Made by a program: the position numbers and the translations under genes | The notes under the pieces: generated by a model | What the model was told of the DNA's origin: nothing | Database searches by the model: none | The model's input: the letters and a program-made list of their open reading frames with translations, nothing else | Shown: in pieces, positions 1 through 64,000 of the stretch | Layout: each line of letters opens with the position of its first letter | Position numbering within the stretch: the stretch's first letter is position 1 | NCBI RefSeq assembly: GCF_005222755.1 | Contig: NZ_STGD01000009.1 | Span: 62,001-126,000 of the forward strand | Reading direction: 5' to 3' | From: Roseomonas sp. HF4 | Lineage (GTDB): Bacteria; Pseudomonadota; Alphaproteobacteria; Acetobacterales; Acetobacteraceae | Length of the DNA stretch: 64,000 bases

Positions 1-582
1 CCCCACGACCGAGCAGTAGGTCGCCGGCCGACGGAGCGAGCCGCCATGGTCCGAGCCATGCGCGAGCCAGACCTCCCCCGTGGCCAGCGCCACCGCGCCG
101 CCGCCGGTCGACCCGCCGCAGGTGAGCGACGTGTTCCACGGGTTGCGCGTGCGGCCGAAGACCTCGTTGAAGGTCGATCCGCCGGCGCCGAATTCCGGCG
201 TGTTGGACTTGGCGACGACGATGCCGCCCTTGCGCTCGATGCGCTCGACGATCGGGTGGCTCCAGGCGGGCACGTGGTCGGCGAAGATCGGGCTGCCGTA
301 GGTGGTGCGCACGCCGGCGACGTCCGTCAGGTCCTTGATCGCGACGGGGAGGCCGGCGAGCCAGCCGGCCTCGCCCTCGGCGTCGCGGCGCTCGCCGCGC
401 AGCAGAGCCTTCGCGTGGTCGCGCGCCCGGTCGAGGCAGAGGGTCGGCAGCGCGTTGACCGCGGGCTCCACTGCCGCGATCCGCGCAGCGGCGGCCTCGA
501 TCAGGTCGAGCGGCGTGATCTCGCCGGTGCAGAGCCGGGCCACCGCCTCCGTCGCCGTGAGGCGGATGAGGTCCTCGGGCAT
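1..582 (-). CDS. Amidase, N-terminal part (cut by window edge)
   Basis: Encodes the first 194 residues of an amidase-signature hydrolase, related to GatA and to aliphatic/aromatic amidases; the frame stays open to base 1. Visible elements are a catalytic-Lys motif (LPVAIKDLTDVAG), the glycine/serine loop (CGGSTGGGAVAL) and the GSDHGGSLRRPA segment that carries the cis-Ser and nucleophile region. Family knowledge: these enzymes use a Ser-cisSer-Lys triad to hydrolyse C-N amide bonds. It starts 7 nt after the DUF6494 stop, so the two are probably co-transcribed. GatA itself is less likely because no gatB or gatC is adjacent. The substrate cannot be read from this part. Confidence 0.85.
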   Translation of the reverse strand, partial: MPEDLIRLTATEAVARLCTGEITPLDLIEAAAARIAAVEPAVNALPTLCLDRARDHAKALLRGERRDAEGEAGWLAGLPVAIKDLTDVAGVRTTYGSPIFADHVPAWSHPIVERIERKGGIVVAKSNTPEFGAGGSTFNEVFGRTRNPWNTSLTCGGSTGGGAVALATGEVWLAHGSDHGGSLRRPATYCSVVG

Positions 583-589
583 GGGGCGG

Positions 590-784
590 TCAGTCCAGCC
601 GGATTTCGGCTTCGACGACATGCTGCAGCCCCGGCGCATCCGGGGAGGTCAGCGCCATGTGCAGCCGCAGCACCTTGCCCTTCACCGAGCCTTCGCGCGC
701 GACGCGCTCGATCTCGCGCTGCGAGGTGACGCCGACCTCCTTGAGGAACTTGCGTAGTTCCATGTTGAAACGGTCCTCGTCCAT
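590..784 (-). CDS. DUF6494 family small protein
   Basis: A 64-residue soluble protein starting MDEDRFNMELRKFLKEVGVT with no signal peptide or membrane segment. Size and N-terminal pattern match the DUF6494 family as I recall it; the function is unknown. A strong Shine-Dalgarno (GGAGGA, 8 nt before the ATG) supports the start. It is the first gene of a short leftward unit with the amidase that follows 7 nt later. Confidence 0.75.
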   Translation of the reverse strand: MDEDRFNMELRKFLKEVGVTSQREIERVAREGSVKGKVLRLHMALTSPDAPGLQHVVEAEIRLD

Positions 785-934
785 GGCATGTCTCCTCCGC
801 GGCGGTGCCGGTTCCCGGCGGGCCCGGCGCGAGGATAGAGCGTTTTTCGCATGACCGGCACCGGCCCGCGGGCCGGTGCCGATTCCGCCGCTGAGGAAAA
901 CACCCTAGCCTGCACCGGCAAGGAGCATCGCGCC

Positions 935-1567
935 ATGTACAACCCGCCCGCCTTCCGCGAGGACCGGCCCGAGGTGCTGCACGGCATCATGCGCGCCGCG
1001 CGGCTCGCGCTGCTGGTCAGCGCCGCGCCGGACGGCGGCGCGCCGGAAGCCACGCACCTGCCGCTGGTGCTGGAGGCGGCCGAGGGCCCCCACGGCACGC
1101 TCTACGGTCATGTCGCGAAGGCCAACCCGCACTGGCGGGGCCTGGCCGCGGCCGGCGTCGCGCGCGCCATTTTCCCGGGGCCGGAGGCCTATGTCTCGCC
1201 CTCGCTCTATGCGTCGAAGCAGGAGCACGGGCGCGTCGTGCCGACGTGGAACTACGTGGCGGTGCACGCGATCGGCGCGGTCGAGGTTATCGAGGACGGT
1301 GAACGGCTGCACGCCCTGGTCTCCCGCCTGACCGAGCGGCACGAATCGCCGCGCGCCGCGCCCTGGGCCGTGACCGACGCGCCCGCGGCCTTCGTGGCCG
1401 GGCAGTTGAAGGGCATCGTCGGCGTCGTGCTGCGGATCGGGACGCTGATCGGCAAGCGCAAGCTCAGCCAGAACCGGAGCGAGGCAGACCGGGCCGGGGT
1501 GGTCGCGGGCCTCGCCGCGAGCGAGGACCCGGCCGACCGCGCCGTGGCGGACGAGATGTCGCGCTGA
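935..1567 (+). CDS. FMN-binding negative transcriptional regulator, PaiB family
   Basis: A 210-residue protein starting MYNPPAFREDRPE, the typical PaiB opening. PaiB-type proteins bind FMN through a split-barrel fold; Bacillus PaiB represses sporulation and protease genes, while the proteobacterial role is mostly unstudied. The internal HVAKANPHWRG and VVPTWNYVAVHA segments fit the flavin-barrel family. I chose ATG 935 because AGGAG lies just upstream and the family begins there; an earlier in-frame ATG at 851 would add an unconserved tail. It stands alone between leftward genes. Confidence 0.88.
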   Translation: MYNPPAFREDRPEVLHGIMRAARLALLVSAAPDGGAPEATHLPLVLEAAEGPHGTLYGHVAKANPHWRGLAAAGVARAIFPGPEAYVSPSLYASKQEHGRVVPTWNYVAVHAIGAVEVIEDGERLHALVSRLTERHESPRAAPWAVTDAPAAFVAGQLKGIVGVVLRIGTLIGKRKLSQNRSEADRAGVVAGLAASEDPADRAVADEMSR

Positions 1568-1602
1568 GCGCGCCGCGCCGGCTGTGCCGGGCGCGGCCGG
1601 CA

Positions 1603-2574
1603 TCAGTCGATCCGCGCGCCGCTCGCGCGCACGATCCGCCGGTGCAGCGCGATCTCATCCGCCAGGAAGGCCGCGGCGCGCGCGCGCGTGCCGCCCAGCG
1701 GCGCCATGCCGGCGGCCTGCAGCCGCGCCGCCGCGGCAGGGTCGGCGATCACCTCGTTCGCCAGCGCGTTCAGCCGCGCGAGCACCGGCTCCGGCGTGCC
1801 CTTGGGCGCCATCACCATGAACCAGGTGCCGAAGGCGAGGCCCTGCAGGCCGGCTTCCGCGGCCGTCGGCACCTCGGGCAGCTGCGGCACGCGGGCATCG
1901 GCCAGCACCGCGACCGGCACGACGCTGCCCGACTGCACCTGCGGCAGCGCGCCGGTCACGAGGTTGAACATCGCCTGGATGCGCCCGGAAAGCAGGTCGG
2001 TCACCGCCGCCGCCGGCCCGGAATACGGCACGTGCTGCATGTCGGTGCCGGTCATCTGGCGATAGAGCTCCCCCGCCAGGTGCATCGAGGACCCGTTGCC
2101 GGTCGAGCCGAAGTTGATCCGGCCGGGATTGGCGCGCGCGAAGGCGGTGAACTCGGCGAGCGTGCGCGGGCCGAGGTCCTTGTTCACCACCAGGATGTTC
2201 GGGACGTTGCCCACCAGCACCACGGGCTCGAAGTCGCGCACCGGGTCGAAGGGCAGGTCGGCGTAGAGCGTGACATTGGTCGCGAGCGTGCCGGCCCAGC
2301 CCCACAGGAATGTGTATCCATCCGGCGCGCTGCGCGCGACATGGGCCGCGCCGACATTGCCGTTGGCGCCCGGCCGGTTCTCGATCAGCACGCGCTGGCC
2401 GAGCCGCCGCTCGAGCTCCTGCGCCATGATGCGGGACAGCGTGTCCGCCGTGCCCGCGCCGCCGGCCGTGGGCACCACGATCCGCACCGGCCGGTCGGGC
2501 CAGGCGCCCTGCGCGCGCGCGGCGCCCGGGGCCAGCAGGGCAGGGGCGGCGAGGATGTGGCGGCGAAGGATCAT
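1603..2574 (-). CDS. Bug-type tripartite tricarboxylate transporter substrate-binding protein
   Basis: A 323-residue periplasmic binding protein of the Bug/TctC family. The N-terminus (MILRRHILAAPALLAPGAARA) is a signal peptide that may use the Tat route. The mature protein opens with WPDRPVRIVVPTAGG, the usual Bug start, and contains the family pattern IENRPGANGNVGAAHVA. These proteins deliver small carboxylates or similar ligands to TctA/TctB permeases. No permease genes are adjacent, so it is one of the many orphan Bug receptors; the ligand is unknown. The start at 2574 places the signal peptide at the N-terminus; an upstream in-frame start at 2631 would bury it. Confidence 0.9.
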   Translation of the reverse strand: MILRRHILAAPALLAPGAARAQGAWPDRPVRIVVPTAGGAGTADTLSRIMAQELERRLGQRVLIENRPGANGNVGAAHVARSAPDGYTFLWGWAGTLATNVTLYADLPFDPVRDFEPVVLVGNVPNILVVNKDLGPRTLAEFTAFARANPGRINFGSTGNGSSMHLAGELYRQMTGTDMQHVPYSGPAAAVTDLLSGRIQAMFNLVTGALPQVQSGSVVPVAVLADARVPQLPEVPTAAEAGLQGLAFGTWFMVMAPKGTPEPVLARLNALANEVIADPAAAARLQAAGMAPLGGTRARAAAFLADEIALHRRIVRASGARID

Positions 2575-2702
2575 GGCGGCGGGTCCCGGAATGGCAGGGC
2601 CATGCTGGACGGCCCCGGGGCGCCCGGGCAAGCGCCGCCGTCACGCATCCTTCTCGACGCCGTCATTGCGGCGCCATGGTGGCCACGCTACCTCGCTGAT
2701 CC

Positions 2703-3614
2703 ATGGACACAGTCGCCCGTTCGCCCGAGGAGGCGCTGAGGCCCCGCCGCCTCCTGCGCCGCAATCCGCTGAACTTCCGCCCCTGGATGCCGGGCGACGT
2801 CTGGGGCGACGTGATGGAGCCACGCCCGATCGGCGGGCGCATCCGGGCGGTGCGGCGGATCATCTTCGCCGTGCTCTGGACCGCGGTCTCCATCCCGGTG
2901 CAGTCGGTCCTGATGCTGCTGCCCGGACGGGGCAGCATCGTCTTCGCGCGCACCTACCACCGCGTGCTCTGCCGGCTGATCGGCCTGCGCATCCAGGTGA
3001 TCGGCGCGCCGGCGCCGGGCGGGTCGGTGCTCTATGTCTCCAACCATTCCTCCTGGCTCGACGTGCTGGTCCTGGGCGGGGTGCTCGAGGCCGCCTTCGT
3101 ATCGAAGGCCGAGGTCGGGCAATGGCCGGTGGTCGGCACCGTCGCGCGGCTCGGCCGCACGGTCTTCGTCAGCCGCAAGCGCACCGGCACGGGCAAGGAG
3201 GCGGAGGAGATCCAGCAGCGTCTGGCCGGCGGCGGCAGCATCATCCTGTTCCCCGAGGGCACGTCGAACGACGGCACGCGGGTGCTGCCCTTCCGGTCCT
3301 CCTTCCTGGCGGCGGCGCAGCACGCGAAGCAGGTGCAGCCGGTCTCCCTCGTCTACGATCGGCTCGGCGGGCTGCCGGCCTGCCGGCGCGACCGGCCGCT
3401 CTTTGCCTGGTACGGCGACATGGACATCGCGACGCATTTCTGGCGCATCGCCCGGCGTTCGGGCGGGCGCGCCACGGTCCTGCTGCACGACCCCGCCGAC
3501 CCCGCGGCCTTCCCCGACCGCAAGGCGCTGACGGCGGCGGCCAGCGACGTGGTGGCCGAGGGCGCGGCGCTGCTGCGGCAGAACCGGCCGGCGCAGCCGC
3601 TTCGGATGAAGTAG
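2703..3614 (+). CDS. plsC: 1-acyl-sn-glycerol-3-phosphate acyltransferase (PlsC family)
   Basis: A 303-residue inner-membrane acyltransferase making phosphatidic acid from lysophosphatidic acid and an acyl donor. The HX4D catalytic motif is NHSSWLD, and the glycerophosphate-binding motif is FPEGTSNDGT. A hydrophobic stretch (FAVLWTAVSIPVQSVLMLLP) near residue 60 anchors the protein. It stands alone and is followed by a hairpin-rich intergenic segment. An ornithine-lipid O-acyltransferase role (OlsA-like) is possible because that family has the same motifs; sequence alone does not separate them. Confidence 0.9.
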   Translation: MDTVARSPEEALRPRRLLRRNPLNFRPWMPGDVWGDVMEPRPIGGRIRAVRRIIFAVLWTAVSIPVQSVLMLLPGRGSIVFARTYHRVLCRLIGLRIQVIGAPAPGGSVLYVSNHSSWLDVLVLGGVLEAAFVSKAEVGQWPVVGTVARLGRTVFVSRKRTGTGKEAEEIQQRLAGGGSIILFPEGTSNDGTRVLPFRSSFLAAAQHAKQVQPVSLVYDRLGGLPACRRDRPLFAWYGDMDIATHFWRIARRSGGRATVLLHDPADPAAFPDRKALTAAASDVVAEGAALLRQNRPAQPLRMK

Positions 3615-3639
3615 GGATTGGTCGGGCAGGGGCGGATCG

Positions 3640-3694
3640 AGGGGGCCGCCGCCCCCCTCGGGGTCCCTCCGCCAGGGGACGACGGTCCCCTGGC
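3640..3694. repeat. Half copy of palindromic repeat A; terminator-like hairpins after plsC
   Basis: Two GC hairpins lie 26 bases after the plsC stop. The second is perfect: a 10-base arm at 3671-3680, loop GACG, and the complementary arm at 3685-3694. Layout and sequence resemble one arm of the longer elements at 7946-8106 and 17007-17159. There is no T-tract, so a role in termination is an inference. Confidence 0.6.
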
Positions 3695-3889
3695 CCCGCG
3701 ATCCATGGCGGCCGTCCCGGGGGCGGATACCCTCGCCGCGCTTGACCGGCGCGGAAGCGATTGGCCACGCTGCCGGCATGGCGAGTCGCTCCCGGCGTCC
3801 GGTCGCTTGACCCGCGCAGCCACGCTGCGCATCTCCCCTGCCTCTCTCCGCCGCGGCCCGCGCGGCGGGGCAGGTGGAGCCTGACCCGC

Positions 3890-5269
3890 ATGACCGACGC
3901 CCAAGCCCCCCGCAAGCGCCTGCTGATCCGCACCTGGGGCTGCCAGATGAACGTCTATGACAGCGCCCGCATGGCGGATGTCCTGGCGCCGCTCGGCTAC
4001 GCGCCGACCGAGGCGGTGGAGGAGGCCGACATGGTCATCCTCAACACCTGCCACATCCGCGAGAAGGCGACCGAGAAGGTGTTCTCGGACCTCGGCCGGC
4101 TGCGGGAGGCGAAGCGCGAGCGCGGCGGGGACATGGTCATCGCGGTGGCCGGCTGCGTCGCCCAGGCGGAAGGGGCCGAGATCACCGCCCGCGCGCCCTG
4201 GGTGGACATCGTGCTCGGCCCGCAATCCTACCACCGGCTGCCGGAGATGGTGGCGCGCGCGTCGCGCGCCGCCGGCGCCGTGATCGAGACCGAGTTCCCG
4301 GCCGAGGACAAGTTCGACCACCTGCCCGAGACCACGACGCCGCAGGGGGCCACGGCCTTCCTCACGGTGCAGGAGGGCTGCGACAAGTTCTGCTCCTTCT
4401 GCGTCGTGCCCTATACGCGCGGGTCGGAATATTCCCGGCCCGTGGCCGCGATCGTGGCCGAGGCCGAGCGGCTGGTGGCGCTCGGCGCGCGCGAGGTCAC
4501 GCTGCTCGGCCAGAACGTCAACGCCTGGCACGGGGAGGGGCCGGACGGCCGCGCCTGGACGCTCGGGCGTCTGGTGCGGCGACTGGCCGAGGTCCGGGGC
4601 CTCGCCCGGATCCGCTACACCACCTCCCACCCCCGCGACATGGACGACGACCTGATCGCCGCCCATGGCGACACGCCGGCGCTGATGCCCTTCCTGCACC
4701 TGCCCGTGCAGTCGGGCTCGGACCGGGTGCTGAAAACGATGAACCGCGGCCACACGGCGGCCGACTACCTGCGGCTGGTCGAGCGCCTGCGCGGCGCGCG
4801 GCCGGACCTCGCGCTGTCGACCGACATCATCGCCGGCCACCCCGGCGAGACGGCGGCCGACCACGAGGCGACACTGGCGCTGATCCGCGCCGTCGGCTTC
4901 GCCCAGGCCTTTTCCTTCAAGTATTCCGCCCGCCCGGGAACGCCGGCCGCGACCATGGCAGGGCAGGTGGACGAAGCGACGAAGGACGCCCGGCTGGCCG
5001 AGGTGCAGGCCCTGCTGCGCGACCAGCAGGCGGCGTTCAACCGGTCCCGCGCCGGCATGGTGGCCGAGGTGCTGGTCACCGGCGCAGGCCGCCACCCCGG
5101 CCAGATGGCCGGCCGCACGCCCTGGCTGAACCCGGTGCATTTCGATGGCCCGGCGGACCTCGCGGGGCGCATCGTGCCGGTGCGGATCCTGGCCGGGCAT
5201 CCGAATTCCCTCACCGGCGCGCTCGCCGCGCCGCGCCACGACCAACCCAGGGAGAGACCAGCCGCTTGA
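3890..5269 (+). CDS. miaB: tRNA-2-methylthio-N6-dimethylallyladenosine synthase MiaB
   Basis: A 459-residue radical-SAM methylthiotransferase that adds a 2-methylthio group to i6A37 in tRNAs reading UNN codons. The N-terminal UPF0004 domain begins [12 protein letters not shown] and has the further cluster cysteines of [10 protein letters not shown] and VAGCVAQ. The radical-SAM motif is CDKFCSFC near residue 160, and a C-terminal TRAM segment follows. ATG 3890 is preceded by GGTGGAG; the 43 codons upstream in this frame lack family similarity. It leads the miaB-phoH-ybeY-corC-lnt run, and its stop overlaps the TTG start of phoH. Confidence 0.96.
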
Positions 5270-6315
5270 CCGCCACTCCGAGCCTCGCCCTCCGCGCCGC
5301 GGACGCGCGCAGCCCGATCGAGCAACGCTCGGTCACGCTGCAGTTCGACGACAACGTCCTGCTGCCCCTGTTGCACGGGGAGCACGACAGGCACCTGGCG
5401 CGGATCGAGCAGGTGCTCGGCGTGCGCCTGGCGTCCCGCGGCAACCGCATCGCCATCTCGGGCGGCGCGGAGCGGACGGAGATGGCGGAGGCGGCGCTGC
5501 TCGCGCTGTGGAAACGGCTGGAACAGGGCCAGCATGTCGGCACCGCGGAGGTGGAGGCCGCGCTCCGCCTGGCCGAGGGCGGCGCCGAGCAGGGCGAGCC
5601 CCGCCTGCCGCTGGCCGACCTGCCGGCGATCCACACGCGCAAGGGCGCGATCGCGCCGCGTTCCCCGGCCCAGGCGGCATATATCGAGATGCTGGCGCGG
5701 CGCGAGATGGTGTTCGGCATCGGGCCGGCGGGGACGGGCAAGACCTACTTGGCGGTGGCGCAGGGGGTCGCGTTGCTGCAATCGGGCAGGGTCGACCGGA
5801 TCGTGCTAAGCCGCCCCGCGGTCGAGGCGGGCGAGCGGCTCGGCTTCCTGCCGGGCGACATGAAGGAGAAGGTCGATCCCTACCTGCGGCCGCTGTACGA
5901 CGCGCTGCACGACATGCTGCCGGGCGAGCAGGTGGCGCGGCGGATCGCGGCGCAGGAGATCGAGATCGCGCCGCTCGCCTTCATGCGCGGCCGGACGCTG
6001 GCGCATGCGTATTGCATCCTGGACGAGGCGCAGAACACCACCCCCGCCCAGATCAAGATGTTCCTGACGCGCATGGGGGAGGGCAGCCGCATGGTCATCA
6101 CCGGCGACCCGACCCAGGTGGACCTGCCCTCGGGCCAGCCGTCGGGCCTGGCCGAGGCGCTGCGCATCCTCGAAGGCGTGGATGGCATCGGAGTCGCGAG
6201 ATTTGCGGAGCGGGATGTGGTAAGGCATCCGCTGGTTGCCCGGATCGTCGCCGCCTATGGGCGGGCCGACGAGCAGGTTCGGGCGAAGAAGGAGAGATAT
6301 GGAACCGGGAAGTAG
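5266..6315 (+). CDS. phoH: PhoH-family ATPase (YbeZ type)
   Basis: A 349-residue cytoplasmic ATPase of the PhoH/YbeZ family. Walker A is GPAGTGKT and Walker B is CILDEAQN. YbeZ proteins partner with the endoribonuclease YbeY in rRNA maturation, and ybeY follows directly. The start is TTG at 5266, overlapping the miaB stop (TTGA) and preceded by GGGAGAG, so translational coupling is likely. The ribosome-maturation role rests on family and context, not on a specific residue here. Confidence 0.93.
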
Positions 6316-6826
6316 CCGTCCCGGCCGAGGTCGCGTTTCAGGCGGCCAGGCTGGGCTTCGGAACGGGCCAGGGGGGATGGTGGACATCTCCGTGGTCCTG
6401 GCGGCGCCGGGCTGGCGCGCCGCCGTGAAGCGGCCCGAGGCGCTGGTGCGCCGGGCCGCCGAGGCCGCATTGCGCGAGGCCGGCGCCACCGGCGCGGTGA
6501 CCGTGCTGCTGACCGACGATACCGAGGTCAAGCGCCTGAACGGCCAGCATCGCGCCAAGGCGAAGTCGACCAACGTGCTGTCCTTCCCGGCGGGGGCGCC
6601 GGGCGTGCTCGGCGATGTCGCGCTGGCGCTCGGCGTGGTGCGGCGCGAAGCGCGCGAGGCCGGGCGGCACCCGGCCGCGCACCTGGCCCATCTGGTGGCC
6701 CATGGCGCGCTGCACCTGACGGGGCACGATCACCTCGAGGCCGGCGAGGCGCGGCGGATGGAGCGTGCCGAGGCGCGCGTCATGCGCCGCCTTGGCTTGC
6801 CCAACCCCTGGCGGCACGTGGCATGA
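6299..6826 (+). CDS. ybeY: Endoribonuclease YbeY
   Basis: A single-strand endoribonuclease for 16S rRNA 3'-end maturation and ribosome quality control. The zinc-binding catalytic motif HGALHLTGHDH is intact near the C-terminus, preceded by TNVLSFP. I chose ATG 6299 because AAGGAGAG sits just upstream and it overlaps the end of phoH by 17 nt; this gives 175 residues. The conserved domain starts at MVDISVVL, so an ATG at 6377 (149 residues) is the alternative, but its GGGGG tract is too close to act as a good ribosome-binding site. Confidence 0.93.
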   Translation: MEPGSSRPGRGRVSGGQAGLRNGPGGMVDISVVLAAPGWRAAVKRPEALVRRAAEAALREAGATGAVTVLLTDDTEVKRLNGQHRAKAKSTNVLSFPAGAPGVLGDVALALGVVRREAREAGRHPAAHLAHLVAHGALHLTGHDHLEAGEARRMERAEARVMRRLGLPNPWRHVA

Positions 6827-7016
6827 CGCCCGTCGCGACACGCGCCACCGCCGCCCGCCGCCCGCGCGCCCGGCACCCCACACGGCGGCCCGAGGCCGCG
6901 GGCGCGGAGCGCACGGCGCGACCGCGCCCAGCCCGCCCGTCATGCCCCGCGCGCCCGTGCATGGCGCGCAAGCCAAGCGGCCGGAGGCCGCGCCCGGCGT
7001 CTGAGGGCACAACACC
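6827..7016. other. Intergenic gap with a truncated repeat C copy
   Basis: No credible gene lies between ybeY and corC. The right part (about 6969-7008) matches part of repeat C, including a GGCCG/CGGCC hairpin followed by CGCCCGGCGTCTGAGGG, which also occurs in the full copy at 30282-30424. The left part is GC-rich with nothing recognised. Confidence 0.5.
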
Positions 7017-7919
7017 ATGAGCGAGGTCTCCCCCAGATCCGGCCTGTTCTGGAAGCTTCAGAGCCTGCTGCGCCGCCGCGAGGCGGAATCCGTGCGCGAC
7101 CGCGTCGAGGAACTGATCGAGCGCCGCCACGAGGACACGCGCGAGACCGAGGGCGAGGAACCCGACGAGAGCGACCTCGACACCCATGAACGCGCCTTGC
7201 TGTCCAACGTGCTGCGCCTGCAGGGCACCACCGCCTACGACGTGATGGTGCCGCGCGCCGACATCATGGCGATGCCCGAGGAGCTGACGATCCAGCAGGC
7301 GATCGCCCTGATCCAGAAGGACGGGCACAGCCGCTACCCGGTCTACCGCGAGGGCCTCGACGACATCGTGGGCATGGTCCACATCAAGGATGTCTTCGCC
7401 TCGGTCGGGCGGGAAGGGTCCTTTGACCTGAAGTCGATCCTGCGGCGGCCGCTGTTCGTCGTGCCGTCCATCCCCGTGCTCGACCTGCTGCTGCAGATGC
7501 GCCAGTCGCGCGTCCACATGGCGCTGGTGGTGGACGAATACGGCGGCATCGACGGCCTCATCACCATCGAGGACCTGGTCGAGACCATCGTCGGCGACAT
7601 CAGCGACGAGCACGACGAGGACGTCGAGCCGCAGATCACCGAACGCGCCGACGGCACCATCGAGCTCGACGCCCGCACGCCGATCGCGGCCTTCGAGGCG
7701 CGGTTAGGCCAGGTGCTGACGGATGAGGAACGCGGCGCAGACATCGACACGGTGGGCGGGCTCGTGTTCACGCTCGCGGGCCGGGCGCCGGCCAAGGGGG
7801 AACTCGTGTCCCATCCGTCGGGGCTCGAATTCCAGATCCTGGACGCCGACCCGCGGCGCATCCGGCGGCTGCGCGTGCGCCGGCCGGGGGACCCGACCCA
7901 GCGCGCTGCGGCCGAGTAG
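7017..7919 (+). CDS. CBS-domain hemolysin/CorC-family protein
   Basis: A 300-residue soluble CorC/TlyC-like protein. It contains a CBS pair (about residues 75-190, with VMVPRADIMAMP and VVDEYGGIDGLITIEDLVE) and a C-terminal CorC_HlyC domain (about 205-290). There is no DUF21 membrane domain, which matches the short CorC form linked to Mg2+/Co2+ efflux. Position between ybeY and lnt is conserved in many proteobacteria, which supports the call. The term hemolysin is historical. A half-palindrome repeat follows the stop. Confidence 0.92.
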   Translation: MSEVSPRSGLFWKLQSLLRRREAESVRDRVEELIERRHEDTRETEGEEPDESDLDTHERALLSNVLRLQGTTAYDVMVPRADIMAMPEELTIQQAIALIQKDGHSRYPVYREGLDDIVGMVHIKDVFASVGREGSFDLKSILRRPLFVVPSIPVLDLLLQMRQSRVHMALVVDEYGGIDGLITIEDLVETIVGDISDEHDEDVEPQITERADGTIELDARTPIAAFEARLGQVLTDEERGADIDTVGGLVFTLAGRAPAKGELVSHPSGLEFQILDADPRRIRRLRVRRPGDPTQRAAAE

Positions 7920-7945
7920 GCGGGTGGCATTGCGCGGCCGCGGCA

Positions 7946-8106
7946 TGGGGGCGCCGCCCCCCTGCACCCCCTGCCAGAGGCCGAAAGGCCTCTGGACACC
8001 ATCATCGGGGTGGTGCGCCACTGGCCGACGCCGCGCCGACCCAGGTATCGGGTTCCAAGGGCCTTTCGGCCCTTGGCGGGTGGGTCCCGGAGGGCGGAGC
8101 CCTCCC
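7946..8106. repeat. Palindromic intergenic repeat A, copy 1
   Basis: About 160 bases between corC and lnt form two arms that are imperfect inverted repeats of each other. Each arm has an outer GC hairpin and an inner hairpin with GGCCGAAAGGCC (left) or GGGCCTTTCGGCCC (right). The same design recurs at 17007-17159 with a different centre. It resembles bacterial REP/BIME elements in form. Confidence 0.75.
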
Positions 8107-8142
8107 GCCATCGCCCCGCCCGCCTCCTAGGACCCTTGCCGC

Positions 8143-9681
8143 ATGTGGGATCGTCTCCTCGGCCATCTTGCCGCGCGTCGCGGCTGGCGTGCCCTCGTCA
8201 CGGCGGCGGGGCTCGGTGCCCTGGCCGCACTGGCGCTGCCGCCGGTCCATGCCGTGCCTGTCCTGCTGGTCGCGATCCCCGGCCTGCTGGTCATGCTGGG
8301 TGCCGCGCCGACGGGGCGGGCCGCGTTCTGGGTCGGCTTCGCCTGGGGCTGGGGGCATTTCGCGGCCGGACTCTACTGGATCACCCACGCCATCCTGGTC
8401 GAGGCCGAGCGCTTCTGGTGGCTGGTGCCGATTGCCGCGCCTGCGCTGGCGCTGCCGCTGGCGCTGTTCGTGGCGGGGCCGGCGGCGCTCGCCTGGCGGG
8501 TGCGGGCGGGCTGGCCGCGCGTGCTCGTCTTCGCCGGCGCCTGGGTCGGGTTCGAGTTGCTGCGCGGCTGGGTCTTCACGGGCTTTCCCTGGAACCTCCT
8601 CGGCACGGTCTGGGCCTTCGGCGCGCTGCCGGTCCAGGCGGCGGCCTGGGTCGGCGTGCACGGGCTGTCGCTGGTGACGCTGCTGGTGATGGCGACGCCG
8701 CTGCTCGGCCGCCGGGCGATGCTGGGCGGTGCCGCCGCGCTGGCGGGCTTCGCCGCCTTTGGCCTGGTGCGGCTCTGGCCGGAGGAGCCGGCGCCCCGCC
8801 CGGTCGGCCTGCTCATCGTGCAGGGCAATGTCGCGCAGGAGCTGAAGTGGCGGGAGGAGCAAAGGATTCCCGTGCTGCGCCGCTACATCGAGGGCACGCG
8901 CGAAGCGGCGCTCGCCGCGCTGCGCGACCTGCCCGAGGACTACGGCCTGGTCGTGATCTGGCCCGAGACGGCCGTGCCCTTCCTGCTGGCCGACGACCCG
9001 GAGGTGCGGCGCCTGGTGGCCGGGGCGCTGCCGCAGCGCGCCATGCTGCTCTCGGGCAGCGTGCGGGCCGAATTCGGCGCGCAGGGCCGGGCGCAGCGGG
9101 TCTTCAACAGCTTGGTGGCGATCGACCCGGCGGGGGAGGTGCGGGGCGTGGCCGACAAGGTCACGCTGGTGCCCTTCGGCGAATACATGCCGCTGTCGGG
9201 GCTGTTGCCCATCCGGATCGTGCAGGGCGGGATGGATTTCTCCTCCGGCGGGGAACGTCGGCCGGTGCGGGCCGGCTGGGTGCCGCCCTTCGGCGCGCTC
9301 ATCTGCTACGAGGTGATCTTCCCGGGTCGCGTCACGCCGGCGGAACGCCCCGATTGGCTCGTGAACGTCACGAACGATGCCTGGTTCGGGATCTCGGCCG
9401 GGCCCTGGCAGCACCTGGCTGCGGCGCGGCTACGCGCGATCGAGGAAGGGCTGCCGCTCGCGCGGGCCGCGCAGACCGGCGTCTCGGCCGTGTTCGACGC
9501 GCGTGGGCGGGAGGTGGCGCGCACGGGACTCGGCGAGACGGGTGTGCTGATGGCGCCCTTGCCCGCGGCGCGGGAGCCGACGCCCTTCGCGCGGTTCGGA
9601 CTGCCGATCGGCGGCATCCTGGCCGTCCTCGCCCTCGCCTCCGGGTGGTGGGCAGGGCGGAAGACGAATCGCCAACCGTGA
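8143..9681 (+). CDS. lnt: Apolipoprotein N-acyltransferase Lnt
   Basis: A 512-residue inner-membrane enzyme that N-acylates the diacylglyceryl-cysteine of lipoproteins, the last step of their maturation. About six hydrophobic segments fill the first 200 residues and one closes the C-terminus. The nitrilase-like periplasmic domain shows the Glu-Lys-Cys triad as WPETAVPF, DKVTLVPFGEYMP and LICYEVIFPG. Length is normal for the family. It ends the miaB-lnt run. Confidence 0.95.
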   Translation: MWDRLLGHLAARRGWRALVTAAGLGALAALALPPVHAVPVLLVAIPGLLVMLGAAPTGRAAFWVGFAWGWGHFAAGLYWITHAILVEAERFWWLVPIAAPALALPLALFVAGPAALAWRVRAGWPRVLVFAGAWVGFELLRGWVFTGFPWNLLGTVWAFGALPVQAAAWVGVHGLSLVTLLVMATPLLGRRAMLGGAAALAGFAAFGLVRLWPEEPAPRPVGLLIVQGNVAQELKWREEQRIPVLRRYIEGTREAALAALRDLPEDYGLVVIWPETAVPFLLADDPEVRRLVAGALPQRAMLLSGSVRAEFGAQGRAQRVFNSLVAIDPAGEVRGVADKVTLVPFGEYMPLSGLLPIRIVQGGMDFSSGGERRPVRAGWVPPFGALICYEVIFPGRVTPAERPDWLVNVTNDAWFGISAGPWQHLAAARLRAIEEGLPLARAAQTGVSAVFDARGREVARTGLGETGVLMAPLPAAREPTPFARFGLPIGGILAVLALASGWWAGRKTNRQP

Positions 9682-9738
9682 GACAGCACGGCCACGGCAC
9701 GCCTGAAATGTCTCAAAAAACAAAAATCGGAAAAAGAG

Positions 9739-9767
9739 TTGACGAAGAATGAACGACGCCGTATCCA
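9739..9767 (+). promoter_or_regulatory. Predicted sigma-70 promoter for the XRE regulator
   Basis: TTGACG at 9739-9744 and TATCCA at 9762-9767 are separated by exactly 17 bases, in an AT-richer patch after lnt. A transcript from here would start near 9774, leaving a leader of about 50 bases before GTG 9821. The -10 hexamer is imperfect. Confidence 0.5.
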
Positions 9768-9820
9768 GGATGCAACGCGGGGCCGCTCACACGCGACCAT
9801 TGCGTGACCAGGAGGCGACC

Positions 9821-10303
9821 GTGGACATACGGGGCGTGGAGGGCCGGATGGCGAGCGACGGGACTGCGGATCGCGCCGAGCGCGAACATCGGGCCAGCCC
9901 GATCGACGTGCATGTCGGCTCGCGGGTCCGCCTGCGCCGCACGTTGCTCGGCATGAGCCAGGAAAAGCTGGGCGAGGCGCTTGGCCTCACGTTCCAGCAG
10001 ATCCAGAAATACGAGCGTGGCGTGAACCGGATCGGGGCGAGCCGGCTTTTCGACCTCGCCCGGGTGCTGGATGTGCCGATCGGCTTCTTCTTCGACGACA
10101 TGTCGCCGGAGCTCGGCGGCAACAACGCGACCCGGTCCCGTGCCGCCGCCTTCGGCTTCGCCGAGGGCCAGGACGGCTTCGAGGACGACACGCTCCATCG
10201 CCGGGAGACGCTGGAACTCGTGCGGGCCTACTACCGCATCACCGACCCTTCGGTGCGCAAGCGCGTCTTCGACCTGATCAAGACCCTTTCGCCGGGCGAA
10301 TGA
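9821..10303 (+). CDS. XRE-family helix-turn-helix transcriptional regulator
   Basis: A 160-residue cytoplasmic regulator. An N-terminal HTH_3 domain (about residues 25-85) includes VGSRVRLRRTLLGMSQ and FQQIQKYERGVNRIGASRL, followed by an acidic linker and a short helical C-terminus. Close relatives are widespread in Rhodospirillales and Rhizobiales, usually near lnt or metK; the targets are not known to me. I chose GTG 9821 because AGGAGG lies 5 nt upstream and the earlier ATG at 9749 falls inside a good promoter. If 9749 were used, the protein would have 184 residues. Confidence 0.85.
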   Translation: MDIRGVEGRMASDGTADRAEREHRASPIDVHVGSRVRLRRTLLGMSQEKLGEALGLTFQQIQKYERGVNRIGASRLFDLARVLDVPIGFFFDDMSPELGGNNATRSRAAAFGFAEGQDGFEDDTLHRRETLELVRAYYRITDPSVRKRVFDLIKTLSPGE

Positions 10304-10453
10304 ACCGCGCGGCGCCGTGCCGTGGCGGTCGCGCCCGGCCGGCGCATGCCTCGGCCTGAAGAAGGCGACGCGTGGAACCTCCCGCACACGGGACGCCCAG
10401 GCCCCCTTTCCCCGGCACCCGCTGCCACACATGCAGGCATCCCCGCCTGATGC

Positions 10454-10504
10454 CAGGGAAGGTCGAGGGCGGAACTCGGGGGGAGAAATTCCCCTCTCCC
10501 CGCG
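10454..10504. repeat. Half copy of palindromic repeat B (in 10304-10552)
   Basis: The gap between the XRE gene and the leftward exported-protein gene holds one arm of repeat B: a GGGAAGGT lead followed by a hairpin around GGGGAGAAATTCCCCTCTCCCC. The rest of the gap shows no gene. Location near the 3' ends of two convergent genes fits a terminator-like role. Confidence 0.5.
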
Positions 10505-10552
10505 CCCGTTGTTAGCAAACGCAATCCGGTTCACATCTCCGGCCTGCGGGCC

Positions 10553-11080
10553 TCACACGCCGCGCGCGCAGTGCAGCAGGACCGCGGGTTGCCCGCGGGT
10601 GACCTGAAGATCGATCTCGTCCGGGCGGGACCAGCCATAGGACCGGGCGCCGGTGCCGGGGTCCTGCCCGCGTTCCTGGGCGGGGCCGAATTGCCGCTCG
10701 AGCCGCGCACGCAGCGCGTCCGCCTGGCCTTCCTCGACGCGCGCCGAGACGCAGACGAGCCCGCCATTGCGCCCGTCAAACGCGAAGGCGACGGTCATCT
10801 GCAACCCAGCCGTGCGGAACTGCCCCGACGCCCGGTATTCCATGCGGGCGCTCGGCACCGGACGCCGTTCGCCCACCGGCAGGGCGCGCACGGCGCCGCG
10901 GGATGCGGCGATCACCTGCTGCTGGGTCATGCCCCAGCGCGTGTATTCCCAATGCGCTGCGGCCGGCGAGGCCGGCAGGCCGGCCATCACCACGACGGCG
11001 GCCACCAGCCAAGCCCGCACGCCAGCCAGCCGTGCGAACGGGCCGGCAGCGGCCGGAAGCGGGCACGGCGCCCGCCTCAT
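10553..11080 (-). CDS. Exported protein of unknown function
   Basis: A 175-residue protein with a signal peptide ([20 protein letters not shown], cleavage after the AAA before HWEY) and a small mature domain with two cysteines. The mature start [18 protein letters not shown] suggests a domain with a WGM(S/T) helix opening, seen in several uncharacterised periplasmic proteins. I cannot assign a function. ATG 11080 is used because it gives a normal signal peptide; the open frame continues far upstream only as a shadow of secA. It faces away from the carbonic-anhydrase-like gene across about 140 bases. Confidence 0.65.
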
Positions 11081-11221
11081 GCCGCCGTGCGCCCCTGCCG
11101 AGCCGGGGCTGGGCGGTAGCATTTCGGTTGCCTTTTCCGGCCAGACTGGCGGCGCCCCCCCCGGCCCTGCCGCCGGCCACCTCCATCCGGATGCCGCCGG
11201 GGGGCCGAGGAGACGGACCGC

Positions 11222-11794
11222 ATGACCGACCCGATGGCCCAGGCGCCGCACGCCCCGGGGGGCGCCCCATGCCGATGCTGCCCGCCCCGCCCCGGGATGG
11301 CAGGGCGCCGCGCGGCCTTCGGGCTGATCGCGGCCGGCCTCGGCCTGGTGGCAGGGCCGCGTGGCGCCGGCGCGGCAAGCGGGCGGTACGAGGCGATGCT
11401 GCTGAACTGCATCGACCCGCGCTTCACCACCCACGGCCTGTTCCACATGGCCGAGATCGGCCTGCGCGACCGGTACAGCCAGTTCGTGGTGGCGGGCGGG
11501 CCGATCGGTGCCGTGCATCCGCATTTCGCGGCCTGGCACGACACCTTCTGGCAGAACCTCGCGGTGTCGGTGCAGCTTCACGCGATCCGCCGCGTCGTGG
11601 CCGTCACGCATCGCGACTGCGGCGCGGCGCGGATCGCGCTGGGCGAAGCGGCGGTCGCCACCCGGGCGGCGGAGACCGCCGCCCATGCCGGGGTGCTGCG
11701 CGCCTTCCGCGCCGCGGTCGGCGAACGCCAGCCGGGGCTGGAGGTCGTCGCCGGCGTCATGGACCTCGACGGCAGCGTCGAACGGGTGGGCTGA
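11222..11794 (+). CDS. Beta-carbonic-anhydrase-like protein with possible Tat leader
   Basis: A 190-residue protein with the four zinc-ligand positions of beta-class carbonic anhydrases: C63 and D65 in NCIDPR, and H130 and C133 in [10 protein letters not shown]67 completes the usual Asp-Arg dyad. Residues 28-52 ([18 protein letters not shown] onward) look like a twin-arginine signal with a long cysteine-rich n-region. SD GAGGAGA supports ATG 11222; ATG 11297 directly before the RR is the alternative. The protein is shorter than classical beta enzymes (about 200-220), so CO2 hydration is likely but not certain. Export would put it in the periplasm. Confidence 0.65.
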
Positions 11795-11829
11795 CCGCGC
11801 GGCGCGGGTGCGGCGCCGGCCCCGCAGGA

Positions 11830-14574
<2,745 letters not shown>

Positions 14575-14784
14575 GAGGGGCGTCGGTCTCCGGCGGGGCG
14601 GCCGGCACCATGGCACGGTCGCGAACGGAACGCGCCGCGGCAGGCCGGACCGGTGCGGTCGGGTCGCGGGTCGCGGCGCGGCCCCGGCAGAGATAGGGGG
14701 CAGGGCGGGGCGGGTCAACGCCGGGCGCCTTGTGGGGCCGTGACGCTTCCGCCATCTTCCCGGCGTCCCCGGAACCGAGATCGC

Positions 14785-15714
14785 ATGACCCAGCGCCACC
14801 GCCCCGCTTTCCCCCTTTGCGCGGGCCTCGCGCTTGCCCTGCTGCTGGCCGCCGCGACGGCCTCGGCCCAGGCGCCGGTGCCCGCCACGCCGCCCGGGGA
14901 CCCCGTGGTGGCGCGGGTGGACGGGGAGCCGATCCTGCTCTCGGACCTGGCCGCCGCGGCGCAGGACCTGCCGGAGGAATTGCGCGGCGCGCCGCCCCAG
15001 ATGCTCTATCCCCTGCTGCTCGACCAGATGATCGCCGGGCGTTCCATCGCCGCCGCCGCCCGCCGCGCCGGCCTCGACCGGGACGAGGAGGTGCGCGCCC
15101 GCATCCGCCGTGCCGAGGAACAGGAACTGCAGCAGGCCTGGCTGTCGCGCGAGATCGCCGGCCGCGTCACGACCGAGGCCGTGCGTGCCCGCTACGAGAG
15201 CGAGATCGCCGGCCGCCCGGCCGAGGAGGAGGTGCGCGCCCGCCACATCCTGGTGCCGACCGAGGCCGAGGCGCGCACGGCACTGGCCGAGATCCGCGGC
15301 GGCGCCGACTTCACGGCGGTCGCGCAGCGCCTGTCGACCGGCCCCGGGGCGCGGGAGGGCGGCGACCTCGGCTTCTTCCGCCGCGGCGACATGGTGCCCG
15401 AATTCGCCAATGCCGCCTTCGCACTCCAGGCCGGCCAGGTGAGCGAGGCGCCGGTCCGCAGCCCTTTCGGCTGGCATCTCATCAAGGTCGAGGAACGCCG
15501 CAGCGCTGCCGCGCCCGCCTTCGACGACGTGGCCGAGGCGCTTCGCCAGCAACTGCTGCAGACCGAGGTGCAGGCCGCCGTCGAGCGCGCCCGCAGCGCC
15601 GCCCGGATCGAGCGCTTCAACCTCGACGGCACCGCCCCCCGCCCGACCGACCAGGCCGAGCCGCCCGCCCCCGCCGCGCCCGCCGCCCGCCCGGGCGGCC
15701 CGATCCGGCGCTGA
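14785..15714 (+). CDS. Parvulin-type peptidyl-prolyl cis-trans isomerase (exported)
   Basis: A 309-residue periplasmic foldase of the PrsA/SurA/PpiC type. The signal peptide is [16 protein letters not shown] SurA-N-like helical region (about 45-140) precedes one PpiC rotamase domain (about 150-245), with [29 protein letters not shown] and [12 protein letters not shown]. The tail is Pro/Ala-rich. Position between secA (divergent) and argJ (34 bases downstream) is conserved in alphaproteobacteria and fits a helper for secreted proteins. ATG 14785 gives a clean signal peptide; the open frame continues far upstream as antisense to secA. Confidence 0.92.
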
Positions 15715-15748
15715 GTTCGACCCTTCCAGGACACCACGAGGACACGCC

Positions 15749-16987
15749 ATGGCCGGACAGGCCCATCCCGTCTCTCCCCTCGCGCTGCCGATGCCCGAGA
15801 TGCCGCCCGTGCCGGGCGTGCGCGTGGCCACCGGCATGGCCGAGATCCGCTACCGCGCGCGCGAGGACGTCATGGCCATGGCCTTCCCGGCCGGCACGAC
15901 GGCGGCGGGCGTCTTCACGAAGAACCGCTGCCCGGGCGCGCCGGTCGAATGGTCGCGCGCGGCGCTGAAGGGCGGCAAGGCGCGCGGCCTGGTCGTCACC
16001 TCGGGCAATTCCAACGTCTTCACCGGCAAGGCGGGCCGCGAGACCTGCGCCAGGACCGCCGAGGCGGCGGCCGCGATCCTGGGCTGCAAGCCGCGCGAGG
16101 TCTTCCTGGCCTCGACCGGCGTGATCGGGGAACGCCTGCCGACCGAGAAGCTGGTCGGCGCCCTGCCGGCCGTCTTCGGCGCCGTCGCGGAATCGGGCTT
16201 CGGCCCCGCCGCCCGCGCCATCATGACCACCGACACCTTCCCCAAGGCGGCCACGCGCACCGCGCGCATCGGGGAGACGACCGTCACCATCGCCGGCATC
16301 GCCAAGGGGTCGGGCATGATCGCGCCCGACATGGCGACGATGCTCTCCTTCCTCGCGACCGACGCGAAGATCCCGGCGCCGGCGTTGCAGGCGCTGCTCA
16401 AGAAGGGTTGCGACCGGTCCTTCAACTGCATCACGGTCGATAGCGACACCTCGACCTCCGACACCGTCATGCTGTTCGCGACGGGTGTCGCGAAGCATCC
16501 GCGCGTGCCGGCCGAGGGCGGGCCCGTGCTGAAGGACTTCGCGCGCGCGCTGAACGGGGTGCTGATGGACCTGGCGCTGATGGTCGCGCGCGACGGGGAG
16601 GGGGCGCAGAAGCTCATCCGCATCGACGTGACCGGCGCCACCACGGCGCGCTCGGCACACCGCATCGGCATGTGCATCGCGAATTCCCCGCTGGTGAAGA
16701 CCGCCATCGCCGGGGAGGACGCGAACTGGGGTCGCATCGTCATGGCGGTCGGCAAGTCGGGCGAGCCGGCGGATCGCGACACGCTCTCGATCGCGGTCGG
16801 CGGCACCTGGATGGCGAAGGACGGCGGCGTGGTCGACGGCTACGACGAGACGCCGGTCGTGGCCCACATGAAGGGCCGCGAGGTCGAGATCACGGTCGAC
16901 ATCGGGCTCGGGCGCGGCAAGGCCACGGTGTGGACCTGCGACCTGACGCACGGGTACATCGACATCAACGGGTCGTATCGGAGCTAG
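15749..16987 (+). CDS. argJ: Bifunctional ornithine acetyltransferase / N-acetylglutamate synthase ArgJ
   Basis: A 412-residue arginine-biosynthesis enzyme recycling the acetyl group from N-acetylornithine to glutamate. The autocleavage site is in [16 protein letters not shown], where the Thr of MATML becomes the N-terminal nucleophile of the beta chain. The N-terminal region has [13 protein letters not shown] and the C-terminus ends DINGSYRS, both typical. Whether it also makes N-acetylglutamate from acetyl-CoA cannot be told from sequence. Confidence 0.96.
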
Positions 16988-17006
16988 TGCGGGCACGGGC
17001 GGTAAC

Positions 17007-17159
17007 GGGGAGGGCGCCGCCCTCCCCGGACCCCACCCGCCAAAGGCCGAAAGGCCTTTGGAAACCGATACTCGGCCACCTGCAACGCTCGCCCAAGTCC
17101 CGGGTTCCAAGGGCCTTTCGGCCCTTGGTGGGGGGAGGTCCGGAGGGGGGCAAGGCCCC
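17007..17159. repeat. Palindromic intergenic repeat A, copy 2
   Basis: About 150 bases after argJ repeat the layout of 7946-8106: an outer hairpin (GGGGAGGGCGCCGCCCTCCCC), an inner GGCCGAAAGGCC hairpin, a variable centre, then GGGCCTTTCGGCCC and a closing GC arm. The conserved arms and variable centre match copy 1. Confidence 0.75.
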
Positions 17160-17174
17160 GCTCCGGGGCGCTGC

Positions 17175-18347
17175 GTGACGAACGTCCCGGGCGCCATCGC
17201 CCTGCTCGCCTCCCTCGCCTGGCTCGCCGGCATCCTCTGGTTCCTCCGCCACTTCCGCCCGCCCGCCGTCGCCGTCGAAGGCTGCGTCTCCCTGCTGCTG
17301 GCCGTGACCGGCCGCACCGCGGGGCTGCCGCCGCTGTTCGACGCCCTGGCGCGCCAGACGCTGCGGCCGCGGCGCCTGCTGGTCGCGGTCGAATCCGAGG
17401 CCGACCCCGCCGCGGCGCAGGTGCGGGAACTCGCGCCGCGGCTGCCCTTCCCGGTCGAGATCCTGGTCGCCGGCGTGGACGACACGCGCAGCCAGAAGGC
17501 CACGAACATGATCGCGGCCCTGGCGCGCGTGGATGCCGGGGACGACGCGCTCGTGCTGCTCGACGCCGATATCCTGCCGCAGGACACTTGGCTGTCCTGG
17601 CTCGCGACGCCGGCGCTGAACGGCACGGCGGACCTCGTGACCGGCTATCGCTGGCATGCGCTGGACGGCGCGGGGCCGGGGCGGCACGTCGTCGCCTGGC
17701 TGGATCGTGCGCTTGCACTCGGGCCGCGCTTCGTGGCGACCGGGCTGGTCTGGGGCGGCTCGGTCGCGGTCTCGCGCGGGGCACTCGCGCGCATGGACCT
17801 TCCCGATGCGTTGGCGCGCACCTTCTCGACCGATGGCGCGATCAGCCGGCGCGCGCGCGCGCTTGGCCTGCGGGTACTGACCCGCCGCGCCGTGCTGGTG
17901 CCGACACCCCCCGAGGGCGGCGACCGGGAGGCGATCGCCTTCAAGAAGCGGCAGTTGCAGATCGTGCGCGTCTACGTCCCGCGGCTCTGGTGGCTGCTCG
18001 GCGGCGTGCTTGCGGCCGAGGCGCTGGCCCTGCCGCTGCTGCTGCTGGCGCTGGCCGGCGACGCCGCTGCGGGGTGGTGGCTGGCGCCGCTGGCCGCCCT
18101 CGGCGCGGCGCGTGCGGCGCTGCAGGACCGCGTGACGCGCGCCGTCGGCATCCGCGAGGGCTTCGCGGCGCGCACGTTGCAACTCGCGCTCGGCGCCGCG
18201 GTGCCGCTGACGGCGCCGCTCGTGCTGCTGCTGTTCACGCTGAGCGCGCGCACGCGCGTCATCCGCTGGCGCCACGTGGAATACGAGGTGCTGGGGCCGG
18301 AGCAGGTGCGCGTGTTGCGCCGCCACGCGCCGGGCGCCGCGGCGTGA
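17175..18347 (+). CDS. Membrane glycosyltransferase family 2 (HpnI/ceramide-glucosyltransferase-like)
   Basis: A 390-residue GT2 enzyme with an N-terminal membrane helix (IALLASLAWLAGILWFLRHF) and C-terminal membrane segments (about 275-360). The catalytic pattern has LLDADILPQDTWL (the D-A-D), TFSTDGAISRRA and KKRQLQIVRVY in the place of the processive QxxRW. This matches the ceramide glucosyltransferase/HpnI group, which glycosylates lipids such as hopanoid or sphingoid acceptors. The start is GTG 17175, after repeat A. It overlaps the downstream methyltransferase as GTGA. Confidence 0.75.
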   Translation: MTNVPGAIALLASLAWLAGILWFLRHFRPPAVAVEGCVSLLLAVTGRTAGLPPLFDALARQTLRPRRLLVAVESEADPAAAQVRELAPRLPFPVEILVAGVDDTRSQKATNMIAALARVDAGDDALVLLDADILPQDTWLSWLATPALNGTADLVTGYRWHALDGAGPGRHVVAWLDRALALGPRFVATGLVWGGSVAVSRGALARMDLPDALARTFSTDGAISRRARALGLRVLTRRAVLVPTPPEGGDREAIAFKKRQLQIVRVYVPRLWWLLGGVLAAEALALPLLLLALAGDAAAGWWLAPLAALGAARAALQDRVTRAVGIREGFAARTLQLALGAAVPLTAPLVLLLFTLSARTRVIRWRHVEYEVLGPEQVRVLRRHAPGAAA

Positions 18348-19264
18348 CGCCCGGCACCTGCCCCATCACGGGGGAGGCCGCGACGCTGGTCCAGGAGATC
18401 CCGGCCGGGCTGCTGCGTGGCCTCTGGCGCCGCGGCTTCGGCGTGGAGCCGACGCCCTTGCCGGCGGGGCGCATCGGCCTCTGGCGCGCACCCTGCGGCC
18501 TTGCCTTCTTCGCCCCGGCGGCCGAGGGCGACGGCGCCTTCTACGCGGCGCTCTATGCGCGGCTCGACGCGGGCGGGCGGGTGCGCCGCGCCGGGCGAGA
18601 CCGTGCCGAGTACCCGCATGCCGCGGCGCGCATCCGGCCGGGCGACGCGGTGCTGGAGGTCGGCGCCGGCGCCGGCGCCTTCGCGCGGCTGATCCCCGGC
18701 GCACGATACACGGGCCTCGACCCCAACCCGGGCGCCCATGCCGCGCCCGAGGCCACGGTGATCGCCGAGGACCTTGCCGACCACGCGGCGCGGCACGCCG
18801 GGACATACGACGCCGCCTGCGCCTTCCAGGTCATCGAGCACGTGGCGGACCCGCTCGCGCTTGCGCGCGGGATGGGGCACGCGGTGCGGCCGGGCGGGCT
18901 GGTGATGATCGGCGCGCCGCTGTGGCCCTCCGCCATGACGACCATCCCGAACTTCGCCTTCAACGCGCCGCCGCACCACCTGTCCTGGTGGAGCGCGGGG
19001 GCCATGGCGGCGCTGGCCGCGCGCTGCGGCTGGGCGGTCGAGGAAATCCTCGCCCTGCCGCCGGTCGCAGCCCAGCCGCTGATCCACCGGATGGGGCGGC
19101 TCGCGCCCGTGAAGACGCGGCCCGGCGGACCCTTCTTCGCGCATCGCTGGACCTGGCACGCGTCGCTGGCCGTGGCGGCGCTGGCGGCGCGCGCAGCGGC
19201 CTGGCTGCCCTTCCCGCGCGACGCGGCGCCGATGTTCGTGCTGCTGGTCGCGCGCAAGCCTTGA
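18344..19264 (+). CDS. Class I SAM-dependent methyltransferase
   Basis: A 306-residue methyltransferase starting at GTG 18344, overlapping the glycosyltransferase stop. The SAM-binding motif I is VLEVGAGAGAFARL near residue 105, followed by TGLDPNPGA and the post-I region CAFQVIEHVADPLALA. The N-terminus has CPITGEAATLVQ, a small Cys-containing lead seen in Methyltransf_23 proteins of polysaccharide loci. Coupling to the GT2 gene suggests a shared glycolipid or glycan target. The acceptor is unknown. Confidence 0.82.
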   Translation: MTPGTCPITGEAATLVQEIPAGLLRGLWRRGFGVEPTPLPAGRIGLWRAPCGLAFFAPAAEGDGAFYAALYARLDAGGRVRRAGRDRAEYPHAAARIRPGDAVLEVGAGAGAFARLIPGARYTGLDPNPGAHAAPEATVIAEDLADHAARHAGTYDAACAFQVIEHVADPLALARGMGHAVRPGGLVMIGAPLWPSAMTTIPNFAFNAPPHHLSWWSAGAMAALAARCGWAVEEILALPPVAAQPLIHRMGRLAPVKTRPGGPFFAHRWTWHASLAVAALAARAAAWLPFPRDAAPMFVLLVARKP

Positions 19265-19296
19265 CGCGGCCCGCGGCCCGGCCGTTCCTGGCCGCG

Positions 19297-20301
19297 ATGC
19301 CCGACTCCGCGCCCCCCTTCGCGCCGCTCGACACCGGCCGCTTCGTGCTGCGCCCGCTGCGCGCCGAGGACGCGGCGGAGCTGCACCGCCTGGTCAACGA
19401 CTGGGAGGTGGCGAAGACCCTGGCGCGCGTGCCCTTCCCCTATCCGCGCGAGCTCGCCCACGACTGGATCGCCTCGACCGCGAAGCAACTCGCGGCGGGG
19501 GAGGCCTGGCACCTCGCCATCGCGCGGCCGGAGGCCGAGGGCGGCGCGCTGCTCGGCTGCGCCGGCCTGACCGTGGATGCGGCGGCGCGCAGCGCGGAAC
19601 TCGGCTACTGGGTCGGCCGGCCGCACTGGGGCCAGGGCATCGCGCCCGAGGCGGCGGGGCGGCTGCTGCGCTGGGGGCTCGCCAATCTCGACATCGACCG
19701 CGTGACGGCCTCGGCGCTCACCGACAATGCGCGCTCGGCCGCGGTGCTGAAGCGCATCGGCTTCCACCCGGCGGGAGAGGGGATGCGCGACTTCCTGTCC
19801 CGCGGCGGCGCGATGCGGGTCCTGCGGTTCGAGGCCGGGCGCGGCGACCTCGTGCCCGCGCCGGCGCCCGCCGCGCGGGCGCCCGAGGCCGTGGCCGACG
19901 GCAAGCCCATCCTGCTGGTCGCCGCCGTCGGGCTGATCGACCCCGACAACCGCGTGCTGCTGGCGCGCCGGCCCGAGGGCAAGCCGCTCGCCGGCCTCTG
20001 GGAATTCCCCGGCGGCAAGGTGCGCCCGGGGGAGACGCCGGAACGCGCCCTGATCCGCGAATTGCGCGAGGAACTCGGCATCGACGTGACCGAGGCCTGC
20101 CTCGCGCCCTTCGCCTTCGCCTCCCATGGCTACGAGGCCTTCCACCTGCTGATGCCGCTGTTCCTCTGCCGCCGCTGGCAGGGGGAGGTGACCGGGATGG
20201 AAGGCCAGGCGCTCGCCTGGGTGCGGCCGCAGCGGCTGCGCGACTACGCGATGCCGCCGGCGGACGTGCCGCTGGTCGCGCTGCTGCGGGATTTTCTCTG
20301 A
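19297..20301 (+). CDS. GNAT acetyltransferase fused to a MutT-type Nudix hydrolase
   Basis: A 334-residue two-domain protein. Residues about 8-180 form a RimJ/RimL-type GNAT domain (FVLRPLRAEDAAELHRL, ELGYWVGRPHWGQGIAPEA, ASALTDNARSAAVLKRIGF). Residues about 200-334 are a MutT-like Nudix domain whose box is complete: G-x5-E-x7-RE-L-RE-E-LG-I, beginning GKVRPGETPERA. MutT cleans 8-oxo-dGTP from the nucleotide pool; the GNAT substrate is unknown. mutT commonly follows argJ in alphaproteobacteria, so here the GNAT appears added at its N-terminus. ATG 19297 is preferred; TTG 19261 overlaps the upstream stop and is possible. Confidence 0.9.
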   Translation: MPDSAPPFAPLDTGRFVLRPLRAEDAAELHRLVNDWEVAKTLARVPFPYPRELAHDWIASTAKQLAAGEAWHLAIARPEAEGGALLGCAGLTVDAAARSAELGYWVGRPHWGQGIAPEAAGRLLRWGLANLDIDRVTASALTDNARSAAVLKRIGFHPAGEGMRDFLSRGGAMRVLRFEAGRGDLVPAPAPAARAPEAVADGKPILLVAAVGLIDPDNRVLLARRPEGKPLAGLWEFPGGKVRPGETPERALIRELREELGIDVTEACLAPFAFASHGYEAFHLLMPLFLCRRWQGEVTGMEGQALAWVRPQRLRDYAMPPADVPLVALLRDFL

Positions 20302-20349
20302 GCGGGCTGGCCGCGATGAGGGCTTCGGATGCGAGCGGAAGGCAAGTGC

Positions 20350-20478
20350 CGGGGGGAGAAGGGAACTTCTCCCCCCGGACCCCCCACAACCTTCTTTGTC
20401 TTCTTGGCGCCCGACCTTCCAGGACCAGCGCCAAGTGACAAGGAAGGGAGGGGGCTCGGGGGAGGTTCTCCTCCCCCG
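20350..20478. repeat. Palindromic intergenic repeat B, copy 1 (full)
   Basis: About 130 bases between the GNAT-Nudix and CinA genes. The left arm is a hairpin around GGGGGGAGAAGGGAACTTCT and the right arm one around GGGGGAGGTTCTCCTCCCCC, with a core containing GGCGCC and CGCCAA. The two arms are imperfect inverted repeats of each other. Nearly identical copies lie at 44777, 55281 (inverted) and 61328 (inverted). Confidence 0.8.
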
Positions 20479-20569
20479 ACCGTCCGCCCGTCGATCGGAT
20501 GTGGGGCGCTGGCGTCCGGGCGATTGTGCGGACGCGCGACGCGCCTATCCTGGCCGCGGAGGAACCGCC

Positions 20570-21334
20570 ATGACCAACCCGACCGCCTGCCTGCTCATCA
20601 TCGGCAACGAGGTGCTGTCGGGCCGCACGCAGGACGCCAACCTGAAGTACCTCGCGACCCGCCTCGGCGAGATCGGCATCCCGCTGCGCGAGGCGCGGAT
20701 CATCCCCGACGTCCGGGACACCATCGTCGCCACCGTCAACGAGGTGCGCGCGACATACGACCACGTCTTCACCACCGGCGGCATCGGCCCGACGCATGAC
20801 GACATCACGAGCGAATGCGTCGCCGCCGCCTTCGGCGTGCCCTGGGAGCCGCATCCCGAGGCCTGGCGCCGGCTGGAATCCCACTATGCCCGCCAGGTCC
20901 CGCCCGGCGACTTCAACGCCGCGCGCCAGCGGATGGCGACGATGCCGCGCGGTGCGGCGCTGATCGACAACATCGTCTCGATCGCGCCGGGCTTCACCAT
21001 GGGCAACGTCCATGTGCTGGCCGGTGTGCCGCGGATCATGCAGGCGATGTTCGAGGCGCTGGCGCCGACGCTGAAGGGCGGCCCGCCGGTGGTCTCGGCC
21101 GCCGTCCACGCGACCGGGCTGATGGAAGGGCGGATCGCGGAGGGGCTCGCGGGCATCCAGGCGCGCTACCCGGACCTCGACATCGGGTCCTACCCCTACT
21201 ACCGCCAGGGCGGGGGCGGCGTCGCGGTGGTCGCCAAGGGCACGGAGGAAGCCGCGGTGCGCCAGGCCGCGCACGACGTGCTGGTGTTCCTGCGGGCCTG
21301 CGGCGCGCAGCCGCTGGAGGGCGAGCCGACCTGA
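20570..21334 (+). CDS. CinA N-domain protein (MoCF-type, competence/damage-inducible protein A)
   Basis: A 254-residue protein that is only the molybdopterin-binding/COG1058 domain of CinA: CLLIIGNEVLSGRTQDAN at the start, FTTGGIGPTHDDIT in the middle and LAGVPRIMQAMF later. The C-terminal NMN-deamidase (PncC) domain of full CinA (about 415 residues) is absent, as in many alphaproteobacteria. Related COG1058 domains hydrolyse ADP-ribose or FAD; the exact role here is open. GAGG sits a few bases before ATG 20570. Confidence 0.88.
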   Translation: MTNPTACLLIIGNEVLSGRTQDANLKYLATRLGEIGIPLREARIIPDVRDTIVATVNEVRATYDHVFTTGGIGPTHDDITSECVAAAFGVPWEPHPEAWRRLESHYARQVPPGDFNAARQRMATMPRGAALIDNIVSIAPGFTMGNVHVLAGVPRIMQAMFEALAPTLKGGPPVVSAAVHATGLMEGRIAEGLAGIQARYPDLDIGSYPYYRQGGGGVAVVAKGTEEAAVRQAAHDVLVFLRACGAQPLEGEPT

Positions 21335-21390
21335 CGGGCTGGCGCGGGACCCATGCCCCGCGGCGTCGGCGTCCTGCCCGGCGCCAGAGG

Positions 21391-21415
21391 CGGACGAAGG
21401 TGCAGCCTTCGTCCG
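21391..21415. terminator. Hairpin between convergent cinA-like and capsule export genes
   Basis: A perfect 10-base stem (CGGACGAAGG / CCTTCGTCCG) with loop TGCAG lies between two convergent stops. It has no T-tract on either side. The position suggests bidirectional termination or mRNA 3'-end protection. The stem resembles the GAAGGT-hairpin at the end of repeat C. Confidence 0.55.
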
Positions 21416-21422
21416 CAGGGTG

Positions 21423-23258
21423 TCAGTCGATGAACACCCGCGCCGCCAGCGCCACCTGGAACAGCGCCGTCACCAGGTCGGTCGCGAACTGCCAGTATTT
21501 CGGGTCGAGGTAGGGCAGCGCGATCAGCTCATCCCCCGGCCGTGGCGCCACGGCGGGGTTCAGGATCGCCTGGCCCGAGGGGCGGCGGAGCATCAGCGTG
21601 GAATTGTTCCCGCGCGGCGTCAGGCCGCCGGCCGCCTCGATGAACTGGGCCGTCGTCCAGCCCTCCCGCCAGACAACCGCCTGGGGGAAGTTCACCTCCC
21701 CCTGCACCATCACGGTCTGCGAGCGTTCGGGAATCACGACGATGTCGCCGTTCTGCAGCCGCAGCGGCGCGCAGGCGCCGTCCGCGCCCATCACGACGAG
21801 CCGGCCTTCCGGCTGCACGCGCCGGGCGCGGGAGATGTACTGGGAGATCAGCGCCGCTTCCTGCGACCGCGCCTCGGCCACCCGCGTGGTCGCGGCGGGC
21901 GCGAGGAAGAGCTGGCGTTCCAGCCGGTCGAGCGCCTCGTCGATCGCGCGCTTCTGCTGCAGCGCGAGGCCCGGGCGCAGGATGAACACGCCGTCGGTGT
22001 TCGCGAGCCCCGGGTCGACCGCGATGTGGTCGAGCAGGTTGCAGAGCGTGATGTCGCGGTCCGCCACCAGGACCGAGGGATAGAGCCTGCTGCCCTCGAC
22101 GCTGACGCGGATGGTGCGCGCCGCGACGTCGGCCACGAAGGTCACGGTGTCCTGGTCGAGCAGCGTCTGCTGCGCGAGTTCGGCCAGGGACATGTAGCGG
22201 GAGAAGGGCTGCGCGCTCCGCACGCCGCGCACCACCGCGTTCGTCGCGGCCGGCAGCGGTCGCGCGAGGTCGATCAGGTCGCGCCCCGAGAGCGAGGCGC
22301 GGCTTGCGCTCTCGAACAGGTAGTTGTTCCGGACGGCGCCGTCGGCACCGATCATCGCGCGCTGGCGGCCGACGACGATCGTGTCCCCTTCCTGCAGGCG
22401 CACGGCGGGCAGGCGCCCTTCGAGCAGGAAGCCGTAGAGGTCGGCGGTCGCGACGCTCTGGTTGTTGCGTCGGATGGCGATCTCGCGGTGCGAGCCGCGG
22501 CCGGGATCGACGCCGCCGGCCCGCACCAGGAAGTCGAGGATGCTGTCCGACGCCGTGCCCGCATAGCGCCCCGGTGCCCGCACGAAGCCCGTGACGAACA
22601 CGCCGATCCGCTGCGTCGAGAGCACGGTCGCATAGACCTGGACCTGGGCCGTGTAGACCTTGCGGATCTCGCTCTCGACCACCGCCTGCAGGTCGCCCAC
22701 GCGCGTTCCCGCCACGCGGATCGGGCCGATATTGGGCAGGAACAGGTTGCCGGCGGGGTCGATCACGCCGACCAGTTCCGATTCCACCGCGCCCCAGGCG
22801 CGCACGCTGACGCGGTCCCCCGGCGCAAGCACGTAGTTCGGGTTCGGCGCCTCGGAGGAGGCCTGCGGCGTCTGCGTGAACAGCGACGCGCCGAAGACCG
22901 TGGTCGCCGGTCCCGCCATGCGCGCCTGGTCGCCGAGCGGCGCCACGAGGGATGGCCCGCCTTCGGCCTGGGTCGGGCTGCCGAGGCGCTCGGTGCCGCG
23001 CGCCTGTCCGGGAATGTCGGCCAGGCTGCGCTGGTCGAAGACCGGCGGCGGCTGGGCGGCCGCTTCCCCCGCACCCGGCACGCCCGCCTGGGGGCCGCGC
23101 GGCAGCAGGTTCGGCAGGCCCGGCAGCGCGCCCGGCACGCCGCCGATGCCCTGCGGCAGCCGCTGCGCGCCGGATTGCGCGGCGGCCGTGCCGGCCCAGC
23201 CGAGGGCGAACAGGACCGCGAGGAGAAGCGCGAGGCCGCGCCGGGGGCTAGGCCGCAT
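21423..23258 (-). CDS. Capsule polysaccharide export protein with SLBB repeats (KpsD/Wza-like)
   Basis: A 611-residue periplasmic/outer-membrane export protein. The signal peptide (LALLLAVLFALGWAGTAAAQ) has no lipobox cysteine, as in KpsD rather than Wza. A proline-rich linker leads to the polysaccharide export domain (from about 165, YVLAPGDRVSVRAWG) and then SLBB beta-grasp repeats (VFVTGFVRAPGRY, VMVQGEVNFPQAVVW). It should form the outer-membrane end of the Kps channel. It starts at ATG 23258, inside the last codons of kpsE, and is the last gene of the leftward export operon. Confidence 0.9.
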   Translation of the reverse strand: MRPSPRRGLALLLAVLFALGWAGTAAAQSGAQRLPQGIGGVPGALPGLPNLLPRGPQAGVPGAGEAAAQPPPVFDQRSLADIPGQARGTERLGSPTQAEGGPSLVAPLGDQARMAGPATTVFGASLFTQTPQASSEAPNPNYVLAPGDRVSVRAWGAVESELVGVIDPAGNLFLPNIGPIRVAGTRVGDLQAVVESEIRKVYTAQVQVYATVLSTQRIGVFVTGFVRAPGRYAGTASDSILDFLVRAGGVDPGRGSHREIAIRRNNQSVATADLYGFLLEGRLPAVRLQEGDTIVVGRQRAMIGADGAVRNNYLFESASRASLSGRDLIDLARPLPAATNAVVRGVRSAQPFSRYMSLAELAQQTLLDQDTVTFVADVAARTIRVSVEGSRLYPSVLVADRDITLCNLLDHIAVDPGLANTDGVFILRPGLALQQKRAIDEALDRLERQLFLAPAATTRVAEARSQEAALISQYISRARRVQPEGRLVVMGADGACAPLRLQNGDIVVIPERSQTVMVQGEVNFPQAVVWREGWTTAQFIEAAGGLTPRGNNSTLMLRRPSGQAILNPAVAPRPGDELIALPYLDPKYWQFATDLVTALFQVALAARVFID

Positions 23259-24441
23259 GGTCCCGCATGCTGGCAACGAGCAGCCAGCCGATGCCGAAGG
23301 CGACGGAGAGACCCAGGAAGACGCTGCCGACACTGATCAGTTTCCGCGGATAGAGGGGATAGACGGCGAGGTTGGGCGCGACCACGCGGGCGACGTAGAG
23401 CTGCTGGCGCTGTGCATCCATTCGCGCCGTCTCGAGGCTGGCGGTGGCGGAGGCGAGCTGCCGGTCGGCGAATTCGCGTTCGAGCACCAGGCGTTCGTAG
23501 GATGCGAGCTGCTGCGCCAGCGTGCCGTTGCCCTGGGTGCGGCGCGTGCGCTCGGCCATGATCTGGCGCTCCAGCGCCTCGATCCGGTTGTGGGTCGCGA
23601 GCAGCGCCGGGTTGTCCGCGCGCATGAAGGCCATGCGTTCGCGCAGTTCCGCCCGCGCCCCGGTCAGCGTCGCCTCGAGCGCCGCGATGGTCTGCGCCGC
23701 CGCCGCCGCCGTGCCGGCGCTGTCGAGGTCCTGCTCGCGCTCCCGGAAGCCGGTCAGGGCCTCGCGCGCGGCGAGCACGCGGCGCTCGGCGATGCCGACC
23801 TCGGCATGGGCGATGCGCAGCGCATCCTCGCGCGCGCGTTCGGAGAGGCCGTTCACCAGGCCCTCGGAGAGTTCGAGCAGCGTCTCGGCGATCGCCTTCG
23901 AATCCTCGGGCCGGAAGCTGCGCACGCGCAGCGTCAGGAGCCCGGTCGAGCTGTCGAACACGGCCGAGACCATGGAGTTGTAGAACTTCGTCAGCCGCTC
24001 CGGGTCGCTGTGCGCGAGGCGCGCCCAGAAATCCGCTTCCTCCCGCTGCCAGATCGAGACGAGGTCGAGCCGGTCCTGCGCCCGCATCACCGCATCGTGG
24101 GAGAGCAGGAATTCCCGCACGCTGTTCGATTCGACCGAGGATGCGCCGCCGCCGCCGCCCATGGCCGAGGAGATCGCGCCGCTGAGCGAGACCGTCGGCG
24201 CCTCGGCGCGGGAGCGCACCACGATCCGCGTCTCCGAGACGTATTGCGGCGCCGCGACGAGGTAGAAATACGCCGCGACGATCGCCGTCGGCAGCAGCAC
24301 CCACCAGGTGAAGGGGTGGGCCATGAAGCGGTGCAGCCAGGACCTCGGTCGCGGCGGCGGCGACGGCGCCGCTTCGCTCCAGGCCGGGACCGCGTCCGCG
24401 GTCGTGCCGTCAAAGGCTGTTGTAGGTGGCGAGAGCTTCAT
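23248..24441 (-). CDS. kpsE: Capsule export inner-membrane protein KpsE (polysaccharide co-polymerase)
   Basis: A 397-residue PCP-3-type protein spanning inner membrane and periplasm. One transmembrane helix lies near residues 43-65 (TWWVLLPTAIVAAYFYL) and one at the C-terminus (GSVFLGLSVAFGIGWLLV). Between them are about 300 helical, coiled-coil-rich residues. These proteins link the KpsMT transporter to the outer-membrane exporter. It overlaps kpsT by 32 nt upstream and the SLBB gene by 11 nt downstream. Confidence 0.9.
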   Translation of the reverse strand: MKLSPPTTAFDGTTADAVPAWSEAAPSPPPRPRSWLHRFMAHPFTWWVLLPTAIVAAYFYLVAAPQYVSETRIVVRSRAEAPTVSLSGAISSAMGGGGGASSVESNSVREFLLSHDAVMRAQDRLDLVSIWQREEADFWARLAHSDPERLTKFYNSMVSAVFDSSTGLLTLRVRSFRPEDSKAIAETLLELSEGLVNGLSERAREDALRIAHAEVGIAERRVLAAREALTGFREREQDLDSAGTAAAAAQTIAALEATLTGARAELRERMAFMRADNPALLATHNRIEALERQIMAERTRRTQGNGTLAQQLASYERLVLEREFADRQLASATASLETARMDAQRQQLYVARVVAPNLAVYPLYPRKLISVGSVFLGLSVAFGIGWLLVASMRDHAA

Positions 24442-25048
24442 CGAGGTCTTCGTAGAATGTGAGGGTGCCCTGGTCCATGACGGCCGCGCGGGTGCAGAGC
24501 TGCCTGACCAGGGATGGCTGGTGCGTCACGATGATGAGCCCGGCGCGTTCCAGCCGCGCGGCGAAGGCCCTGCCGAACTTGGTGTCGCCGACCGCCAGCG
24601 CCTCGTCGACCAGGAAGCAGTCGAATTCGATCGCAAGCGAGATCGCGAGGCCGAGGCGCGAGCGCATGCCCGACGAATATGTCCCGACCGGCATCCGCAG
24701 GTATTCGCCGAGCTCGGCGAAGCTCTCGACGAACTCCACGGTCTCCTGCGCGGGGCGGCCGTAGATGCGCGCGATGAAGCGGCAATTGTCCTGCCCGGTC
24801 ATCGAGGACTGGAAGCCCGCCGCCATGCCGATCGGCCAGGAGACGCTCATGCTCCGCTTCACCGCGCCCCGGGTCGGTGCCTCGACGCCGCCCAGGATGC
24901 GCACCAGCGTCGACTTGCCCGTCCCGTTGCGGCCGAGGATGCCGACGCGCTCACCCTTCTCGAAGCGTGCGTTCACGCCGCGCAGCACCTGCTTGCGCCC
25001 GGTATTCATCGCGTAGGACTTGTGGACGTCGATGAGTTCCAGGCCCAT
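24410..25048 (-). CDS. kpsT: Capsule ABC transporter ATP-binding protein KpsT
   Basis: A 212-residue ATPase of the polysaccharide-export ABC family. Walker A is GRNGTGKST, the signature loop is YSSGMRSRLG, and Walker B is FLVDEALAVGD followed by the H-loop VTHQPSL. It energises export of the lipid-linked capsule glycan through KpsM. The length is normal for KpsT and there is no C-terminal carbohydrate-binding domain as in Wzt, so substrate choice likely depends on the lipid/Kdo end. It lies 8 nt after kpsM. Confidence 0.94.
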   Translation of the reverse strand: MGLELIDVHKSYAMNTGRKQVLRGVNARFEKGERVGILGRNGTGKSTLVRILGGVEAPTRGAVKRSMSVSWPIGMAAGFQSSMTGQDNCRFIARIYGRPAQETVEFVESFAELGEYLRMPVGTYSSGMRSRLGLAISLAIEFDCFLVDEALAVGDTKFGRAFAARLERAGLIIVTHQPSLVRQLCTRAAVMDQGTLTFYEDLDEALATYNSL

Positions 25049-25056
25049 GGCGCGCC

Positions 25057-25851
25057 CTATTCCAGCCCGATGCGGCGGCGCGCGACGCGCAGCCCCGCCA
25101 GGCCGATGAGGTGCGTGGCCAGGATCCAGGCGGCGACATAGGACAGGTCGTAGACCGGCCGGAAGCGGTCGCCGAACTGCCCGTCGCGCAGCAGTTCGAA
25201 GATGTGCACCATGGGCACCCAGATCACGATCTCCTGCATCCAGGTCGGCAGCCAGTCCACCATGAAGAACAGGCCGCTGAAGGGCATCGACAGGTATGTC
25301 AGGACGTGGATGCCGCGCTCGATCCCGTGCCATTCGCTCGTCGCCGCGCCGATCATCAGCGCGAAGCCCTGCGCCAGCAGGAACATCAGCCCCATCGCCG
25401 CCAGCATCTTCATGGGCGAGTCCGGGGCGTCGCCGCCGAAGGCGATGGCCGCGAAGACGAAGATCGCCATGACCCCCGTGCAGGCGACGGATTCGATCAG
25501 GTGCCGCGCGTAGAAAACGTCGGGCAGGGTGACCTGCCGGTGATAGAGCAGCTGCAGGCTCGACGGGATCGTGCCGGAGGACCGCGTCACGATGCCGCGG
25601 AAGTTGAAGAACAGCAGGTAGCCGATCGCGAAGAACTCGAAATTGCCGCGGATACCCTCGCCGCCGCTGCGGGTCTGGTGGATCAGCGCGATGGTGCCGG
25701 CCAGCAGCAGCGGCTCGGCGAACAGGGCCAGGTAGCCGAAGCGGCGGCGGCCGAAGCGGCTGTGCATCTCGCGGATCACGAGCGCGCCGATGACGCGCAG
25801 CTGTGCCCGCGCGCAGTCGATGAGCGGCGGTCGGGACGCCGCCTCGCTCAT
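25057..25851 (-). CDS. kpsM: Capsule ABC transporter permease KpsM
   Basis: A 264-residue ABC-2 permease with about six membrane segments. The cytoplasmic start ALVIREMHSRFGRRRFGYL is typical of KpsM/BexB. It pairs with KpsT to move the capsule glycolipid across the inner membrane. ATG 25851 overlaps the lipoprotein gene by 4 nt (ATGA), so the two are coupled. Confidence 0.93.
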   Translation of the reverse strand: MSEAASRPPLIDCARAQLRVIGALVIREMHSRFGRRRFGYLALFAEPLLLAGTIALIHQTRSGGEGIRGNFEFFAIGYLLFFNFRGIVTRSSGTIPSSLQLLYHRQVTLPDVFYARHLIESVACTGVMAIFVFAAIAFGGDAPDSPMKMLAAMGLMFLLAQGFALMIGAATSEWHGIERGIHVLTYLSMPFSGLFFMVDWLPTWMQEIVIWVPMVHIFELLRDGQFGDRFRPVYDLSYVAAWILATHLIGLAGLRVARRRIGLE

Positions 25852-26222
25852 CGGCTGTGCGCGGCACTGCGCACCAGCGGGCGCGCTTCCCGCCAGCCTG
25901 CGCCGGCGCGGCAGAGGAGCCGTGTCTCGGTGCCGCCGCCGGTCCGCACCTGAACCTCGCGGCATTCCCGCCCGCTCGCGGCCGCGTAGGCGCGGACAAG
26001 GCGCACGCTGGCGGTCTGGCCGGTGCCGGCCAGCACGACGCTGTCCTCGGCCCCCGGGGAGGCCGCCGCCGCGAAGGCGACGACCGGGTCGGAAATCGGT
26101 GCCGCGACGGCGTCCGTTGCGTCGGCGGCAGGGCCACCGGTCTCGGCGCAGCCGACCAGAACCAGCGCCGCCACTGTGGCCCCACCCCATCCGCGCCAGG
26201 ATCGATACGGGAATCGGTTCAT
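25848..26222 (-). CDS. Small lipoprotein at the head of the capsule export operon
   Basis: A 124-residue protein with an N-terminal signal ending in the lipobox LVGC (GGATVAALVLVGC). The mature part is Ala-rich, then has two cysteines (GRECREVQV, TRLLCRAG) that may form a disulfide. The function is unknown. Coupling to kpsM by ATGA suggests a capsule-related envelope role, possibly at the outer-membrane channel. ATG 26222 is used; GTG 26249 would extend it by 9 residues. Confidence 0.75.
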   Translation of the reverse strand: MNRFPYRSWRGWGGATVAALVLVGCAETGGPAADATDAVAAPISDPVVAFAAAASPGAEDSVVLAGTGQTASVRLVRAYAAASGRECREVQVRTGGGTETRLLCRAGAGWREARPLVRSAAHSR

Positions 26223-26255
26223 TACGGTGCACAATCCTTGGCACGTCACGTCCGG

Positions 26256-26284
26256 AACCTAGCCTTTCGGCGTGCTTTACGCAA
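26256..26284 (-). promoter_or_regulatory. Candidate promoter of the leftward capsule export operon
   Basis: Read on the minus strand, TTGCGT (26284-26279) and TAGGTT (26261-26256) are 17 bases apart inside the 125-base gap between the divergent lipoprotein and kpsC genes. Transcription would begin near 26249. Both hexamers are imperfect. Confidence 0.35.
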
Positions 26285-26347
26285 AAAAGAAGACATGTCG
26301 CCGAGCATGCCGGGCGTTGGCGGGGTTCGCCCTTCGCCCTAAAGGTT

Positions 26348-28270
26348 ATGCCGCGGCAGGATAACAGAGCATTGCAACCAGAGCGTGCAGCCCCCGATGG
26401 GCCTGGCAGCCTCTTCGCCCCGCATGCCCTGCTGCGGCGCTGGCCCCATCTGCCGGCCTTCTGGCCCGGCCGGGCCGTCCGCCCGCCGCCGCCGCTGCCC
26501 GATGCCCGCGACCTGCTCGCCCTCGAGGTGGGGGGCCCGGTGCCCGCCGGATGGCCCGGTCGCGTGCTGCGGCTCGACGCCGGGCCTTTCGCGCCGACCT
26601 GCTTTGGCACGCGCATGGTGCCCCCGGTCCTGTTCGCCGCCGAATCCGACGACCCTGTCGCCGCCGCCCTGGCCGCCCCGCCTGGCGCCGCCGCGCGCGA
26701 CCGCGCCGCGGCGCTCCGCCCCCTGCTGCGGGCCGCGCGGGCCGGCGGCGCGCCCGGCCTGCCCGACCCCGGCCCTGCTGCGCTCGGCTGCGCGCCGGGG
26801 GAGGCGGTGCTGCTCCTTGACCCCTGCGATCCCGCCCGGGCCGAGGCGGCGGCGGCGCTGGCTGAGGCGGCCCGGGGCCGGGGCGGCCGCGTCCTCGCCA
26901 TCCGCGACCCGGCGATGCCGCCCGCCGCCCGGCCGGTGCTGGCCGGAACGCTCGACCGCCGCGTGTCGCCCTGGACGCTGATCGACGCGGCGGCCGAGAT
27001 CCACGCGCTGCCGGGGCCGACCGCGCGGCTGGCGACGCTGGCGGGCGTGCCCGTGCTCGGGTCGGGGGCGGTGGCGGACGGAATCGGGCTGCTGGCCGCC
27101 CTGGTCGGGGCCGCGCGCTGCGCCGACCCGGTGCGCGCCAGCCCCTGCACGATGGAGGAGGCGCTCGGCCTGCTTGCCGACTGGCGGCGCCAGGAGACGG
27201 CGAATCGCGGCATCGCGGTCTGCCTCGGCATGGCCTTCTGGAAGCGCCGCCGGATGGCCGCCGCGCTCGCCTCCGCCGCCGGCCCGCCGGCCTTCGCCCG
27301 CGGCACCGGGGCGGCGCTGGCCGAGGCCGCGCGCCGCGGCGGAGCCGTTGCGGTCTGGGCCAGCCGCGCGCCGGCCGACCTGCTGCCCCGCGCGCGTGCC
27401 GCCGGCGTGCCGGTGGCCTGGGTGGAGGACGGCTTCGTGCGCTCGGCCGGGCTCGGCGCCGGCTTCCTGCCGGCGGCCTCGATCAGCGTCGATTCGCGGC
27501 GGCCCTACTACGACCCGACGGGCCCCTCGGACCTCGAGGTGATGCTCGCGACCGCCGAGGTGCCGCCCGCGCTGCGCGCCCGCGCGGCGGCGCTGCGCGC
27601 GGCGCTGCTCGCCCGCGGCATCACCAAGTACAACCTCGGCGGCAGAGCGCCCGCGCTGCCCGCCACGCCGGGCCGCCGGCGCATCCTGGTCCCGGGCCAG
27701 GTGGAGGACGACCTGTCGGTGCTGCGCGGCGCGGCGCCGCCGGTCGCGGGCAACCTCGACTTGCTGCGCGCCGTTCGTGCCCTGCACCCGGACGCCTTCA
27801 TCGCCTTCAAGCCGCATCCGGATGTCGAGGCCGGCTACCGTCGCGGCGCCGTGCCCGCGGCCGAGGCGGCCGCTCTGGCCGACATCGTGCTCGACCGCGC
27901 GCCGATGGCGCCGCTGCTCGACCAGGTGGAGGAGGTGCACACCATCACCTCGCTCACCGGCTTCGAGGCGCTGCTGCGCGGCCGCGCCGTGACCTGCTGG
28001 GGCCGCCCCTTCTACGCCGGCTGGGGGCTGACCCTGGACCGCGCGCCGATCCCGCGCCGCACCCGCCGCCTCGACCTCGACGAAATGGTGGCCATCGCGC
28101 TGATCCTCTTCCCGCGCTACCTGGACCCGGTGACCGAACTGCCCTGCCCGCCGGAAGCCCTGCTCGAGCGCCTCGGCCAGCCCCAGGCCTGGCGGGGCGG
28201 CGCGCTGGCGCGGCTGCGTCGCTGGCAGGGCCGGGCCATGGCGCGCCTCCTGCCGGGGCGCGGCCCATGA
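26348..28270 (+). CDS. kpsC: Capsule Kdo-transferase KpsC
   Basis: A 640-residue cytoplasmic glycosyltransferase that, with KpsS, builds the poly-beta-Kdo linker on the lipid anchor of group-2 capsules. Classical KpsC has two related catalytic modules. The C-terminal module is clear: WVEDGFVRSAGLGAGF, FKPHPDVEAGYR, HTITSLTGFEALLRG and CWGRPFYAGWGL. The N-terminal half (about 1-265) is short and alanine-rich. At the matching place it reads SPWTLIDAAAEIHALPGPT and lacks the WGxPFYAGWGL motif, so this module may be inactive. ATG 26348 is the first good start after the divergent promoter region. The stop overlaps kpsS (ATGA). Confidence 0.88.
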   Translation: MPRQDNRALQPERAAPDGPGSLFAPHALLRRWPHLPAFWPGRAVRPPPPLPDARDLLALEVGGPVPAGWPGRVLRLDAGPFAPTCFGTRMVPPVLFAAESDDPVAAALAAPPGAAARDRAAALRPLLRAARAGGAPGLPDPGPAALGCAPGEAVLLLDPCDPARAEAAAALAEAARGRGGRVLAIRDPAMPPAARPVLAGTLDRRVSPWTLIDAAAEIHALPGPTARLATLAGVPVLGSGAVADGIGLLAALVGAARCADPVRASPCTMEEALGLLADWRRQETANRGIAVCLGMAFWKRRRMAAALASAAGPPAFARGTGAALAEAARRGGAVAVWASRAPADLLPRARAAGVPVAWVEDGFVRSAGLGAGFLPAASISVDSRRPYYDPTGPSDLEVMLATAEVPPALRARAAALRAALLARGITKYNLGGRAPALPATPGRRRILVPGQVEDDLSVLRGAAPPVAGNLDLLRAVRALHPDAFIAFKPHPDVEAGYRRGAVPAAEAAALADIVLDRAPMAPLLDQVEEVHTITSLTGFEALLRGRAVTCWGRPFYAGWGLTLDRAPIPRRTRRLDLDEMVAIALILFPRYLDPVTELPCPPEALLERLGQPQAWRGGALARLRRWQGRAMARLLPGRGP

Positions 28271-29499
28271 GCGGGCGCTCCTTCCTGTTCCTCCAGGGGC
28301 TCGCGACGCATGTCTTCGCGCGCCTTGGGGATGCGCTGGCCGCACGCGGCCACGCGGTGCACCGGGTCAACCTCAATGCCGGGGACCGCCTGTTCTGGCG
28401 CCGCCCGACCGCGACCGACTTCACCGGCCCCGCCGCCGACTGGCCCGGCTGGCTCGCGGCCCTGGTCGAGGCGCGGGGCGTCACGGACCTGGTCATGTTC
28501 GGCGACGGCCGCCCCTTTCACGTCGAGGCGATCGCGCTGGCGCGGAAGCGCGGCCTGCGCGCCTGGATCTTCGAGGAAGCCTATCTCCGCCCCGGCTACG
28601 TGACGCTCGAGGAAGGTGGCGTGAACGCGCGGTCCCCCCTGCCGCGCGACCCGGCGCGCATCCGGGCGCTGGCCGCCGGGCTGCCGCCTGCGGCGCCCGA
28701 GACGCTCTCGGGCGGGTCCTTCCTCCGGCGTGCCACGGACGATGTCCGCTACAACATCGCGAATGCGATGGGGCGCGGCCGCTTCCCGCACTGGCGCACG
28801 CACCGGCAGTGGAACCCCTTCCACGAATATGCCGGCTGGGCGCTGCGCGGGGCGTTGCGGCCGGTCCGCCGGGCGCAGGCGGCGCGGCGCCTGGCTGGCG
28901 TCGAGGGCTGGGCGGGCCCGGTCTTCGTGCTGCCGCTGCAGCTCGAGGGCGACTTCCAATTGCGCCTCCATTCGCCCTTCCCTGGGCTCGGCGCGGTCAT
29001 CGAGACCGTGCTCGCCTCCTTCGCCGCCCATGCGCCGCGCGATGCGCTGCTCGCGGTGAAGGGCCATCCGCTCGACAACGGGCTGACGGATTGGGGGCGC
29101 GTCGCGCTCGGGCATGCGCGCCGGCTCGGCGTCGCGGATCGCGTCGCCTGGCTGCCGGAACTGCCCTTCACGCCCGTCCTGGCCCCGGCCGCGGGGCTGG
29201 TCACCGTGAACAGCACGGCGGGGCTGCAGGCGCTGCGGGAAGGCAAGCCGGTCGTGGTGCTGGGCGAGGCGCTCTACGACATGCCGGGTCTGACCTTCCG
29301 GCACGGGCTCGACCGCTTCTGGACCGAGCGCACGGCGCCCGACATGACGCTGGTCGATGCGCTCCGCCGCGTGCTCGCCGCGCACTGCCTGGTGCGCGGC
29401 GGCCTGTTCAGCGAGGACGCGATGAACGAGGCCGTGGCCAACGCCGTGCCGCGGCTCGAGGCCGCCTGCCCCTTCGCGCTCGACCGGGCGGCGGAGTGA
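28267..29499 (+). CDS. kpsS: Capsule Kdo-transferase KpsS
   Basis: A 410-residue protein of the KpsS/LipB family, which adds the first Kdo to a (lyso)phosphatidylglycerol acceptor in enterobacterial group-2 capsules. Visible family features are FLQGLATHVFARLGDAL at the start, VMFGDGRPFHVEA, IFEEAYLRPGYVTLE, the KGHPLDNG loop and VTVNSTAGLQALREGKPVV. It overlaps kpsC and the following SDR gene by 4 nt each, indicating one operon. Confidence 0.92.
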   Translation: MSGRSFLFLQGLATHVFARLGDALAARGHAVHRVNLNAGDRLFWRRPTATDFTGPAADWPGWLAALVEARGVTDLVMFGDGRPFHVEAIALARKRGLRAWIFEEAYLRPGYVTLEEGGVNARSPLPRDPARIRALAAGLPPAAPETLSGGSFLRRATDDVRYNIANAMGRGRFPHWRTHRQWNPFHEYAGWALRGALRPVRRAQAARRLAGVEGWAGPVFVLPLQLEGDFQLRLHSPFPGLGAVIETVLASFAAHAPRDALLAVKGHPLDNGLTDWGRVALGHARRLGVADRVAWLPELPFTPVLAPAAGLVTVNSTAGLQALREGKPVVVLGEALYDMPGLTFRHGLDRFWTERTAPDMTLVDALRRVLAAHCLVRGGLFSEDAMNEAVANAVPRLEAACPFALDRAAE

Positions 29500-30278
29500 C
29501 CGCGCCGCCGCGCAGCATCCTCGTGACCGGCGCATCGCGCGGGCTCGGCGCCGCGCTGGCCGAGGGCTTCGCCGCGCCGGGCGTGGCGCTGCGGCTGGTC
29601 GCGCGCGGCCCGGAAGGTCTGGCGGCGACCGCCGCGCGCTGCGCCGCCCGTGGCGCCGAGGTCGAGACCGCCGCGATCGACGTCCGCGACGGCGCCGCGA
29701 TGGCCGCGCGGCTGCTCGCCTGGGATGCCGCGCGGCCCTTCGACTGCGTCGTCGCCAATGCCGGCATCTCGCGCGGGATCGCGCCCGATGGCACGTGGGA
29801 AGGCCTGGATGGCGCGACGCTGCAGGTCGCGGTCAACCTCATCGGCGCGATGCACACGGTCGAGCCGCTGCTGCCCGGCCTGCGCGCGCGACGTGAAGGG
29901 CGGATCGCGCTGGTCGCCTCGCTCGCCGCCTATCGCGGCCTGCCGGATGCGCCGGGCTATGCGGCCTCCAAGGCGGGGCTGCGCGCCTATGGGGAGGGGC
30001 TGCGCGCCGCGCTGGCACCCGCCGGCCTGCGCGTGACGGTCGTGCTGCCCGGCTTCTTCGACAGCGCCATGGGTGCCCGCTGGATCGGCGCGCGGCCGAT
30101 GGCGATGGACCTCGACGCCGCGGCCGCGCGCACGCGGCGCGCCATCCTGCGCGGCGCGCGCCGCGCATCCTTCCCGCTGCCGCTCGCGCTGCTGCTGCGC
30201 GTGCTCGATGCCCTGCCGGCCGGGCTCTCGGACCGGGCGGTGCGGCGGCTGCGCTTCCGCATCGCGCCCGAGCCGTGA
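29496..30278 (+). CDS. Short-chain dehydrogenase/reductase (RkpH-like)
   Basis: A 260-residue classical SDR starting at GTG 29496, overlapping the kpsS stop. The cofactor motif is LVTGASRGLG, followed by NAGIS, and the catalytic pair is YAASK after VASLAAYRG. A C-terminal hydrophobic segment (FPLPLALLLRVLDALP) resembles membrane-associated 3-ketosphinganine reductases. In the rhizobial rkp region an SDR (RkpH) accompanies the oxoamine synthase. By inference, this enzyme reduces the 3-keto product of the oxoamine synthase encoded at 32364. Confidence 0.85.
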   Translation: MTAPPRSILVTGASRGLGAALAEGFAAPGVALRLVARGPEGLAATAARCAARGAEVETAAIDVRDGAAMAARLLAWDAARPFDCVVANAGISRGIAPDGTWEGLDGATLQVAVNLIGAMHTVEPLLPGLRARREGRIALVASLAAYRGLPDAPGYAASKAGLRAYGEGLRAALAPAGLRVTVVLPGFFDSAMGARWIGARPMAMDLDAAAARTRRAILRGARRASFPLPLALLLRVLDALPAGLSDRAVRRLRFRIAPEP

Positions 30279-30281
30279 CAT

Positions 30282-30424
30282 CGAACGCACCAAGGTCCGT
30301 CTTGCGGCCTGAAGGGCCGAGGCCGCGACTGCGGCCCGCCGGTTGTCCGGCGCAGCCAAGGGCCGCGGATGCGGCCCGCCCGGCGTCTGAGGGGCGCGAA
30401 GGTGAAACCTTCGTGCGCCAAGCA
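30282..30424. repeat. Palindromic intergenic repeat C, copy 1
   Basis: About 140 bases fill the gap between the SDR and LtaS-like genes. They contain four hairpins in a row: GGCCGCGACTGCGGCC, CGCCGGTTGTCCGGCG, GGCCGCGGATGCGGCC and CGAAGGTGAAACCTTCG. A closely matching copy lies at 45536-45684 in inverted orientation, and a fragment at 6969-7008. Confidence 0.8.
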
Positions 30425-31827
30425 TGAGCCAGGCGCTGCACATCCTGGCCGGCGCGGCACTGCCGCTGACCTTCTGGTGGCTGCTGAGGCGCGGCGCGGG
30501 CGCGCGGCTGTCGGCCTGGACGCTGCTGGATGGGGCGCCGGTTGCGGCGGCCTTCCTGGCGCTGCTGGCGCTGACGGCGCGGCCGGTGCTGGCCGGCGGG
30601 CTGGTCGGCGCCGCCTGCCTGCTGCTGGTGGTGGCCGACTGGGCGAAGCGCCGCACGCTGGGCGAGCCGCTGGTCTTCGCCGATGGCGGGCTGCTCGGCC
30701 AGGTGGCGCGGCATCCGCGCTTCTACCTGCCCTTCATCCCGCGCTGGGTGCTGGCGGCGGAGGCGGTGCTGGGCGCCGCCGCGCTTATCGCCGCGCTCGC
30801 GCTGGAGCCGCCGCTGGCGCTCGGCGAGGCCAGGCGGGCGGCGCTGCTGCTGGGCGCGGTCGTGGTCCTGGCGCCGGTGCTGCGCCCGCCCGTGCCGGCC
30901 GCCCTGGCGCGGGACCCGGCGCGGGATGCGATGGCCTTCGGGCCCTTCGCGACCTTCGCGCTGCATGCCCGCGTCGCGGCGCGCGAGCGGTCGGCGCGGC
31001 GCGCCGCGCATCCGCCGGCGCCCGCCATCGCGCGGCCGGGCGCGGCGCGGCCGCATCTCGTGCTGCTGCAGCTCGAATCCTTCTGCGATCCGCGGCGCTT
31101 CGGGCGCGCGCAGGCACTGCCGGCCTGGGATGCGCTGGGCGCGGCGGCGCTGCTGCGCGGACGGCTCGCGGTGCCGGGCTTCGGCGCCAATACGATGCGC
31201 ACGGAATTCGTGGTGCTGACGGGGCTTGCCGATGCCGCGCTCGGGCTCGACCGGCTGAACCCCTATTTCCGCTTCGCGCGCCGGCCGGTCGGCTCGCTGG
31301 CCTGGGCGCTGCGCGGCGCGGGCTGGAGCACGGCCTGCCTGCACCCGTTCGATGCGCGATTCTTCGGCCGCGACCGCGTGCTGCCCGCGCTTGGCTTCGA
31401 ACGCTTCCTGGCGGCGCCCGAGTTCGGGGACGCGCCGCGGGAGGGCGGGCTCGTCACCGATGCCGCGCTCGGGCAGCGCCTGGCGGAGGAACTCGCGGCG
31501 GCGTCCGGCCCCACGCTCCTCTACGCCATCAGCGTCGCGGCGCATGGCCCCTGGCCGGGACCCGACCCCGCCGCCGCCTGGGCCGCGCGCATGGCGGCGA
31601 CGGATGCGATGCTGGGCCGGCTGGCCGATGCGGCGCGCGGCATCGGCCGGCCGGTCGCGATCGCGGCCTTCGGCGACCACCGGCCGGCCCTGCCGGCGAT
31701 GCGAGGCGGCACGGACACGGACTTCCTGATCTGGCGGAGCGACCGGCCGGGGGAGGGCGCGCACCGCGACCTCGACGCCGCCGCCTTCCATGCGGCGGTG
31801 CGGGACGCGGTGCTGGCCGATGGCTGA
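30424..31827 (+). CDS. LtaS-like phosphoglycerol transferase / sulfatase-fold membrane protein
   Basis: A 467-residue protein with about five N-terminal membrane segments (first 160 residues) and a periplasmic sulfatase/alkaline-phosphatase-fold domain. Metal and nucleophile positions of the LtaS family are present: Glu in LLQLESF, the catalytic Thr in NTMRTEFVVLTG, and Asp-His in FGDHRP. LtaS/MdoB enzymes transfer phosphoglycerol from phosphatidylglycerol to glycans. Its place between capsule genes suggests phosphoglycerol decoration of the capsule or anchor. The rhizobial RkpI protein may be the counterpart. It overlaps the GNAT gene by 8 nt. Confidence 0.78.
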   Translation: MSQALHILAGAALPLTFWWLLRRGAGARLSAWTLLDGAPVAAAFLALLALTARPVLAGGLVGAACLLLVVADWAKRRTLGEPLVFADGGLLGQVARHPRFYLPFIPRWVLAAEAVLGAAALIAALALEPPLALGEARRAALLLGAVVVLAPVLRPPVPAALARDPARDAMAFGPFATFALHARVAARERSARRAAHPPAPAIARPGAARPHLVLLQLESFCDPRRFGRAQALPAWDALGAAALLRGRLAVPGFGANTMRTEFVVLTGLADAALGLDRLNPYFRFARRPVGSLAWALRGAGWSTACLHPFDARFFGRDRVLPALGFERFLAAPEFGDAPREGGLVTDAALGQRLAEELAAASGPTLLYAISVAAHGPWPGPDPAAAWAARMAATDAMLGRLADAARGIGRPVAIAAFGDHRPALPAMRGGTDTDFLIWRSDRPGEGAHRDLDAAAFHAAVRDAVLADG

Positions 31828-32380
31828 CCCGTTGGCCGCGACGCTCGCCGCCGCCTTCGCGGCCGACCCGCTGATGGCGCATGCGCTGCCCGACGCCGCG
31901 GCGCGCGCGCGGCGCCTGCCCCGGCTGTTCGGCGCCGTGCTGCGCGCGTGTCGCGTCGCCGGCGGCGTCGCGGCGGTCGGCGATGGCGCCGCGGTCGCCG
32001 GCTGGCGGCGCGGCGACGCGGTGCCCGCGCCGGCCGCGCTGCTGCTGCGCTCGGGCCTGGTCCTGGCGCCCGCGCTCATCGGCCCCGGGGCGACGCGCCG
32101 GCTGATGGCGCAGGAGAGCGCCTGCGAGGCCGCCATCCGCGAGGGCTTCGGCGCCGCGCCCTTCGCCTATCTCTGGGCGATCGGCGTGGCGCCGGCGCGG
32201 CAGGGGCAGGGGCTGGGCGCCGAGATGCTGACGCAGGCGCTCGCCGCCCTGCCCGACCGCCGCTGGGTGCTGAAGACCGAGCGCGAGGAGGTGCTGCCCT
32301 TCTACGCCCGCGCGGGCTTCGCGCCCGTCCGGCGCATCACGCCGGAGGGCGGCATCCCGGCGATCATCCTGGCGCGGTGA
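31820..32380 (+). CDS. GNAT-family N-acetyltransferase
   Basis: A 186-residue GNAT protein. The acetyl-CoA loop is VAPARQGQGLGAEML, followed by KTEREEVLPFYARAGFAPV. It lies last in the rightward capsule arm and overlaps the end of the convergent oxoamine-synthase gene by 17 bases. It could acetylate a capsule sugar or the amino-lipid intermediate, but nothing in the sequence gives the substrate. Confidence 0.82.
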   Translation: MADPLAATLAAAFAADPLMAHALPDAAARARRLPRLFGAVLRACRVAGGVAAVGDGAAVAGWRRGDAVPAPAALLLRSGLVLAPALIGPGATRRLMAQESACEAAIREGFGAAPFAYLWAIGVAPARQGQGLGAEMLTQALAALPDRRWVLKTEREEVLPFYARAGFAPVRRITPEGGIPAIILAR

Positions 32381-33683
32381 CCTCGGCCGGGCGGGCGCCC
32401 GCCATCGCGGCCGCCAGCGCGGCCACGGTCGCGCGCAGCTGCGCCTCCGTATGCTCGGACGACAGGAAGAAGCGCAGCCGTGCCGCGCTGTCCGGCACCG
32501 CGGGGTAGAGGATGGGCTGCACGTTGATGCCGGCTTCGAACAGCGCCTGCGACAGCCGCGCCGCGGCCACCGAGGACCCCACGATGACCGGCACGATGGC
32601 CAGCCCCGCCGAGGTGCCGGTGTCGAGCCCGGCCTCGCGCGCGAGCCGCCGGAACAGCGCGGCATTTCCCTGCAGCCGCGCGACGCGCTCCGGCTCCGCG
32701 TGCAGGATGCGCAGCGATTCCAGCGCCGCCGCCGCCAGGGCGGGCGCGAGGCCCACGGAATAGACGAAGCCTGGCGCGGAATGCTTGAGCCAGGCGACGA
32801 GGTCGGCGTTGCCCGCGATGTAGCCGCCGCAGCCCGACAGCGTCTTGGACAGCGTGCCCATCCAGATGTCGACTTCGCGCGCATCGACGCCGAAATGCTC
32901 GTGGATGCCGCGGCCGGCCGCGCCGACCACGCCCATGCCGTGCGCCTCGTCGACCATGAGCCAGGCGTCGTGGCGGCGCGCCAGCTCGATGAAGCGGGGC
33001 AGGTCGGGGATGTCGCCGTCCATCGAGTAGTGGCCCTCGATGACCACGAGCGCGCGCCGCGCGCCGCGCCGCGCGGCGGCCAGTTCGCGTTCCGCCGCGC
33101 GCCAGTCGTTGTGCGCGAAGGCGATGCGCCGCGCACCCGACAGCCGCGCGCCCTCGGCGCAGGAATTGTGGATGGCGGCATCGTGCAGGATCAGGTCGCG
33201 CGGCCCCATCAGGTGGCCGAGCACCGTCACGTTCGTCGCGTGGCCCGACACGAAGGCGAGTGCGGCATCGACGCCGTAATGCGCCGCGAGCGCCGCCTCC
33301 AGCTGCCCGTGCACGGGCCTTTCGCCCGAGACCATGCGCGACGCCGAGGCCGAGACGCCGTGCCGCGCCATCGCCGCGCGCGCCGCCGCGATGACGCGCG
33401 CATCCCCGTTCAGGCCGAGGTAGTTGTACGACCCGAAATTGATGACCTCGCGGTTGCCGATCACGCTGGTCGCGCCGGCGATGCCCTCATGCGGGCGGAA
33501 GAAGGGGTTCTCGAGGCCGAGCGCGCCGGCGGCCTCGCGGATCATCTCCATGTCGCGCTGGCCGGGCAGTTCGCGGAAGGCGCGCGCGGCGCCGGGCGCG
33601 GGTCCCGCGTCTTCCTTCCGCTTCGACAGGCGCTGCAGCAGCGCGAGCCGCGCGGTGGCCGACAGGCCGAAGCCCTGGCTCAT
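32364..33683 (-). CDS. Alpha-oxoamine synthase (KBL/SPT/BioF family, RkpG-like)
   Basis: A 439-residue PLP enzyme of the alpha-oxoamine synthase family, which condenses an acyl thioester with an amino acid with loss of CO2. The PLP lysine is in GTLSKTLSGCGG, and other family marks are NYLGL, SGHATNV and DEAHGMGVVG. The N-terminus carries about 60 extra residues compared with BioF. Its ATG overlaps the PKS stop (ATGA), so it probably takes the PKS acyl-ACP product directly. Serine palmitoyltransferase, BioF and KBL share the fold; context favours a sphingoid-base-like product over biotin. Confidence 0.88.
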   Translation of the reverse strand: MSQGFGLSATARLALLQRLSKRKEDAGPAPGAARAFRELPGQRDMEMIREAAGALGLENPFFRPHEGIAGATSVIGNREVINFGSYNYLGLNGDARVIAAARAAMARHGVSASASRMVSGERPVHGQLEAALAAHYGVDAALAFVSGHATNVTVLGHLMGPRDLILHDAAIHNSCAEGARLSGARRIAFAHNDWRAAERELAAARRGARRALVVIEGHYSMDGDIPDLPRFIELARRHDAWLMVDEAHGMGVVGAAGRGIHEHFGVDAREVDIWMGTLSKTLSGCGGYIAGNADLVAWLKHSAPGFVYSVGLAPALAAAALESLRILHAEPERVARLQGNAALFRRLAREAGLDTGTSAGLAIVPVIVGSSVAAARLSQALFEAGINVQPILYPAVPDSAARLRFFLSSEHTEAQLRATVAALAAAMAGARPAEVTAPG

Positions 33684-36600
33684 TCCCCGGCCTCCACCAC
33701 GGCGGGTTCGTAGGCTTCCATCAGCGCCTGCACCGCCTCGTCCGTCCTGTCCTCAAGCACCACGCCGGCGATGCGGTTGGCAAGCACGGCGAGGGTGAGG
33801 TCCTCGGTCACGGCGGCGAGGGGCACCTGCACGCCGAGCCGTCGCTCCAGCGCCATGCGCAACTCGAGCCCGCCCAGGCTGTCGAGCCCGAGCCCCGCCA
33901 CCGGCGCATCGGCGCCTACGCTGCCGGCTGGCAGGCGGAGGATGCGCGCGATCTCCTCCTGCGCCAGGCGCAGCAGGCGGGCGCGCGCTTCCTCGGGCGG
34001 CAGGGCGCGCAGTTCTGCGCGCAGCTCCGCACCCTCCGCCGCCAACTCGGGCGCCGCGCGCACCGCGGCATAGGCGGGTTCGCGCAGGATCGGCAGCGCG
34101 GCGGACAGCCCGCCCCAGGCGACGCGCGCGAGGTGCACGACCGGCACCCCGGCGCCGAGCAGCGCGGGCAGCGCGGCCAGCGCCTCCTCGGCCGGCATCG
34201 GGGCGACGCCGGTGCGGCGTTCCAGCGTCTCGGCGGTCGCGGCGTCGCGCGCCAGCACGCCGGCATCGGCGATCGGCCCCCAGCCGACGGCCAGCGCCAC
34301 GCGCCCGTCCGCATGGCGGCGCCGCGCGATTGCCTCGAGCGCGGCATTGGCGGCGACGTAGTTCGCCTGGCCCGGATTGCCGAAGGCCGTGGTGGCCGAG
34401 GAGAACAGCAGGAACAGATGCAGCGGGTCCTCGCGCGTCAGCGCGTCCAGATGCTCCGCCGCCCGTTCCTTGGGGTCGAGCGCGACCGCGAAGCGCGCCG
34501 CGTCCATCGTCGCCGAGGCACCGTCGGCGAAGGCGGCGGCGGCATGCACCACGCCGCGGATCGGCGGGCCCTCGCGCCGCAGCCGCGCAAGCAGCGCCGC
34601 CAGCGCGGCATGGTCGGCCGCGTCGCAGGCCTCGATGCGGACGCGCGCGCCGAGCGCGGCCAGCCGCCGCTCCGCCGCCGCCGCGCCGGGCGTCGCGACG
34701 CCGCGGCGCGAGACGAGCACGACATGCGCCGCACCGTTCGCCGCGAGCCAGGTCGCGCAGGCCAGCCCGAAGCCCTGGGTCCCGCCGATGATCACGTAGG
34801 TGCCACCGGCCTCCGGCGCCCAGGCCGGCGCGGCGGCGCCGGTGGCGGCCGGCGGGCGGATCACGAGCTTGCCGATATGGGCGGAGGCCTGCAGGCGGCG
34901 GAAGGCGGCCTCGGCCTCCTCCGGCGCGAAGACCGCGTGCGGCAGCGGCAGCAGCGCCCCTTCGGCCAGCCGCGCCGCGATGTCCGCCAGCAGCGCCTGC
35001 GCGAGTTCGGGCTTCGCGCGCGGCAGCGCATCCGCATCCACCGCGAAGTAGGACACGTTGCGCCTGAGCGGCCGGAGCGCCGCGCGCCGGTTCTCGACGA
35101 AGTCGCGCTTGCCGAGTTCGATGAACCGCCCGAAGGGCGCCATCAGCCCGAGGGTGCGCTCCATCGCCTCCCCGGCCAGGGAATTCAGCGCGACATCGAC
35201 GCCATCGGGCCAGGCTGCGCGGAGCACGTCGGCGAAGCCGGCGTCGCGGCTGTCGAGCACGATCTCCGCCCCCGCCAGGCGCAGGAAGGCGCGCTTCTCG
35301 GCGCTGCCCGCCGTGGCCGCGACGCGCGCGCCCGCCGCCAGCGCCACCTGCAGTGCGGCAAGGCCGACGCCGCCTGCTCCGCCATGGATCAGCACGCGTT
35401 CCCCGGGGCGGATCCGCGCCAGTGTCTCGAGCGCATAGGCCGCGGTCAGGAAGGCGACGGGCACGGTGGCCGCCGCCTCGGGCGACAGGCCGTCCGGCAG
35501 CGGTGCCAGCGCCTCGGCGCGCGTCAGGGCGTGGGATGCGAAGGCGGCGGGGGCGAAGCCGAACACCGCCTGGCCCGGCCGGAGGGCGACGCCCGGCCCC
35601 ACGGCCTCCACCACGCCCGCGCATTCCATGCCGAGCGTCGGGCCGGCGAAGCCGTCCATCAGCGCGTCCTCGGGCAGCAGGCCCTGCGCCCACATCAGGT
35701 CGCGGAAATTCAGACCGGCAGCGAGCACGCGAAGCCGCACCTCCCCCGCGCCGGGTGCGGGCAGGGCGGGCTGCGGCGCCCAGCCAAGCGTGCCGATCTG
35801 GCCTGGCTGGCCGATCGCGAGCCGCGCCGCGCCGGACGCGGGCGCCGCCGGCAGGCCGGGCAGCAGGCGCGGCACGCGGCGCGACCCGGCCGAGATCTCG
35901 ACCTCCGGCGTCGCCGCGCCCAGTTCGGCCGCGAGCCGCCGCGCCGCCGCCTCCGGCCCGAGCGCCGGGTCCAGGGTGATGCGCCGGGGCGCCAGGCCCG
36001 GAATTTCGTTCGCCAGCACGCGGCCGAGGCCCGCCAGCGCACCCGCCGCGGCCGGCGTGCCGGCGCCGACCAGCACGAAGCCGGATGCCGCGCCGTCCGA
36101 CGCCTCGGCCAGGCGGGTCGCGGCGGCGAGCGTCCCGGGCAGCGGGTCGTCGGCGGCCAGCACGACGACCAGGCTGCCCTGGAGGTCGCGCGGGGCCGGC
36201 GTCGCGGCCAGCGCCTGCTGCTGCACCCGGTGGCCTTCGGCGCGCAGCGCGGCCTCCAGCGCCGCCGCAAGCGGCATCGCTCCCGGCGTGGCGGCGAGCA
36301 GGACGCGCCGCGGCGCGGCCGCCACCGGCAGCACGAGCGACGGCGCGCGCGTCGCGAGCAGCAGGGCGGGCCAGGGCGCGGCCGAGAGCGGCAGTGCCTC
36401 CGGCGCTTCGAACCCGGCTTCCGACAATGCGTGGCGCCAGGTGACGGCGTCGGGCAGCGCGCCCTCGCCACTCGCCCACCAGGCGGGATCCTGGCCGCAG
36501 GCGAAGTCCCAGAGGCGGCCGGGCGCGGGCTCGGCCAGGAGCACGAGCCCGCCCGGCGCGGCGAGGCCCCGCAGCGACCGCGCCAGCGCTGTGCCGTGCC

Positions 36601-39600
36601 GCTGCCGCGCACCGGCCGCGAGGCCGATCACGAGGTCGGCCGGCTCCCCCTGCGGCGCGTCCGGCGCGGTCCAGAGCAGGTCGATCCCCTCGGCGGCCAG
36701 CGGCGCTGCGCCGGCCCGCGCGTCCCCGGACGCGCGATACGCGACCTGCCGGCCGCTGGCGGCCAGCGCCGCCAGGGCGCGGCGCGTCAGCGCGCCGCCG
36801 GCGCCCAGTTCCAGGACGCGGAGCGGCCGCCCTTCCGGCCAGGCGGCGGCAAGCGCGCCGATCGCGGCGGCCATCACCTCGGCCAGCCGCTCGAAGGCGC
36901 CGCTGTCGGGCGGCTGCGGGGCGGCGGCGACGGCCTCCCCGGCCAGCGCGGCGGGCAGCGTCTCTGCCGCGCGGGCGAGCCACGCCATGTCGAGCGCGAG
37001 GCGCGGCTGTTCGGCCAGCACCGCGCGCCAGATCCCGGCCGGAGGCGGCAAGGGCTGGCCCTCGGCGACGCGCCAGCCGGCGGCGGTTTCCTCGGCGAGG
37101 CCGGTTTCGGCCAGCGCGCGCCAGAGCGCCTGGCGGTAGGGCCCGGCCAGCGGCGGCGCCGCGGGCAGCGCGGCCAGGGCGGCGGCGGCGGCGAAGCCTT
37201 CCAGCAGCAGCGCCGCCTCGGTCAGGTCGGCGGGGGCATCGGCGGCGCGGGCGGCTTCCAGCGCGGCGTCGGCGTCGGCCGGCGCGGCGGTGGCGGGCAG
37301 CGGCGGCGCCGGCACGGGGTCGAGCCGGAAGGCCATGCCGGCCGTGCCCGCCCGGCCGGGCAGGGCCAACCGCTGCAGCCAGACATCGGCGCAGGTCGCG
37401 ACAAGCCCGCCCTCGGCATCGCGGAGCGCCAGGTCGGCGGCGAGGAAGCGCGTCCCGTGCCGGGTCACCGTCAGGTCGGCGGTGGCCGGCAGCGCGGCGC
37501 CGCGGCGGGCGGCCAGCCGGCCGATCCGTACGGGCACGAGGCTCTCGCCCGCGTCCCGCGCGGCGCCGGCGAGCAGCGCGACCAGACCCTGCAGCGCGCC
37601 GTCGAGCAGCACGGGATGAAGAAGGAAACCGTCCGGCTGCGGCGCCGTCTCGGGCAGGCGGAGCATCACGCGGCCCGCTTGCGTCCCGGCCAGCACGCGC
37701 TCCACCGGCCGGAAGGCCGGTCCATAGTCGAGGCCGCAGCGGGCGGCCAGCGCCACCACCTCGACCCCCGGCACCTCGCGCCCGCCCGGCGCTGACGGCG
37801 CGGGCGCGGGGGGCAGGCGGGGCAGCGCGCCGATCCGCGCGCGCGCGGCCGGGCTCCAGGGTTCCTCTGCCAGGCGACGGCGGCTGTCGAGGGCGAAGGC
37901 GCCCTCGGCATCGGCGGTGACGCGGGTCTCGCGGCCGCGCCCGGGCTCGATCGGGACGGGGCGGAGGATGGCGAGGTCCGTGACCTCGAGCACGGCCGCG
38001 TCGGGGTGCAGCGCGGCAGCGGCGGCGAGCGCCATCTCCGCCATGGCGGCGGCGGGCAGCACCACCTCCCCCAGCAGCCGGTGGTCGTCGAGCCAGGGGT
38101 CGAGCGCGGCATCGAGCAGGCCGTGCCAGCGCCCGGGCTCGGCGCCGGCGCGGATGCCGAGCAGCCTGTGGTCGCGCTGCGGGTCGGTCAGCCGCGCGCT
38201 CTCGACCGTGCGGGGGAACCAGATGTGGGTCCGCGCGAAGGGCGTGAGCGGCAGGTCGCGCGCGGCGGCGCCCGCGAAGGGTTTCGCCCCGCGCGGGTCG
38301 GCGCCGCGCGCCGTGGCGCGGTCGGCGATGGCGGGGAACGGGTCGCCGGCCGCGTCCCGGCGCGTGAGGCTCGCCAGGATCGCGGCCTCGACCCCGTCCT
38401 CGCGCAGGCTCTCGCGCAGGTAGGATTGCAGGACGGGCGCGGGGCCGATCTCGAGGAAAAGGCGCGCGCCGGTGGCGGCGGCGGCGCGCGCGGCGTCGCC
38501 GAAGCGGACGGGCGCGCGCAGGTTCCGCCACCAGTAGGCGGCGCCCGCGTCCCGGCCATCCAGCACCGCGCCATCGACCGAGGAGACCATGGGCAGCCGC
38601 CCGGCCTGTGTCGCCAGCGCCGCGAGGTCGGCCAGCAGCGCGTCGCGCACCGGCTCCATCGCCGCGGCGTGGAAGGCGTAGTCGAGGTCGAGCGGCACGG
38701 CGCTGATGCGCGCCTCCCCCGCCGCGGCGCAGAGCCGTTCGATGGCCGCCGCCGGGCCGGCCACGGTGATCGCGGCGGGGCCGTTCACGGCGGCGATCTC
38801 GAGCCCCGGCCCGGCGGCGGCGAGCAGCGGTTCCGCCTCGGCCGGTGAGCACCCGATCGCGGCCATGCGCCCGGCGCCGCGCGTCGCGTGCTGGTGGCGG
38901 CTGCGCGCGACGATCAGCCGCGCGGCCTCCTCCATCGGCAGGATGCCGGCGCACCAGGCGGCCGCGACCTCGCCGACGGAATGGCCGAGCACGATTCCGG
39001 GCACGATGCCGTGTTCCGCCAGCGCGCCGACCACGCCCGCCTGCACGGCGAACAGCAGCGGCTGCGCGACGTCGGTGGCGGCGAGCGCCTCGGCGCCGAC
39101 GCCCCGCCGGAGCAGCGCATGGGGCGACCAGCCGAGCAGCGGCGCCAGCGCGCGGTCCGCCTTGCGGAGCGCGGCGCGGAAGGCGGGCGAGGCCGCCAGC
39201 GCCGCCTGCGCCATGCCGGCATGCTGCGCGCCGTTGCCGGAAAAGACGAAGGCGAGGCCGCCGCGCACGGCCTCCCCCTGCTCGGAGCCGGGCACGGCGG
39301 TCCCCGCCTGCCAGGCGGTGATCGCGCCGGCCAGCGCATCGCCGTCGGCGCCGCGCAGCACGAGCCGATGTGGCGCGAGGTCGCGGTTGCGCGCCACGCC
39401 GCGCGCGAGCATCGCGCAGCGCGCCGCATCGGTGCCGGGCAGGCGGTCGCGCCAGCGTGCCGCGAGCAGGCGAAGCTGCGCCTCGGACCGCGCCGAGAGG
39501 ATCAGCGGGGGCAGGCCGCGGCCCGGCGCGGGCCGTCGCACCGCGGCCTCCGGCGCGCGGCCCAGAAGCACGGTCGCGTTGGTGCCGCCGAAGCCGAAGG

Positions 39601-40861
39601 AATTCACGCCGACCACCGCATCCGGCGCGACCACGGCGGGGGTGAGGGAGGTCGCGACGGCCAGGTTCAGCCCGTCGAAGTCGATCTCGGGGTTGGGCTT
39701 GGCGAAATGCAGGGAGGGCGGCACGGCGCCGCGCTCGAGCATGAGCATGGCCTTGAGCAGCCCGGCCATGCCCGAGCCGGCCTCCAGGTGGCCGATGTTC
39801 GTCTTGACCGAGCCGATCGGCAGCGGCGCGGCGCGGCGCTGCGCGATGGTGGTGCCGATCGCCCAGGTCTCGGCCGGGTCGCCGACGCGCGTGCCGGTGC
39901 CATGCGCCTCGAAGGCCAGGAAGCGGTCGGGGGCGACGCCGGCGCGGGCGATCACGCGCTCCATCAATGCGGCCTGCGCCGCGCGGTCGGGCAGCGAGAG
40001 GCCGATGGTGCGCCCCGCCGCATTGGCGCCGCTGCCCAGCAGCACGGCGCGGATGCGGGCCCCGTCCGCCTGCGCGTCGGCGAGGCGCCGCAGCACGACC
40101 ACGCCCGCGCCCTCGGCCCGGACGTAGCCGTCCGCCGCCGCGTCGAAGGCGCGGCAGCGCCCGGTGGGGGAGAGCATGCCCGCGCGCGAGAACCCGATGA
40201 AGGAATAGGGCGAGAGCAGCATGCTGACGCCGCCCACCACCGCCGCTTCCAGGGCGGGGTCGGCCTCGAGCGCCCGTGCCGCGAGGTCGAGCGCGACGAG
40301 CGAGGAGGAGCAGGCCGTGTCCACCGTCTGCGCCGGGCCGCGCAGGTCGAAGACGTTGCCGATCCGGTTGGCCAGGATCGACAGCGCGTTGCCGGTCATG
40401 AAGAAGCGGTCGGCCGCCGCCGGGTCGGCCAGGCGGAGTTCGGCGTAGTCGGTCGAGGAACCGCCCATGAAGACCGCGATGTTGCGGCCGGCGATGCGTT
40501 CGGCCGGCCAGCCGGCATCCTCCAGCGCCTCGGCGGCCACCTCCAGCAGCAGGCGCTGCTGCGGGTCCATCTCGGCGGCCTCGCGCGGGGACAGGCCGAA
40601 GGCCATCGGATCGAAGCCGGCGGCATCGCCGATCGTGCCGGCGGCGAAGGTGTAGGCGCGGCCCGGCTCGCCCCGGCGCGGGTGCAGCCAGCGCGCCTGG
40701 TCGAAGCGATCGGCGGGGACCGTGGTGACGGCGTCCCGCCCCTCGGCCAGCAGCGTCCAGAAGGCGTCGAGGTCGGCGGCGCCGGGCAGCCGGCAGGCGG
40801 CGCCGAGGATGGCGACGCCCCCGGCCTCGCGACGCGGGCGGGGCCGCCCCGCCGCTCGCAT
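33680..40861 (-). CDS. Highly reducing type I polyketide synthase (RkpA-like)
   Basis: A single-module megasynthase of 2393 residues. Domains in order: KS (about 15-435; Cys184 in DTACSSS, His320 in EAHGTGT, His358 in NIGHLE), AT (about 535-830; Ser628 in GHSVGE, selectivity motif YAFH), DH (about 895-1180; His927 in DHRLLGEVVLP, partner Asp in HPVLLDGALQ), a methyltransferase-like region (about 1290-1500, weak motif ELGAGG), ER (about 1690-2000; HGGAGGVGLAAL), KR (about 2020-2240; NPGQANYVAAN) and ACP (Ser near 2329 in GLDSLGG). There is no thioesterase, so release likely occurs through the adjacent oxoamine synthase. ATG 40861 lies 31 bases after the glycosyltransferase stop. Confidence 0.93.
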   Translation of the reverse strand: MRAAGRPRPRREAGGVAILGAACRLPGAADLDAFWTLLAEGRDAVTTVPADRFDQARWLHPRRGEPGRAYTFAAGTIGDAAGFDPMAFGLSPREAAEMDPQQRLLLEVAAEALEDAGWPAERIAGRNIAVFMGGSSTDYAELRLADPAAADRFFMTGNALSILANRIGNVFDLRGPAQTVDTACSSSLVALDLAARALEADPALEAAVVGGVSMLLSPYSFIGFSRAGMLSPTGRCRAFDAAADGYVRAEGAGVVVLRRLADAQADGARIRAVLLGSGANAAGRTIGLSLPDRAAQAALMERVIARAGVAPDRFLAFEAHGTGTRVGDPAETWAIGTTIAQRRAAPLPIGSVKTNIGHLEAGSGMAGLLKAMLMLERGAVPPSLHFAKPNPEIDFDGLNLAVATSLTPAVVAPDAVVGVNSFGFGGTNATVLLGRAPEAAVRRPAPGRGLPPLILSARSEAQLRLLAARWRDRLPGTDAARCAMLARGVARNRDLAPHRLVLRGADGDALAGAITAWQAGTAVPGSEQGEAVRGGLAFVFSGNGAQHAGMAQAALAASPAFRAALRKADRALAPLLGWSPHALLRRGVGAEALAATDVAQPLLFAVQAGVVGALAEHGIVPGIVLGHSVGEVAAAWCAGILPMEEAARLIVARSRHQHATRGAGRMAAIGCSPAEAEPLLAAAGPGLEIAAVNGPAAITVAGPAAAIERLCAAAGEARISAVPLDLDYAFHAAAMEPVRDALLADLAALATQAGRLPMVSSVDGAVLDGRDAGAAYWWRNLRAPVRFGDAARAAAATGARLFLEIGPAPVLQSYLRESLREDGVEAAILASLTRRDAAGDPFPAIADRATARGADPRGAKPFAGAAARDLPLTPFARTHIWFPRTVESARLTDPQRDHRLLGIRAGAEPGRWHGLLDAALDPWLDDHRLLGEVVLPAAAMAEMALAAAAALHPDAAVLEVTDLAILRPVPIEPGRGRETRVTADAEGAFALDSRRRLAEEPWSPAARARIGALPRLPPAPAPSAPGGREVPGVEVVALAARCGLDYGPAFRPVERVLAGTQAGRVMLRLPETAPQPDGFLLHPVLLDGALQGLVALLAGAARDAGESLVPVRIGRLAARRGAALPATADLTVTRHGTRFLAADLALRDAEGGLVATCADVWLQRLALPGRAGTAGMAFRLDPVPAPPLPATAAPADADAALEAARAADAPADLTEAALLLEGFAAAAALAALPAAPPLAGPYRQALWRALAETGLAEETAAGWRVAEGQPLPPPAGIWRAVLAEQPRLALDMAWLARAAETLPAALAGEAVAAAPQPPDSGAFERLAEVMAAAIGALAAAWPEGRPLRVLELGAGGALTRRALAALAASGRQVAYRASGDARAGAAPLAAEGIDLLWTAPDAPQGEPADLVIGLAAGARQRHGTALARSLRGLAAPGGLVLLAEPAPGRLWDFACGQDPAWWASGEGALPDAVTWRHALSEAGFEAPEALPLSAAPWPALLLATRAPSLVLPVAAAPRRVLLAATPGAMPLAAALEAALRAEGHRVQQQALAATPAPRDLQGSLVVVLAADDPLPGTLAAATRLAEASDGAASGFVLVGAGTPAAAGALAGLGRVLANEIPGLAPRRITLDPALGPEAAARRLAAELGAATPEVEISAGSRRVPRLLPGLPAAPASGAARLAIGQPGQIGTLGWAPQPALPAPGAGEVRLRVLAAGLNFRDLMWAQGLLPEDALMDGFAGPTLGMECAGVVEAVGPGVALRPGQAVFGFAPAAFASHALTRAEALAPLPDGLSPEAAATVPVAFLTAAYALETLARIRPGERVLIHGGAGGVGLAALQVALAAGARVAATAGSAEKRAFLRLAGAEIVLDSRDAGFADVLRAAWPDGVDVALNSLAGEAMERTLGLMAPFGRFIELGKRDFVENRRAALRPLRRNVSYFAVDADALPRAKPELAQALLADIAARLAEGALLPLPHAVFAPEEAEAAFRRLQASAHIGKLVIRPPAATGAAAPAWAPEAGGTYVIIGGTQGFGLACATWLAANGAAHVVLVSRRGVATPGAAAAERRLAALGARVRIEACDAADHAALAALLARLRREGPPIRGVVHAAAAFADGASATMDAARFAVALDPKERAAEHLDALTREDPLHLFLLFSSATTAFGNPGQANYVAANAALEAIARRRHADGRVALAVGWGPIADAGVLARDAATAETLERRTGVAPMPAEEALAALPALLGAGVPVVHLARVAWGGLSAALPILREPAYAAVRAAPELAAEGAELRAELRALPPEEARARLLRLAQEEIARILRLPAGSVGADAPVAGLGLDSLGGLELRMALERRLGVQVPLAAVTEDLTLAVLANRIAGVVLEDRTDEAVQALMEAYEPAVVEAGE

Positions 40862-40892
40862 CAGCCCGTCCCGGAAGGGAGGCGGCGGGACC

Positions 40893-42203
40893 TCATTGCG
40901 CGCCGACCGGATCGGCGACCAGCGGCTCATGCGCGCGGTCGGCGGGCATGGCGGGCCTGCGGGCGGGAATGGCTTGGCGGAGCGGCGCGGCGGCGCGGTC
41001 CACCACCTCATCCAGCAGGGCATCGACGGCGGTGAAGTGGTCTTCCCAGCGGGGCGCCGACCACTGCGCGAGCCGTGCGACCTGCGCCGCGCGGGACCGG
41101 CTGCCCGGGGCGGCGTAGTCGAGCACCATGCGCCGCCAGCCGGCGCCGTCGAGCGGGTCGAGGTATTCCGGCACCTCGCCGCCCACTTCCCGCAGCGCCG
41201 GCAGGTCCGAGCAGATGGCCGGCGCGCCGAGCGCCAGCGCCTCGGCCAGCGGCAGGCCGTAGCCCTCGGCGAAGGAGGGGAACAGAAGCGCGCGGCTGCC
41301 GGCGAGCAGGCCGGCGACCTCCGGGTCGGACAGCGAGCCCGCTTCCTCCACCAGGCCGCGCAGCAGGGTGCAGCGGTCGAGCAGGTCGACCACGTTCTCG
41401 TTCTCCCAGCCGCGGCGGCCGACGAGGACGAGGCGCGGCGCGGCCGGGCCCCACTTCGCCGCGAAGTCGCGCCAGAGATGCAGGAGCAGCATGTGGTTCT
41501 TGCGCGGCTCGATCGTGCCGATCGCGACGAAATAGGGCGTGCCGCCGCCCGCGGCCGAGTCGGGCCGCATGGGATCGATCCCGAGCGGGGCCACGAGCAC
41601 CGGCGGGCAGGATGCCTGGCGGACGAGGTGCGGCTTCAGCACGGCGGCGGTCGCGCCGGAATTGACGATGATGCCGTCGGCGAGCGCCGCGACGGTCGCG
41701 AGGCGCTGCAGGTGCTGCATCGCGACGCCCGGCCGGGCATATTCGGGATGGGTGGCCGGGATGAGGTCGTGCACCAGGGGCACGAAGGCGGCGCCGGCGC
41801 GGCGCAGCGCATCGATCGGCCCCGGTTCCTCCATCAGCCGGTGGGAGACGAGGAGGAAGGCGCTGCGTCGCTCGCGCGCCAGGGTCGCGTCGAGCTGGCT
41901 GCGACCGCGGCCGATCGCCAGCCGCGCGAGGGCGAGAAGTCCCGTCCGGCGCGCCGCGCGGCGCGCGGCGGCGGCATCGGCGCCGCCCGACCAGGCGGCG
42001 TGCAACTGGCCCGCGAGGTCGGCGACGATGCCGCGCGGCAGCGCCGCATAGCCGCCGCGCGGGGCGCGCGCGACGAAGGTGACGGCGTCCTGCGGCGCGG
42101 CGAGCCAGCGCCGGGCATAGGCGACTTCGACGCGATCGATTCCCGAGGGGGCGCGGCGCCGCGGACAGCCGAGGAAGCGCGAGACATCCAGCAGAACGTG
42201 CAA
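40893..42203 (-). CDS. Glycosyltransferase family 4-type (capsule locus)
   Basis: A 436-residue GT-B enzyme. The C-terminal half has the family pattern: AIGTIEPRKNHMLLL, LVLVGRRGWENENV and the acidic SFAEGYGLPLAEALALGAP (EX7E). The N-terminus (HVLLDVSRFLG, PSGIDRVEVAYAR) matches mannosyl/rhamnosyl-transferase-like proteins of polysaccharide loci. I chose TTG 42203 because AGGGGG lies 6 nt upstream and the family starts there. It is first in the leftward glycosyltransferase-PKS-oxoamine-synthase operon and likely adds a capsule or anchor sugar. Confidence 0.85.
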   Translation of the reverse strand: MHVLLDVSRFLGCPRRRAPSGIDRVEVAYARRWLAAPQDAVTFVARAPRGGYAALPRGIVADLAGQLHAAWSGGADAAAARRAARRTGLLALARLAIGRGRSQLDATLARERRSAFLLVSHRLMEEPGPIDALRRAGAAFVPLVHDLIPATHPEYARPGVAMQHLQRLATVAALADGIIVNSGATAAVLKPHLVRQASCPPVLVAPLGIDPMRPDSAAGGGTPYFVAIGTIEPRKNHMLLLHLWRDFAAKWGPAAPRLVLVGRRGWENENVVDLLDRCTLLRGLVEEAGSLSDPEVAGLLAGSRALLFPSFAEGYGLPLAEALALGAPAICSDLPALREVGGEVPEYLDPLDGAGWRRMVLDYAAPGSRSRAAQVARLAQWSAPRWEDHFTAVDALLDEVVDRAAAPLRQAIPARRPAMPADRAHEPLVADPVGAQ

Positions 42204-42305
42204 AGCGTGCCCCCTTGGTTCCCTTCGGCCGGTCCGACGACCGATCCAGCCCTGCCCCCACGCTACAAACCAAATGGTTGAGATAATCCTAGCGAAGCGA
42301 AACTC

Positions 42306-42329
42306 TTTTTGAAGAGACCATCTCAAAAA
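42306..42329. promoter_or_regulatory. AT-rich inverted repeat in a divergent control region
   Basis: The 245-base gap between the divergent glycosyltransferase and thioesterase genes includes about 100 bases far lower in GC than the rest of the window (42260-42360). A hairpin with arms TTTTTGA(A)GA and TCTCAAAAA and loop GACCA lies at 42306-42329. A smaller AACCA-AA-TGGTT palindrome is at 42268-42279. These fit an operator or promoter region for the biosynthetic arm. Confidence 0.4.
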
Positions 42330-42448
42330 CTGTAAACTTTTTCTTAATTACTACCCGGCTTGGCATGGGTCAAGCCGCTTCGCCCTATCCCCCACGGGCC
42401 GGGGTAAGCGTATGGTCCACGCACCCCTATGAAACGGTTCATGACGCA

Positions 42449-42871
42449 ATGTGGAAGCGATTCGCTGACCCGGGCGCGCTCGAGGCGCGCTTCGCCGGCA
42501 GCCTGCCCGGCCATTTCGGCATCCGGATCCTCGAGGTGGGCCCCGATTTCATCCGCGCCGCGATGCCGGTGGACGAGCGCCATGTGCAGCCCTTCGGCAT
42601 CCTGCACGGCGGCGCCTCGGTCGTGCTGGCGGAAACCCTCGGCAGCATGGCGAGCATGCTCGCGCTGCCGGAGGGCAGCATGGCCGTCGGCCTCGAGGTC
42701 AATGCCAACCACGTCGCCTCCGTCCCCAGCGGCGAGACCGTCACCGCCATCTGCCGGCCGCTGCATGTCGGGCGCAGCACGCAGGTCTGGCAGACCGAGA
42801 TCCGCCGCGCGGACGGCCGCCTCGCCTGCGTGTCGCGCCTGACGACTGCGGTCATCGACCGCGGTGGCTAG
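42449..42871 (+). CDS. Hotdog-fold thioesterase (PaaI/YdiI type)
   Basis: A 140-residue acyl-CoA thioesterase. The catalytic region is PFGILHGGASVVLAETLGS, followed by GLEVNANHV and VSRLTTAVI, closely paralleling E. coli YdiI. ATG 42449 begins MWKRF, like YdiI; an upstream ATG at 42365 would add 28 unconserved residues. It hydrolyses small aromatic or acyl thioesters in the cytoplasm. It is divergent from the PKS operon across an AT-rich control region, so a part in PKS product editing is conceivable but unsupported. Confidence 0.88.
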   Translation: MWKRFADPGALEARFAGSLPGHFGIRILEVGPDFIRAAMPVDERHVQPFGILHGGASVVLAETLGSMASMLALPEGSMAVGLEVNANHVASVPSGETVTAICRPLHVGRSTQVWQTEIRRADGRLACVSRLTTAVIDRGG

Positions 42872-43059
42872 GGATATTGGGCCCTGTCGCCGCCGCACCC
42901 GATCATGTTCTGGCGGGCGCGGCATCACATGTCGTGCAGCGCCAGCGCCCGTCGGCGCGCCGCGCCGGGTTGCCGCCGCGCGGTCGCGCCGATAGCCTCG
43001 TGCGCCAGGGAGTGGCGTGAATTCACCGGCACGGGAACCCTCACCGGAAGGCTGCCCTG

Positions 43060-43764
43060 ATGCATCCGATCGACATATCGCCCGAGATCCCCGCCCGCGT
43101 CGCCGCGCGCTGCGGCCGCGAACATCCCTTCGAGGACCTCGACCCCGCGCGCACCGCCTTCGTGGTCATCGACCTGCAGGTCGGCTTCATGGATCCGGCG
43201 ATCAGCCACGCCTACTGCCCGATGGCCGAACGGATCGTGCCCGCCGTCAACCGCCTGGCCGCCGCGCTGCGCGAGACGGGCGGCGCGGTCTTCTGGGTGC
43301 AGAACACCCACGATGCCGGCTGCGACGTGGAATGGTCGGTCATGCAGCGCATGGCGACGCCCGAGGCGCGCGCGCGCCGCGTCGCCGCCATGACCGAGGG
43401 AAGCCCGGGCCATGCGCTCTGGCCAGCCCTCGATGTGCGGCCCGAGGACGAACGCGTGCTGAAGCGTCGCTTCTCGGCCTTCATCCAGGGGTCGTCCGAC
43501 CTGCCGCAGCGGCTGCGCGCGCGCGGCTTCGACACGGTGCTGATCGGCGGCACAGTCACCAATGTCTGCTGCGAGAGCAGCGCGCGCGACGCGATGATGA
43601 CGAATTTCCGCACCGTCATGGTCGCGGACTGCAACGCCGCCAACAGCGATGCCGAGCACAACGCCTCGCTCGCGGCCTTCTGGAACATCTTCGGAGACGT
43701 CATGACCACCGACCACGTGATCGATCGGCTGCGCGCAGGCGCGGCAGGACAGGCGGCGGCGTGA
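43060..43764 (+). CDS. Isochorismatase-like cysteine hydrolase
   Basis: A 234-residue hydrolase of the isochorismatase/nicotinamidase superfamily. The catalytic triad is visible as Asp in VVIDLQVGF, Lys in LKRRFSAF and the nucleophile Cys in TVTNVCCESSARDA. Members cleave amides such as nicotinamide, maleamate, ureidoacrylate or N-carbamoyl compounds. It overlaps the asparaginase-like gene as GTGA, so the pair probably acts on linked amide substrates. The exact substrate is unknown. Confidence 0.88.
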   Translation: MHPIDISPEIPARVAARCGREHPFEDLDPARTAFVVIDLQVGFMDPAISHAYCPMAERIVPAVNRLAAALRETGGAVFWVQNTHDAGCDVEWSVMQRMATPEARARRVAAMTEGSPGHALWPALDVRPEDERVLKRRFSAFIQGSSDLPQRLRARGFDTVLIGGTVTNVCCESSARDAMMTNFRTVMVADCNAANSDAEHNASLAAFWNIFGDVMTTDHVIDRLRAGAAGQAAA

Positions 43765-44756
43765 GCGCGAAGCCCAAGGTCGCCGTCATCGGCACGGGCG
43801 GCACCATCTCCTCCATGGGCCGCGGGCCGCTCGACCTGATCGACTACGGCGCGGCCGGCACCGTGCTCGACGTCGAGGCCGTCATCGCGCGCGTGCCGGA
43901 GCTGGCGCTCGTGGCCGAGGTCATCCCCGTGCCCTTCCGCGCCATCCCCTCCACGGCGCTCGGCTGGCCGGAATGGAAGGAGCTGTTGCTGATCTGCGAC
44001 CGGCTTTCGGCCGGGCACCCGGACCTGGCCGGCATCGTCGTCACGCATGGCACCGCCTCGCTGGAGGAGACCGCCTATTTCCTGTCGCTCACGCTGAAGA
44101 TCCCGCAGCCGGTCGTGCTGGTGGGCGCGCAGCGGCCGGCCTCGGCGCTGGCCGGGGACGGGCCGATGAACCTGGTCAACGGCGTGCGCGTCGCGGCCGA
44201 CCCGCGCGCGCGCGGCCTCGGCGCGCTCGTGCTGCTGAACGACGAGATCAGCGCGGCGCGCGAAGTCACCAAGACCTCGACGCTGCGGATGCAGACCTTC
44301 CGCACGCCGGATTTCGGCGCGCTCGGCCATGCGGATGCGGATGCCATCGCCTGGTATCGTCGTCCGCTGCGCCGGCTCGCGCCCGATACCGAGTTCGACG
44401 TGCGCGGCATGGATGCGCTGCCGCGCGTCGACATCGCCTACACCTATGCCGGCGCGGACGGGACTGCGATCGACGCCTTCGTCGCCGCGGGCGCCAGGGG
44501 CATCGTGACCGCGGGCTTCGCGCCCGGCTACGTGACGCCGGCGATGTCGGCGGCGATGGCCGATGCCGTGAAGAAGGGCGTTGCCGTCGTGACATCGTCC
44601 CGCGCAATGTCGGGGCGCGCGGCGCGGACCACGAAGAATTCCGCGCTCGGCTTCGTCACCGCCGACAACCTGACGCCGCAGAAGGCGCGCGTGCTGCTGG
44701 CGCTGGCCTTGGCGCACGGGATCGACGACCTCGATCGGGTGTTCGCGGAGTACTGA
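43761..44756 (+). CDS. Asparaginase-fold amidohydrolase with altered substrate residues
   Basis: A 331-residue protein of the bacterial L-asparaginase (AnsA/AnsB) fold, starting at GTG 43761. The first catalytic Thr is T15 in GTGGTISS, the second is T98 in VTHGTASLEET, and the catalytic Lys is K171 in AREVTKTST. In classical enzymes the motif after T98 is HGTDT; here the Asp that binds the substrate amino group is Ala99. The usual GSQDM loop is replaced by IPSTALG. The fold and catalysis are kept but L-asparagine is doubtful as substrate. It is coupled to the cysteine hydrolase gene. Confidence 0.82.
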   Translation: MSAKPKVAVIGTGGTISSMGRGPLDLIDYGAAGTVLDVEAVIARVPELALVAEVIPVPFRAIPSTALGWPEWKELLLICDRLSAGHPDLAGIVVTHGTASLEETAYFLSLTLKIPQPVVLVGAQRPASALAGDGPMNLVNGVRVAADPRARGLGALVLLNDEISAAREVTKTSTLRMQTFRTPDFGALGHADADAIAWYRRPLRRLAPDTEFDVRGMDALPRVDIAYTYAGADGTAIDAFVAAGARGIVTAGFAPGYVTPAMSAAMADAVKKGVAVVTSSRAMSGRAARTTKNSALGFVTADNLTPQKARVLLALALAHGIDDLDRVFAEY

Positions 44757-44776
44757 TGCGCGCCGCGGGGAACAGG

Positions 44777-44904
44777 CGGGGGGAGAAGGGAACTTCTCCC
44801 CCCGGACCCCCCACAACCTTCTTTGGCACCTGGCGCCCGACCTCCCGGGACCTACGCCAAATGCCACGGAAGGGAGGGGGTTCGGGGGAGGTTCTCCTCC
44901 CCCG
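44777..44904. repeat. Palindromic intergenic repeat B, copy 2 (full)
   Basis: This copy lies between the asparaginase-like and HD genes and matches the copy at 20350-20478 nearly base for base in both arms and in the same orientation. The core reads GGCGCC, then CGCCAAATG. Confidence 0.8.
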
Positions 44905-44913
44905 ACCGTCCCG

Positions 44914-45534
44914 ATGACCGACCGCGCCTGGGTGCGCCTGCCGTCGGGCCGGCGCCTCGACCTCCTCTCCCCCACGCCCTTCGACTGGACCGATGCCGAC
45001 CTTGCCACGGGCCTCGCGCGCACCTTCCGCTGGGGCGGGCATTCCGCATGGCCGGAGCCGCTGTCCGTCGCGCAGCATTCGCTGACCGTGCTCGCGCTGC
45101 GCCGCGTGCGCACGCGCCACCGCCTGGTGCCCGCGCAGGAATTGCGCGAGTTGCTGCACGACGCGGATGAGGGGCTGATCAACTTCGACTGCATCTCGCC
45201 GCTGAAGCCCTTCCTGGGCGAGCGCTTCGCGGCGCTGCAGGCGCGGTTGTCGGGCGCGATCGCCACGCGCTACCGCCTGCCCGCCTGGACGGCGGAGGAG
45301 AAGCGCGCCCACAAATCCGTCGACATCGCGGTGGCGGCGGCGGAGGCCGTGCATGTGGTCGGCTGGACGGCGCAGGAGGTGCGCGAGACGCTCGGCATCC
45401 GCGCGGTGGTGATCGCGAAGGATCCGCTGGCCGTCCGCTACGGCGACGCGCCTTGGCGGCCCTGGGCGCCGGATGTGGCGGCGGCGCGGTTCCTGGAGGA
45501 ATTGCTGGCGCTGCAGGCGCGGGCCGGGGCCTGA
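44914..45534 (+). CDS. HD-domain phosphohydrolase (YfbR-like)
   Basis: A 206-residue HD hydrolase. Metal-binding positions appear as His in SVAQHSLTV, His-Asp in LLHDADEGLI and a later Asp in HKSVDIAVAAAE. The set resembles 5'-nucleotidase YfbR and related alphaproteobacterial phosphohydrolases. The substrate is probably a nucleotide but not determinable here. It starts directly after repeat B. Confidence 0.82.
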   Translation: MTDRAWVRLPSGRRLDLLSPTPFDWTDADLATGLARTFRWGGHSAWPEPLSVAQHSLTVLALRRVRTRHRLVPAQELRELLHDADEGLINFDCISPLKPFLGERFAALQARLSGAIATRYRLPAWTAEEKRAHKSVDIAVAAAEAVHVVGWTAQEVRETLGIRAVVIAKDPLAVRYGDAPWRPWAPDVAAARFLEELLALQARAGA

Positions 45535-45535
45535 T

Positions 45536-45684
45536 ACTTGGCGCACGAAGGTTTCACCTTCGTGCCCCTGAGACGCCGGGCGGGCCGCATCCGCGGCCCT
45601 TGGCTCCGCCGGACAACCGGCGGACCGCAGTCGCGGCCTCGGCCCTTCGGGCCGAACGTCGGAACTTCGTGCGCTTGGCCTGAG
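45536..45684. repeat. Palindromic intergenic repeat C, copy 2 (inverted)
   Basis: The complement of this segment matches 30282-30424 over about 110 bases with few differences, including all four hairpins. It follows the HD gene directly. The two copies lie 15 kb apart in opposite orientation. Confidence 0.8.
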
Positions 45685-45966
45685 CGCCGCGCGGGGTTGG
45701 GAACCAGGGTGGAGGGAGATAGGGAACTTCTCCCCTCCGCGGGTCCTACCGCAATTGCTGCGCGGCGCCGATGCGCGCCTGTTCTCCCCCGTATCTCTGC
45801 GCTACCTCCAGGCGTTGAGCCGTCGAGGCCGCCGGCCGGCGGGAGCCCCCCTGTAGCCGTTGGGCTTCCGAGCCCATGGGCGAGGTGGCGCCGGTCCGTC
45901 GTTCCCTCCGCGCAACCTGGCGATCGCCTGGGTCCACGTCGTGCGAGCCCGCATCCGCAAGGACCG
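45685..45966. other. Gene-poor segment
   Basis: No convincing gene. A hairpin-like GGAGGGAGATAGGGAACTTC stretch near 45710 resembles one arm of repeat B. A short frame reading LLRGADARLFSPVSLRYL (about 45757-45812) ends at a stop and may be a decayed coding remnant. Confidence 0.35.
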
Positions 45967-46374
45967 GTGACGGATGCCGCTGCCGCGGCCGGTGCGTCCG
46001 TCGCCGCCATCGCCGGCGCCGGCCTGCCGGTTGCGCTGGCCGGTCCGTGCCGTGTCCGCGACTTCGACGGCGCCCCTGTCCGCTGCGTCGTGGCGCAGCG
46101 CGAGGAAGCCGGGCGCCTCCGCACCCTGCCGTTGCCGGGGCTCGACGGTTCGGGCATCAACGCAGCCTCGGAGGCGGAGACGATGGGTCGCGTCGCGGCG
46201 GAGGCGATGCCGCGGCTGCGGGGGCGACGGGGAGGGCGGCGGAGCAGGTTTTCCGCGGCCGCGCATCGACCCGGTTACGCGGACCGCGACGCGCGCCGCA
46301 CGACGTCCGAAGGCGATTCACCGAAGCGACGGCGAAACGCGCTCGCGAAGCGCGTCGCATTCGTGAAGCCATAG
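45967..46374 (+). pseudogene. Coding-like fragment, unrecognised
   Basis: From GTG 45967 the frame reads about 90 residues with strongly G/C-biased third positions and normal amino-acid composition (for example CRVRDFDGAPVRCVVAQREE and LPLPGLDGSGINAASEAETM). It then becomes arginine-rich and runs 100 bases into the convergent AraC gene. There is no good ribosome-binding site and no family I recognise. It may be a gene remnant or a small real gene; the low confidence reflects this. Confidence 0.25.
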
Positions 46375-47336
46375 CGTCGCGCGACGGCGACCACCGGGAC
46401 ATCGGTCGCGCCGTCGCCCAACGCGCGTCGGGCCTCGTCCAGCCGCACGCCGTGCAGCACGCCGAGCGGCGTCCTGCCGCGGAACTGCCGAAAGACGGCC
46501 GCAAGGGTGCGCAGGCTGCATCCCGCCGCCGCCGCAACCTCGGCCATGCGGATCGGGTCCGTGCAATGGGCGCGCATGAAGTCCTCCGCGCGCCGGACAT
46601 AGGCGGGCACCGCGCCGGCCGACCCGCAGTCGAGTTGGTCGGTGTAGGAGTGCGGCACGGCGCGAAGCACCAACCTGACCAGCAGGTCCGTCATCGACGC
46701 GAGCGCCGCGGCGTTGTCCACCACCCCGTCCGGTCGCTCGAATTCGCCCAGCATGAAGTCGAGCTGCTTCCTGAGGCTGGCCGCGAGTCCGTGGGTCCAA
46801 TCGAGCACGGGCGCGAATTCCAGCGGCTTGCGAAGTCGCTGATCAAGCAGCTGCTCGAGTACGGTCTCGATGTCCTCGACCTTGATGAACAAGTTTGAAC
46901 GCGCTGACCCGTCGCTGGTCAGGATGCGGGTCCCGGGGGCCGTGCGATACACCAGTGCCTGGCCTTCTGCGACCGTGGTGTCGCGGCCATTCTGGCCCAG
47001 CGTCAATCCGCCGCGAAGGATCGTCGTGATTGCATAGTATTCGACCGCCGGGCCGTCGATGGCCACTTCGGTGGCGAAGCGGTTCTCGCCCAGGCTCGCC
47101 AGGGTGGATCCCGCGCTACGCGTGGCAAGGCCGAAGATCGGACGGTCGAACCTTTGGCGCCAGAGCGCGCGGTCCTGCAGGCGGTACTTGTAGGTGCGGC
47201 ACTGCGTCGGAAAGCGCTCGCTCACGCGCGAGAGACCGTCCAGCTCCGCCGAATCGGTGGCCTGGACGACGTGGAAGGTCGCCAGGCGGGCGGGATCGAT
47301 CGTCGGTGCCTCGCTCGGCATGAAGACACGATCCAT
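46275..47336 (-). CDS. AraC-family transcriptional regulator
   Basis: A 353-residue regulator. The C-terminal AraC domain (about 250-345) has two helix-turn-helix units: MAEVAAAAGCSLRTLAAVFRQ and VAVARRYGFTNATRFASAF. The N-terminal half resembles the AraC-binding-like (cupin) ligand domain of the XylS/FeaR group. GAGGAGG 8 nt before ATG 47336 supports the start. It is divergent from the MFS transporter, its most likely target. The inducer is unknown. Confidence 0.88.
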   Translation of the reverse strand: MDRVFMPSEAPTIDPARLATFHVVQATDSAELDGLSRVSERFPTQCRTYKYRLQDRALWRQRFDRPIFGLATRSAGSTLASLGENRFATEVAIDGPAVEYYAITTILRGGLTLGQNGRDTTVAEGQALVYRTAPGTRILTSDGSARSNLFIKVEDIETVLEQLLDQRLRKPLEFAPVLDWTHGLAASLRKQLDFMLGEFERPDGVVDNAAALASMTDLLVRLVLRAVPHSYTDQLDCGSAGAVPAYVRRAEDFMRAHCTDPIRMAEVAAAAGCSLRTLAAVFRQFRGRTPLGVLHGVRLDEARRALGDGATDVPVVAVARRYGFTNATRFASAFRRRFGESPSDVVRRASRSA

Positions 47337-47481
47337 TCAACGCGCCTCCTCGAATGGGCCATCGCCGTAATGCCGGCGGCGATATACGGAAGCCGCCGTG
47401 CCGATACAAATCCGGCAGGAAAGCAGCCGGGGCTGGACAGCATGCCCGGCCGGGCCGCTCCCGCCGGCACGCTCCCAGTTT

Positions 47482-47499
47482 AACATTTCGCGACATGTT
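47482..47499. promoter_or_regulatory. Near-perfect 18-base palindrome, candidate operator
   Basis: AACATTTCGCGACATGTT is symmetric at 16 of 18 positions around TCGCGA. It sits in the 487-base gap (47337-47823) between the AraC gene and the MFS gene, in a locally AT-richer patch. No gene is visible elsewhere in this gap. Confidence 0.4.
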
Positions 47500-47823
47500 G
47501 GCTTCCCGAATAACGTTCCATTTACGGACCGACAACCTGCCGGCACGGTCGTCTTCCGATGCGGAGAACCTGTGCCACGCCGTCGCGCATTCGTGTCCGC
47601 CATCGCGGCAAGGCGCGCGTCCTTGCGGGCGGGCGAATGTCACCGGCGTTTCGGTCCTCCGTCACGCGGGGGGGCGGGAAGCAGCGCGCCCAGGGGCAGC
47701 GCAGGCGGCCGCGGGCCTGACGGCGCCGGCATCGCATGGTCGCTCCTTCCGTCCGCTCCGCATCGCTCGCGGCGGGAGCAAGGCCGAAATCTTTCTCGCT
47801 TCGACCCTGCGGCAGCGCGTGCC

Positions 47824-49110
47824 GTGAGCCTCCACTACCAGGCTGAACGCCATCTGCGACTGCCGCGCGCGGGCGAGGCGGGCGCGGCCGGCAACAGGGC
47901 TCGCCGCGGCGAATTCGCCGAAGGGTGGCGCGCCCTGGTCGGGGCGTTCCTGGTCAACATGGTGGGCTTCGGTGCGATCTACTCCTATGCCGCCTTCTCC
48001 GACGACTTCGTCGCGGCGTTCGGTGCGTCCCACGCCACCTCCAGCCTGGTCTTCGCGCTCTCGGGCGCGTGCTGCTTCGCGGTAAGCGGCGTCACGGGGC
48101 CACTGGCGGACCGCATCGGGCCGCGACCGCTGGCCATCGTGGGCATGGTGGCTGTGGCACTCGGCCTGATGAGCGCGGCGTTTGCGCGTAGCATGACGGA
48201 AGTCGTGCTGTGCTACGGCGTCCTGATCGGCATCGGCACCGGCTTCGCGCATGTGCCGGCCATGGTCGCCATTCAACGGTGCTTCGTCGTGGGGCGCGGC
48301 CTCGCCTCCGGCATTGCGGCCGGCGGCGTCGGCGTCGGCACCGCGCTGGTGCCGCCCATGGCGAACCTGCTGGCGGACTACGGCGACTGGCGATTCGCCT
48401 TCGGATTCTCTGGCCTCGGCGCCGGCATCGTCGGGCTGATGGGCGCGATGCTCATCCCCGGCATGCCGCAGCGGCGCGGCGCAAGCGGCCTCCGGGAAGC
48501 GGCCGAGGAGATCGCCGGCCATGCGCCGGACAAATCGCCTGGGGCCGGAGCCCCCGAGAATGACGGGTTCGCCGCGCTGTACCTCGGCGTGCTCCTGGTC
48601 TCGATAACGGTCGCCCTGCCCTTCGCGCATCTGGTGGCATCGGCGCGCAGCCTCGGCTTCGACAGGGCGGATGCGCTGGGCCTTCTCGGGGTCATCGGCA
48701 TCGGCTCCATTGCGGGCCGCTTCGTGCTGGGGGCGGTGGCTGACCTCGTAGGTCGGCGCGAGACCTTCCTCGCCTGCACGATGATGCTGGTCGCGGCGAC
48801 GATGCTCTGGTCGCAGGGCACGACGTTCGTGGCGCTGACCGCCTTCGCCCTCCTGTTCGGGCTCGGCTGGGGCGGCTTCGTGGCGCTGCTGCCCGCCTTC
48901 GTCGCCGATCAGTTCGGAGCGCGGCGGGCCGGCACCATGATCGGGATGCTCTACACCGGCCGGGCGATCGCGCTGCTGGCCACGCCCTTTGCCGCCGGCT
49001 TCGCCATGGAGACGCTGGGCAGCCACAGGGTTCCGGTCGCGGTGGTGGCCCTCCTCGGCCTTGCCGGGGTGATCCTGATCGCGTTCCTCCGGCGGCGACC
49101 GTCGGCCTGA
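47824..49110 (+). CDS. MFS transporter (oxalate/formate-antiporter-like)
   Basis: A 428-residue major-facilitator protein with 12 predicted membrane helices in two halves. The loop GPLADRIGPRPLA after helix 2 and GAVADLVGRRETF in the second half are the MFS signatures. General layout resembles the OFA/YbfB-type carriers of organic anions. The start is uncertain: GTG 47824 gives a 35-residue hydrophilic lead but has no clear ribosome-binding site. The divergent AraC regulator suggests substrate-induced expression. Confidence 0.85.
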   Translation: MSLHYQAERHLRLPRAGEAGAAGNRARRGEFAEGWRALVGAFLVNMVGFGAIYSYAAFSDDFVAAFGASHATSSLVFALSGACCFAVSGVTGPLADRIGPRPLAIVGMVAVALGLMSAAFARSMTEVVLCYGVLIGIGTGFAHVPAMVAIQRCFVVGRGLASGIAAGGVGVGTALVPPMANLLADYGDWRFAFGFSGLGAGIVGLMGAMLIPGMPQRRGASGLREAAEEIAGHAPDKSPGAGAPENDGFAALYLGVLLVSITVALPFAHLVASARSLGFDRADALGLLGVIGIGSIAGRFVLGAVADLVGRRETFLACTMMLVAATMLWSQGTTFVALTAFALLFGLGWGGFVALLPAFVADQFGARRAGTMIGMLYTGRAIALLATPFAAGFAMETLGSHRVPVAVVALLGLAGVILIAFLRRRPSA

Positions 49111-49315
49111 CGCTGGCTGCGACCCGATGCTCACTGCGGCGCGACGCAGAAAGGACCCGGGCGCGCGGCAGCACGGACGGACGACGGTCACGGGGACGAT
49201 GGGACCGGGGCGCTGCCCTCCGCGGTTCCCGACGCCCCGGACGCGCGGGGACGACCCCGAACGCTACCCTTGCCGGCGCCTGGGAACCGACCACGACAGC
49301 CCGCATCAGGAATCC

Positions 49316-49357
49316 AAGGAAGGTTGGGGAGCCGGGGGGAAGTTCCCTTCCCCACGT
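49316..49357. repeat. Half copy of palindromic repeat B
   Basis: One arm of repeat B (AAGGAAGGTTGGGG, then a GGGGGGAAGTTCCCTTCCCC hairpin) lies shortly before the flagellar-rod-like gene, in the gap 49111-49396. The rest of that gap shows no gene. Confidence 0.5.
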
Positions 49358-49396
49358 CTTCACCTTTCCTCAACCCCCGTCACGCAGACTGCGACG

Positions 49397-49684
49397 ATGC
49401 AGGTCGCCCTCACCACATCCGTCCAAGGCATGCAGCGGGCGGCGGAGCGCCTCGGCGAGGCTGCCGCCGTCATCGCCAACCCGACACCGGGCAGTGCGCG
49501 CGCGGCCGACCCCTCGCCCGCGCCGCCCACCGGCAACCAGGGCCTGACCGCCGCGCAGGCGAGCGGCGACCTGGAACGCGCCATGGTCGACAGCCTGCTG
49601 GCGCGCCGCGCCTACGAAGCGAACGCGAAGGCCCTGGACCGCAACGCGGAGACGGAGCGCGCGCTGCTCAACCGCGGCGCCTGA
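49397..49684 (+). CDS. Mini flagellar-rod/hook-like protein
   Basis: A 95-residue protein built like the two ends of a flagellar rod/hook protein with the middle missing. The N-terminal part VQGMQRAAERLGEAAAVIAN resembles the conserved N-terminal helix of Flg rod proteins (ending VANxxT). The C-terminal part AMVDSLLARRAYEANAKALD resembles the flg_bbr_C domain (LVNLIxAQRAYEANAK). A Pro/Ala-rich linker joins them. No other flagellar gene is in the window. Its end overlaps the convergent prmA gene by 17 bases. It could be a coiled-coil-forming orphan or a degenerate FlgC/FlgE relative. Confidence 0.65.
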   Translation: MQVALTTSVQGMQRAAERLGEAAAVIANPTPGSARAADPSPAPPTGNQGLTAAQASGDLERAMVDSLLARRAYEANAKALDRNAETERALLNRGA

Positions 49685-50594
49685 GCACCAGCGTCGTCCA
49701 CGGCCCGACGTCGATCCGGCGTTCCAGCACCAGCCCCTGACGGCGGTGCGCGGCCAGCACCATGCGCGCCTGGGTGCCAAGCAGCCCGGCCAGGATCGCC
49801 GTGCCGCGCGGCGCCAGGTGCAGCGCCAGGTCCCGCGCCATGGCACACAGCGGGCGCGCGAGGATGTTCGCGAAGATGAGCTCGTAGCGCACGCCCTTCA
49901 TCAGCCGCGGCTTCCAGCCATCCGCCAGGATGGCGCGCATCCGCCGCGGCATCAGCCCGTTCATGCGCGCATTCTGCTCGCACACACGGACCGACCACGG
50001 CTCGATGTCGGTCGCCAGCACGCGGCACGGCACGGTCTTCGCCGCCGCCATCGCCAGGATGCCCGATCCGCTGCCGAGGTCGCACACGCTGCGCGGCCGC
50101 CGGTGCGCCATGCCCTCGTAGGCGCGCAGGCACCCCTGGGTGGAGGCATGCTCGCCGGAGCCGAAGGCGAGCCCGGCATCGAGCCGCAGCACGACGCGGC
50201 CATGCGTGATCGTGTCCGGCACATGCGTGGGCCGGATCAGGAAGCGCCGGCCGACCGGCATCTCCGGGAAGGCCTGCACGGTGCGCGCGAGCCAGCCCTC
50301 GGCCTCGACCGGCGCGGCCTGTACGACGGGCGGATCGATCCCCGCGACGGCCGCGGCCAGCGCGAGCGCGGCGTCGAGCGCATCGTCCTCCGCGCCCGCT
50401 TCGCGCACGCCTTCCACGCGCCAGGTGTCGGTCGCCTCGTCGCGGAAATAGGCGACGGTCGCGCAGACCTGCTCGAGTGCCGCCTCGAAGACCGGCACGG
50501 CGTGCTCGGGCAGGTTGTCGATGACGAGCGCCTCCAGCGGCTCGGCCCGCCGGCGGGACAGCGCGCCGGCACCGTCGGGGCCCGCGGCGCGCAT
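49668..50594 (-). CDS. prmA: Ribosomal protein L11 methyltransferase PrmA
   Basis: A 308-residue SAM methyltransferase that trimethylates L11. The fold marks are FGSGEHASTQGCL, the SAM loop CDLGSGSGILAMAAAK and LIFANILARPL (the NxL substrate loop). ATG 50594 overlaps the uvrD/pcrA stop by one base; an adjacent GTG at 50597 is equivalent. L11 methylation is usually dispensable. Confidence 0.93.
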   Translation of the reverse strand: MRAAGPDGAGALSRRRAEPLEALVIDNLPEHAVPVFEAALEQVCATVAYFRDEATDTWRVEGVREAGAEDDALDAALALAAAVAGIDPPVVQAAPVEAEGWLARTVQAFPEMPVGRRFLIRPTHVPDTITHGRVVLRLDAGLAFGSGEHASTQGCLRAYEGMAHRRPRSVCDLGSGSGILAMAAAKTVPCRVLATDIEPWSVRVCEQNARMNGLMPRRMRAILADGWKPRLMKGVRYELIFANILARPLCAMARDLALHLAPRGTAILAGLLGTQARMVLAAHRRQGLVLERRIDVGPWTTLVLRRRG

Positions 50595-52783
50595 CACGAC
50601 TTCTCCACGAAACGGTCGAGCACGCGCTTGTCCCCCGCCTTGTCGAAGGCGATGTCGAGGCGGTCCTCCTCGACCGCCGTGATGCGGCCATAGCCGAATT
50701 TCTGGTGGAAGACGCGGTCCCCCACGGCGAAGGAGGACGCGGCGGCGGGGCGTTCCTTCACCTCCCAGGCGCCGGCCTCGATCATGCGGCGCGGCCGCTG
50801 CGCGAACATGCCCCCGCCCGCGAAGACCGAGGCGTGGCCGCGGGCCTCACGCTGCGCGGCCCCCTCGCGGATGATCTCGCCGGCCGGCAGTTCGTCGAGG
50901 AAGCGCGACGGGATCGAGGCCTGCCAGGTGCCGTAGATGCGCCGGTTCGCCGCATGGCTGATCACCGCCACCCGCCGCGCCCGCGTGATGCCGACATAGG
51001 CGAGCCGCCGTTCCTCCTCGAGCGCCTTCTCGCCGCCTTCGTCCAGGCTGCGCTGGGACGGGAACAGCCCTTCCTCCCAGCCCGGCAGGAAGACCATGTC
51101 GAATTCGAGCCCCTTGGCCGCGTGCAGCGTCATCAGCGACACGCGCTCGCCCTGCGCGGATTCGTCGTTCTCCATGACCAGCGCGACATGCTCGAGGAAG
51201 CCCGCCAGGGTCTCGAACTCCCCCATGGCGCGCACGAGTTCCTTGAGGTTGTCGAGCCGCCCCGGCGCCTCGGGCGACTTGTCCTGCTGCCACATCGCGG
51301 CGTAGCCGCTCTCGTCCAGCAGCGTCGCCGCCATCACCACATGGCCCTCGGCCCCGGCCTGCGCGCGCCAGCGCGCGAAGCCCTGCAGCAGCTCGCGCAG
51401 CGCCTCGCGCGACTTGGCCTGCTTGATCGCGCCCGTCTCCAACGCCCGCGCCGCCGCCAGCGACAGCGGGATCGCCTCGACCCGGGCGATCGCGTGCATC
51501 GCCTGCATCGCCGTGTCGCCGAGCCCGCGCTTGGGCAGGTTCACGATCCGCTCGAAGGCGAGGTCGTCGGCCGGCTGCGCCACCACGCGCAGATACGCCA
51601 TGGCGTCGCGGATCTCGGCGCGCTCGTAGAAGCGGGCACCGCCCACGATGCGATAGGGCAGGCCGAGCACGATCAGCCGTTCCTCGAAGGCGCGCGTCTG
51701 GAAGCCGGCACGCACCAGGATCGCGACCTCGCCGAGCGACTGGCCGGACCGCCGCGCGGCCTCGATCCGGTCGCCGACCATGCGCGCCTCCTCCTCGCTG
51801 TCCCAGAGCGAGACGATGCGGACCTTCTCCCCCTCCGCATCCGCCCGCCCGGCACGCAGCGTCTTGCCGAGGCGCCCCGTGTTGTGCGCGATCAGCGCCG
51901 CGGCCGCGGCCAGGATCGGCTTCGTGGACCGGTAGTTCGCCTCCAGCCGCACGATCGCCGCGCCCGGGAAATCCTTCTCGAAGCGGAGGATGTTCTCGAT
52001 CTCGGCGCCGCGCCACGAATAGATCGACTGGTCGTCGTCGCCGACGCAGCAGATGTTCCGGTGCGCCTGCGCCAGCAGCCGCAGCCAGTAGTACTGCACC
52101 AGGTTCGTGTCCTGGTATTCGTCCACCAGGATGTAGCGGAAGCGGCGGTGGTACTCGGCCAGGATGTCGGGGTTGCCGCGCAGCAGCGTCACCACATGCA
52201 TCAGCAGGTCGCCGAAATCGCAGGCGTTGAGCGCACGCAGCCGCGCCTGGTAGTCGGCGTAGATCTCCCTCGCGCGGCCGCCGGCATAGTCGCTGTCCTC
52301 GGCCGGCGTCACCGCGGCCGGCTCCAGGCCGCGATCCTTCCAGCGCTGGATCACCGCCATCAGCCCGTTCACGGGCCAGCGCTTGGTGTCGACGCGCGCG
52401 GCCTCCATCACCTGCTTCAGCAGCCGCGCCTGGTCGTCGGCATCGAGGATCGTGAAGCTGGACGTGAGCCCGACCTGTTCGGCATGGCGGCGCAGCATCC
52501 GCGCGGCCAGCGCGTGGAAGGTGCCGAGCCACAGCCCTTCGGCCGGCTGGCCGAGGATGGCGGCGACGCGCTCGCGCATCTCCCGCGCCGCCTTGTTCGT
52601 GAAGGTCACGGCCAGGACCTGCGACGGGAACGCCTTGCCCTGCAACAGGATGTGGGCAAAGCGCGTGGTGAGCACGCGCGTCTTGCCGGTGCCGGCACCG
52701 GCCAGGACCAGCAGGGGGCCGTCCACAGCTTCGACCGCGGCGCGCTGTTCCGGGTTCAGGCGGGCGAGATAATCGGTGCTCAC
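50594..52783 (-). CDS. UvrD/PcrA-type DNA helicase
   Basis: A 729-residue superfamily-1 3'-5' helicase. Walker A is LAGAGTGKTRVL, motif Ia is VTFTNKAAREM, motif II is LVDEYQDTN, motif III is GDDDQSIYSWRGA, and motif V/VI are TLHAAKGLEFD and YVGITRARR. The C-terminal tail (VFHQKFGYGRITAVEEDRL) is the PcrA/UvrD Tudor-like RNA-polymerase-binding element. The start is GTG 52783, beginning VSTDYLARLNPEQR; upstream codons are repeat-derived. It works in nucleotide-excision and mismatch repair. Confidence 0.95.
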   Translation of the reverse strand: MSTDYLARLNPEQRAAVEAVDGPLLVLAGAGTGKTRVLTTRFAHILLQGKAFPSQVLAVTFTNKAAREMRERVAAILGQPAEGLWLGTFHALAARMLRRHAEQVGLTSSFTILDADDQARLLKQVMEAARVDTKRWPVNGLMAVIQRWKDRGLEPAAVTPAEDSDYAGGRAREIYADYQARLRALNACDFGDLLMHVVTLLRGNPDILAEYHRRFRYILVDEYQDTNLVQYYWLRLLAQAHRNICCVGDDDQSIYSWRGAEIENILRFEKDFPGAAIVRLEANYRSTKPILAAAAALIAHNTGRLGKTLRAGRADAEGEKVRIVSLWDSEEEARMVGDRIEAARRSGQSLGEVAILVRAGFQTRAFEERLIVLGLPYRIVGGARFYERAEIRDAMAYLRVVAQPADDLAFERIVNLPKRGLGDTAMQAMHAIARVEAIPLSLAAARALETGAIKQAKSREALRELLQGFARWRAQAGAEGHVVMAATLLDESGYAAMWQQDKSPEAPGRLDNLKELVRAMGEFETLAGFLEHVALVMENDESAQGERVSLMTLHAAKGLEFDMVFLPGWEEGLFPSQRSLDEGGEKALEEERRLAYVGITRARRVAVISHAANRRIYGTWQASIPSRFLDELPAGEIIREGAAQREARGHASVFAGGGMFAQRPRRMIEAGAWEVKERPAAASSFAVGDRVFHQKFGYGRITAVEEDRLDIAFDKAGDKRVLDRFVEKS

Positions 52784-52792
52784 GGCAGCAAG

Positions 52793-52851
52793 GTGGGGGG
52801 AGGAGAACCTCCCCCGAGCCCCCTCCCTTCTTCGGGACCCGGGGCGCGGGG
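52793..52851. repeat. Half copy of palindromic repeat B
   Basis: One arm (GGGGGGAGGAGAACCTCCCC, then GAGCCCCCTCCCTTCTT) lies between uvrD and the pentapeptide lipoprotein gene, just upstream of the uvrD start. Confidence 0.6.
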
Positions 52852-52853
52852 CA

Positions 52854-53354
52854 TCACTGGCAGTTTCCGACCGACCCGGCGGAGCAGACGCGGCGGCCGT
52901 CGGTCCAGCGCGCGCCACCCAGCAGCGCACCGGACAGGTTCGCCCCGCCGAGATCCGCGCCCGTCAGGTTGGCACCCGTCAGGTCGGCACGGAACAACGT
53001 GGCGCGGCGAAGGTCGGCCCCGACCAGCGTCGCCCCGCGCATGTTGGCGCGCGTGAAGTCGCCCGATCGCAGCACCGCCCGCGACAGATCCGCCCCTTCC
53101 AGATTGGTCGAGACGAACCGCGCATTCTGCGCATCGGCCTCCACCAGCCTCGCCCCGGCCATCGCCGCCCGCTGGAACGACGCATCGCGCAGATGCGCCC
53201 CTGTCAGGTCGGCGCCGGGCAGGTCCGCGGAATCGAGCAGGCATCGTCGCCACTCCACGCCGGGCGTGGGTGGATCGGTGCAGCCGGCGACAACCGGCCC
53301 GGCGAAAAGGACCAGCCCCGCAAGCAGGGTGAGGAGCGAGGATGGCGTACGCAC
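52854..53354 (-). CDS. Pentapeptide-repeat lipoprotein
   Basis: A 166-residue protein with a lipoprotein signal (LLTLLAGLVLFAGPVVAGC, lipobox VAGC). About 100 residues of A(D/N)LxX pentapeptide repeats follow, for example ADLTGANLTGADLGGANLSG, predicted to fold as a right-handed beta-helix. A short Cys-containing tail (RRVCSAGSVGNC) closes it. The start is GTG 53354; the nearby ATG codons are in other frames. It is anchored in the inner or outer membrane; the function is unknown. It is divergent from the first permease gene. Confidence 0.82.
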   Translation of the reverse strand: MRTPSSLLTLLAGLVLFAGPVVAGCTDPPTPGVEWRRCLLDSADLPGADLTGAHLRDASFQRAAMAGARLVEADAQNARFVSTNLEGADLSRAVLRSGDFTRANMRGATLVGADLRRATLFRADLTGANLTGADLGGANLSGALLGGARWTDGRRVCSAGSVGNCQ

Positions 53355-53409
53355 GCCATGGCATATAGAACCTCGGGGCCAGACCTCCAACCGCCGGGGC
53401 CGCCCGACC

Positions 53410-54345
53410 CTGTCACTGCTCCGCCTCCTGGAATGGCCGGCCCGGCACGGCGGCCCACTGCTCGCGGCCAGCATCTTCGCGGGCATCGCGGTCGCCCCCC
53501 TGGCCGCCGCGCTGCGCGACGTCGTGACACCTGCCGTCGCCGTGCTGATGACGCTCGTGCTGCTGCGCATCGAGCCCGCGCAGGTCATGGCCTGGCTGCG
53601 CCGGCCCCGCGTCGTCGCCTTCCTCTCGGCCTGGCTGCTGCTCGCCTGCCCGCTGATCGCCTTCGCGGCGACGCGCGCGCTCGGCATGGACGGGCCGCTC
53701 GGCGCCGGCGTGGTGCTGGTGGCGGCGAGCTGCGCCGTCACCTCCGCCCCCGCCTTCGCGCGCCTGGTCGGGCTCGACGCCGAGGTCAGCCTGGTCGTCG
53801 CGGTCGTCACCACCGCGCTGCTGCCCTTCACGGCGCCGCCGCTGGCGCTCGGGCTGCTCGGGCTCGACCTCGCCATCTCGGTCCCCGGGCTGATGCTGCG
53901 GCTGCTGTTGATCGTGGGGCTGCCGGCGCTCGTGGCGCTGCTGGTCCGCCGCATCGCCGGCGCGGCGCGTCTCGAGCGCGCGGCACGGCCGATCGACGGT
54001 GCTGCGGTGCTGACCCTCGTGGTCTTCGCCTTCGGCGTCATGGACGGCGTGCAGGCGCGCCTGCTGCTTGACCCGCTCTGGGTGCTGGGCGGCATCGCCG
54101 CGGCCTTCGGCGGCAATCTCGGGCTGAACGCGCTGACGGCGGCGGCACTCGCGCCCGCGCTCGGCGCGCGGGCGGCGCTGACGGCGGGACTGCTCGCGGG
54201 CAACCGCAACCAGGCGGTCTTCCTGGCCGTGCTGCCGGCCGGCGCGGACCCCGACATCCTGATGTTCTTCGCGCTCGGGCAGATCCCGATGTTCCTGAGC
54301 CCCTTCCTGCTCAAGCCCGCCTACCGGCGGCTGCTCCGCGGCTGA
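53410..54345 (+). CDS. BASS/SBF-like permease, copy 1
   Basis: About 310 residues with 9-10 membrane helices, resembling bile acid:sodium symporter-like permeases (VTSAPAFARLVGLDAEVSL and LLAGNRNQAVFLAVLPA match the two conserved regions of copy 2). The start is unclear: no ATG/GTG/TTG sits where the sequence begins to align with copy 2. I place it at the aligned CTG (53410); GTG codons at 53266 and 53278 would overlap the lipoprotein gene. The substrate is unknown. Confidence 0.7.
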   Translation: MSLLRLLEWPARHGGPLLAASIFAGIAVAPLAAALRDVVTPAVAVLMTLVLLRIEPAQVMAWLRRPRVVAFLSAWLLLACPLIAFAATRALGMDGPLGAGVVLVAASCAVTSAPAFARLVGLDAEVSLVVAVVTTALLPFTAPPLALGLLGLDLAISVPGLMLRLLLIVGLPALVALLVRRIAGAARLERAARPIDGAAVLTLVVFAFGVMDGVQARLLLDPLWVLGGIAAAFGGNLGLNALTAAALAPALGARAALTAGLLAGNRNQAVFLAVLPAGADPDILMFFALGQIPMFLSPFLLKPAYRRLLRG

Positions 54346-54350
54346 GCGCT

Positions 54351-55277
54351 TTGCTCCGCGCCCTTTCCTGGTCGGCCCGGCAGGGCAGCGGGCTGCTGGC
54401 GCTCGGCATCTTCGCGGGGCTGCTGGCCCCGCCGCTGGCCGCGCTGTTCCGCGATGTCGTGACCATCACTGTCGCGGGGCTGATGACGCTCGTGCTGCTG
54501 CGCGTCGATCCCGCGCGGCTGCTGTCCTACCTGCGGCGGCCGGTCATGGTGGCGGCGCTCTCGGCCTGGGTGCTGCTCGCCTGCCCGCTGCTGGCCTTCG
54601 GCGTCGCCTGGGCCACGGGCCTGGACGGGCCGCTCGGCGCGGGGCTCGTCATCATGGCGGCAGGCTGCGCCGCCACCTCCTCCCCCGCCTTCGCACGGCT
54701 GGTCGGGCTGGACGGGGAGGTCTCGTTGCTCGTCGCGCTGGTGACGACGCTGCTGGTCCCGTTCACCGCGCCGCCGATCGCGCTCGGCCTGATGGGGATC
54801 GACCTCGCCATCTCGCTGCCCGGGCTCATGCTGCGGCTCGTGCTCGTGGTCGGGTTGCCGCTGCTGCTCTCCATCGCGATCCGCGGCGTCGTGGCGCGTG
54901 CGGCGCTGGAACGCGCCGGCCCCGCCGTGGACGGGGCAGTGGTGTGGCTCGTGGTGTTCTACGGCTTCGGCGTGATGGACGGGATGCTGGCGAAGCTGCT
55001 GGCCGAGCCGGCCTGGGTCGTGGGCGGCCTGGCGCTCGCCTTCGCGGGCAACCTCGGGCTCAACCTCGTGACGGCCCTGGCGTTCCTGCCGGCCGGGCGG
55101 CGGGTGGCGCTGGCGGGCGGGCTGCTCTCGGGCAACCGGAACATGGCGCTGTACCTGGCGGTGCTGCCGGCGGCGACGGATGACCGCATCCTGCTGTTCT
55201 TCGCGCTGTGCCAGTTCCCGCTATTCCTGAGCCCGTTCCTGCTGCGGCCGGTCTATGCGCGGGTGCGGTCGGGGTGA
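54351..55277 (+). CDS. BASS/SBF-like permease, copy 2
   Basis: A 308-residue integral membrane protein, a close paralogue of the preceding gene. Both share GLDGPLGAG-type loops, SPAFARLVGLDGEVSLLVA and GNRNMALYLAVLPA. The start is TTG 54351, 5 nt after the upstream stop. Family members transport bile-acid-like or other organic anions with sodium. The tandem arrangement suggests duplication and possibly a heteromeric pair. Confidence 0.8.
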   Translation: MLRALSWSARQGSGLLALGIFAGLLAPPLAALFRDVVTITVAGLMTLVLLRVDPARLLSYLRRPVMVAALSAWVLLACPLLAFGVAWATGLDGPLGAGLVIMAAGCAATSSPAFARLVGLDGEVSLLVALVTTLLVPFTAPPIALGLMGIDLAISLPGLMLRLVLVVGLPLLLSIAIRGVVARAALERAGPAVDGAVVWLVVFYGFGVMDGMLAKLLAEPAWVVGGLALAFAGNLGLNLVTALAFLPAGRRVALAGGLLSGNRNMALYLAVLPAATDDRILLFFALCQFPLFLSPFLLRPVYARVRSG

Positions 55278-55280
55278 GGC

Positions 55281-55402
55281 CGGGGGAGGGGAACCTCCCC
55301 CCGGTCCCCCTCCCTTCTTTGGAACCTGGCGCCGACCCCGGGAGGCCGGGAGCCAAATGATAAAGAAGGTTGGGGGGGGGGAGAAGTTCCCTTCTCCCCC
55401 CG
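55281..55402. repeat. Palindromic intergenic repeat B, copy 3 (full, inverted)
   Basis: The arms appear in the opposite order to the copies at 20350 and 44777: the GGGGGAGGGGAACCTCCCCC hairpin first, then the GGGAGAAGTTCCCTTCTCCC hairpin, with GGCGCC and GCCAAATGATAAAG in the core. It follows the second permease gene. Confidence 0.78.
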
Positions 55403-55435
55403 CCTTCAGCGGCGCCGCAGTACAGGAATATATTC

Positions 55436-55492
55436 TTGTCCCAGGCGATGCCGACGGCTATCCTGCCCGCCGGCAGAGGAGGTCCCGCGATG
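55436..55492 (+). promoter_or_regulatory. Promoter-like signal with strong ribosome-binding site, antisense to metF
   Basis: TTGTCC (55436-55441) and TATCCT (55459-55464) are 17 bases apart, followed by AGGAGGT and an ATG at 55490. The frame beyond has no family similarity and runs into the antisense strand of metF. Three copies of GTCCGAAACCG follow at 55576, 55614 and 55651. The remainder of the gap 55403-55687 shows no gene. Confidence 0.3.
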
Positions 55493-55687
55493 CGCCCATG
55501 CGCCCGCACCGTGCCCGATGCGACGCCCAGCCGGCGCCCGCCCGTCCGTCGGTCCGCGCTGTCCGCCGGCCATTTGTCCGAAACCGACGCGCAGCCCCGG
55601 CCGGGCTGGAAGCGTCCGAAACCGTCCCGCGCGGTGGAGCCGCGGAATTTGTCCGAAACCGCCGGTGGCGCCGCCGCCGGCTCGCCG

Positions 55688-56629
55688 TCAGCCCTTGGTG
55701 GGCGCCTTCGGCCGTGCCCCCAGGATATGCGCGATGGCATAGGTCAGGTCCGGCCGGTTCAGCGTGTAGAAATGGAACTCGTCCACGCCGTTGGCCTGCA
55801 GCAGGCGCACCTGCTCGGCCGCGACCACGGCGGCGACCATGCGGCGCGTCTCGGCGTCCTCCTCCAGGCCTTCGAACAGGCGGCCCATCCAGGCGGGCAC
55901 GGACGCGCCGCACATGGCCGAGAACTTCACCACCTGCTGGAAGTTCGACACCGGCAGGATGCCGGGCACGATCGGCACCGTGATGCCCTTGGCCAGGCAG
56001 CGGTCGATGAACCGCAGGAAGACGTCGGTGTCGAAGAAGTATTGCGTGATGGCGCGGGTCGCGCCGGCGTCGATCTTGCGCTTGAGGAAGTCGAGGTCCG
56101 CCTCGGCCGAGGTCGCGGCCGGGTGGGTCTCGGGATAGGCGCCGACGCTGATTTCAAAATCCGCGATCCGCTTCAGGCCGCGCACCAGGTCCTCGGCCTG
56201 GGCGTAGCCGCCGGGGTGGGGCGTGTAGGTGCTCGCGCCGGCCGGCGGGTCGCCGCGCAGGGCCACGATGTGGCGCACGCCGGCCTCCCAGTAGCGGCGG
56301 GCGACGGCGTCCACCTCCTCCCGCGTCGCGGCCACGCAGGTCAGGTGGGCGGCGGGCGTCAGGGCGGTCTCGGCGGCCAGGCGCGCGACCGTCTGGTGCG
56401 TCCGTTCCTGGGTCGACCCGCCGGCGCCGTAGGTCACCGAGACGAAGCGCGGCGCCAGCGGCTCCAGCCGCCGGATGCAGGCCCAAAGCTGGTCCTCGAG
56501 CTTCTCGGTCTTGGGCGGGAAGAACTCGAAGGACAGGCGCGGCGGCGGCAGGTCGGACGGCGCGGGCAGCCCGGCCACCCGGGGCCCGGTCAGCCAGCGG
56601 GCGAGCGTTCCGCTCATGGCATGGTTCAT
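55688..56629 (-). CDS. metF: Methylenetetrahydrofolate reductase MetF
   Basis: A 313-residue FAD enzyme converting 5,10-methylene-THF to 5-methyl-THF for methionine synthesis. Family marks are RLSFEFFPPKTEKLE (catalytic Glu), FVSVTYGAGGST, HIVALRGDPP, ITQYFFD and EFHFYTLNR. ATG 56629 has AAGGA 8 nt upstream; ATG 56638 has none at a usable distance. A GC hairpin (CCCCCGACCCGGGGG, 56655-56669) lies in the leader; I recognise no SAM/SAH riboswitch there. Confidence 0.95.
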   Translation of the reverse strand: MNHAMSGTLARWLTGPRVAGLPAPSDLPPPRLSFEFFPPKTEKLEDQLWACIRRLEPLAPRFVSVTYGAGGSTQERTHQTVARLAAETALTPAAHLTCVAATREEVDAVARRYWEAGVRHIVALRGDPPAGASTYTPHPGGYAQAEDLVRGLKRIADFEISVGAYPETHPAATSAEADLDFLKRKIDAGATRAITQYFFDTDVFLRFIDRCLAKGITVPIVPGILPVSNFQQVVKFSAMCGASVPAWMGRLFEGLEEDAETRRMVAAVVAAEQVRLLQANGVDEFHFYTLNRPDLTYAIAHILGARPKAPTKG

Positions 56630-56837
56630 CGCGTGCATCCTTCGTCCCGGCGATCCCCCGACCCGGGGGCGCCCGTCTCGCCCGTCCGGCGCGTGCTGGC
56701 AAGACTTCGTTGCGCAGGGTCACGAAGCTCTTCATCGCGCGCCAAGGCGCCCCTGCTAGACTGGGTCGATGCGCCCCCGCCACAAGACCCGCACGCGACC
56801 CGTTCCAAGGGCGGCGCGAAACCTGTATTCGGGCGCC

Positions 56838-57683
56838 ATGCTCGCCCGCCCCGCCTTCCGCAGCGCGTCCCTGGCGCTGGCCCTCGCCCTTGGCCTGGCG
56901 GCCTGCGCGGAGCGCCCGCCGGCCGACGACCCCGAGGCCCTGGCCGAGTTCCGGCAGGTCAACGACCCCTTCGAGCCCGCCAACCGCGCGCTGTTCGAGA
57001 TCCACGAGGTCGCCGACCGCTTCGTGCTGCAACCCGTGGCCGAGGCCTATCGCGACATCCTGCCGCAGCCCGTGCGCAACGGCATCCGCAATGCGCTCGG
57101 CAACCTGCGCGCGCCGGTCATCCTGGCCAACGACCTGCTGCAGGGGGAGGTGACGCGCGCGCGCATCACCCTTGGGCGCTTCATGGTCAACTCGACGCTC
57201 GGCCTGGGCGGCATCCTGGACGTCGCGCGGGACTGGGGCGTGCCCGGCCATTCCGAGGATTTCGGCCAGACGCTGGCGGTCTGGGGCGCGGGGGAGGGGT
57301 TCTACATGTTCGTCCCCCTGTTCGGCCCGTCCTCCCCCCGCGACCTGGTCGGCCAGGGCGTCGACATCGCGATGAACCCGCTGACCTGGCTCGGCCAGGG
57401 CGCGGCGGTGGACGCCGCCGGCTGGGTGCGGCTTGGCCTGACGGTGGTCGACACGCGCGAAGCGCTGCTGGAGCCGATCGACCAGGTGCGGGCCACCTCC
57501 CTCGACCCCTATTCCACGCTCCGGTCCGCCTACCGGCAGCGGCGCGCCTTCGAGATCCGCAACCAGGAGACCCCGGGCGTCGGCACCGTGGCCCCGGCCG
57601 GCGTCACCGGCTTCGGACAGGGCGTGACGCAGCCGCCGCGGCCCGATGCGGCCCCGACGCCGCCCCGCGGCGCGGCGCCGTGA
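56838..57683 (+). CDS. mlaA: Outer-membrane lipid-asymmetry lipoprotein MlaA (VacJ)
   Basis: A 281-residue lipoprotein with signal and lipobox ASLALALALGLAAC. The MlaA core begins VNDPFEPANRALFEIHE and includes LGRFMVNSTLGLGG and MFVPLFGPSSPRD. It extracts mislocalised phospholipids from the outer leaflet and passes them to MlaC, which is encoded next. The Pro-rich C-terminus is a lineage feature. ATG 56838 directly precedes the signal peptide. Confidence 0.93.
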   Translation: MLARPAFRSASLALALALGLAACAERPPADDPEALAEFRQVNDPFEPANRALFEIHEVADRFVLQPVAEAYRDILPQPVRNGIRNALGNLRAPVILANDLLQGEVTRARITLGRFMVNSTLGLGGILDVARDWGVPGHSEDFGQTLAVWGAGEGFYMFVPLFGPSSPRDLVGQGVDIAMNPLTWLGQGAAVDAAGWVRLGLTVVDTREALLEPIDQVRATSLDPYSTLRSAYRQRRAFEIRNQETPGVGTVAPAGVTGFGQGVTQPPRPDAAPTPPRGAAP

Positions 57684-57700
57684 CTCGGAATTCCCCCGCC

Positions 57701-58351
57701 ATGACCCATATTCCCGCCATGCAAAGACGCCTCCTCCTCACCTCCCCCTTCCTCGCGGCGGCGCTGGTCGCGCTGCCGCGCCCCGGCCGGGCCGAGATGG
57801 ACCTGGCGCGCGCCACCGCCTTCGTCCAGGCGACCGGCAACGACCTCGTGGCCGCGATCAACGACCAGCGGCTGAACCTGCCGGCGCGGCGGGACAAGGT
57901 CGCGGGCATCCTGCGCCGGGCCGTCGACATCGAGGGCACCGGCCGCTTCATCCTCGGCCGCCACGTGCGCCGCGCCACGCCCGCGGAACTCGCGGAATAC
58001 AACCGCCTGTTCGACGACATCATCGTGCGCAACCTCTCGGCCCGCTTCGGGGAATACCAGGGGGTGCGCTTCACCCTCGGCCGCAGCCAGCAGCGGACCG
58101 AGGAGGACGCGCTTGTCAACACCATCATCGAGCGGCCGAACAGCCCGGCCTTCTCGCTCGACTGGCGGGTCAGCGAGATCAACGGCCAGCCCAGGGTGGT
58201 GGACGTGATCGCCGAGGGGACCTCGCTGCGCCTGACCACGCGTAGCGAATATTCGGCCGTGATCCAGCGCAACGGCGGCAGCGTCGCATCCCTGCTCGAG
58301 GCGATGCGCAACCAGATCGCGCAGCTCGCGGCGCGGGAAGGCCGGGGCTGA
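57701..58351 (+). CDS. mlaC: Periplasmic phospholipid carrier MlaC
   Basis: A 216-residue periplasmic protein of the MlaC/Ttg2D family with a signal peptide (RRLLLTSPFLAAALVALP). The family pattern is AGILRRAVDIEGTGRFILGRH and YNRLFDDIIVRNLSARFGEY. It shuttles phospholipid between MlaA and the inner-membrane MlaFEDB complex, which is not in this window. The start may be ATG 57701, ATG 57719, or GTG 57680 overlapping mlaA; all keep the same signal peptide. Confidence 0.92.
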   Translation: MTHIPAMQRRLLLTSPFLAAALVALPRPGRAEMDLARATAFVQATGNDLVAAINDQRLNLPARRDKVAGILRRAVDIEGTGRFILGRHVRRATPAELAEYNRLFDDIIVRNLSARFGEYQGVRFTLGRSQQRTEEDALVNTIIERPNSPAFSLDWRVSEINGQPRVVDVIAEGTSLRLTTRSEYSAVIQRNGGSVASLLEAMRNQIAQLAAREGRG

Positions 58352-58440
58352 GGCCCCGCGCTTGACGGCGATCAAGCGCCGCAGCCCGTGGCGGCGGTAA
58401 GGTCCGGCTGCCACCGCCACCGCCACGGAGGACGTTGCCC

Positions 58441-58893
58441 GTGACCGACCCGAAGCCCGCCCTGACGCTCAGGGACCTCTTTGCCGCGAAGGCCGCCGCG
58501 GCCGAGCGCCGCCGCGCCGAGGCCGAGGCCGTCGATGCGCAGAAGAAGGCCGATCTCGCGCTGTTTTCCGAGCGCGTGCAGACCTACCAGATCACGGACG
58601 AGGATCGCGAACGCGCCCTGACGCGCATCCGGCGCGCCTTCGAGGCCGGCGAGCGGGAACTCATGCTGGTCAAGTTTCCATCGATGCTCTGCGAGGATGG
58701 CGGGCGGCGGATCAACAACCACCTGGAAGGCTGGCAGGACACGCTGCCCGGCGTGATGCACAAGATCTACGAGTGGTGGGAGAAGGACCTCGCCCCGGGC
58801 GGCTTCACCTTCGCCGCCCGCATCATCGACTACCCGGGCGGCATGCCGGGCGATGTCGGCATCTTCATCGGCTGGCCACAGACGCTCGACTGA
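58441..58893 (+). CDS. Conserved hypothetical cytoplasmic protein
   Basis: A 150-residue protein with an alanine/charge-rich helical N-terminus (AAKAAAAERRRAEAEAVDAQ) and a compact C-terminal part (KFPSMLCEDGGRRINN, GFTFAARIIDYPGGMPGDVG). It has no signal peptide or membrane segment. GTG 58441 has GGAGGA 8 nt upstream; TTG 58435 is too close to that site. I do not recognise a family. It stands alone 89 bases after mlaC. Confidence 0.75.
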   Translation: MTDPKPALTLRDLFAAKAAAAERRRAEAEAVDAQKKADLALFSERVQTYQITDEDRERALTRIRRAFEAGERELMLVKFPSMLCEDGGRRINNHLEGWQDTLPGVMHKIYEWWEKDLAPGGFTFAARIIDYPGGMPGDVGIFIGWPQTLD

Positions 58894-58929
58894 ACCCGGG
58901 GGGCAGGCGCAGCGCCCGGCAGGGCACGG

Positions 58930-59448
58930 TCAGCCCCGGCTTTCGAACACCAGCATCCTGTGGCCCTGGTGCAGGAACTCGCCGGCCGGGGCCATGCCGA
59001 TGTCCGTCAGGACGGCGCGCGACGCGGCATTCTCCTCCCGCGCCACGGCGATGATGCGCGCGAGGCCCGCCCGGTGGCCGAAGGCGAGCGCCGCGCGCGC
59101 CGCCTCCCGCGCATAGCCGCGGCCGCGGCATTCCGGCCAGAGCGCATAGCGCAGCGCGACGCCGCGGCCGTCCGGCCGCTCCATGAAGCCGCAGATGCCG
59201 AGGAAGTCGCCGCTCGCGCGCTCGAAGACGCACCAGGTGCCGTAGCCGCGCACCTCCCAGAAATCGGCATCGTCCTCCAGTTCCTCGCGCGTGCGCTCGG
59301 CACTGCGGGTGCCGTGCAGCATCCAGCCGAAGACCCGCTCATCGGCCTTGAGGCGGATGAGGTCGGGCAGGTTCTCGCGGCCCGGCGGGATCAGCATCAG
59401 GCGATCCGTGGTGAGCAGGCGGGGCGAACGCAGCGCGGCGAGCGTCAT
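58930..59448 (-). CDS. GNAT acetyltransferase (RimJ/RimL type)
   Basis: A 172-residue acetyltransferase with TDRLMLIPPGRENLPDLIRL at the N-terminus, RYALWPECRGRGYAREAARA as acetyl-CoA motif A and REENAASRAVLTDIGM as motif B. Such proteins acetylate protein N-termini or small molecules; the target is unknown. It lies 88 bases downstream of the ettA stop, across half a repeat B. Confidence 0.87.
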   Translation of the reverse strand: MTLAALRSPRLLTTDRLMLIPPGRENLPDLIRLKADERVFGWMLHGTRSAERTREELEDDADFWEVRGYGTWCVFERASGDFLGICGFMERPDGRGVALRYALWPECRGRGYAREAARAALAFGHRAGLARIIAVAREENAASRAVLTDIGMAPAGEFLHQGHRMLVFESRG

Positions 59449-59463
59449 GGCGCGGGGAAGAAG

Positions 59464-59520
59464 GTCGGGGGAGGAGAACCTCCCCCGAACCCCCGCCCTT
59501 CCCTGGCCTTGGGCATGGGG
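59464..59520. repeat. Half copy of palindromic repeat B
   Basis: One arm (TCGGGGGAGGAGAACCTCCC, then CGAACCCCCGCCCTTCCC) lies between ettA and the GNAT gene. The second arm is missing. Confidence 0.6.
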
Positions 59521-59536
59521 GGCGACTGGCGCGCGG

Positions 59537-61216
59537 TCACCGCGCCAGCGGCTTGTACTTGATGCGGTGCGGGTCGGTCGCGTGCTCGCCGAGACGACGT
59601 CGCTTGTCCTCTTCGTAGGCCTCGAAGTTCCCCTCGAACCACTCGACGTGGCTGTCCCCTTCGAAGGCGAGGATGTGCGTGGCCAGCCGGTCGAGGAAGA
59701 AGCGATCGTGCGAGATGATGACCGCGCAGCCAGCGAAATCCATCAGCGCGTTTTCCAGCGCGCGGAGCGTCTCCACGTCGAGGTCGTTCGTCGGTTCGTC
59801 GAGCAGCAGCACGTTGTGCTCGGTCTTCAGCATCTTCGCGAGATGGACGCGGTTGCGCTCGCCGCCCGAGAGCGAGCCCACGCGCTTCTGCTGGTCGCCG
59901 CCCTTGAAGTTGAAGGCCGCGCAATAGGCGCGCGACGGCACCGAGCGCTTGCCGATGGTGATGGTGTCGTCGCCGCCCGAGATCTCCTCCCAGACGGATT
60001 TCTTGTCGTCCAGGCTGTCGCGGCTCTGGTCGACATAGCCGAGCTGCACGCTCTCGCCGACCACCAGCGTACCGGCGTCCGGCGTCTCGCGCCCCATGAT
60101 CATCCTGAACAGCGTGGTCTTGCCCGCGCCGTTCGGCCCGATCACGCCGACGATGCCGCCCGGCGGCAGCTTGAAGGACAGGTCGTCGATCAGCAGCCGG
60201 TCCCCGTAGCCCTTCGACAGGCCCTCGGCCACGATGACCGTATTGCCGAGGCGTGGCGCCGGCGGGATGGCGATCTCGGTCGGGTCGGGCGCCTTGTCCT
60301 GGCTCGCGCGCAGCAGGTCCTCATAGGCCGCGATGCGAGCCTTCGACTTCGCCTGGCGGGCCGACGGGCTGCGCCCGATCCAGTCCCGTTCCTCGGCGAG
60401 CTGGCGCTGGCGCGCGCTCTCCTCGCGCTCCTCCTGCGCCATGCGCTTGCGCTTCTGCTCGAGATACGTGGAGTAGTTGCCCTCGTACGGGATGCCCCGG
60501 CCGCGATCGACCTCGAGGATCCAGGAGGTGACGTTGTCGAGGAAGTATCGGTCGTGGGTCACGATCAGCACCGTGCCCGGATAGTCCTTCAGCGTGCGCT
60601 CGAGCCAGGCGACGCTTTCGGCGTCGAGGTGGTTCGTCGGCTCGTCGAGCAGCAGCATGTCCGGCTTCTCGAGCAGCAGGCGGCAGAGCGCCACGCGCCG
60701 GCGCTCGCCGCCCGACAGGTTCGTCACGGCCGCATCGGGCGGCGGGCAGCGCAGCGCATCGAGCGCGATCTCGACCTGGCGGTCGATCTCCCAGCCGTTC
60801 GCGGCGTCGATCTTCTCCTGCAACTCGGCCTGCTCGGCGAGCAGGGTGTTCATCTCCTCCTCGCCCATCTCCTCCATGAACCTCTCGGAGATGGCGTTGA
60901 AGCGGGCGAGCCAGCCGTTCAGTTCGGCGAAGGCGAGGCGGACGTTCTCGCCCACCGTCAGCGCGGGGTCGAGATGCGGCTCCTGCGGCAGGTAGCCGAC
61001 GCGCGCGCCTTCCGCCGCCCAGGCCTCGCCGCCGAAATCCTTGTCCTGCCCCGCCATGATGCGCATCAGCGTGGACTTGCCGGCGCCGTTCGGGCCGAGC
61101 ACGCCGATCTTCACGCCGGGCAGGAAGGACAGCGTGATGCCCTTGAAGACCTCGCGCCCGCCCGGATAGGACTTGGTGAGGTTCTTCATGACATAGACGT
61201 ACTGGTAGGCGGCCAT
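59537..61216 (-). CDS. ettA: Energy-dependent translational throttle protein EttA (ABC-F)
   Basis: A 559-residue ABC-F ATPase with two nucleotide-binding domains (Walker A GPNGAGKST and GPNGAGKTT; signatures NLSGGERRRVAL and LSGGERNRVHLA) and no membrane domain. The arm and linker region is rich in Arg/Glu (KRKRMAQEEREESARQRQL). EttA binds the ribosomal E site and gates initiation according to ADP/ATP levels. Length and C-terminus (HATDPHRIKYKPLAR) fit EttA rather than Uup. Start ATG 61216. Confidence 0.95.
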   Translation of the reverse strand: MAAYQYVYVMKNLTKSYPGGREVFKGITLSFLPGVKIGVLGPNGAGKSTLMRIMAGQDKDFGGEAWAAEGARVGYLPQEPHLDPALTVGENVRLAFAELNGWLARFNAISERFMEEMGEEEMNTLLAEQAELQEKIDAANGWEIDRQVEIALDALRCPPPDAAVTNLSGGERRRVALCRLLLEKPDMLLLDEPTNHLDAESVAWLERTLKDYPGTVLIVTHDRYFLDNVTSWILEVDRGRGIPYEGNYSTYLEQKRKRMAQEEREESARQRQLAEERDWIGRSPSARQAKSKARIAAYEDLLRASQDKAPDPTEIAIPPAPRLGNTVIVAEGLSKGYGDRLLIDDLSFKLPPGGIVGVIGPNGAGKTTLFRMIMGRETPDAGTLVVGESVQLGYVDQSRDSLDDKKSVWEEISGGDDTITIGKRSVPSRAYCAAFNFKGGDQQKRVGSLSGGERNRVHLAKMLKTEHNVLLLDEPTNDLDVETLRALENALMDFAGCAVIISHDRFFLDRLATHILAFEGDSHVEWFEGNFEAYEEDKRRRLGEHATDPHRIKYKPLAR

Positions 61217-61327
61217 GGGGCAATCGACCTGCGGTTCGGGGGTTCGCGCGGGTTCTACAGGCCGGCCCCGCGCACGCCAAGCGCGACAGGGCGGTGCTTC
61301 CATCGACCGGACATGGCGGGCGAAAGG

Positions 61328-61458
61328 TGGGGGGAGGAGAACCTCCCCCGAGCCCCCTCCCTTCTCTGGGACTTGGCGCCGATCCTGATCGGTCCGGCGC
61401 CAAATGATAAAGAAGGTTGAGGGGGGGGGCGGGGGGAGAAGTCCCCTTCTCCCCCCGC
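61328..61458. repeat. Palindromic intergenic repeat B, copy 4 (full, inverted)
   Basis: Upstream of ettA, and same orientation as the copy at 55281. Both copies share GGCGCCAAATGATAAAG-like core bases and the final GGGGGGAGAAGTCCCCTTCT hairpin. Confidence 0.8.
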
Positions 61459-61502
61459 CCTTCGCAAAGGACGCCCCGGGTCGCCGACCGGTTCCGCTCC
61501 GA

Positions 61503-61979
61503 TCAGCCGAGCGACGGCCGCGCCAGCATAAGCCAGAAGATCGCGAGCACAGCGGCGAAGGCCGGCACGCCGCAGGCGAACCAGGTGCGGAACAGCCGGT
61601 GGTAGGCGGGCGGCAGCGGCATCCCATCGGCCGCCGCCGCGCGCGCCAGGTTTCTCAGCCGGAGTTGGATCGCGACGACCGGCAGCCAGAACAGCCCGGT
61701 CAGGACATAGAGCGCGAGCGACAGCAGGATCCACGGCTCGGTCAGGCTCCAGCCGACCTGCCAGGCCAGCAGCGCGCCCGTGATCGGCTGCAGCACGACC
61801 GCGGTCGCGGTGAACAGCGTGTCCGCCAGCACCACGGTGCCGGCCACATGCGCCACCAGCGCGGGGTCCCTCGTGCGATGCGCCATCAGCATGAAGAAGG
61901 CGATGCCCGCCCCGGTGCCGAGCAGCACCGCCGCGCCGATCACGTGCAGCCAGCGCAGCAGTTCGGCGGCGAGACTCAT
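61503..61979 (-). CDS. DUF2269-family membrane protein
   Basis: A 158-residue protein with four hydrophobic segments. The opening LLRWLHVIGAAVLLGTGAG and the middle TLFTATAVVLQPITG are typical of DUF2269. The function is unknown. Its ATG overlaps the upstream oxidoreductase stop (ATGA), so the two are translated together; such pairs occur in other proteobacteria. Confidence 0.82.
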   Translation of the reverse strand: MSLAAELLRWLHVIGAAVLLGTGAGIAFFMLMAHRTRDPALVAHVAGTVVLADTLFTATAVVLQPITGALLAWQVGWSLTEPWILLSLALYVLTGLFWLPVVAIQLRLRNLARAAAADGMPLPPAYHRLFRTWFACGVPAFAAVLAIFWLMLARPSLG

Positions 61980-63295
61980 CGGTCCTCGGCGGTGGCGAGC
62001 AGCACCAGCGCCGGCAGCATCGCCGGCACCACCTTCACCAGCGGCCCGAGCGGATCGGCCCAGAGGTCCGGCGCCAGCAACGTGCCGCCGGCGAGATAGG
62101 CGAGGCTGGTCGCCACCATGCCGAGTGCCGCGGGCGCCATGAACCGGCGCGCGAGCACCGCCGCGCCGAGCACGAGGTCGACCGCCGCGCCTGCGACCAC
62201 CAGCGCCAGCGCCGGGCCTTCCGCCATGCCGCGCGCGGTCAGCACGGACGCGGCGGCTGCGGGGCTGGCGAGTGCGAGCGCGCCGCTCGCCAGCCAGAAG
62301 GCCGACAGCCCGCCGACCAGCAGTGGCTTCAGCAGCCAGAGCCGACCGAACCAGCGGTCCTGCACGGTGGCCGGGCGGCGGCGCAGCGTTTCGGCCAACG
62401 GGCGCAGGCCGCGCCCCGTCGCCGCGCGCCAGGGTCCGGGGTCGCCGGTCACGCCGCGGCCGATCTCGGCCAGCGCGGTGCTGCGCAGCGGCGGCCGCCA
62501 GCCCAGGCGCGACACCGCATCCCCTGCCGCCGCCATGGCACGCCCGAGCAGCGCCGGCGCCGGCAGCAGGCGCAATGGCGCTCGCCCGGTCCAGGCGCGC
62601 AGCGCGGCCAGAAGGCCAGCGAGGGTCTGCGCCGCGTCCTCCACCAGATCGTAGGCGCGGCGCATCGGGATGCGCGCCTCGGCGGCGGCAAGGACCGCGT
62701 CGGCCACCTCCGCCACGTCCACGGTCTGCACGCGGGCGCCGGCCAGCGGCAGCGGCAGGGGCAGTGCGCGCGGCCAGGCGGCCAGCGCGCGCAGCAGCGC
62801 CGTCGCGCCATACGCCTCGGCCGCCAGCACCAGGCCCGGGCGCAGCACCACCCAGTCCACGCCGCAGGCGGCGAGCGCGGCATCGGCCTCGGCCTTGCTG
62901 CGCATGAATTCGGTCGGCGCGTCGGGCGTGGCGCCGGCGGCCGAGACCTGCACGATGCGCCGCACCCCGGCCGGCGCGCAGGCGGCAAACAGCGCGACCA
63001 TGGCCTCGGCCTGCACGGCGCGGACATCGTCGCGCGGGCCGTCCTGCAGCGCGCCGGCGCAGTTTACCACGACGTCGATGCCGGCCAGGACCGGCGCCCA
63101 GTCGGCCGGGGCGCGGCAGGTGGCGATGTCGCGCGCGACCCAGGCGACGTGCGGGCGGGCCAGCGCCGGCGCGGCCACGGCGCGGCCGAGGCCTGTCACC
63201 CGGTGCCCCGCCAGCGCCAGCCGGTCCGCCACAACGCCGCCGATCAGCCCATAGGCGCCGAGGACGAGGATTCTGAGGGCGGGGGCGTCGTCCAA
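61976..63295 (-). CDS. NAD(P)-binding protein with C-terminal DoxX-like membrane domain
   Basis: A 439-residue protein. The N-terminal half is an atypical SDR/NmrA-type Rossmann domain (LVLGAYGLIGGVVADRL, VVNCAGALQ, VSAAGATPD). The C-terminal part (about 325-435) has four membrane segments resembling the DoxX-like family. It may reduce a membrane-soluble substrate such as a quinone-like or lipid compound. The start is TTG 63295 with GGAG 5 nt upstream; an earlier start at 63346 would lie inside the tRNA gene. It is coupled to the DUF2269 gene. Confidence 0.82.
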   Translation of the reverse strand: MDDAPALRILVLGAYGLIGGVVADRLALAGHRVTGLGRAVAAPALARPHVAWVARDIATCRAPADWAPVLAGIDVVVNCAGALQDGPRDDVRAVQAEAMVALFAACAPAGVRRIVQVSAAGATPDAPTEFMRSKAEADAALAACGVDWVVLRPGLVLAAEAYGATALLRALAAWPRALPLPLPLAGARVQTVDVAEVADAVLAAAEARIPMRRAYDLVEDAAQTLAGLLAALRAWTGRAPLRLLPAPALLGRAMAAAGDAVSRLGWRPPLRSTALAEIGRGVTGDPGPWRAATGRGLRPLAETLRRRPATVQDRWFGRLWLLKPLLVGGLSAFWLASGALALASPAAAASVLTARGMAEGPALALVVAGAAVDLVLGAAVLARRFMAPAALGMVATSLAYLAGGTLLAPDLWADPLGPLVKVVPAMLPALVLLATAEDR

Positions 63296-63319
63296 GGCGG
63301 CTCCGGCGTGCGGTCCGCA

Positions 63320-63392
63320 TGGGCCCGGCAGGACTCGAACCTGCAACCAGACCGTTATGAGCGGCCCGCTCTGACCATTGAGCTACAGGCCC
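63320..63392 (-). tRNA. tRNA with CAU anticodon (Met or lysidine-modified Ile2)
   Basis: A 73-base cloverleaf on the minus strand: a 7-pair acceptor stem (GGGCCTG with CGGGCCC, one G-U pair), D-arm GCTC-AATGGTCA-GAGC, anticodon loop CTCATAA, T-arm GCAGG-TTCGAGT-CCTGC and discriminator A. The CCA end is not encoded. A CAU anticodon is shared by elongator tRNA-Met and tRNA-Ile2; the sequence as I recall it looks closer to alphaproteobacterial Ile2, but this is not certain. It lies just upstream of the oxidoreductase gene. Confidence 0.93.
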
Positions 63393-63412
63393 ATGCGGGT
63401 CCCTGATTGCCG

Positions 63413-64000
63413 TCAGCCGGCGAGGAAATCAAACGCCGCCAGCGCATGCACCCGCGCCACCGCCTCCAGCTCCGCCACATCGGCCCATTCGTCCGCGCCG
63501 CCCATGTTGTGCGGCGTCGGGCCGTAGACGACTGTCGGGCGCCCGGCCATGCGGAACAGCCGCGCATCCGAGCCGCCGACCCGCATGTTCACGGCGACGG
63601 TGCCGCCCAGCACCTCCTCGGCCGCCGCGTGGGTCAGGCGGACAATGTCGGCGGCGGGGTCGGTGTGGTTCGGCTCGAAGCGGCGCAGCACGCGCCAGGC
63701 GATGCCGGGCAGGGCGTCTAGTCCAGCGGCGAGCGCCGCCTCGGCCTGCGCGCAGGACAGCCCGACCGGCAGGCGGATGTCGCAGAAGGCGCGCGCCGAG
63801 GCCGGCACCAGGTTCGGCGCCGTGCCGCCCGAGACCTGCCCGATATTGACCGTGACGGCGCCGAGCACCCGCGCCTCCCCCGCCCCGGCGAGCGGCTCGC
63901 TGACCGGCTTCGCCGCCGCGATGGCCGCGGTGACTGCCGGCGGCGCGTCCACCGGCAGGTCGCGCAGCGCCGCCACGGCATCGAGCGCGGCCCGCAGCCG
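63413..64000 (-). CDS. M20-family peptidase/deacylase, C-terminal part (cut by window edge)
   Basis: The last 195 residues of an ArgE/DapE-type metallohydrolase; the start lies beyond 64000. It includes the dimerisation domain (VNIGQVSGGTAPNLVPASAR, CDIRLPVG) and the closing catalytic region with GGSDARLF and a late metal ligand (GPTPHNMGGADEW). Likely activities are acetylornithine or succinyl-diaminopimelate deacylation, or a related amidohydrolase. Confidence 0.88.
   Translation of the reverse strand, partial: RLRAALDAVAALRDLPVDAPPAVTAAIAAAKPVSEPLAGAGEARVLGAVTVNIGQVSGGTAPNLVPASARAFCDIRLPVGLSCAQAEAALAAGLDALPGIAWRVLRRFEPNHTDPAADIVRLTHAAAEEVLGGTVAVNMRVGGSDARLFRMAGRPTVVYGPTPHNMGGADEWADVAELEAVARVHALAAFDFLAG

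What the first reader, a model, noticed from the sequence alone, without database searches (positions are those of the whole stretch)
21423..42203. Capsule locus that pairs a Kps exporter with a polyketide synthase / oxoamine synthase / reductase set
Seen: a full Kps export set (SLBB protein, KpsE, KpsT, KpsM, KpsC, KpsS) flanks a single-module reducing PKS without thioesterase, an alpha-oxoamine synthase overlapping its stop codon, an SDR coupled to kpsS, and an LtaS-like transferase. Known: oxoamine synthases release acyl thioesters by decarboxylative condensation with an amino acid, and SDRs reduce the 3-keto product, as in sphingoid-base synthesis; rhizobial K-antigen loci carry a comparable PKS/oxoamine synthase/SDR set (rkpA-G-H, from memory). 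Inference: the cell makes a PKS-derived sphingoid-like amino alcohol that anchors or primes the capsule. This would be a distinct capsule lipid in an acetic-acid-type bacterium.
Basis: partly seen in the sequence, partly recalled or inferred. Interest (0 to 1): 0.82.

Follow-up and report, generated by a model that had tools for sequence, protein, structure and literature searches.

The report
Capsule locus with built-in sphingolipid pathway
This bacterium carries capsule export genes side by side with a small pathway that most likely makes a sphingolipid-like fat to hold the capsule in the membrane; the gene set is known from root-nodule bacteria, but which fat it makes has long been open and can now be tested.

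Summary
Window 21423-42326 of a Neoroseomonas-like Acetobacteraceae genome holds KpsD, E, T, M, C, S, an SDR, an LtaS-like enzyme, a GNAT, an alpha-oxoamine synthase (AOS), an iterative reducing PKS ending in an ACP, and a GT4. It is a new member of a known kind, the rhizobial rkp-1 (rkpA-G-H-I-J) locus. A 2025 paper shows that a PKS plus AOS pair in Pseudomonas fluorescens makes very long sphinganines and, by mass, phosphoglycerol sphingolipids; its main text never mentions capsules. Here the LtaS-like family profiles best to phosphoglycerol transferases (GacH, LtaP, LtaS), and KpsS-SDR-LtaS is a recurrent gene run. My reading: PKS+AOS+SDR make a sphinganine, LtaS adds phosphoglycerol, and KpsS uses this phosphatidylglycerol mimic as capsule acceptor and anchor. 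Linkage to kps genes was tested and holds (61 of 80 named relatives). In 120 family genomes, 45 of 48 capsule carriers have this AOS or canonical SPT, against 22 of 72 others. Against it: 19 of 31 AOS-plus-capsule genomes gave no LtaS hit, and LtaS domains usually face outward while KpsS is cytoplasmic. The anchor itself is not shown.

The parts
21423..23333 (-). KpsD-like outer-membrane export protein (Poly_export + SLBB); start may be internal
   Evidence: PF02563 3.3e-15, PF22461 2.5e-11
23248..24441 (-). KpsE-like inner-membrane PCP protein
   Evidence: TIGR01010 2.7e-69, 234 bits, below its cut-off of 437.5
24410..25048 (-). KpsT-like ABC ATPase
   Evidence: PF00005 6.7e-17
25057..25851 (-). 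KpsM-like ABC permease
   Evidence: NF050053 2.3e-22 (below cut-off), PF01061 3e-13
26348..28270 (+). KpsC-like beta-Kdo transferase; C-terminal module intact (QVEDD), N-terminal half degenerate
   Evidence: best PDB relative 6mgd, 4.9e-54, the monofunctional beta-2,7 enzyme; alignment
28267..29499 (+). KpsS-like first beta-Kdo transferase (QLEGD motif); S. meliloti RkpJ homologue 45%
   Evidence: NF050054 6.6e-54, below cut-off
29496..30278 (+). SDR, candidate 3-ketosphinganine reductase (RkpH/SgaC position)
   Evidence: PF00106 6.8e-33; S142, Y155, K159 invariant in 6 of 6; RkpH 28.7%
30424..31827 (+). LtaS-like (RkpI) candidate phosphoglycerol transferase
   Evidence: PF00884 5.6e-17; family profile hits GacH 4.8e-29; catalytic positions invariant; RkpI 31%
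31820..32380 (+). GNAT, candidate N-acyltransferase, in the gap that holds a formyltransferase or tandem GNAT in relatives
   Evidence: PF13508 1e-7, PF00583 3.3e-7
32364..33683 (-). alpha-oxoamine synthase (RkpG homologue 54.8%), candidate serine-condensing sphingoid-base synthase
33680..40861 (-). iterative reducing type I PKS KS-AT-DH-(degenerate MT)-ER-KR-ACP, no TE match (RkpA homologue, KS 52.5%)
40893..42326 (-). GT4 glycosyltransferase, start uncertain; co-directional next to the PKS in 19 of 21 neighbourhoods that reach the KS
   Evidence: PF00534 2.9e-14
42365..42871 (+). 4HBT thioesterase, often retained next to the GT4; role unclear, perhaps a neighbour only
   Evidence: PF03061 7e-20

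Best explanation
The locus is an rkp-1-type ABC-transporter capsule locus that makes its own lipid acceptor. (1) The PKS builds a saturated long acyl chain on its ACP (malonyl-type AT). (2) The AOS releases it by decarboxylative condensation with an amino acid, most likely L-serine, to a 3-ketosphinganine. (3) The SDR reduces it to a sphinganine-type base. (4) The amine may be capped by the GNAT (formyltransferase or tandem GNAT in relatives). (5) The LtaS-like enzyme transfers phosphoglycerol from phosphatidylglycerol to the 1-hydroxyl, giving a phosphoglycerol sphingolipid, which looks to KpsS like its usual (lyso)phosphatidylglycerol acceptor. (6) KpsS adds the first beta-Kdo and the one intact KpsC module extends it; the GT4 may start the capsule chain. 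(7) KpsMTED exports the product, held by the sphingolipid. Shown by others for another species: steps 1-2 and the sphinganine product, with the phosphoglycerol form proposed from mass and step 3 presumed. Shown here: gene content, motifs, conservation, co-occurrence. Inferred for this bacterium: every step.
For: PfSgaA/PfSgaB make C24-C28 sphinganines and probable phosphoglycerol sphingolipids; [quoted passage not shown] The paper's 22-nt sgaA forward primer matches 22 of 22 bases at the start of the PKS frame of L134, whose neighbours are PhyH-KpsC-GNAT-LtaS-SDR-KpsS-KpsC; SgaC is five locus-tag steps from sgaB (tags), as the SDR is from the AOS on the annotated Pseudomonas plasmid L111. Closest PDB sequences to the AOS are SPTs, 9.4e-71. 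The LtaS family profile finds 8 PDB sequences: 7 phosphoglycerol/LTA-type enzymes and 1 uncharacterised. kps linkage in 61 of 80 named relatives. Phylum sample, own genome included: 11 of 13 genomes with RkpG-type AOS have Capsule_synth against 36 of 286 others, p 3e-8. Family sample: capsule carriers with AOS or SPT 45 of 48, others 22 of 72; in SPT-less genomes capsule 27 of 32 with AOS, 3 of 53 without, p 6e-14. LtaS in 27 of 48 capsule genomes and 1 of 72 others. In the KpsS tree the LtaS-bearing Acetobacteraceae, all but G107, group apart from the LtaS-less ones. (lyso)PG as KpsS acceptor: PMC10148158.
Against: 19 of 31 AOS-plus-capsule family genomes gave no LtaS hit, so the phosphoglycerol step is not general unless the search missed them (only the best 12 first-look candidates per genome were scored); their KpsS is another subtype. 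LtaS also sits beside KpsC/KpsS in genomes without AOS (12 of 12 looked at, of 15); I read this as use of canonical SPT product, but that was argued after the fact. LtaS-type catalytic domains normally lie outside the cytoplasmic membrane and KpsS inside (recalled), so a flip or another order is needed. AOS-PKS-SDR sets occur without kps genes in the fetched stretch (e.g. G397, G394, G364, G096, G006). Genome samples share ancestry, so the p-values overstate independence; 17 of 35 SPT genomes lack Capsule_synth. In NCBIfam the AOS scores better against bioF and kbl than SPT models, all below cut-off. Substrate and product of the window enzymes are untested.
Confidence: 0.55

Rival explanations
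1. Rkp-1-type locus making a sphinganine-type lipid carrier, but the LtaS-like enzyme decorates the exported polysaccharide with phosphoglycerol (as GacH does on a cell-wall polysaccharide) and KpsS acts directly on the (N-acyl) amino alcohol or on ordinary lyso-PG.
For: Best profile hit GacH acts on a polysaccharide (role recalled; hit); outward-facing LtaS topology fits; 19 of 31 AOS-plus-capsule genomes gave no LtaS hit; LtaS also accompanies KpsC/KpsS where no AOS exists.
Against: KpsS-SDR-LtaS and LtaS-PKS-AOS runs recur across classes; probable phosphoglycerol sphingolipids were found in the Pseudomonas strain.
Confidence: 0.25
2. The PKS/AOS/SDR set makes a secreted or membrane sphingolipid of its own and only happens to share a genomic island with capsule genes; capsule uses lyso-PG as in E. 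coli.
For: The published Pseudomonas product was described as a secondary metabolite; some sets lie away from kps genes.
Against: Gene order KpsC-KpsS-SDR-LtaS-PKS-AOS in unrelated groups; strong co-occurrence; rkp-1 is reported as involved in K-antigen export and required for Kdo polymer secretion (PMC4881576 passages).
Confidence: 0.13
3. The AOS condenses glycine or alanine, giving a 1-deoxy amino ketone/alcohol that cannot take a 1-O headgroup; the GNAT or formyltransferase product is the anchor.
For: AOS scores best against bioF and kbl among NCBIfam models, all below cut-off; LtaS-less loci have a formyltransferase or tandem GNAT right after the AOS.
Against: PfSgaB is serine-specific; RkpG and three other AOS of capsule loci show the same below-cut-off profile; nearest PDB sequences are SPTs.
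Confidence: 0.07

Closest known systems
Sinorhizobium rkp-1 region (rkpU, rkpA, rkpG, rkpH, rkpI, rkpJ), K-antigen
   Same: Same five core genes: KS 52.5%, AOS 54.8%, SDR 28.7%, LtaS-like 31.4%, KpsS-like 45.5% identity to S. meliloti Ak57
   Different: Window adds KpsM/T/E/C, a GNAT and a GT4 in the same locus and splits the set onto two strands; no match to the window GNAT or GT4 in the 29-kb S. meliloti stretch
Pseudomonas fluorescens MYb115 PfSgaA/B/C (PMC12134224)
   Same: PKS + AOS + SDR; very likely the same locus type, since near Pseudomonas loci carry KpsC-GNAT-LtaS-SDR-KpsS beside the pair
   Different: Published as a sphingolipid secondary-metabolite cluster; 0 occurrences of capsul in the main text; no headgroup enzyme named in the sections read (7, 8, 15)
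Burkholderia wcb capsule cluster (WcbR PKS)
   Same: PKS-containing capsule cluster described as orthologous to rkp (PMC3908369 passages)
   Different: Not compared gene by gene here
E. coli group 2 capsule (KpsMTEDCS)
   Same: Export set and KpsS/KpsC Kdo transferases
   Different: Two-module KpsC and (lyso)PG acceptor; no PKS/AOS/SDR/LtaS genes (recalled)
Canonical bacterial SPT ceramide pathway (acpR-spt-aasR, epi, aca)
   Same: Sphingoid base by an AOS-family enzyme, then reduction and N-acylation
   Different: Acyl chain from a dedicated ACP (PMC9386255 passages), not a PKS; SPT copies form a separate group in the tree

Membership tests
rkp-1-type capsule lipid locus | RkpA-like multidomain synthase | tested here: met
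   KS 52.5%, AT 37.9%, ER-KR-ACP 43.2% to L109
rkp-1-type capsule lipid locus | RkpG-like AOS translationally coupled to it | tested here: met
   54.8% over 409 aa; 4-nt overlap
rkp-1-type capsule lipid locus | RkpH-like SDR and RkpI-like LtaS family protein | tested here: met
   28.7% (E 1.4e-19) and 31.4% (E 6.4e-38); identity low, other SDRs could score alike
rkp-1-type capsule lipid locus | RkpJ-like KpsS | tested here: met
   45.5%, E 2.6e-98
rkp-1-type capsule lipid locus | needed for capsule production | not testable with these tools
   no mutants
Group 2-like ABC-transporter capsule | KpsM/T, KpsE, KpsD present | tested here: met
   the NCBIfam KpsM and KpsE models are hit below their cut-offs
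Group 2-like ABC-transporter capsule | KpsS with QXXXD nucleophile motif | tested here: met
   QLEGD in translation; motif from PMC10148158
Group 2-like ABC-transporter capsule | KpsC with two active Kdo modules | tested here: not met
   N-terminal half lacks the QXXXD stretch, C-terminal has QVEDD
Group 2-like ABC-transporter capsule | (lyso)PG-poly-Kdo terminus | not testable with these tools
   needs purified capsule
Canonical serine palmitoyltransferase | reaches an SPT family cut-off | tested here: not met
   303/640, 281/500, 224/670 bits; separate in tree
PfSgaABC sphingolipid pathway | iterative PKS + AOS + KDSR-like SDR | tested here: met
   domain content; SgaA/B/C sequences were not in hand, so no direct comparison
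PfSgaABC sphingolipid pathway | AOS uses L-serine, makes sphinganine | not testable with these tools
   needs assay
LtaS/GacH phosphoglycerol transferases | sequence profile match over the catalytic domain | tested here: met
   GacH 4.8e-29, LtaP 8.8e-19, LtaS 8.1e-10 with a profile of 7 family members
LtaS/GacH phosphoglycerol transferases | metal ligands and catalytic Thr | tested here: met
   E218, T257, D418, H419 invariant in 7 of 7; their roles are recalled
LtaS/GacH phosphoglycerol transferases | NCBIfam LtaS equivalog | tested here: not met
   window protein: 0 families at 0.001

The most novel reading that the evidence does not exclude
Many proteobacterial capsules are anchored by a sphingolipid: the rkp-1/wcb/sga gene set is one pathway making a phosphoglycerol sphingolipid by PKS, AOS, SDR and an LtaS-type headgroup transferase, used by KpsS in place of lyso-PG; in acetic acid bacteria the same KpsS/LtaS pair draws on canonical SPT instead. 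The published worm-protective Pseudomonas sphingolipids would then be capsule-anchor precursors.
Probability: 0.42. Interest if true: 0.82.

Novelty: new member of a known kind. Interest (0 to 1): 0.6.

Why it matters
In the passages I saw, the rkp-1 lipid is described only as a specific lipid carrier or lipophilic molecule; the lipid anchors that the capsule papers seen here name are (lyso)PG-Kdo and the Vi lipid. Joining the rkp-1 genes with the 2025 sphingolipid biochemistry gives a concrete structure, names a candidate for the missing headgroup enzyme, and makes the anchor question testable by lipidomics in ordinary laboratory strains. It would also give bacterial PKS sphingolipids a cell-surface role.

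Tried and rejected

Limits: L142 and L137 could not be placed on one contig with a kps gene and are not counted as linked. In one search the script listed L137 and L142 and missed L194; mended. The AOS tree node joining window, RkpG and Pseudomonas has low support, 0.286; the KpsS tree was midpoint-rooted and I quote no support from it. AOS orthologue sets were cut by eye at 45% identity and E 1e-115; with the 18 AOS genomes at E 1e-75, 12 of 18 carry Capsule_synth, and without the own genome the stricter set is 10 of 12. SPT calls used a score gap (417 bits and more against 267 and less); none passed the curated cut-off of 670. One of the 48 capsule genomes, G076, rests on a weak fragment (E 3.5e-4). 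The genome search scored only part of its first-look candidates in larger genomes (12, 14), so misses are possible. One planned Foldseek search did not run.

Papers: PMC12134224 outline with abstract, sections 7, 8, 15 and passages; PMC10148158 outline with abstract and passages; passages only of PMC3908369, PMC7902896, PMC3557214, PMC9386255, PMC12220298, PMC4881576. Kiss 1997 not held and Petrovics 1993 not sought; both seen only as references. I found no paper joining PKS sphingolipids with capsules among the listed results of searches (55 listed 20 of 29, 96 listed 20 of 57) of an open-licence library; that is weak evidence of absence.
Full report
OBSERVATION. Window positions 21423-42326 hold, in order, kpsD, kpsE, kpsT, kpsM on the minus strand; kpsC, kpsS, SDR, LtaS-like, GNAT on the plus strand; AOS, PKS and GT4 on the minus strand. 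Family assignments come from Pfam and NCBIfam. kpsC/kpsS, kpsS/SDR and PKS/AOS overlap by 4 nt. The PKS has KS (DTACSS, HGTGT, NIGHLE), AT (GHSVGE, YAFH, read as malonyl-type from recalled motif rules), DH, ER, KR and ACP motifs and a degenerate methyltransferase-like stretch; no thioesterase family matched. The nearest named relatives of the AOS are from Neoroseomonas and Roseomonas.

KNOWN KIND. tblastn of the window proteins against an annotated S. meliloti Ak57 record gives RkpA-like synthase (KS 52.5%), AOS 54.8%, SDR 28.7%, LtaS-like 31.4% and KpsS-like 45.5% identity, in the order U-A-G-H-I-J. The rkp names there are my assignment from the order in the literature; the record does not carry them and its table leaves the rkpI frame unannotated. 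Reviews say rkp-1 products make and modify a specific lipid carrier for K-antigen (PMC4881576, PMC3557214 passages) and that Burkholderia wcb clusters are orthologous (PMC3908369 passages). So the window locus is a member of this kind.

WHAT THE LIPID IS. PMC12134224 (sections 7, 8, 15 read) shows for P. fluorescens MYb115 that PKS SgaA and AOS SgaB give C24-C28 sphinganines, that SgaB condenses L-serine with acyl-CoAs with virtually exclusive preference over alanine and glycine, that an SDR (SgaC) is the presumed reductase, and that lipids 154 Da heavier are most likely phosphoglycerol sphingolipids. The word stem capsul has 0 occurrences in its main text. The 22-nt sgaA forward primer printed there matches L134 (a Pseudomonas putida contig) at 22 of 22 bases at the start of its PKS frame; the other two primers match at the expected gene ends with 4 and 6 mismatches, the latter near chance. 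L134 reads PKS-AOS, then on the other strand PhyH-KpsC-GNAT-LtaS-SDR-KpsS-KpsC. On plasmid pL21564-1 the SDR is the fifth gene after the AOS, as SgaC is five locus-tag steps from SgaB. I infer that the published cluster is itself a capsule locus; the MYb115 record was not opened.

THE AOS. Its closest PDB sequences are serine palmitoyltransferases (9.4e-71), then 2-amino-3-ketobutyrate ligases. In NCBIfam it lies below the cut-offs of bioF (347 of 426 bits), kbl and three SPT models; RkpG and the AOS of L111, L110 and L134 behave alike. In a tree with canonical SPT of four family genomes the SPTs form a separate group; the inner node that joins window, RkpG and Pseudomonas has support 0.286.

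HEADGROUP. A profile of seven LtaS-like family members hits 8 PDB sequences at 0.001: two GacH-type phosphoglycerol transferases (4.8e-29, 4.9e-29), LtaP, four LTA synthases and one uncharacterised chain. E218, T257, D418 and H419 of the window protein are invariant in 7 of 7. The window protein alone matches LtaP weakly (3.6e-5) and no NCBIfam family. Hydropathy gives an N-terminal membrane part before the catalytic domain, so an outward-facing site is likely; this conflicts with a cytoplasmic KpsS unless the lipid is flipped. KpsS acceptor being (lyso)PG in E. coli is from PMC10148158.

AMINE SLOT. In 24 of 35 fetched family neighbourhoods the next recognised gene after the AOS is a formyltransferase-like gene (14) or a tandem-GNAT gene (10), never both there; two of the 14 and two of the 10 are the query copies themselves. 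One more has the formyltransferase and three have weak GNAT matches at other places. Pfam gives PF00551 for the first and nothing for the second; the model of the second has a tandem GNAT fold. The window has a single GNAT in the same gap on the other strand; the same-genus G104 has the formyltransferase. Interchange of unrelated amine acylators fits an amino lipid product.

LINKAGE. Family level: 24 of 35 relatives with the AOS (45% identity or more; six genomes with weaker AOS dropped) have a kps gene in the fetched stretch; five of the 11 without are on short contigs or short fetches, and G011 and G059 carry their kps genes elsewhere. Named level: of 80 loci, 38 hold a KpsS, C, M, T or E match; of the other 42, 41 genomes were searchable and 36 have Capsule_synth; for 23 of these the gene was fetched within about 12 kb beyond the held locus, on the same contig by shared sequence. 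Total 61 of 80. These 80 were chosen by likeness to a capsule-linked Pseudomonas AOS, so they are not random. Phylum sample (299 genomes, own included): RkpG-type AOS 13, Capsule_synth 47, both 11, p 3e-8; without the own genome 10 of 12; loosening to 18 AOS genomes gives 12 of 18. In that sample KpsS or KpsC lies in the fetched stretch in 5 of the 11 non-own genomes fetched, KpsM/T/E in one more. Class sample: 14 of 289 genomes have an AOS at E 1e-75; of the ten whose stretch I fetched and that are not the own genome, six show KpsS or KpsC or KpsM/T/E and four (G397, G394, G364, G258) none.

SPHINGOID SUPPLY. In 120 family genomes: AOS 36, Capsule_synth 48, canonical SPT (score gap) 35, LtaS 28. 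Capsule carriers with AOS or SPT: 45 of 48; non-carriers 22 of 72, p 1.4e-12. Among 85 SPT-less genomes capsule occurs in 27 of 32 with AOS and 3 of 53 without, p 5.7e-14. Of 17 capsule carriers without AOS, 14 have SPT. LtaS is in 12 of 31 AOS-plus-capsule, 15 of 17 capsule without AOS, and 1 of 72 without capsule. The three carriers with neither AOS nor SPT are G074, G087 and G099. Shared ancestry inflates these values.

KPSS SUBTYPES. In a midpoint-rooted tree of 81 KpsS proteins nine LtaS-bearing Acetobacteraceae (window, G104, G028, G042, G010, Acidisoma, G008, G022, G025) group apart from a set of 18, of which 17 lack LtaS and one, G107, has it on another contig. Labels of short fetched pieces in that tree reflect the piece, not the genome, and KpsS of the stretches fetched are not in it. 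This fits a KpsS specificity that follows the headgroup, but also plain descent.

KPSC. The active module resembles the monofunctional beta-2,7 enzyme 6MGD. The N-terminal half aligns to the first module of two-module Pseudomonas KpsC but lacks the nucleophile stretch. The Kdo linker may therefore be short; this is inference.

VERDICT. A real, intact locus of a known kind, with a mechanism that can now be stated and tested. My estimates: sphingoid product about 0.85, capsule link about 0.9, phosphoglycerol step by LtaS about 0.6, use as KpsS acceptor and anchor about even.

Noticed in passing
window 30286-30428 and 45531-45673; 20328-20485 and 44755-44911; 20445, 52783, 55270, 59454, 61317: GC-rich repeats in several copies and both orientations; one copy (143 nt, 92%) fills the SDR-LtaS gap inside the otherwise tightly packed plus-strand run.
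   Followed up: partly
window 53417-53982 and 54352-54917: Two direct copies (about 75% identical) 935 nt apart, apparently a tandem duplication.
   Followed up: no
L111 (Pseudomonas sp. TMW 2.1634 plasmid pL21564-1): A plasmid typed as mobilizable carries PKS, AOS, SDR, LtaS, KpsS and two KpsC genes plus KdsA/KdsB/KpsF: a possibly mobile capsule system.
   Followed up: partly
L110 and 10 of 80 named loci (e.g. L171, L180, L198): An LpxC-like deacetylase sits between PKS and AOS; its substrate there is unknown.
   Followed up: no
L112 and G010 neighbourhood (L118): An RkpG-related AOS with an SDR and, in Acidisoma, a fatty-acid hydroxylase but no PKS match, beside LtaS, KpsC and KpsS: a third possible route to the base.
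   Followed up: partly
L113 (Streptomyces anthocyanicus plasmid): KS-AT and AOS fused in one 1607-aa protein with no capsule genes among the annotated neighbours.
   Followed up: no
L111, L134, L135, L136: Two KpsC genes in L111, L134 and L135, and a phytanoyl-CoA dioxygenase-like gene next to the AOS in L111, L134 and L136.
   Followed up: no
G000:C31:11565-12653 (L108): A second AOS-family gene in the window's genome (44% identical), below the cut-offs of bioF, kbl and SPT models.
   Followed up: partly
G118 (L268): The only LtaS-family hit in 72 capsule-less family genomes; no kps or AOS match in 16 kb around it.
   Followed up: partly
L109 (CP090106.1): The S. meliloti record is titled pSymB but is 3.72 Mb long and carries secD; it may be the chromosome under a plasmid title.
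   Followed up: no
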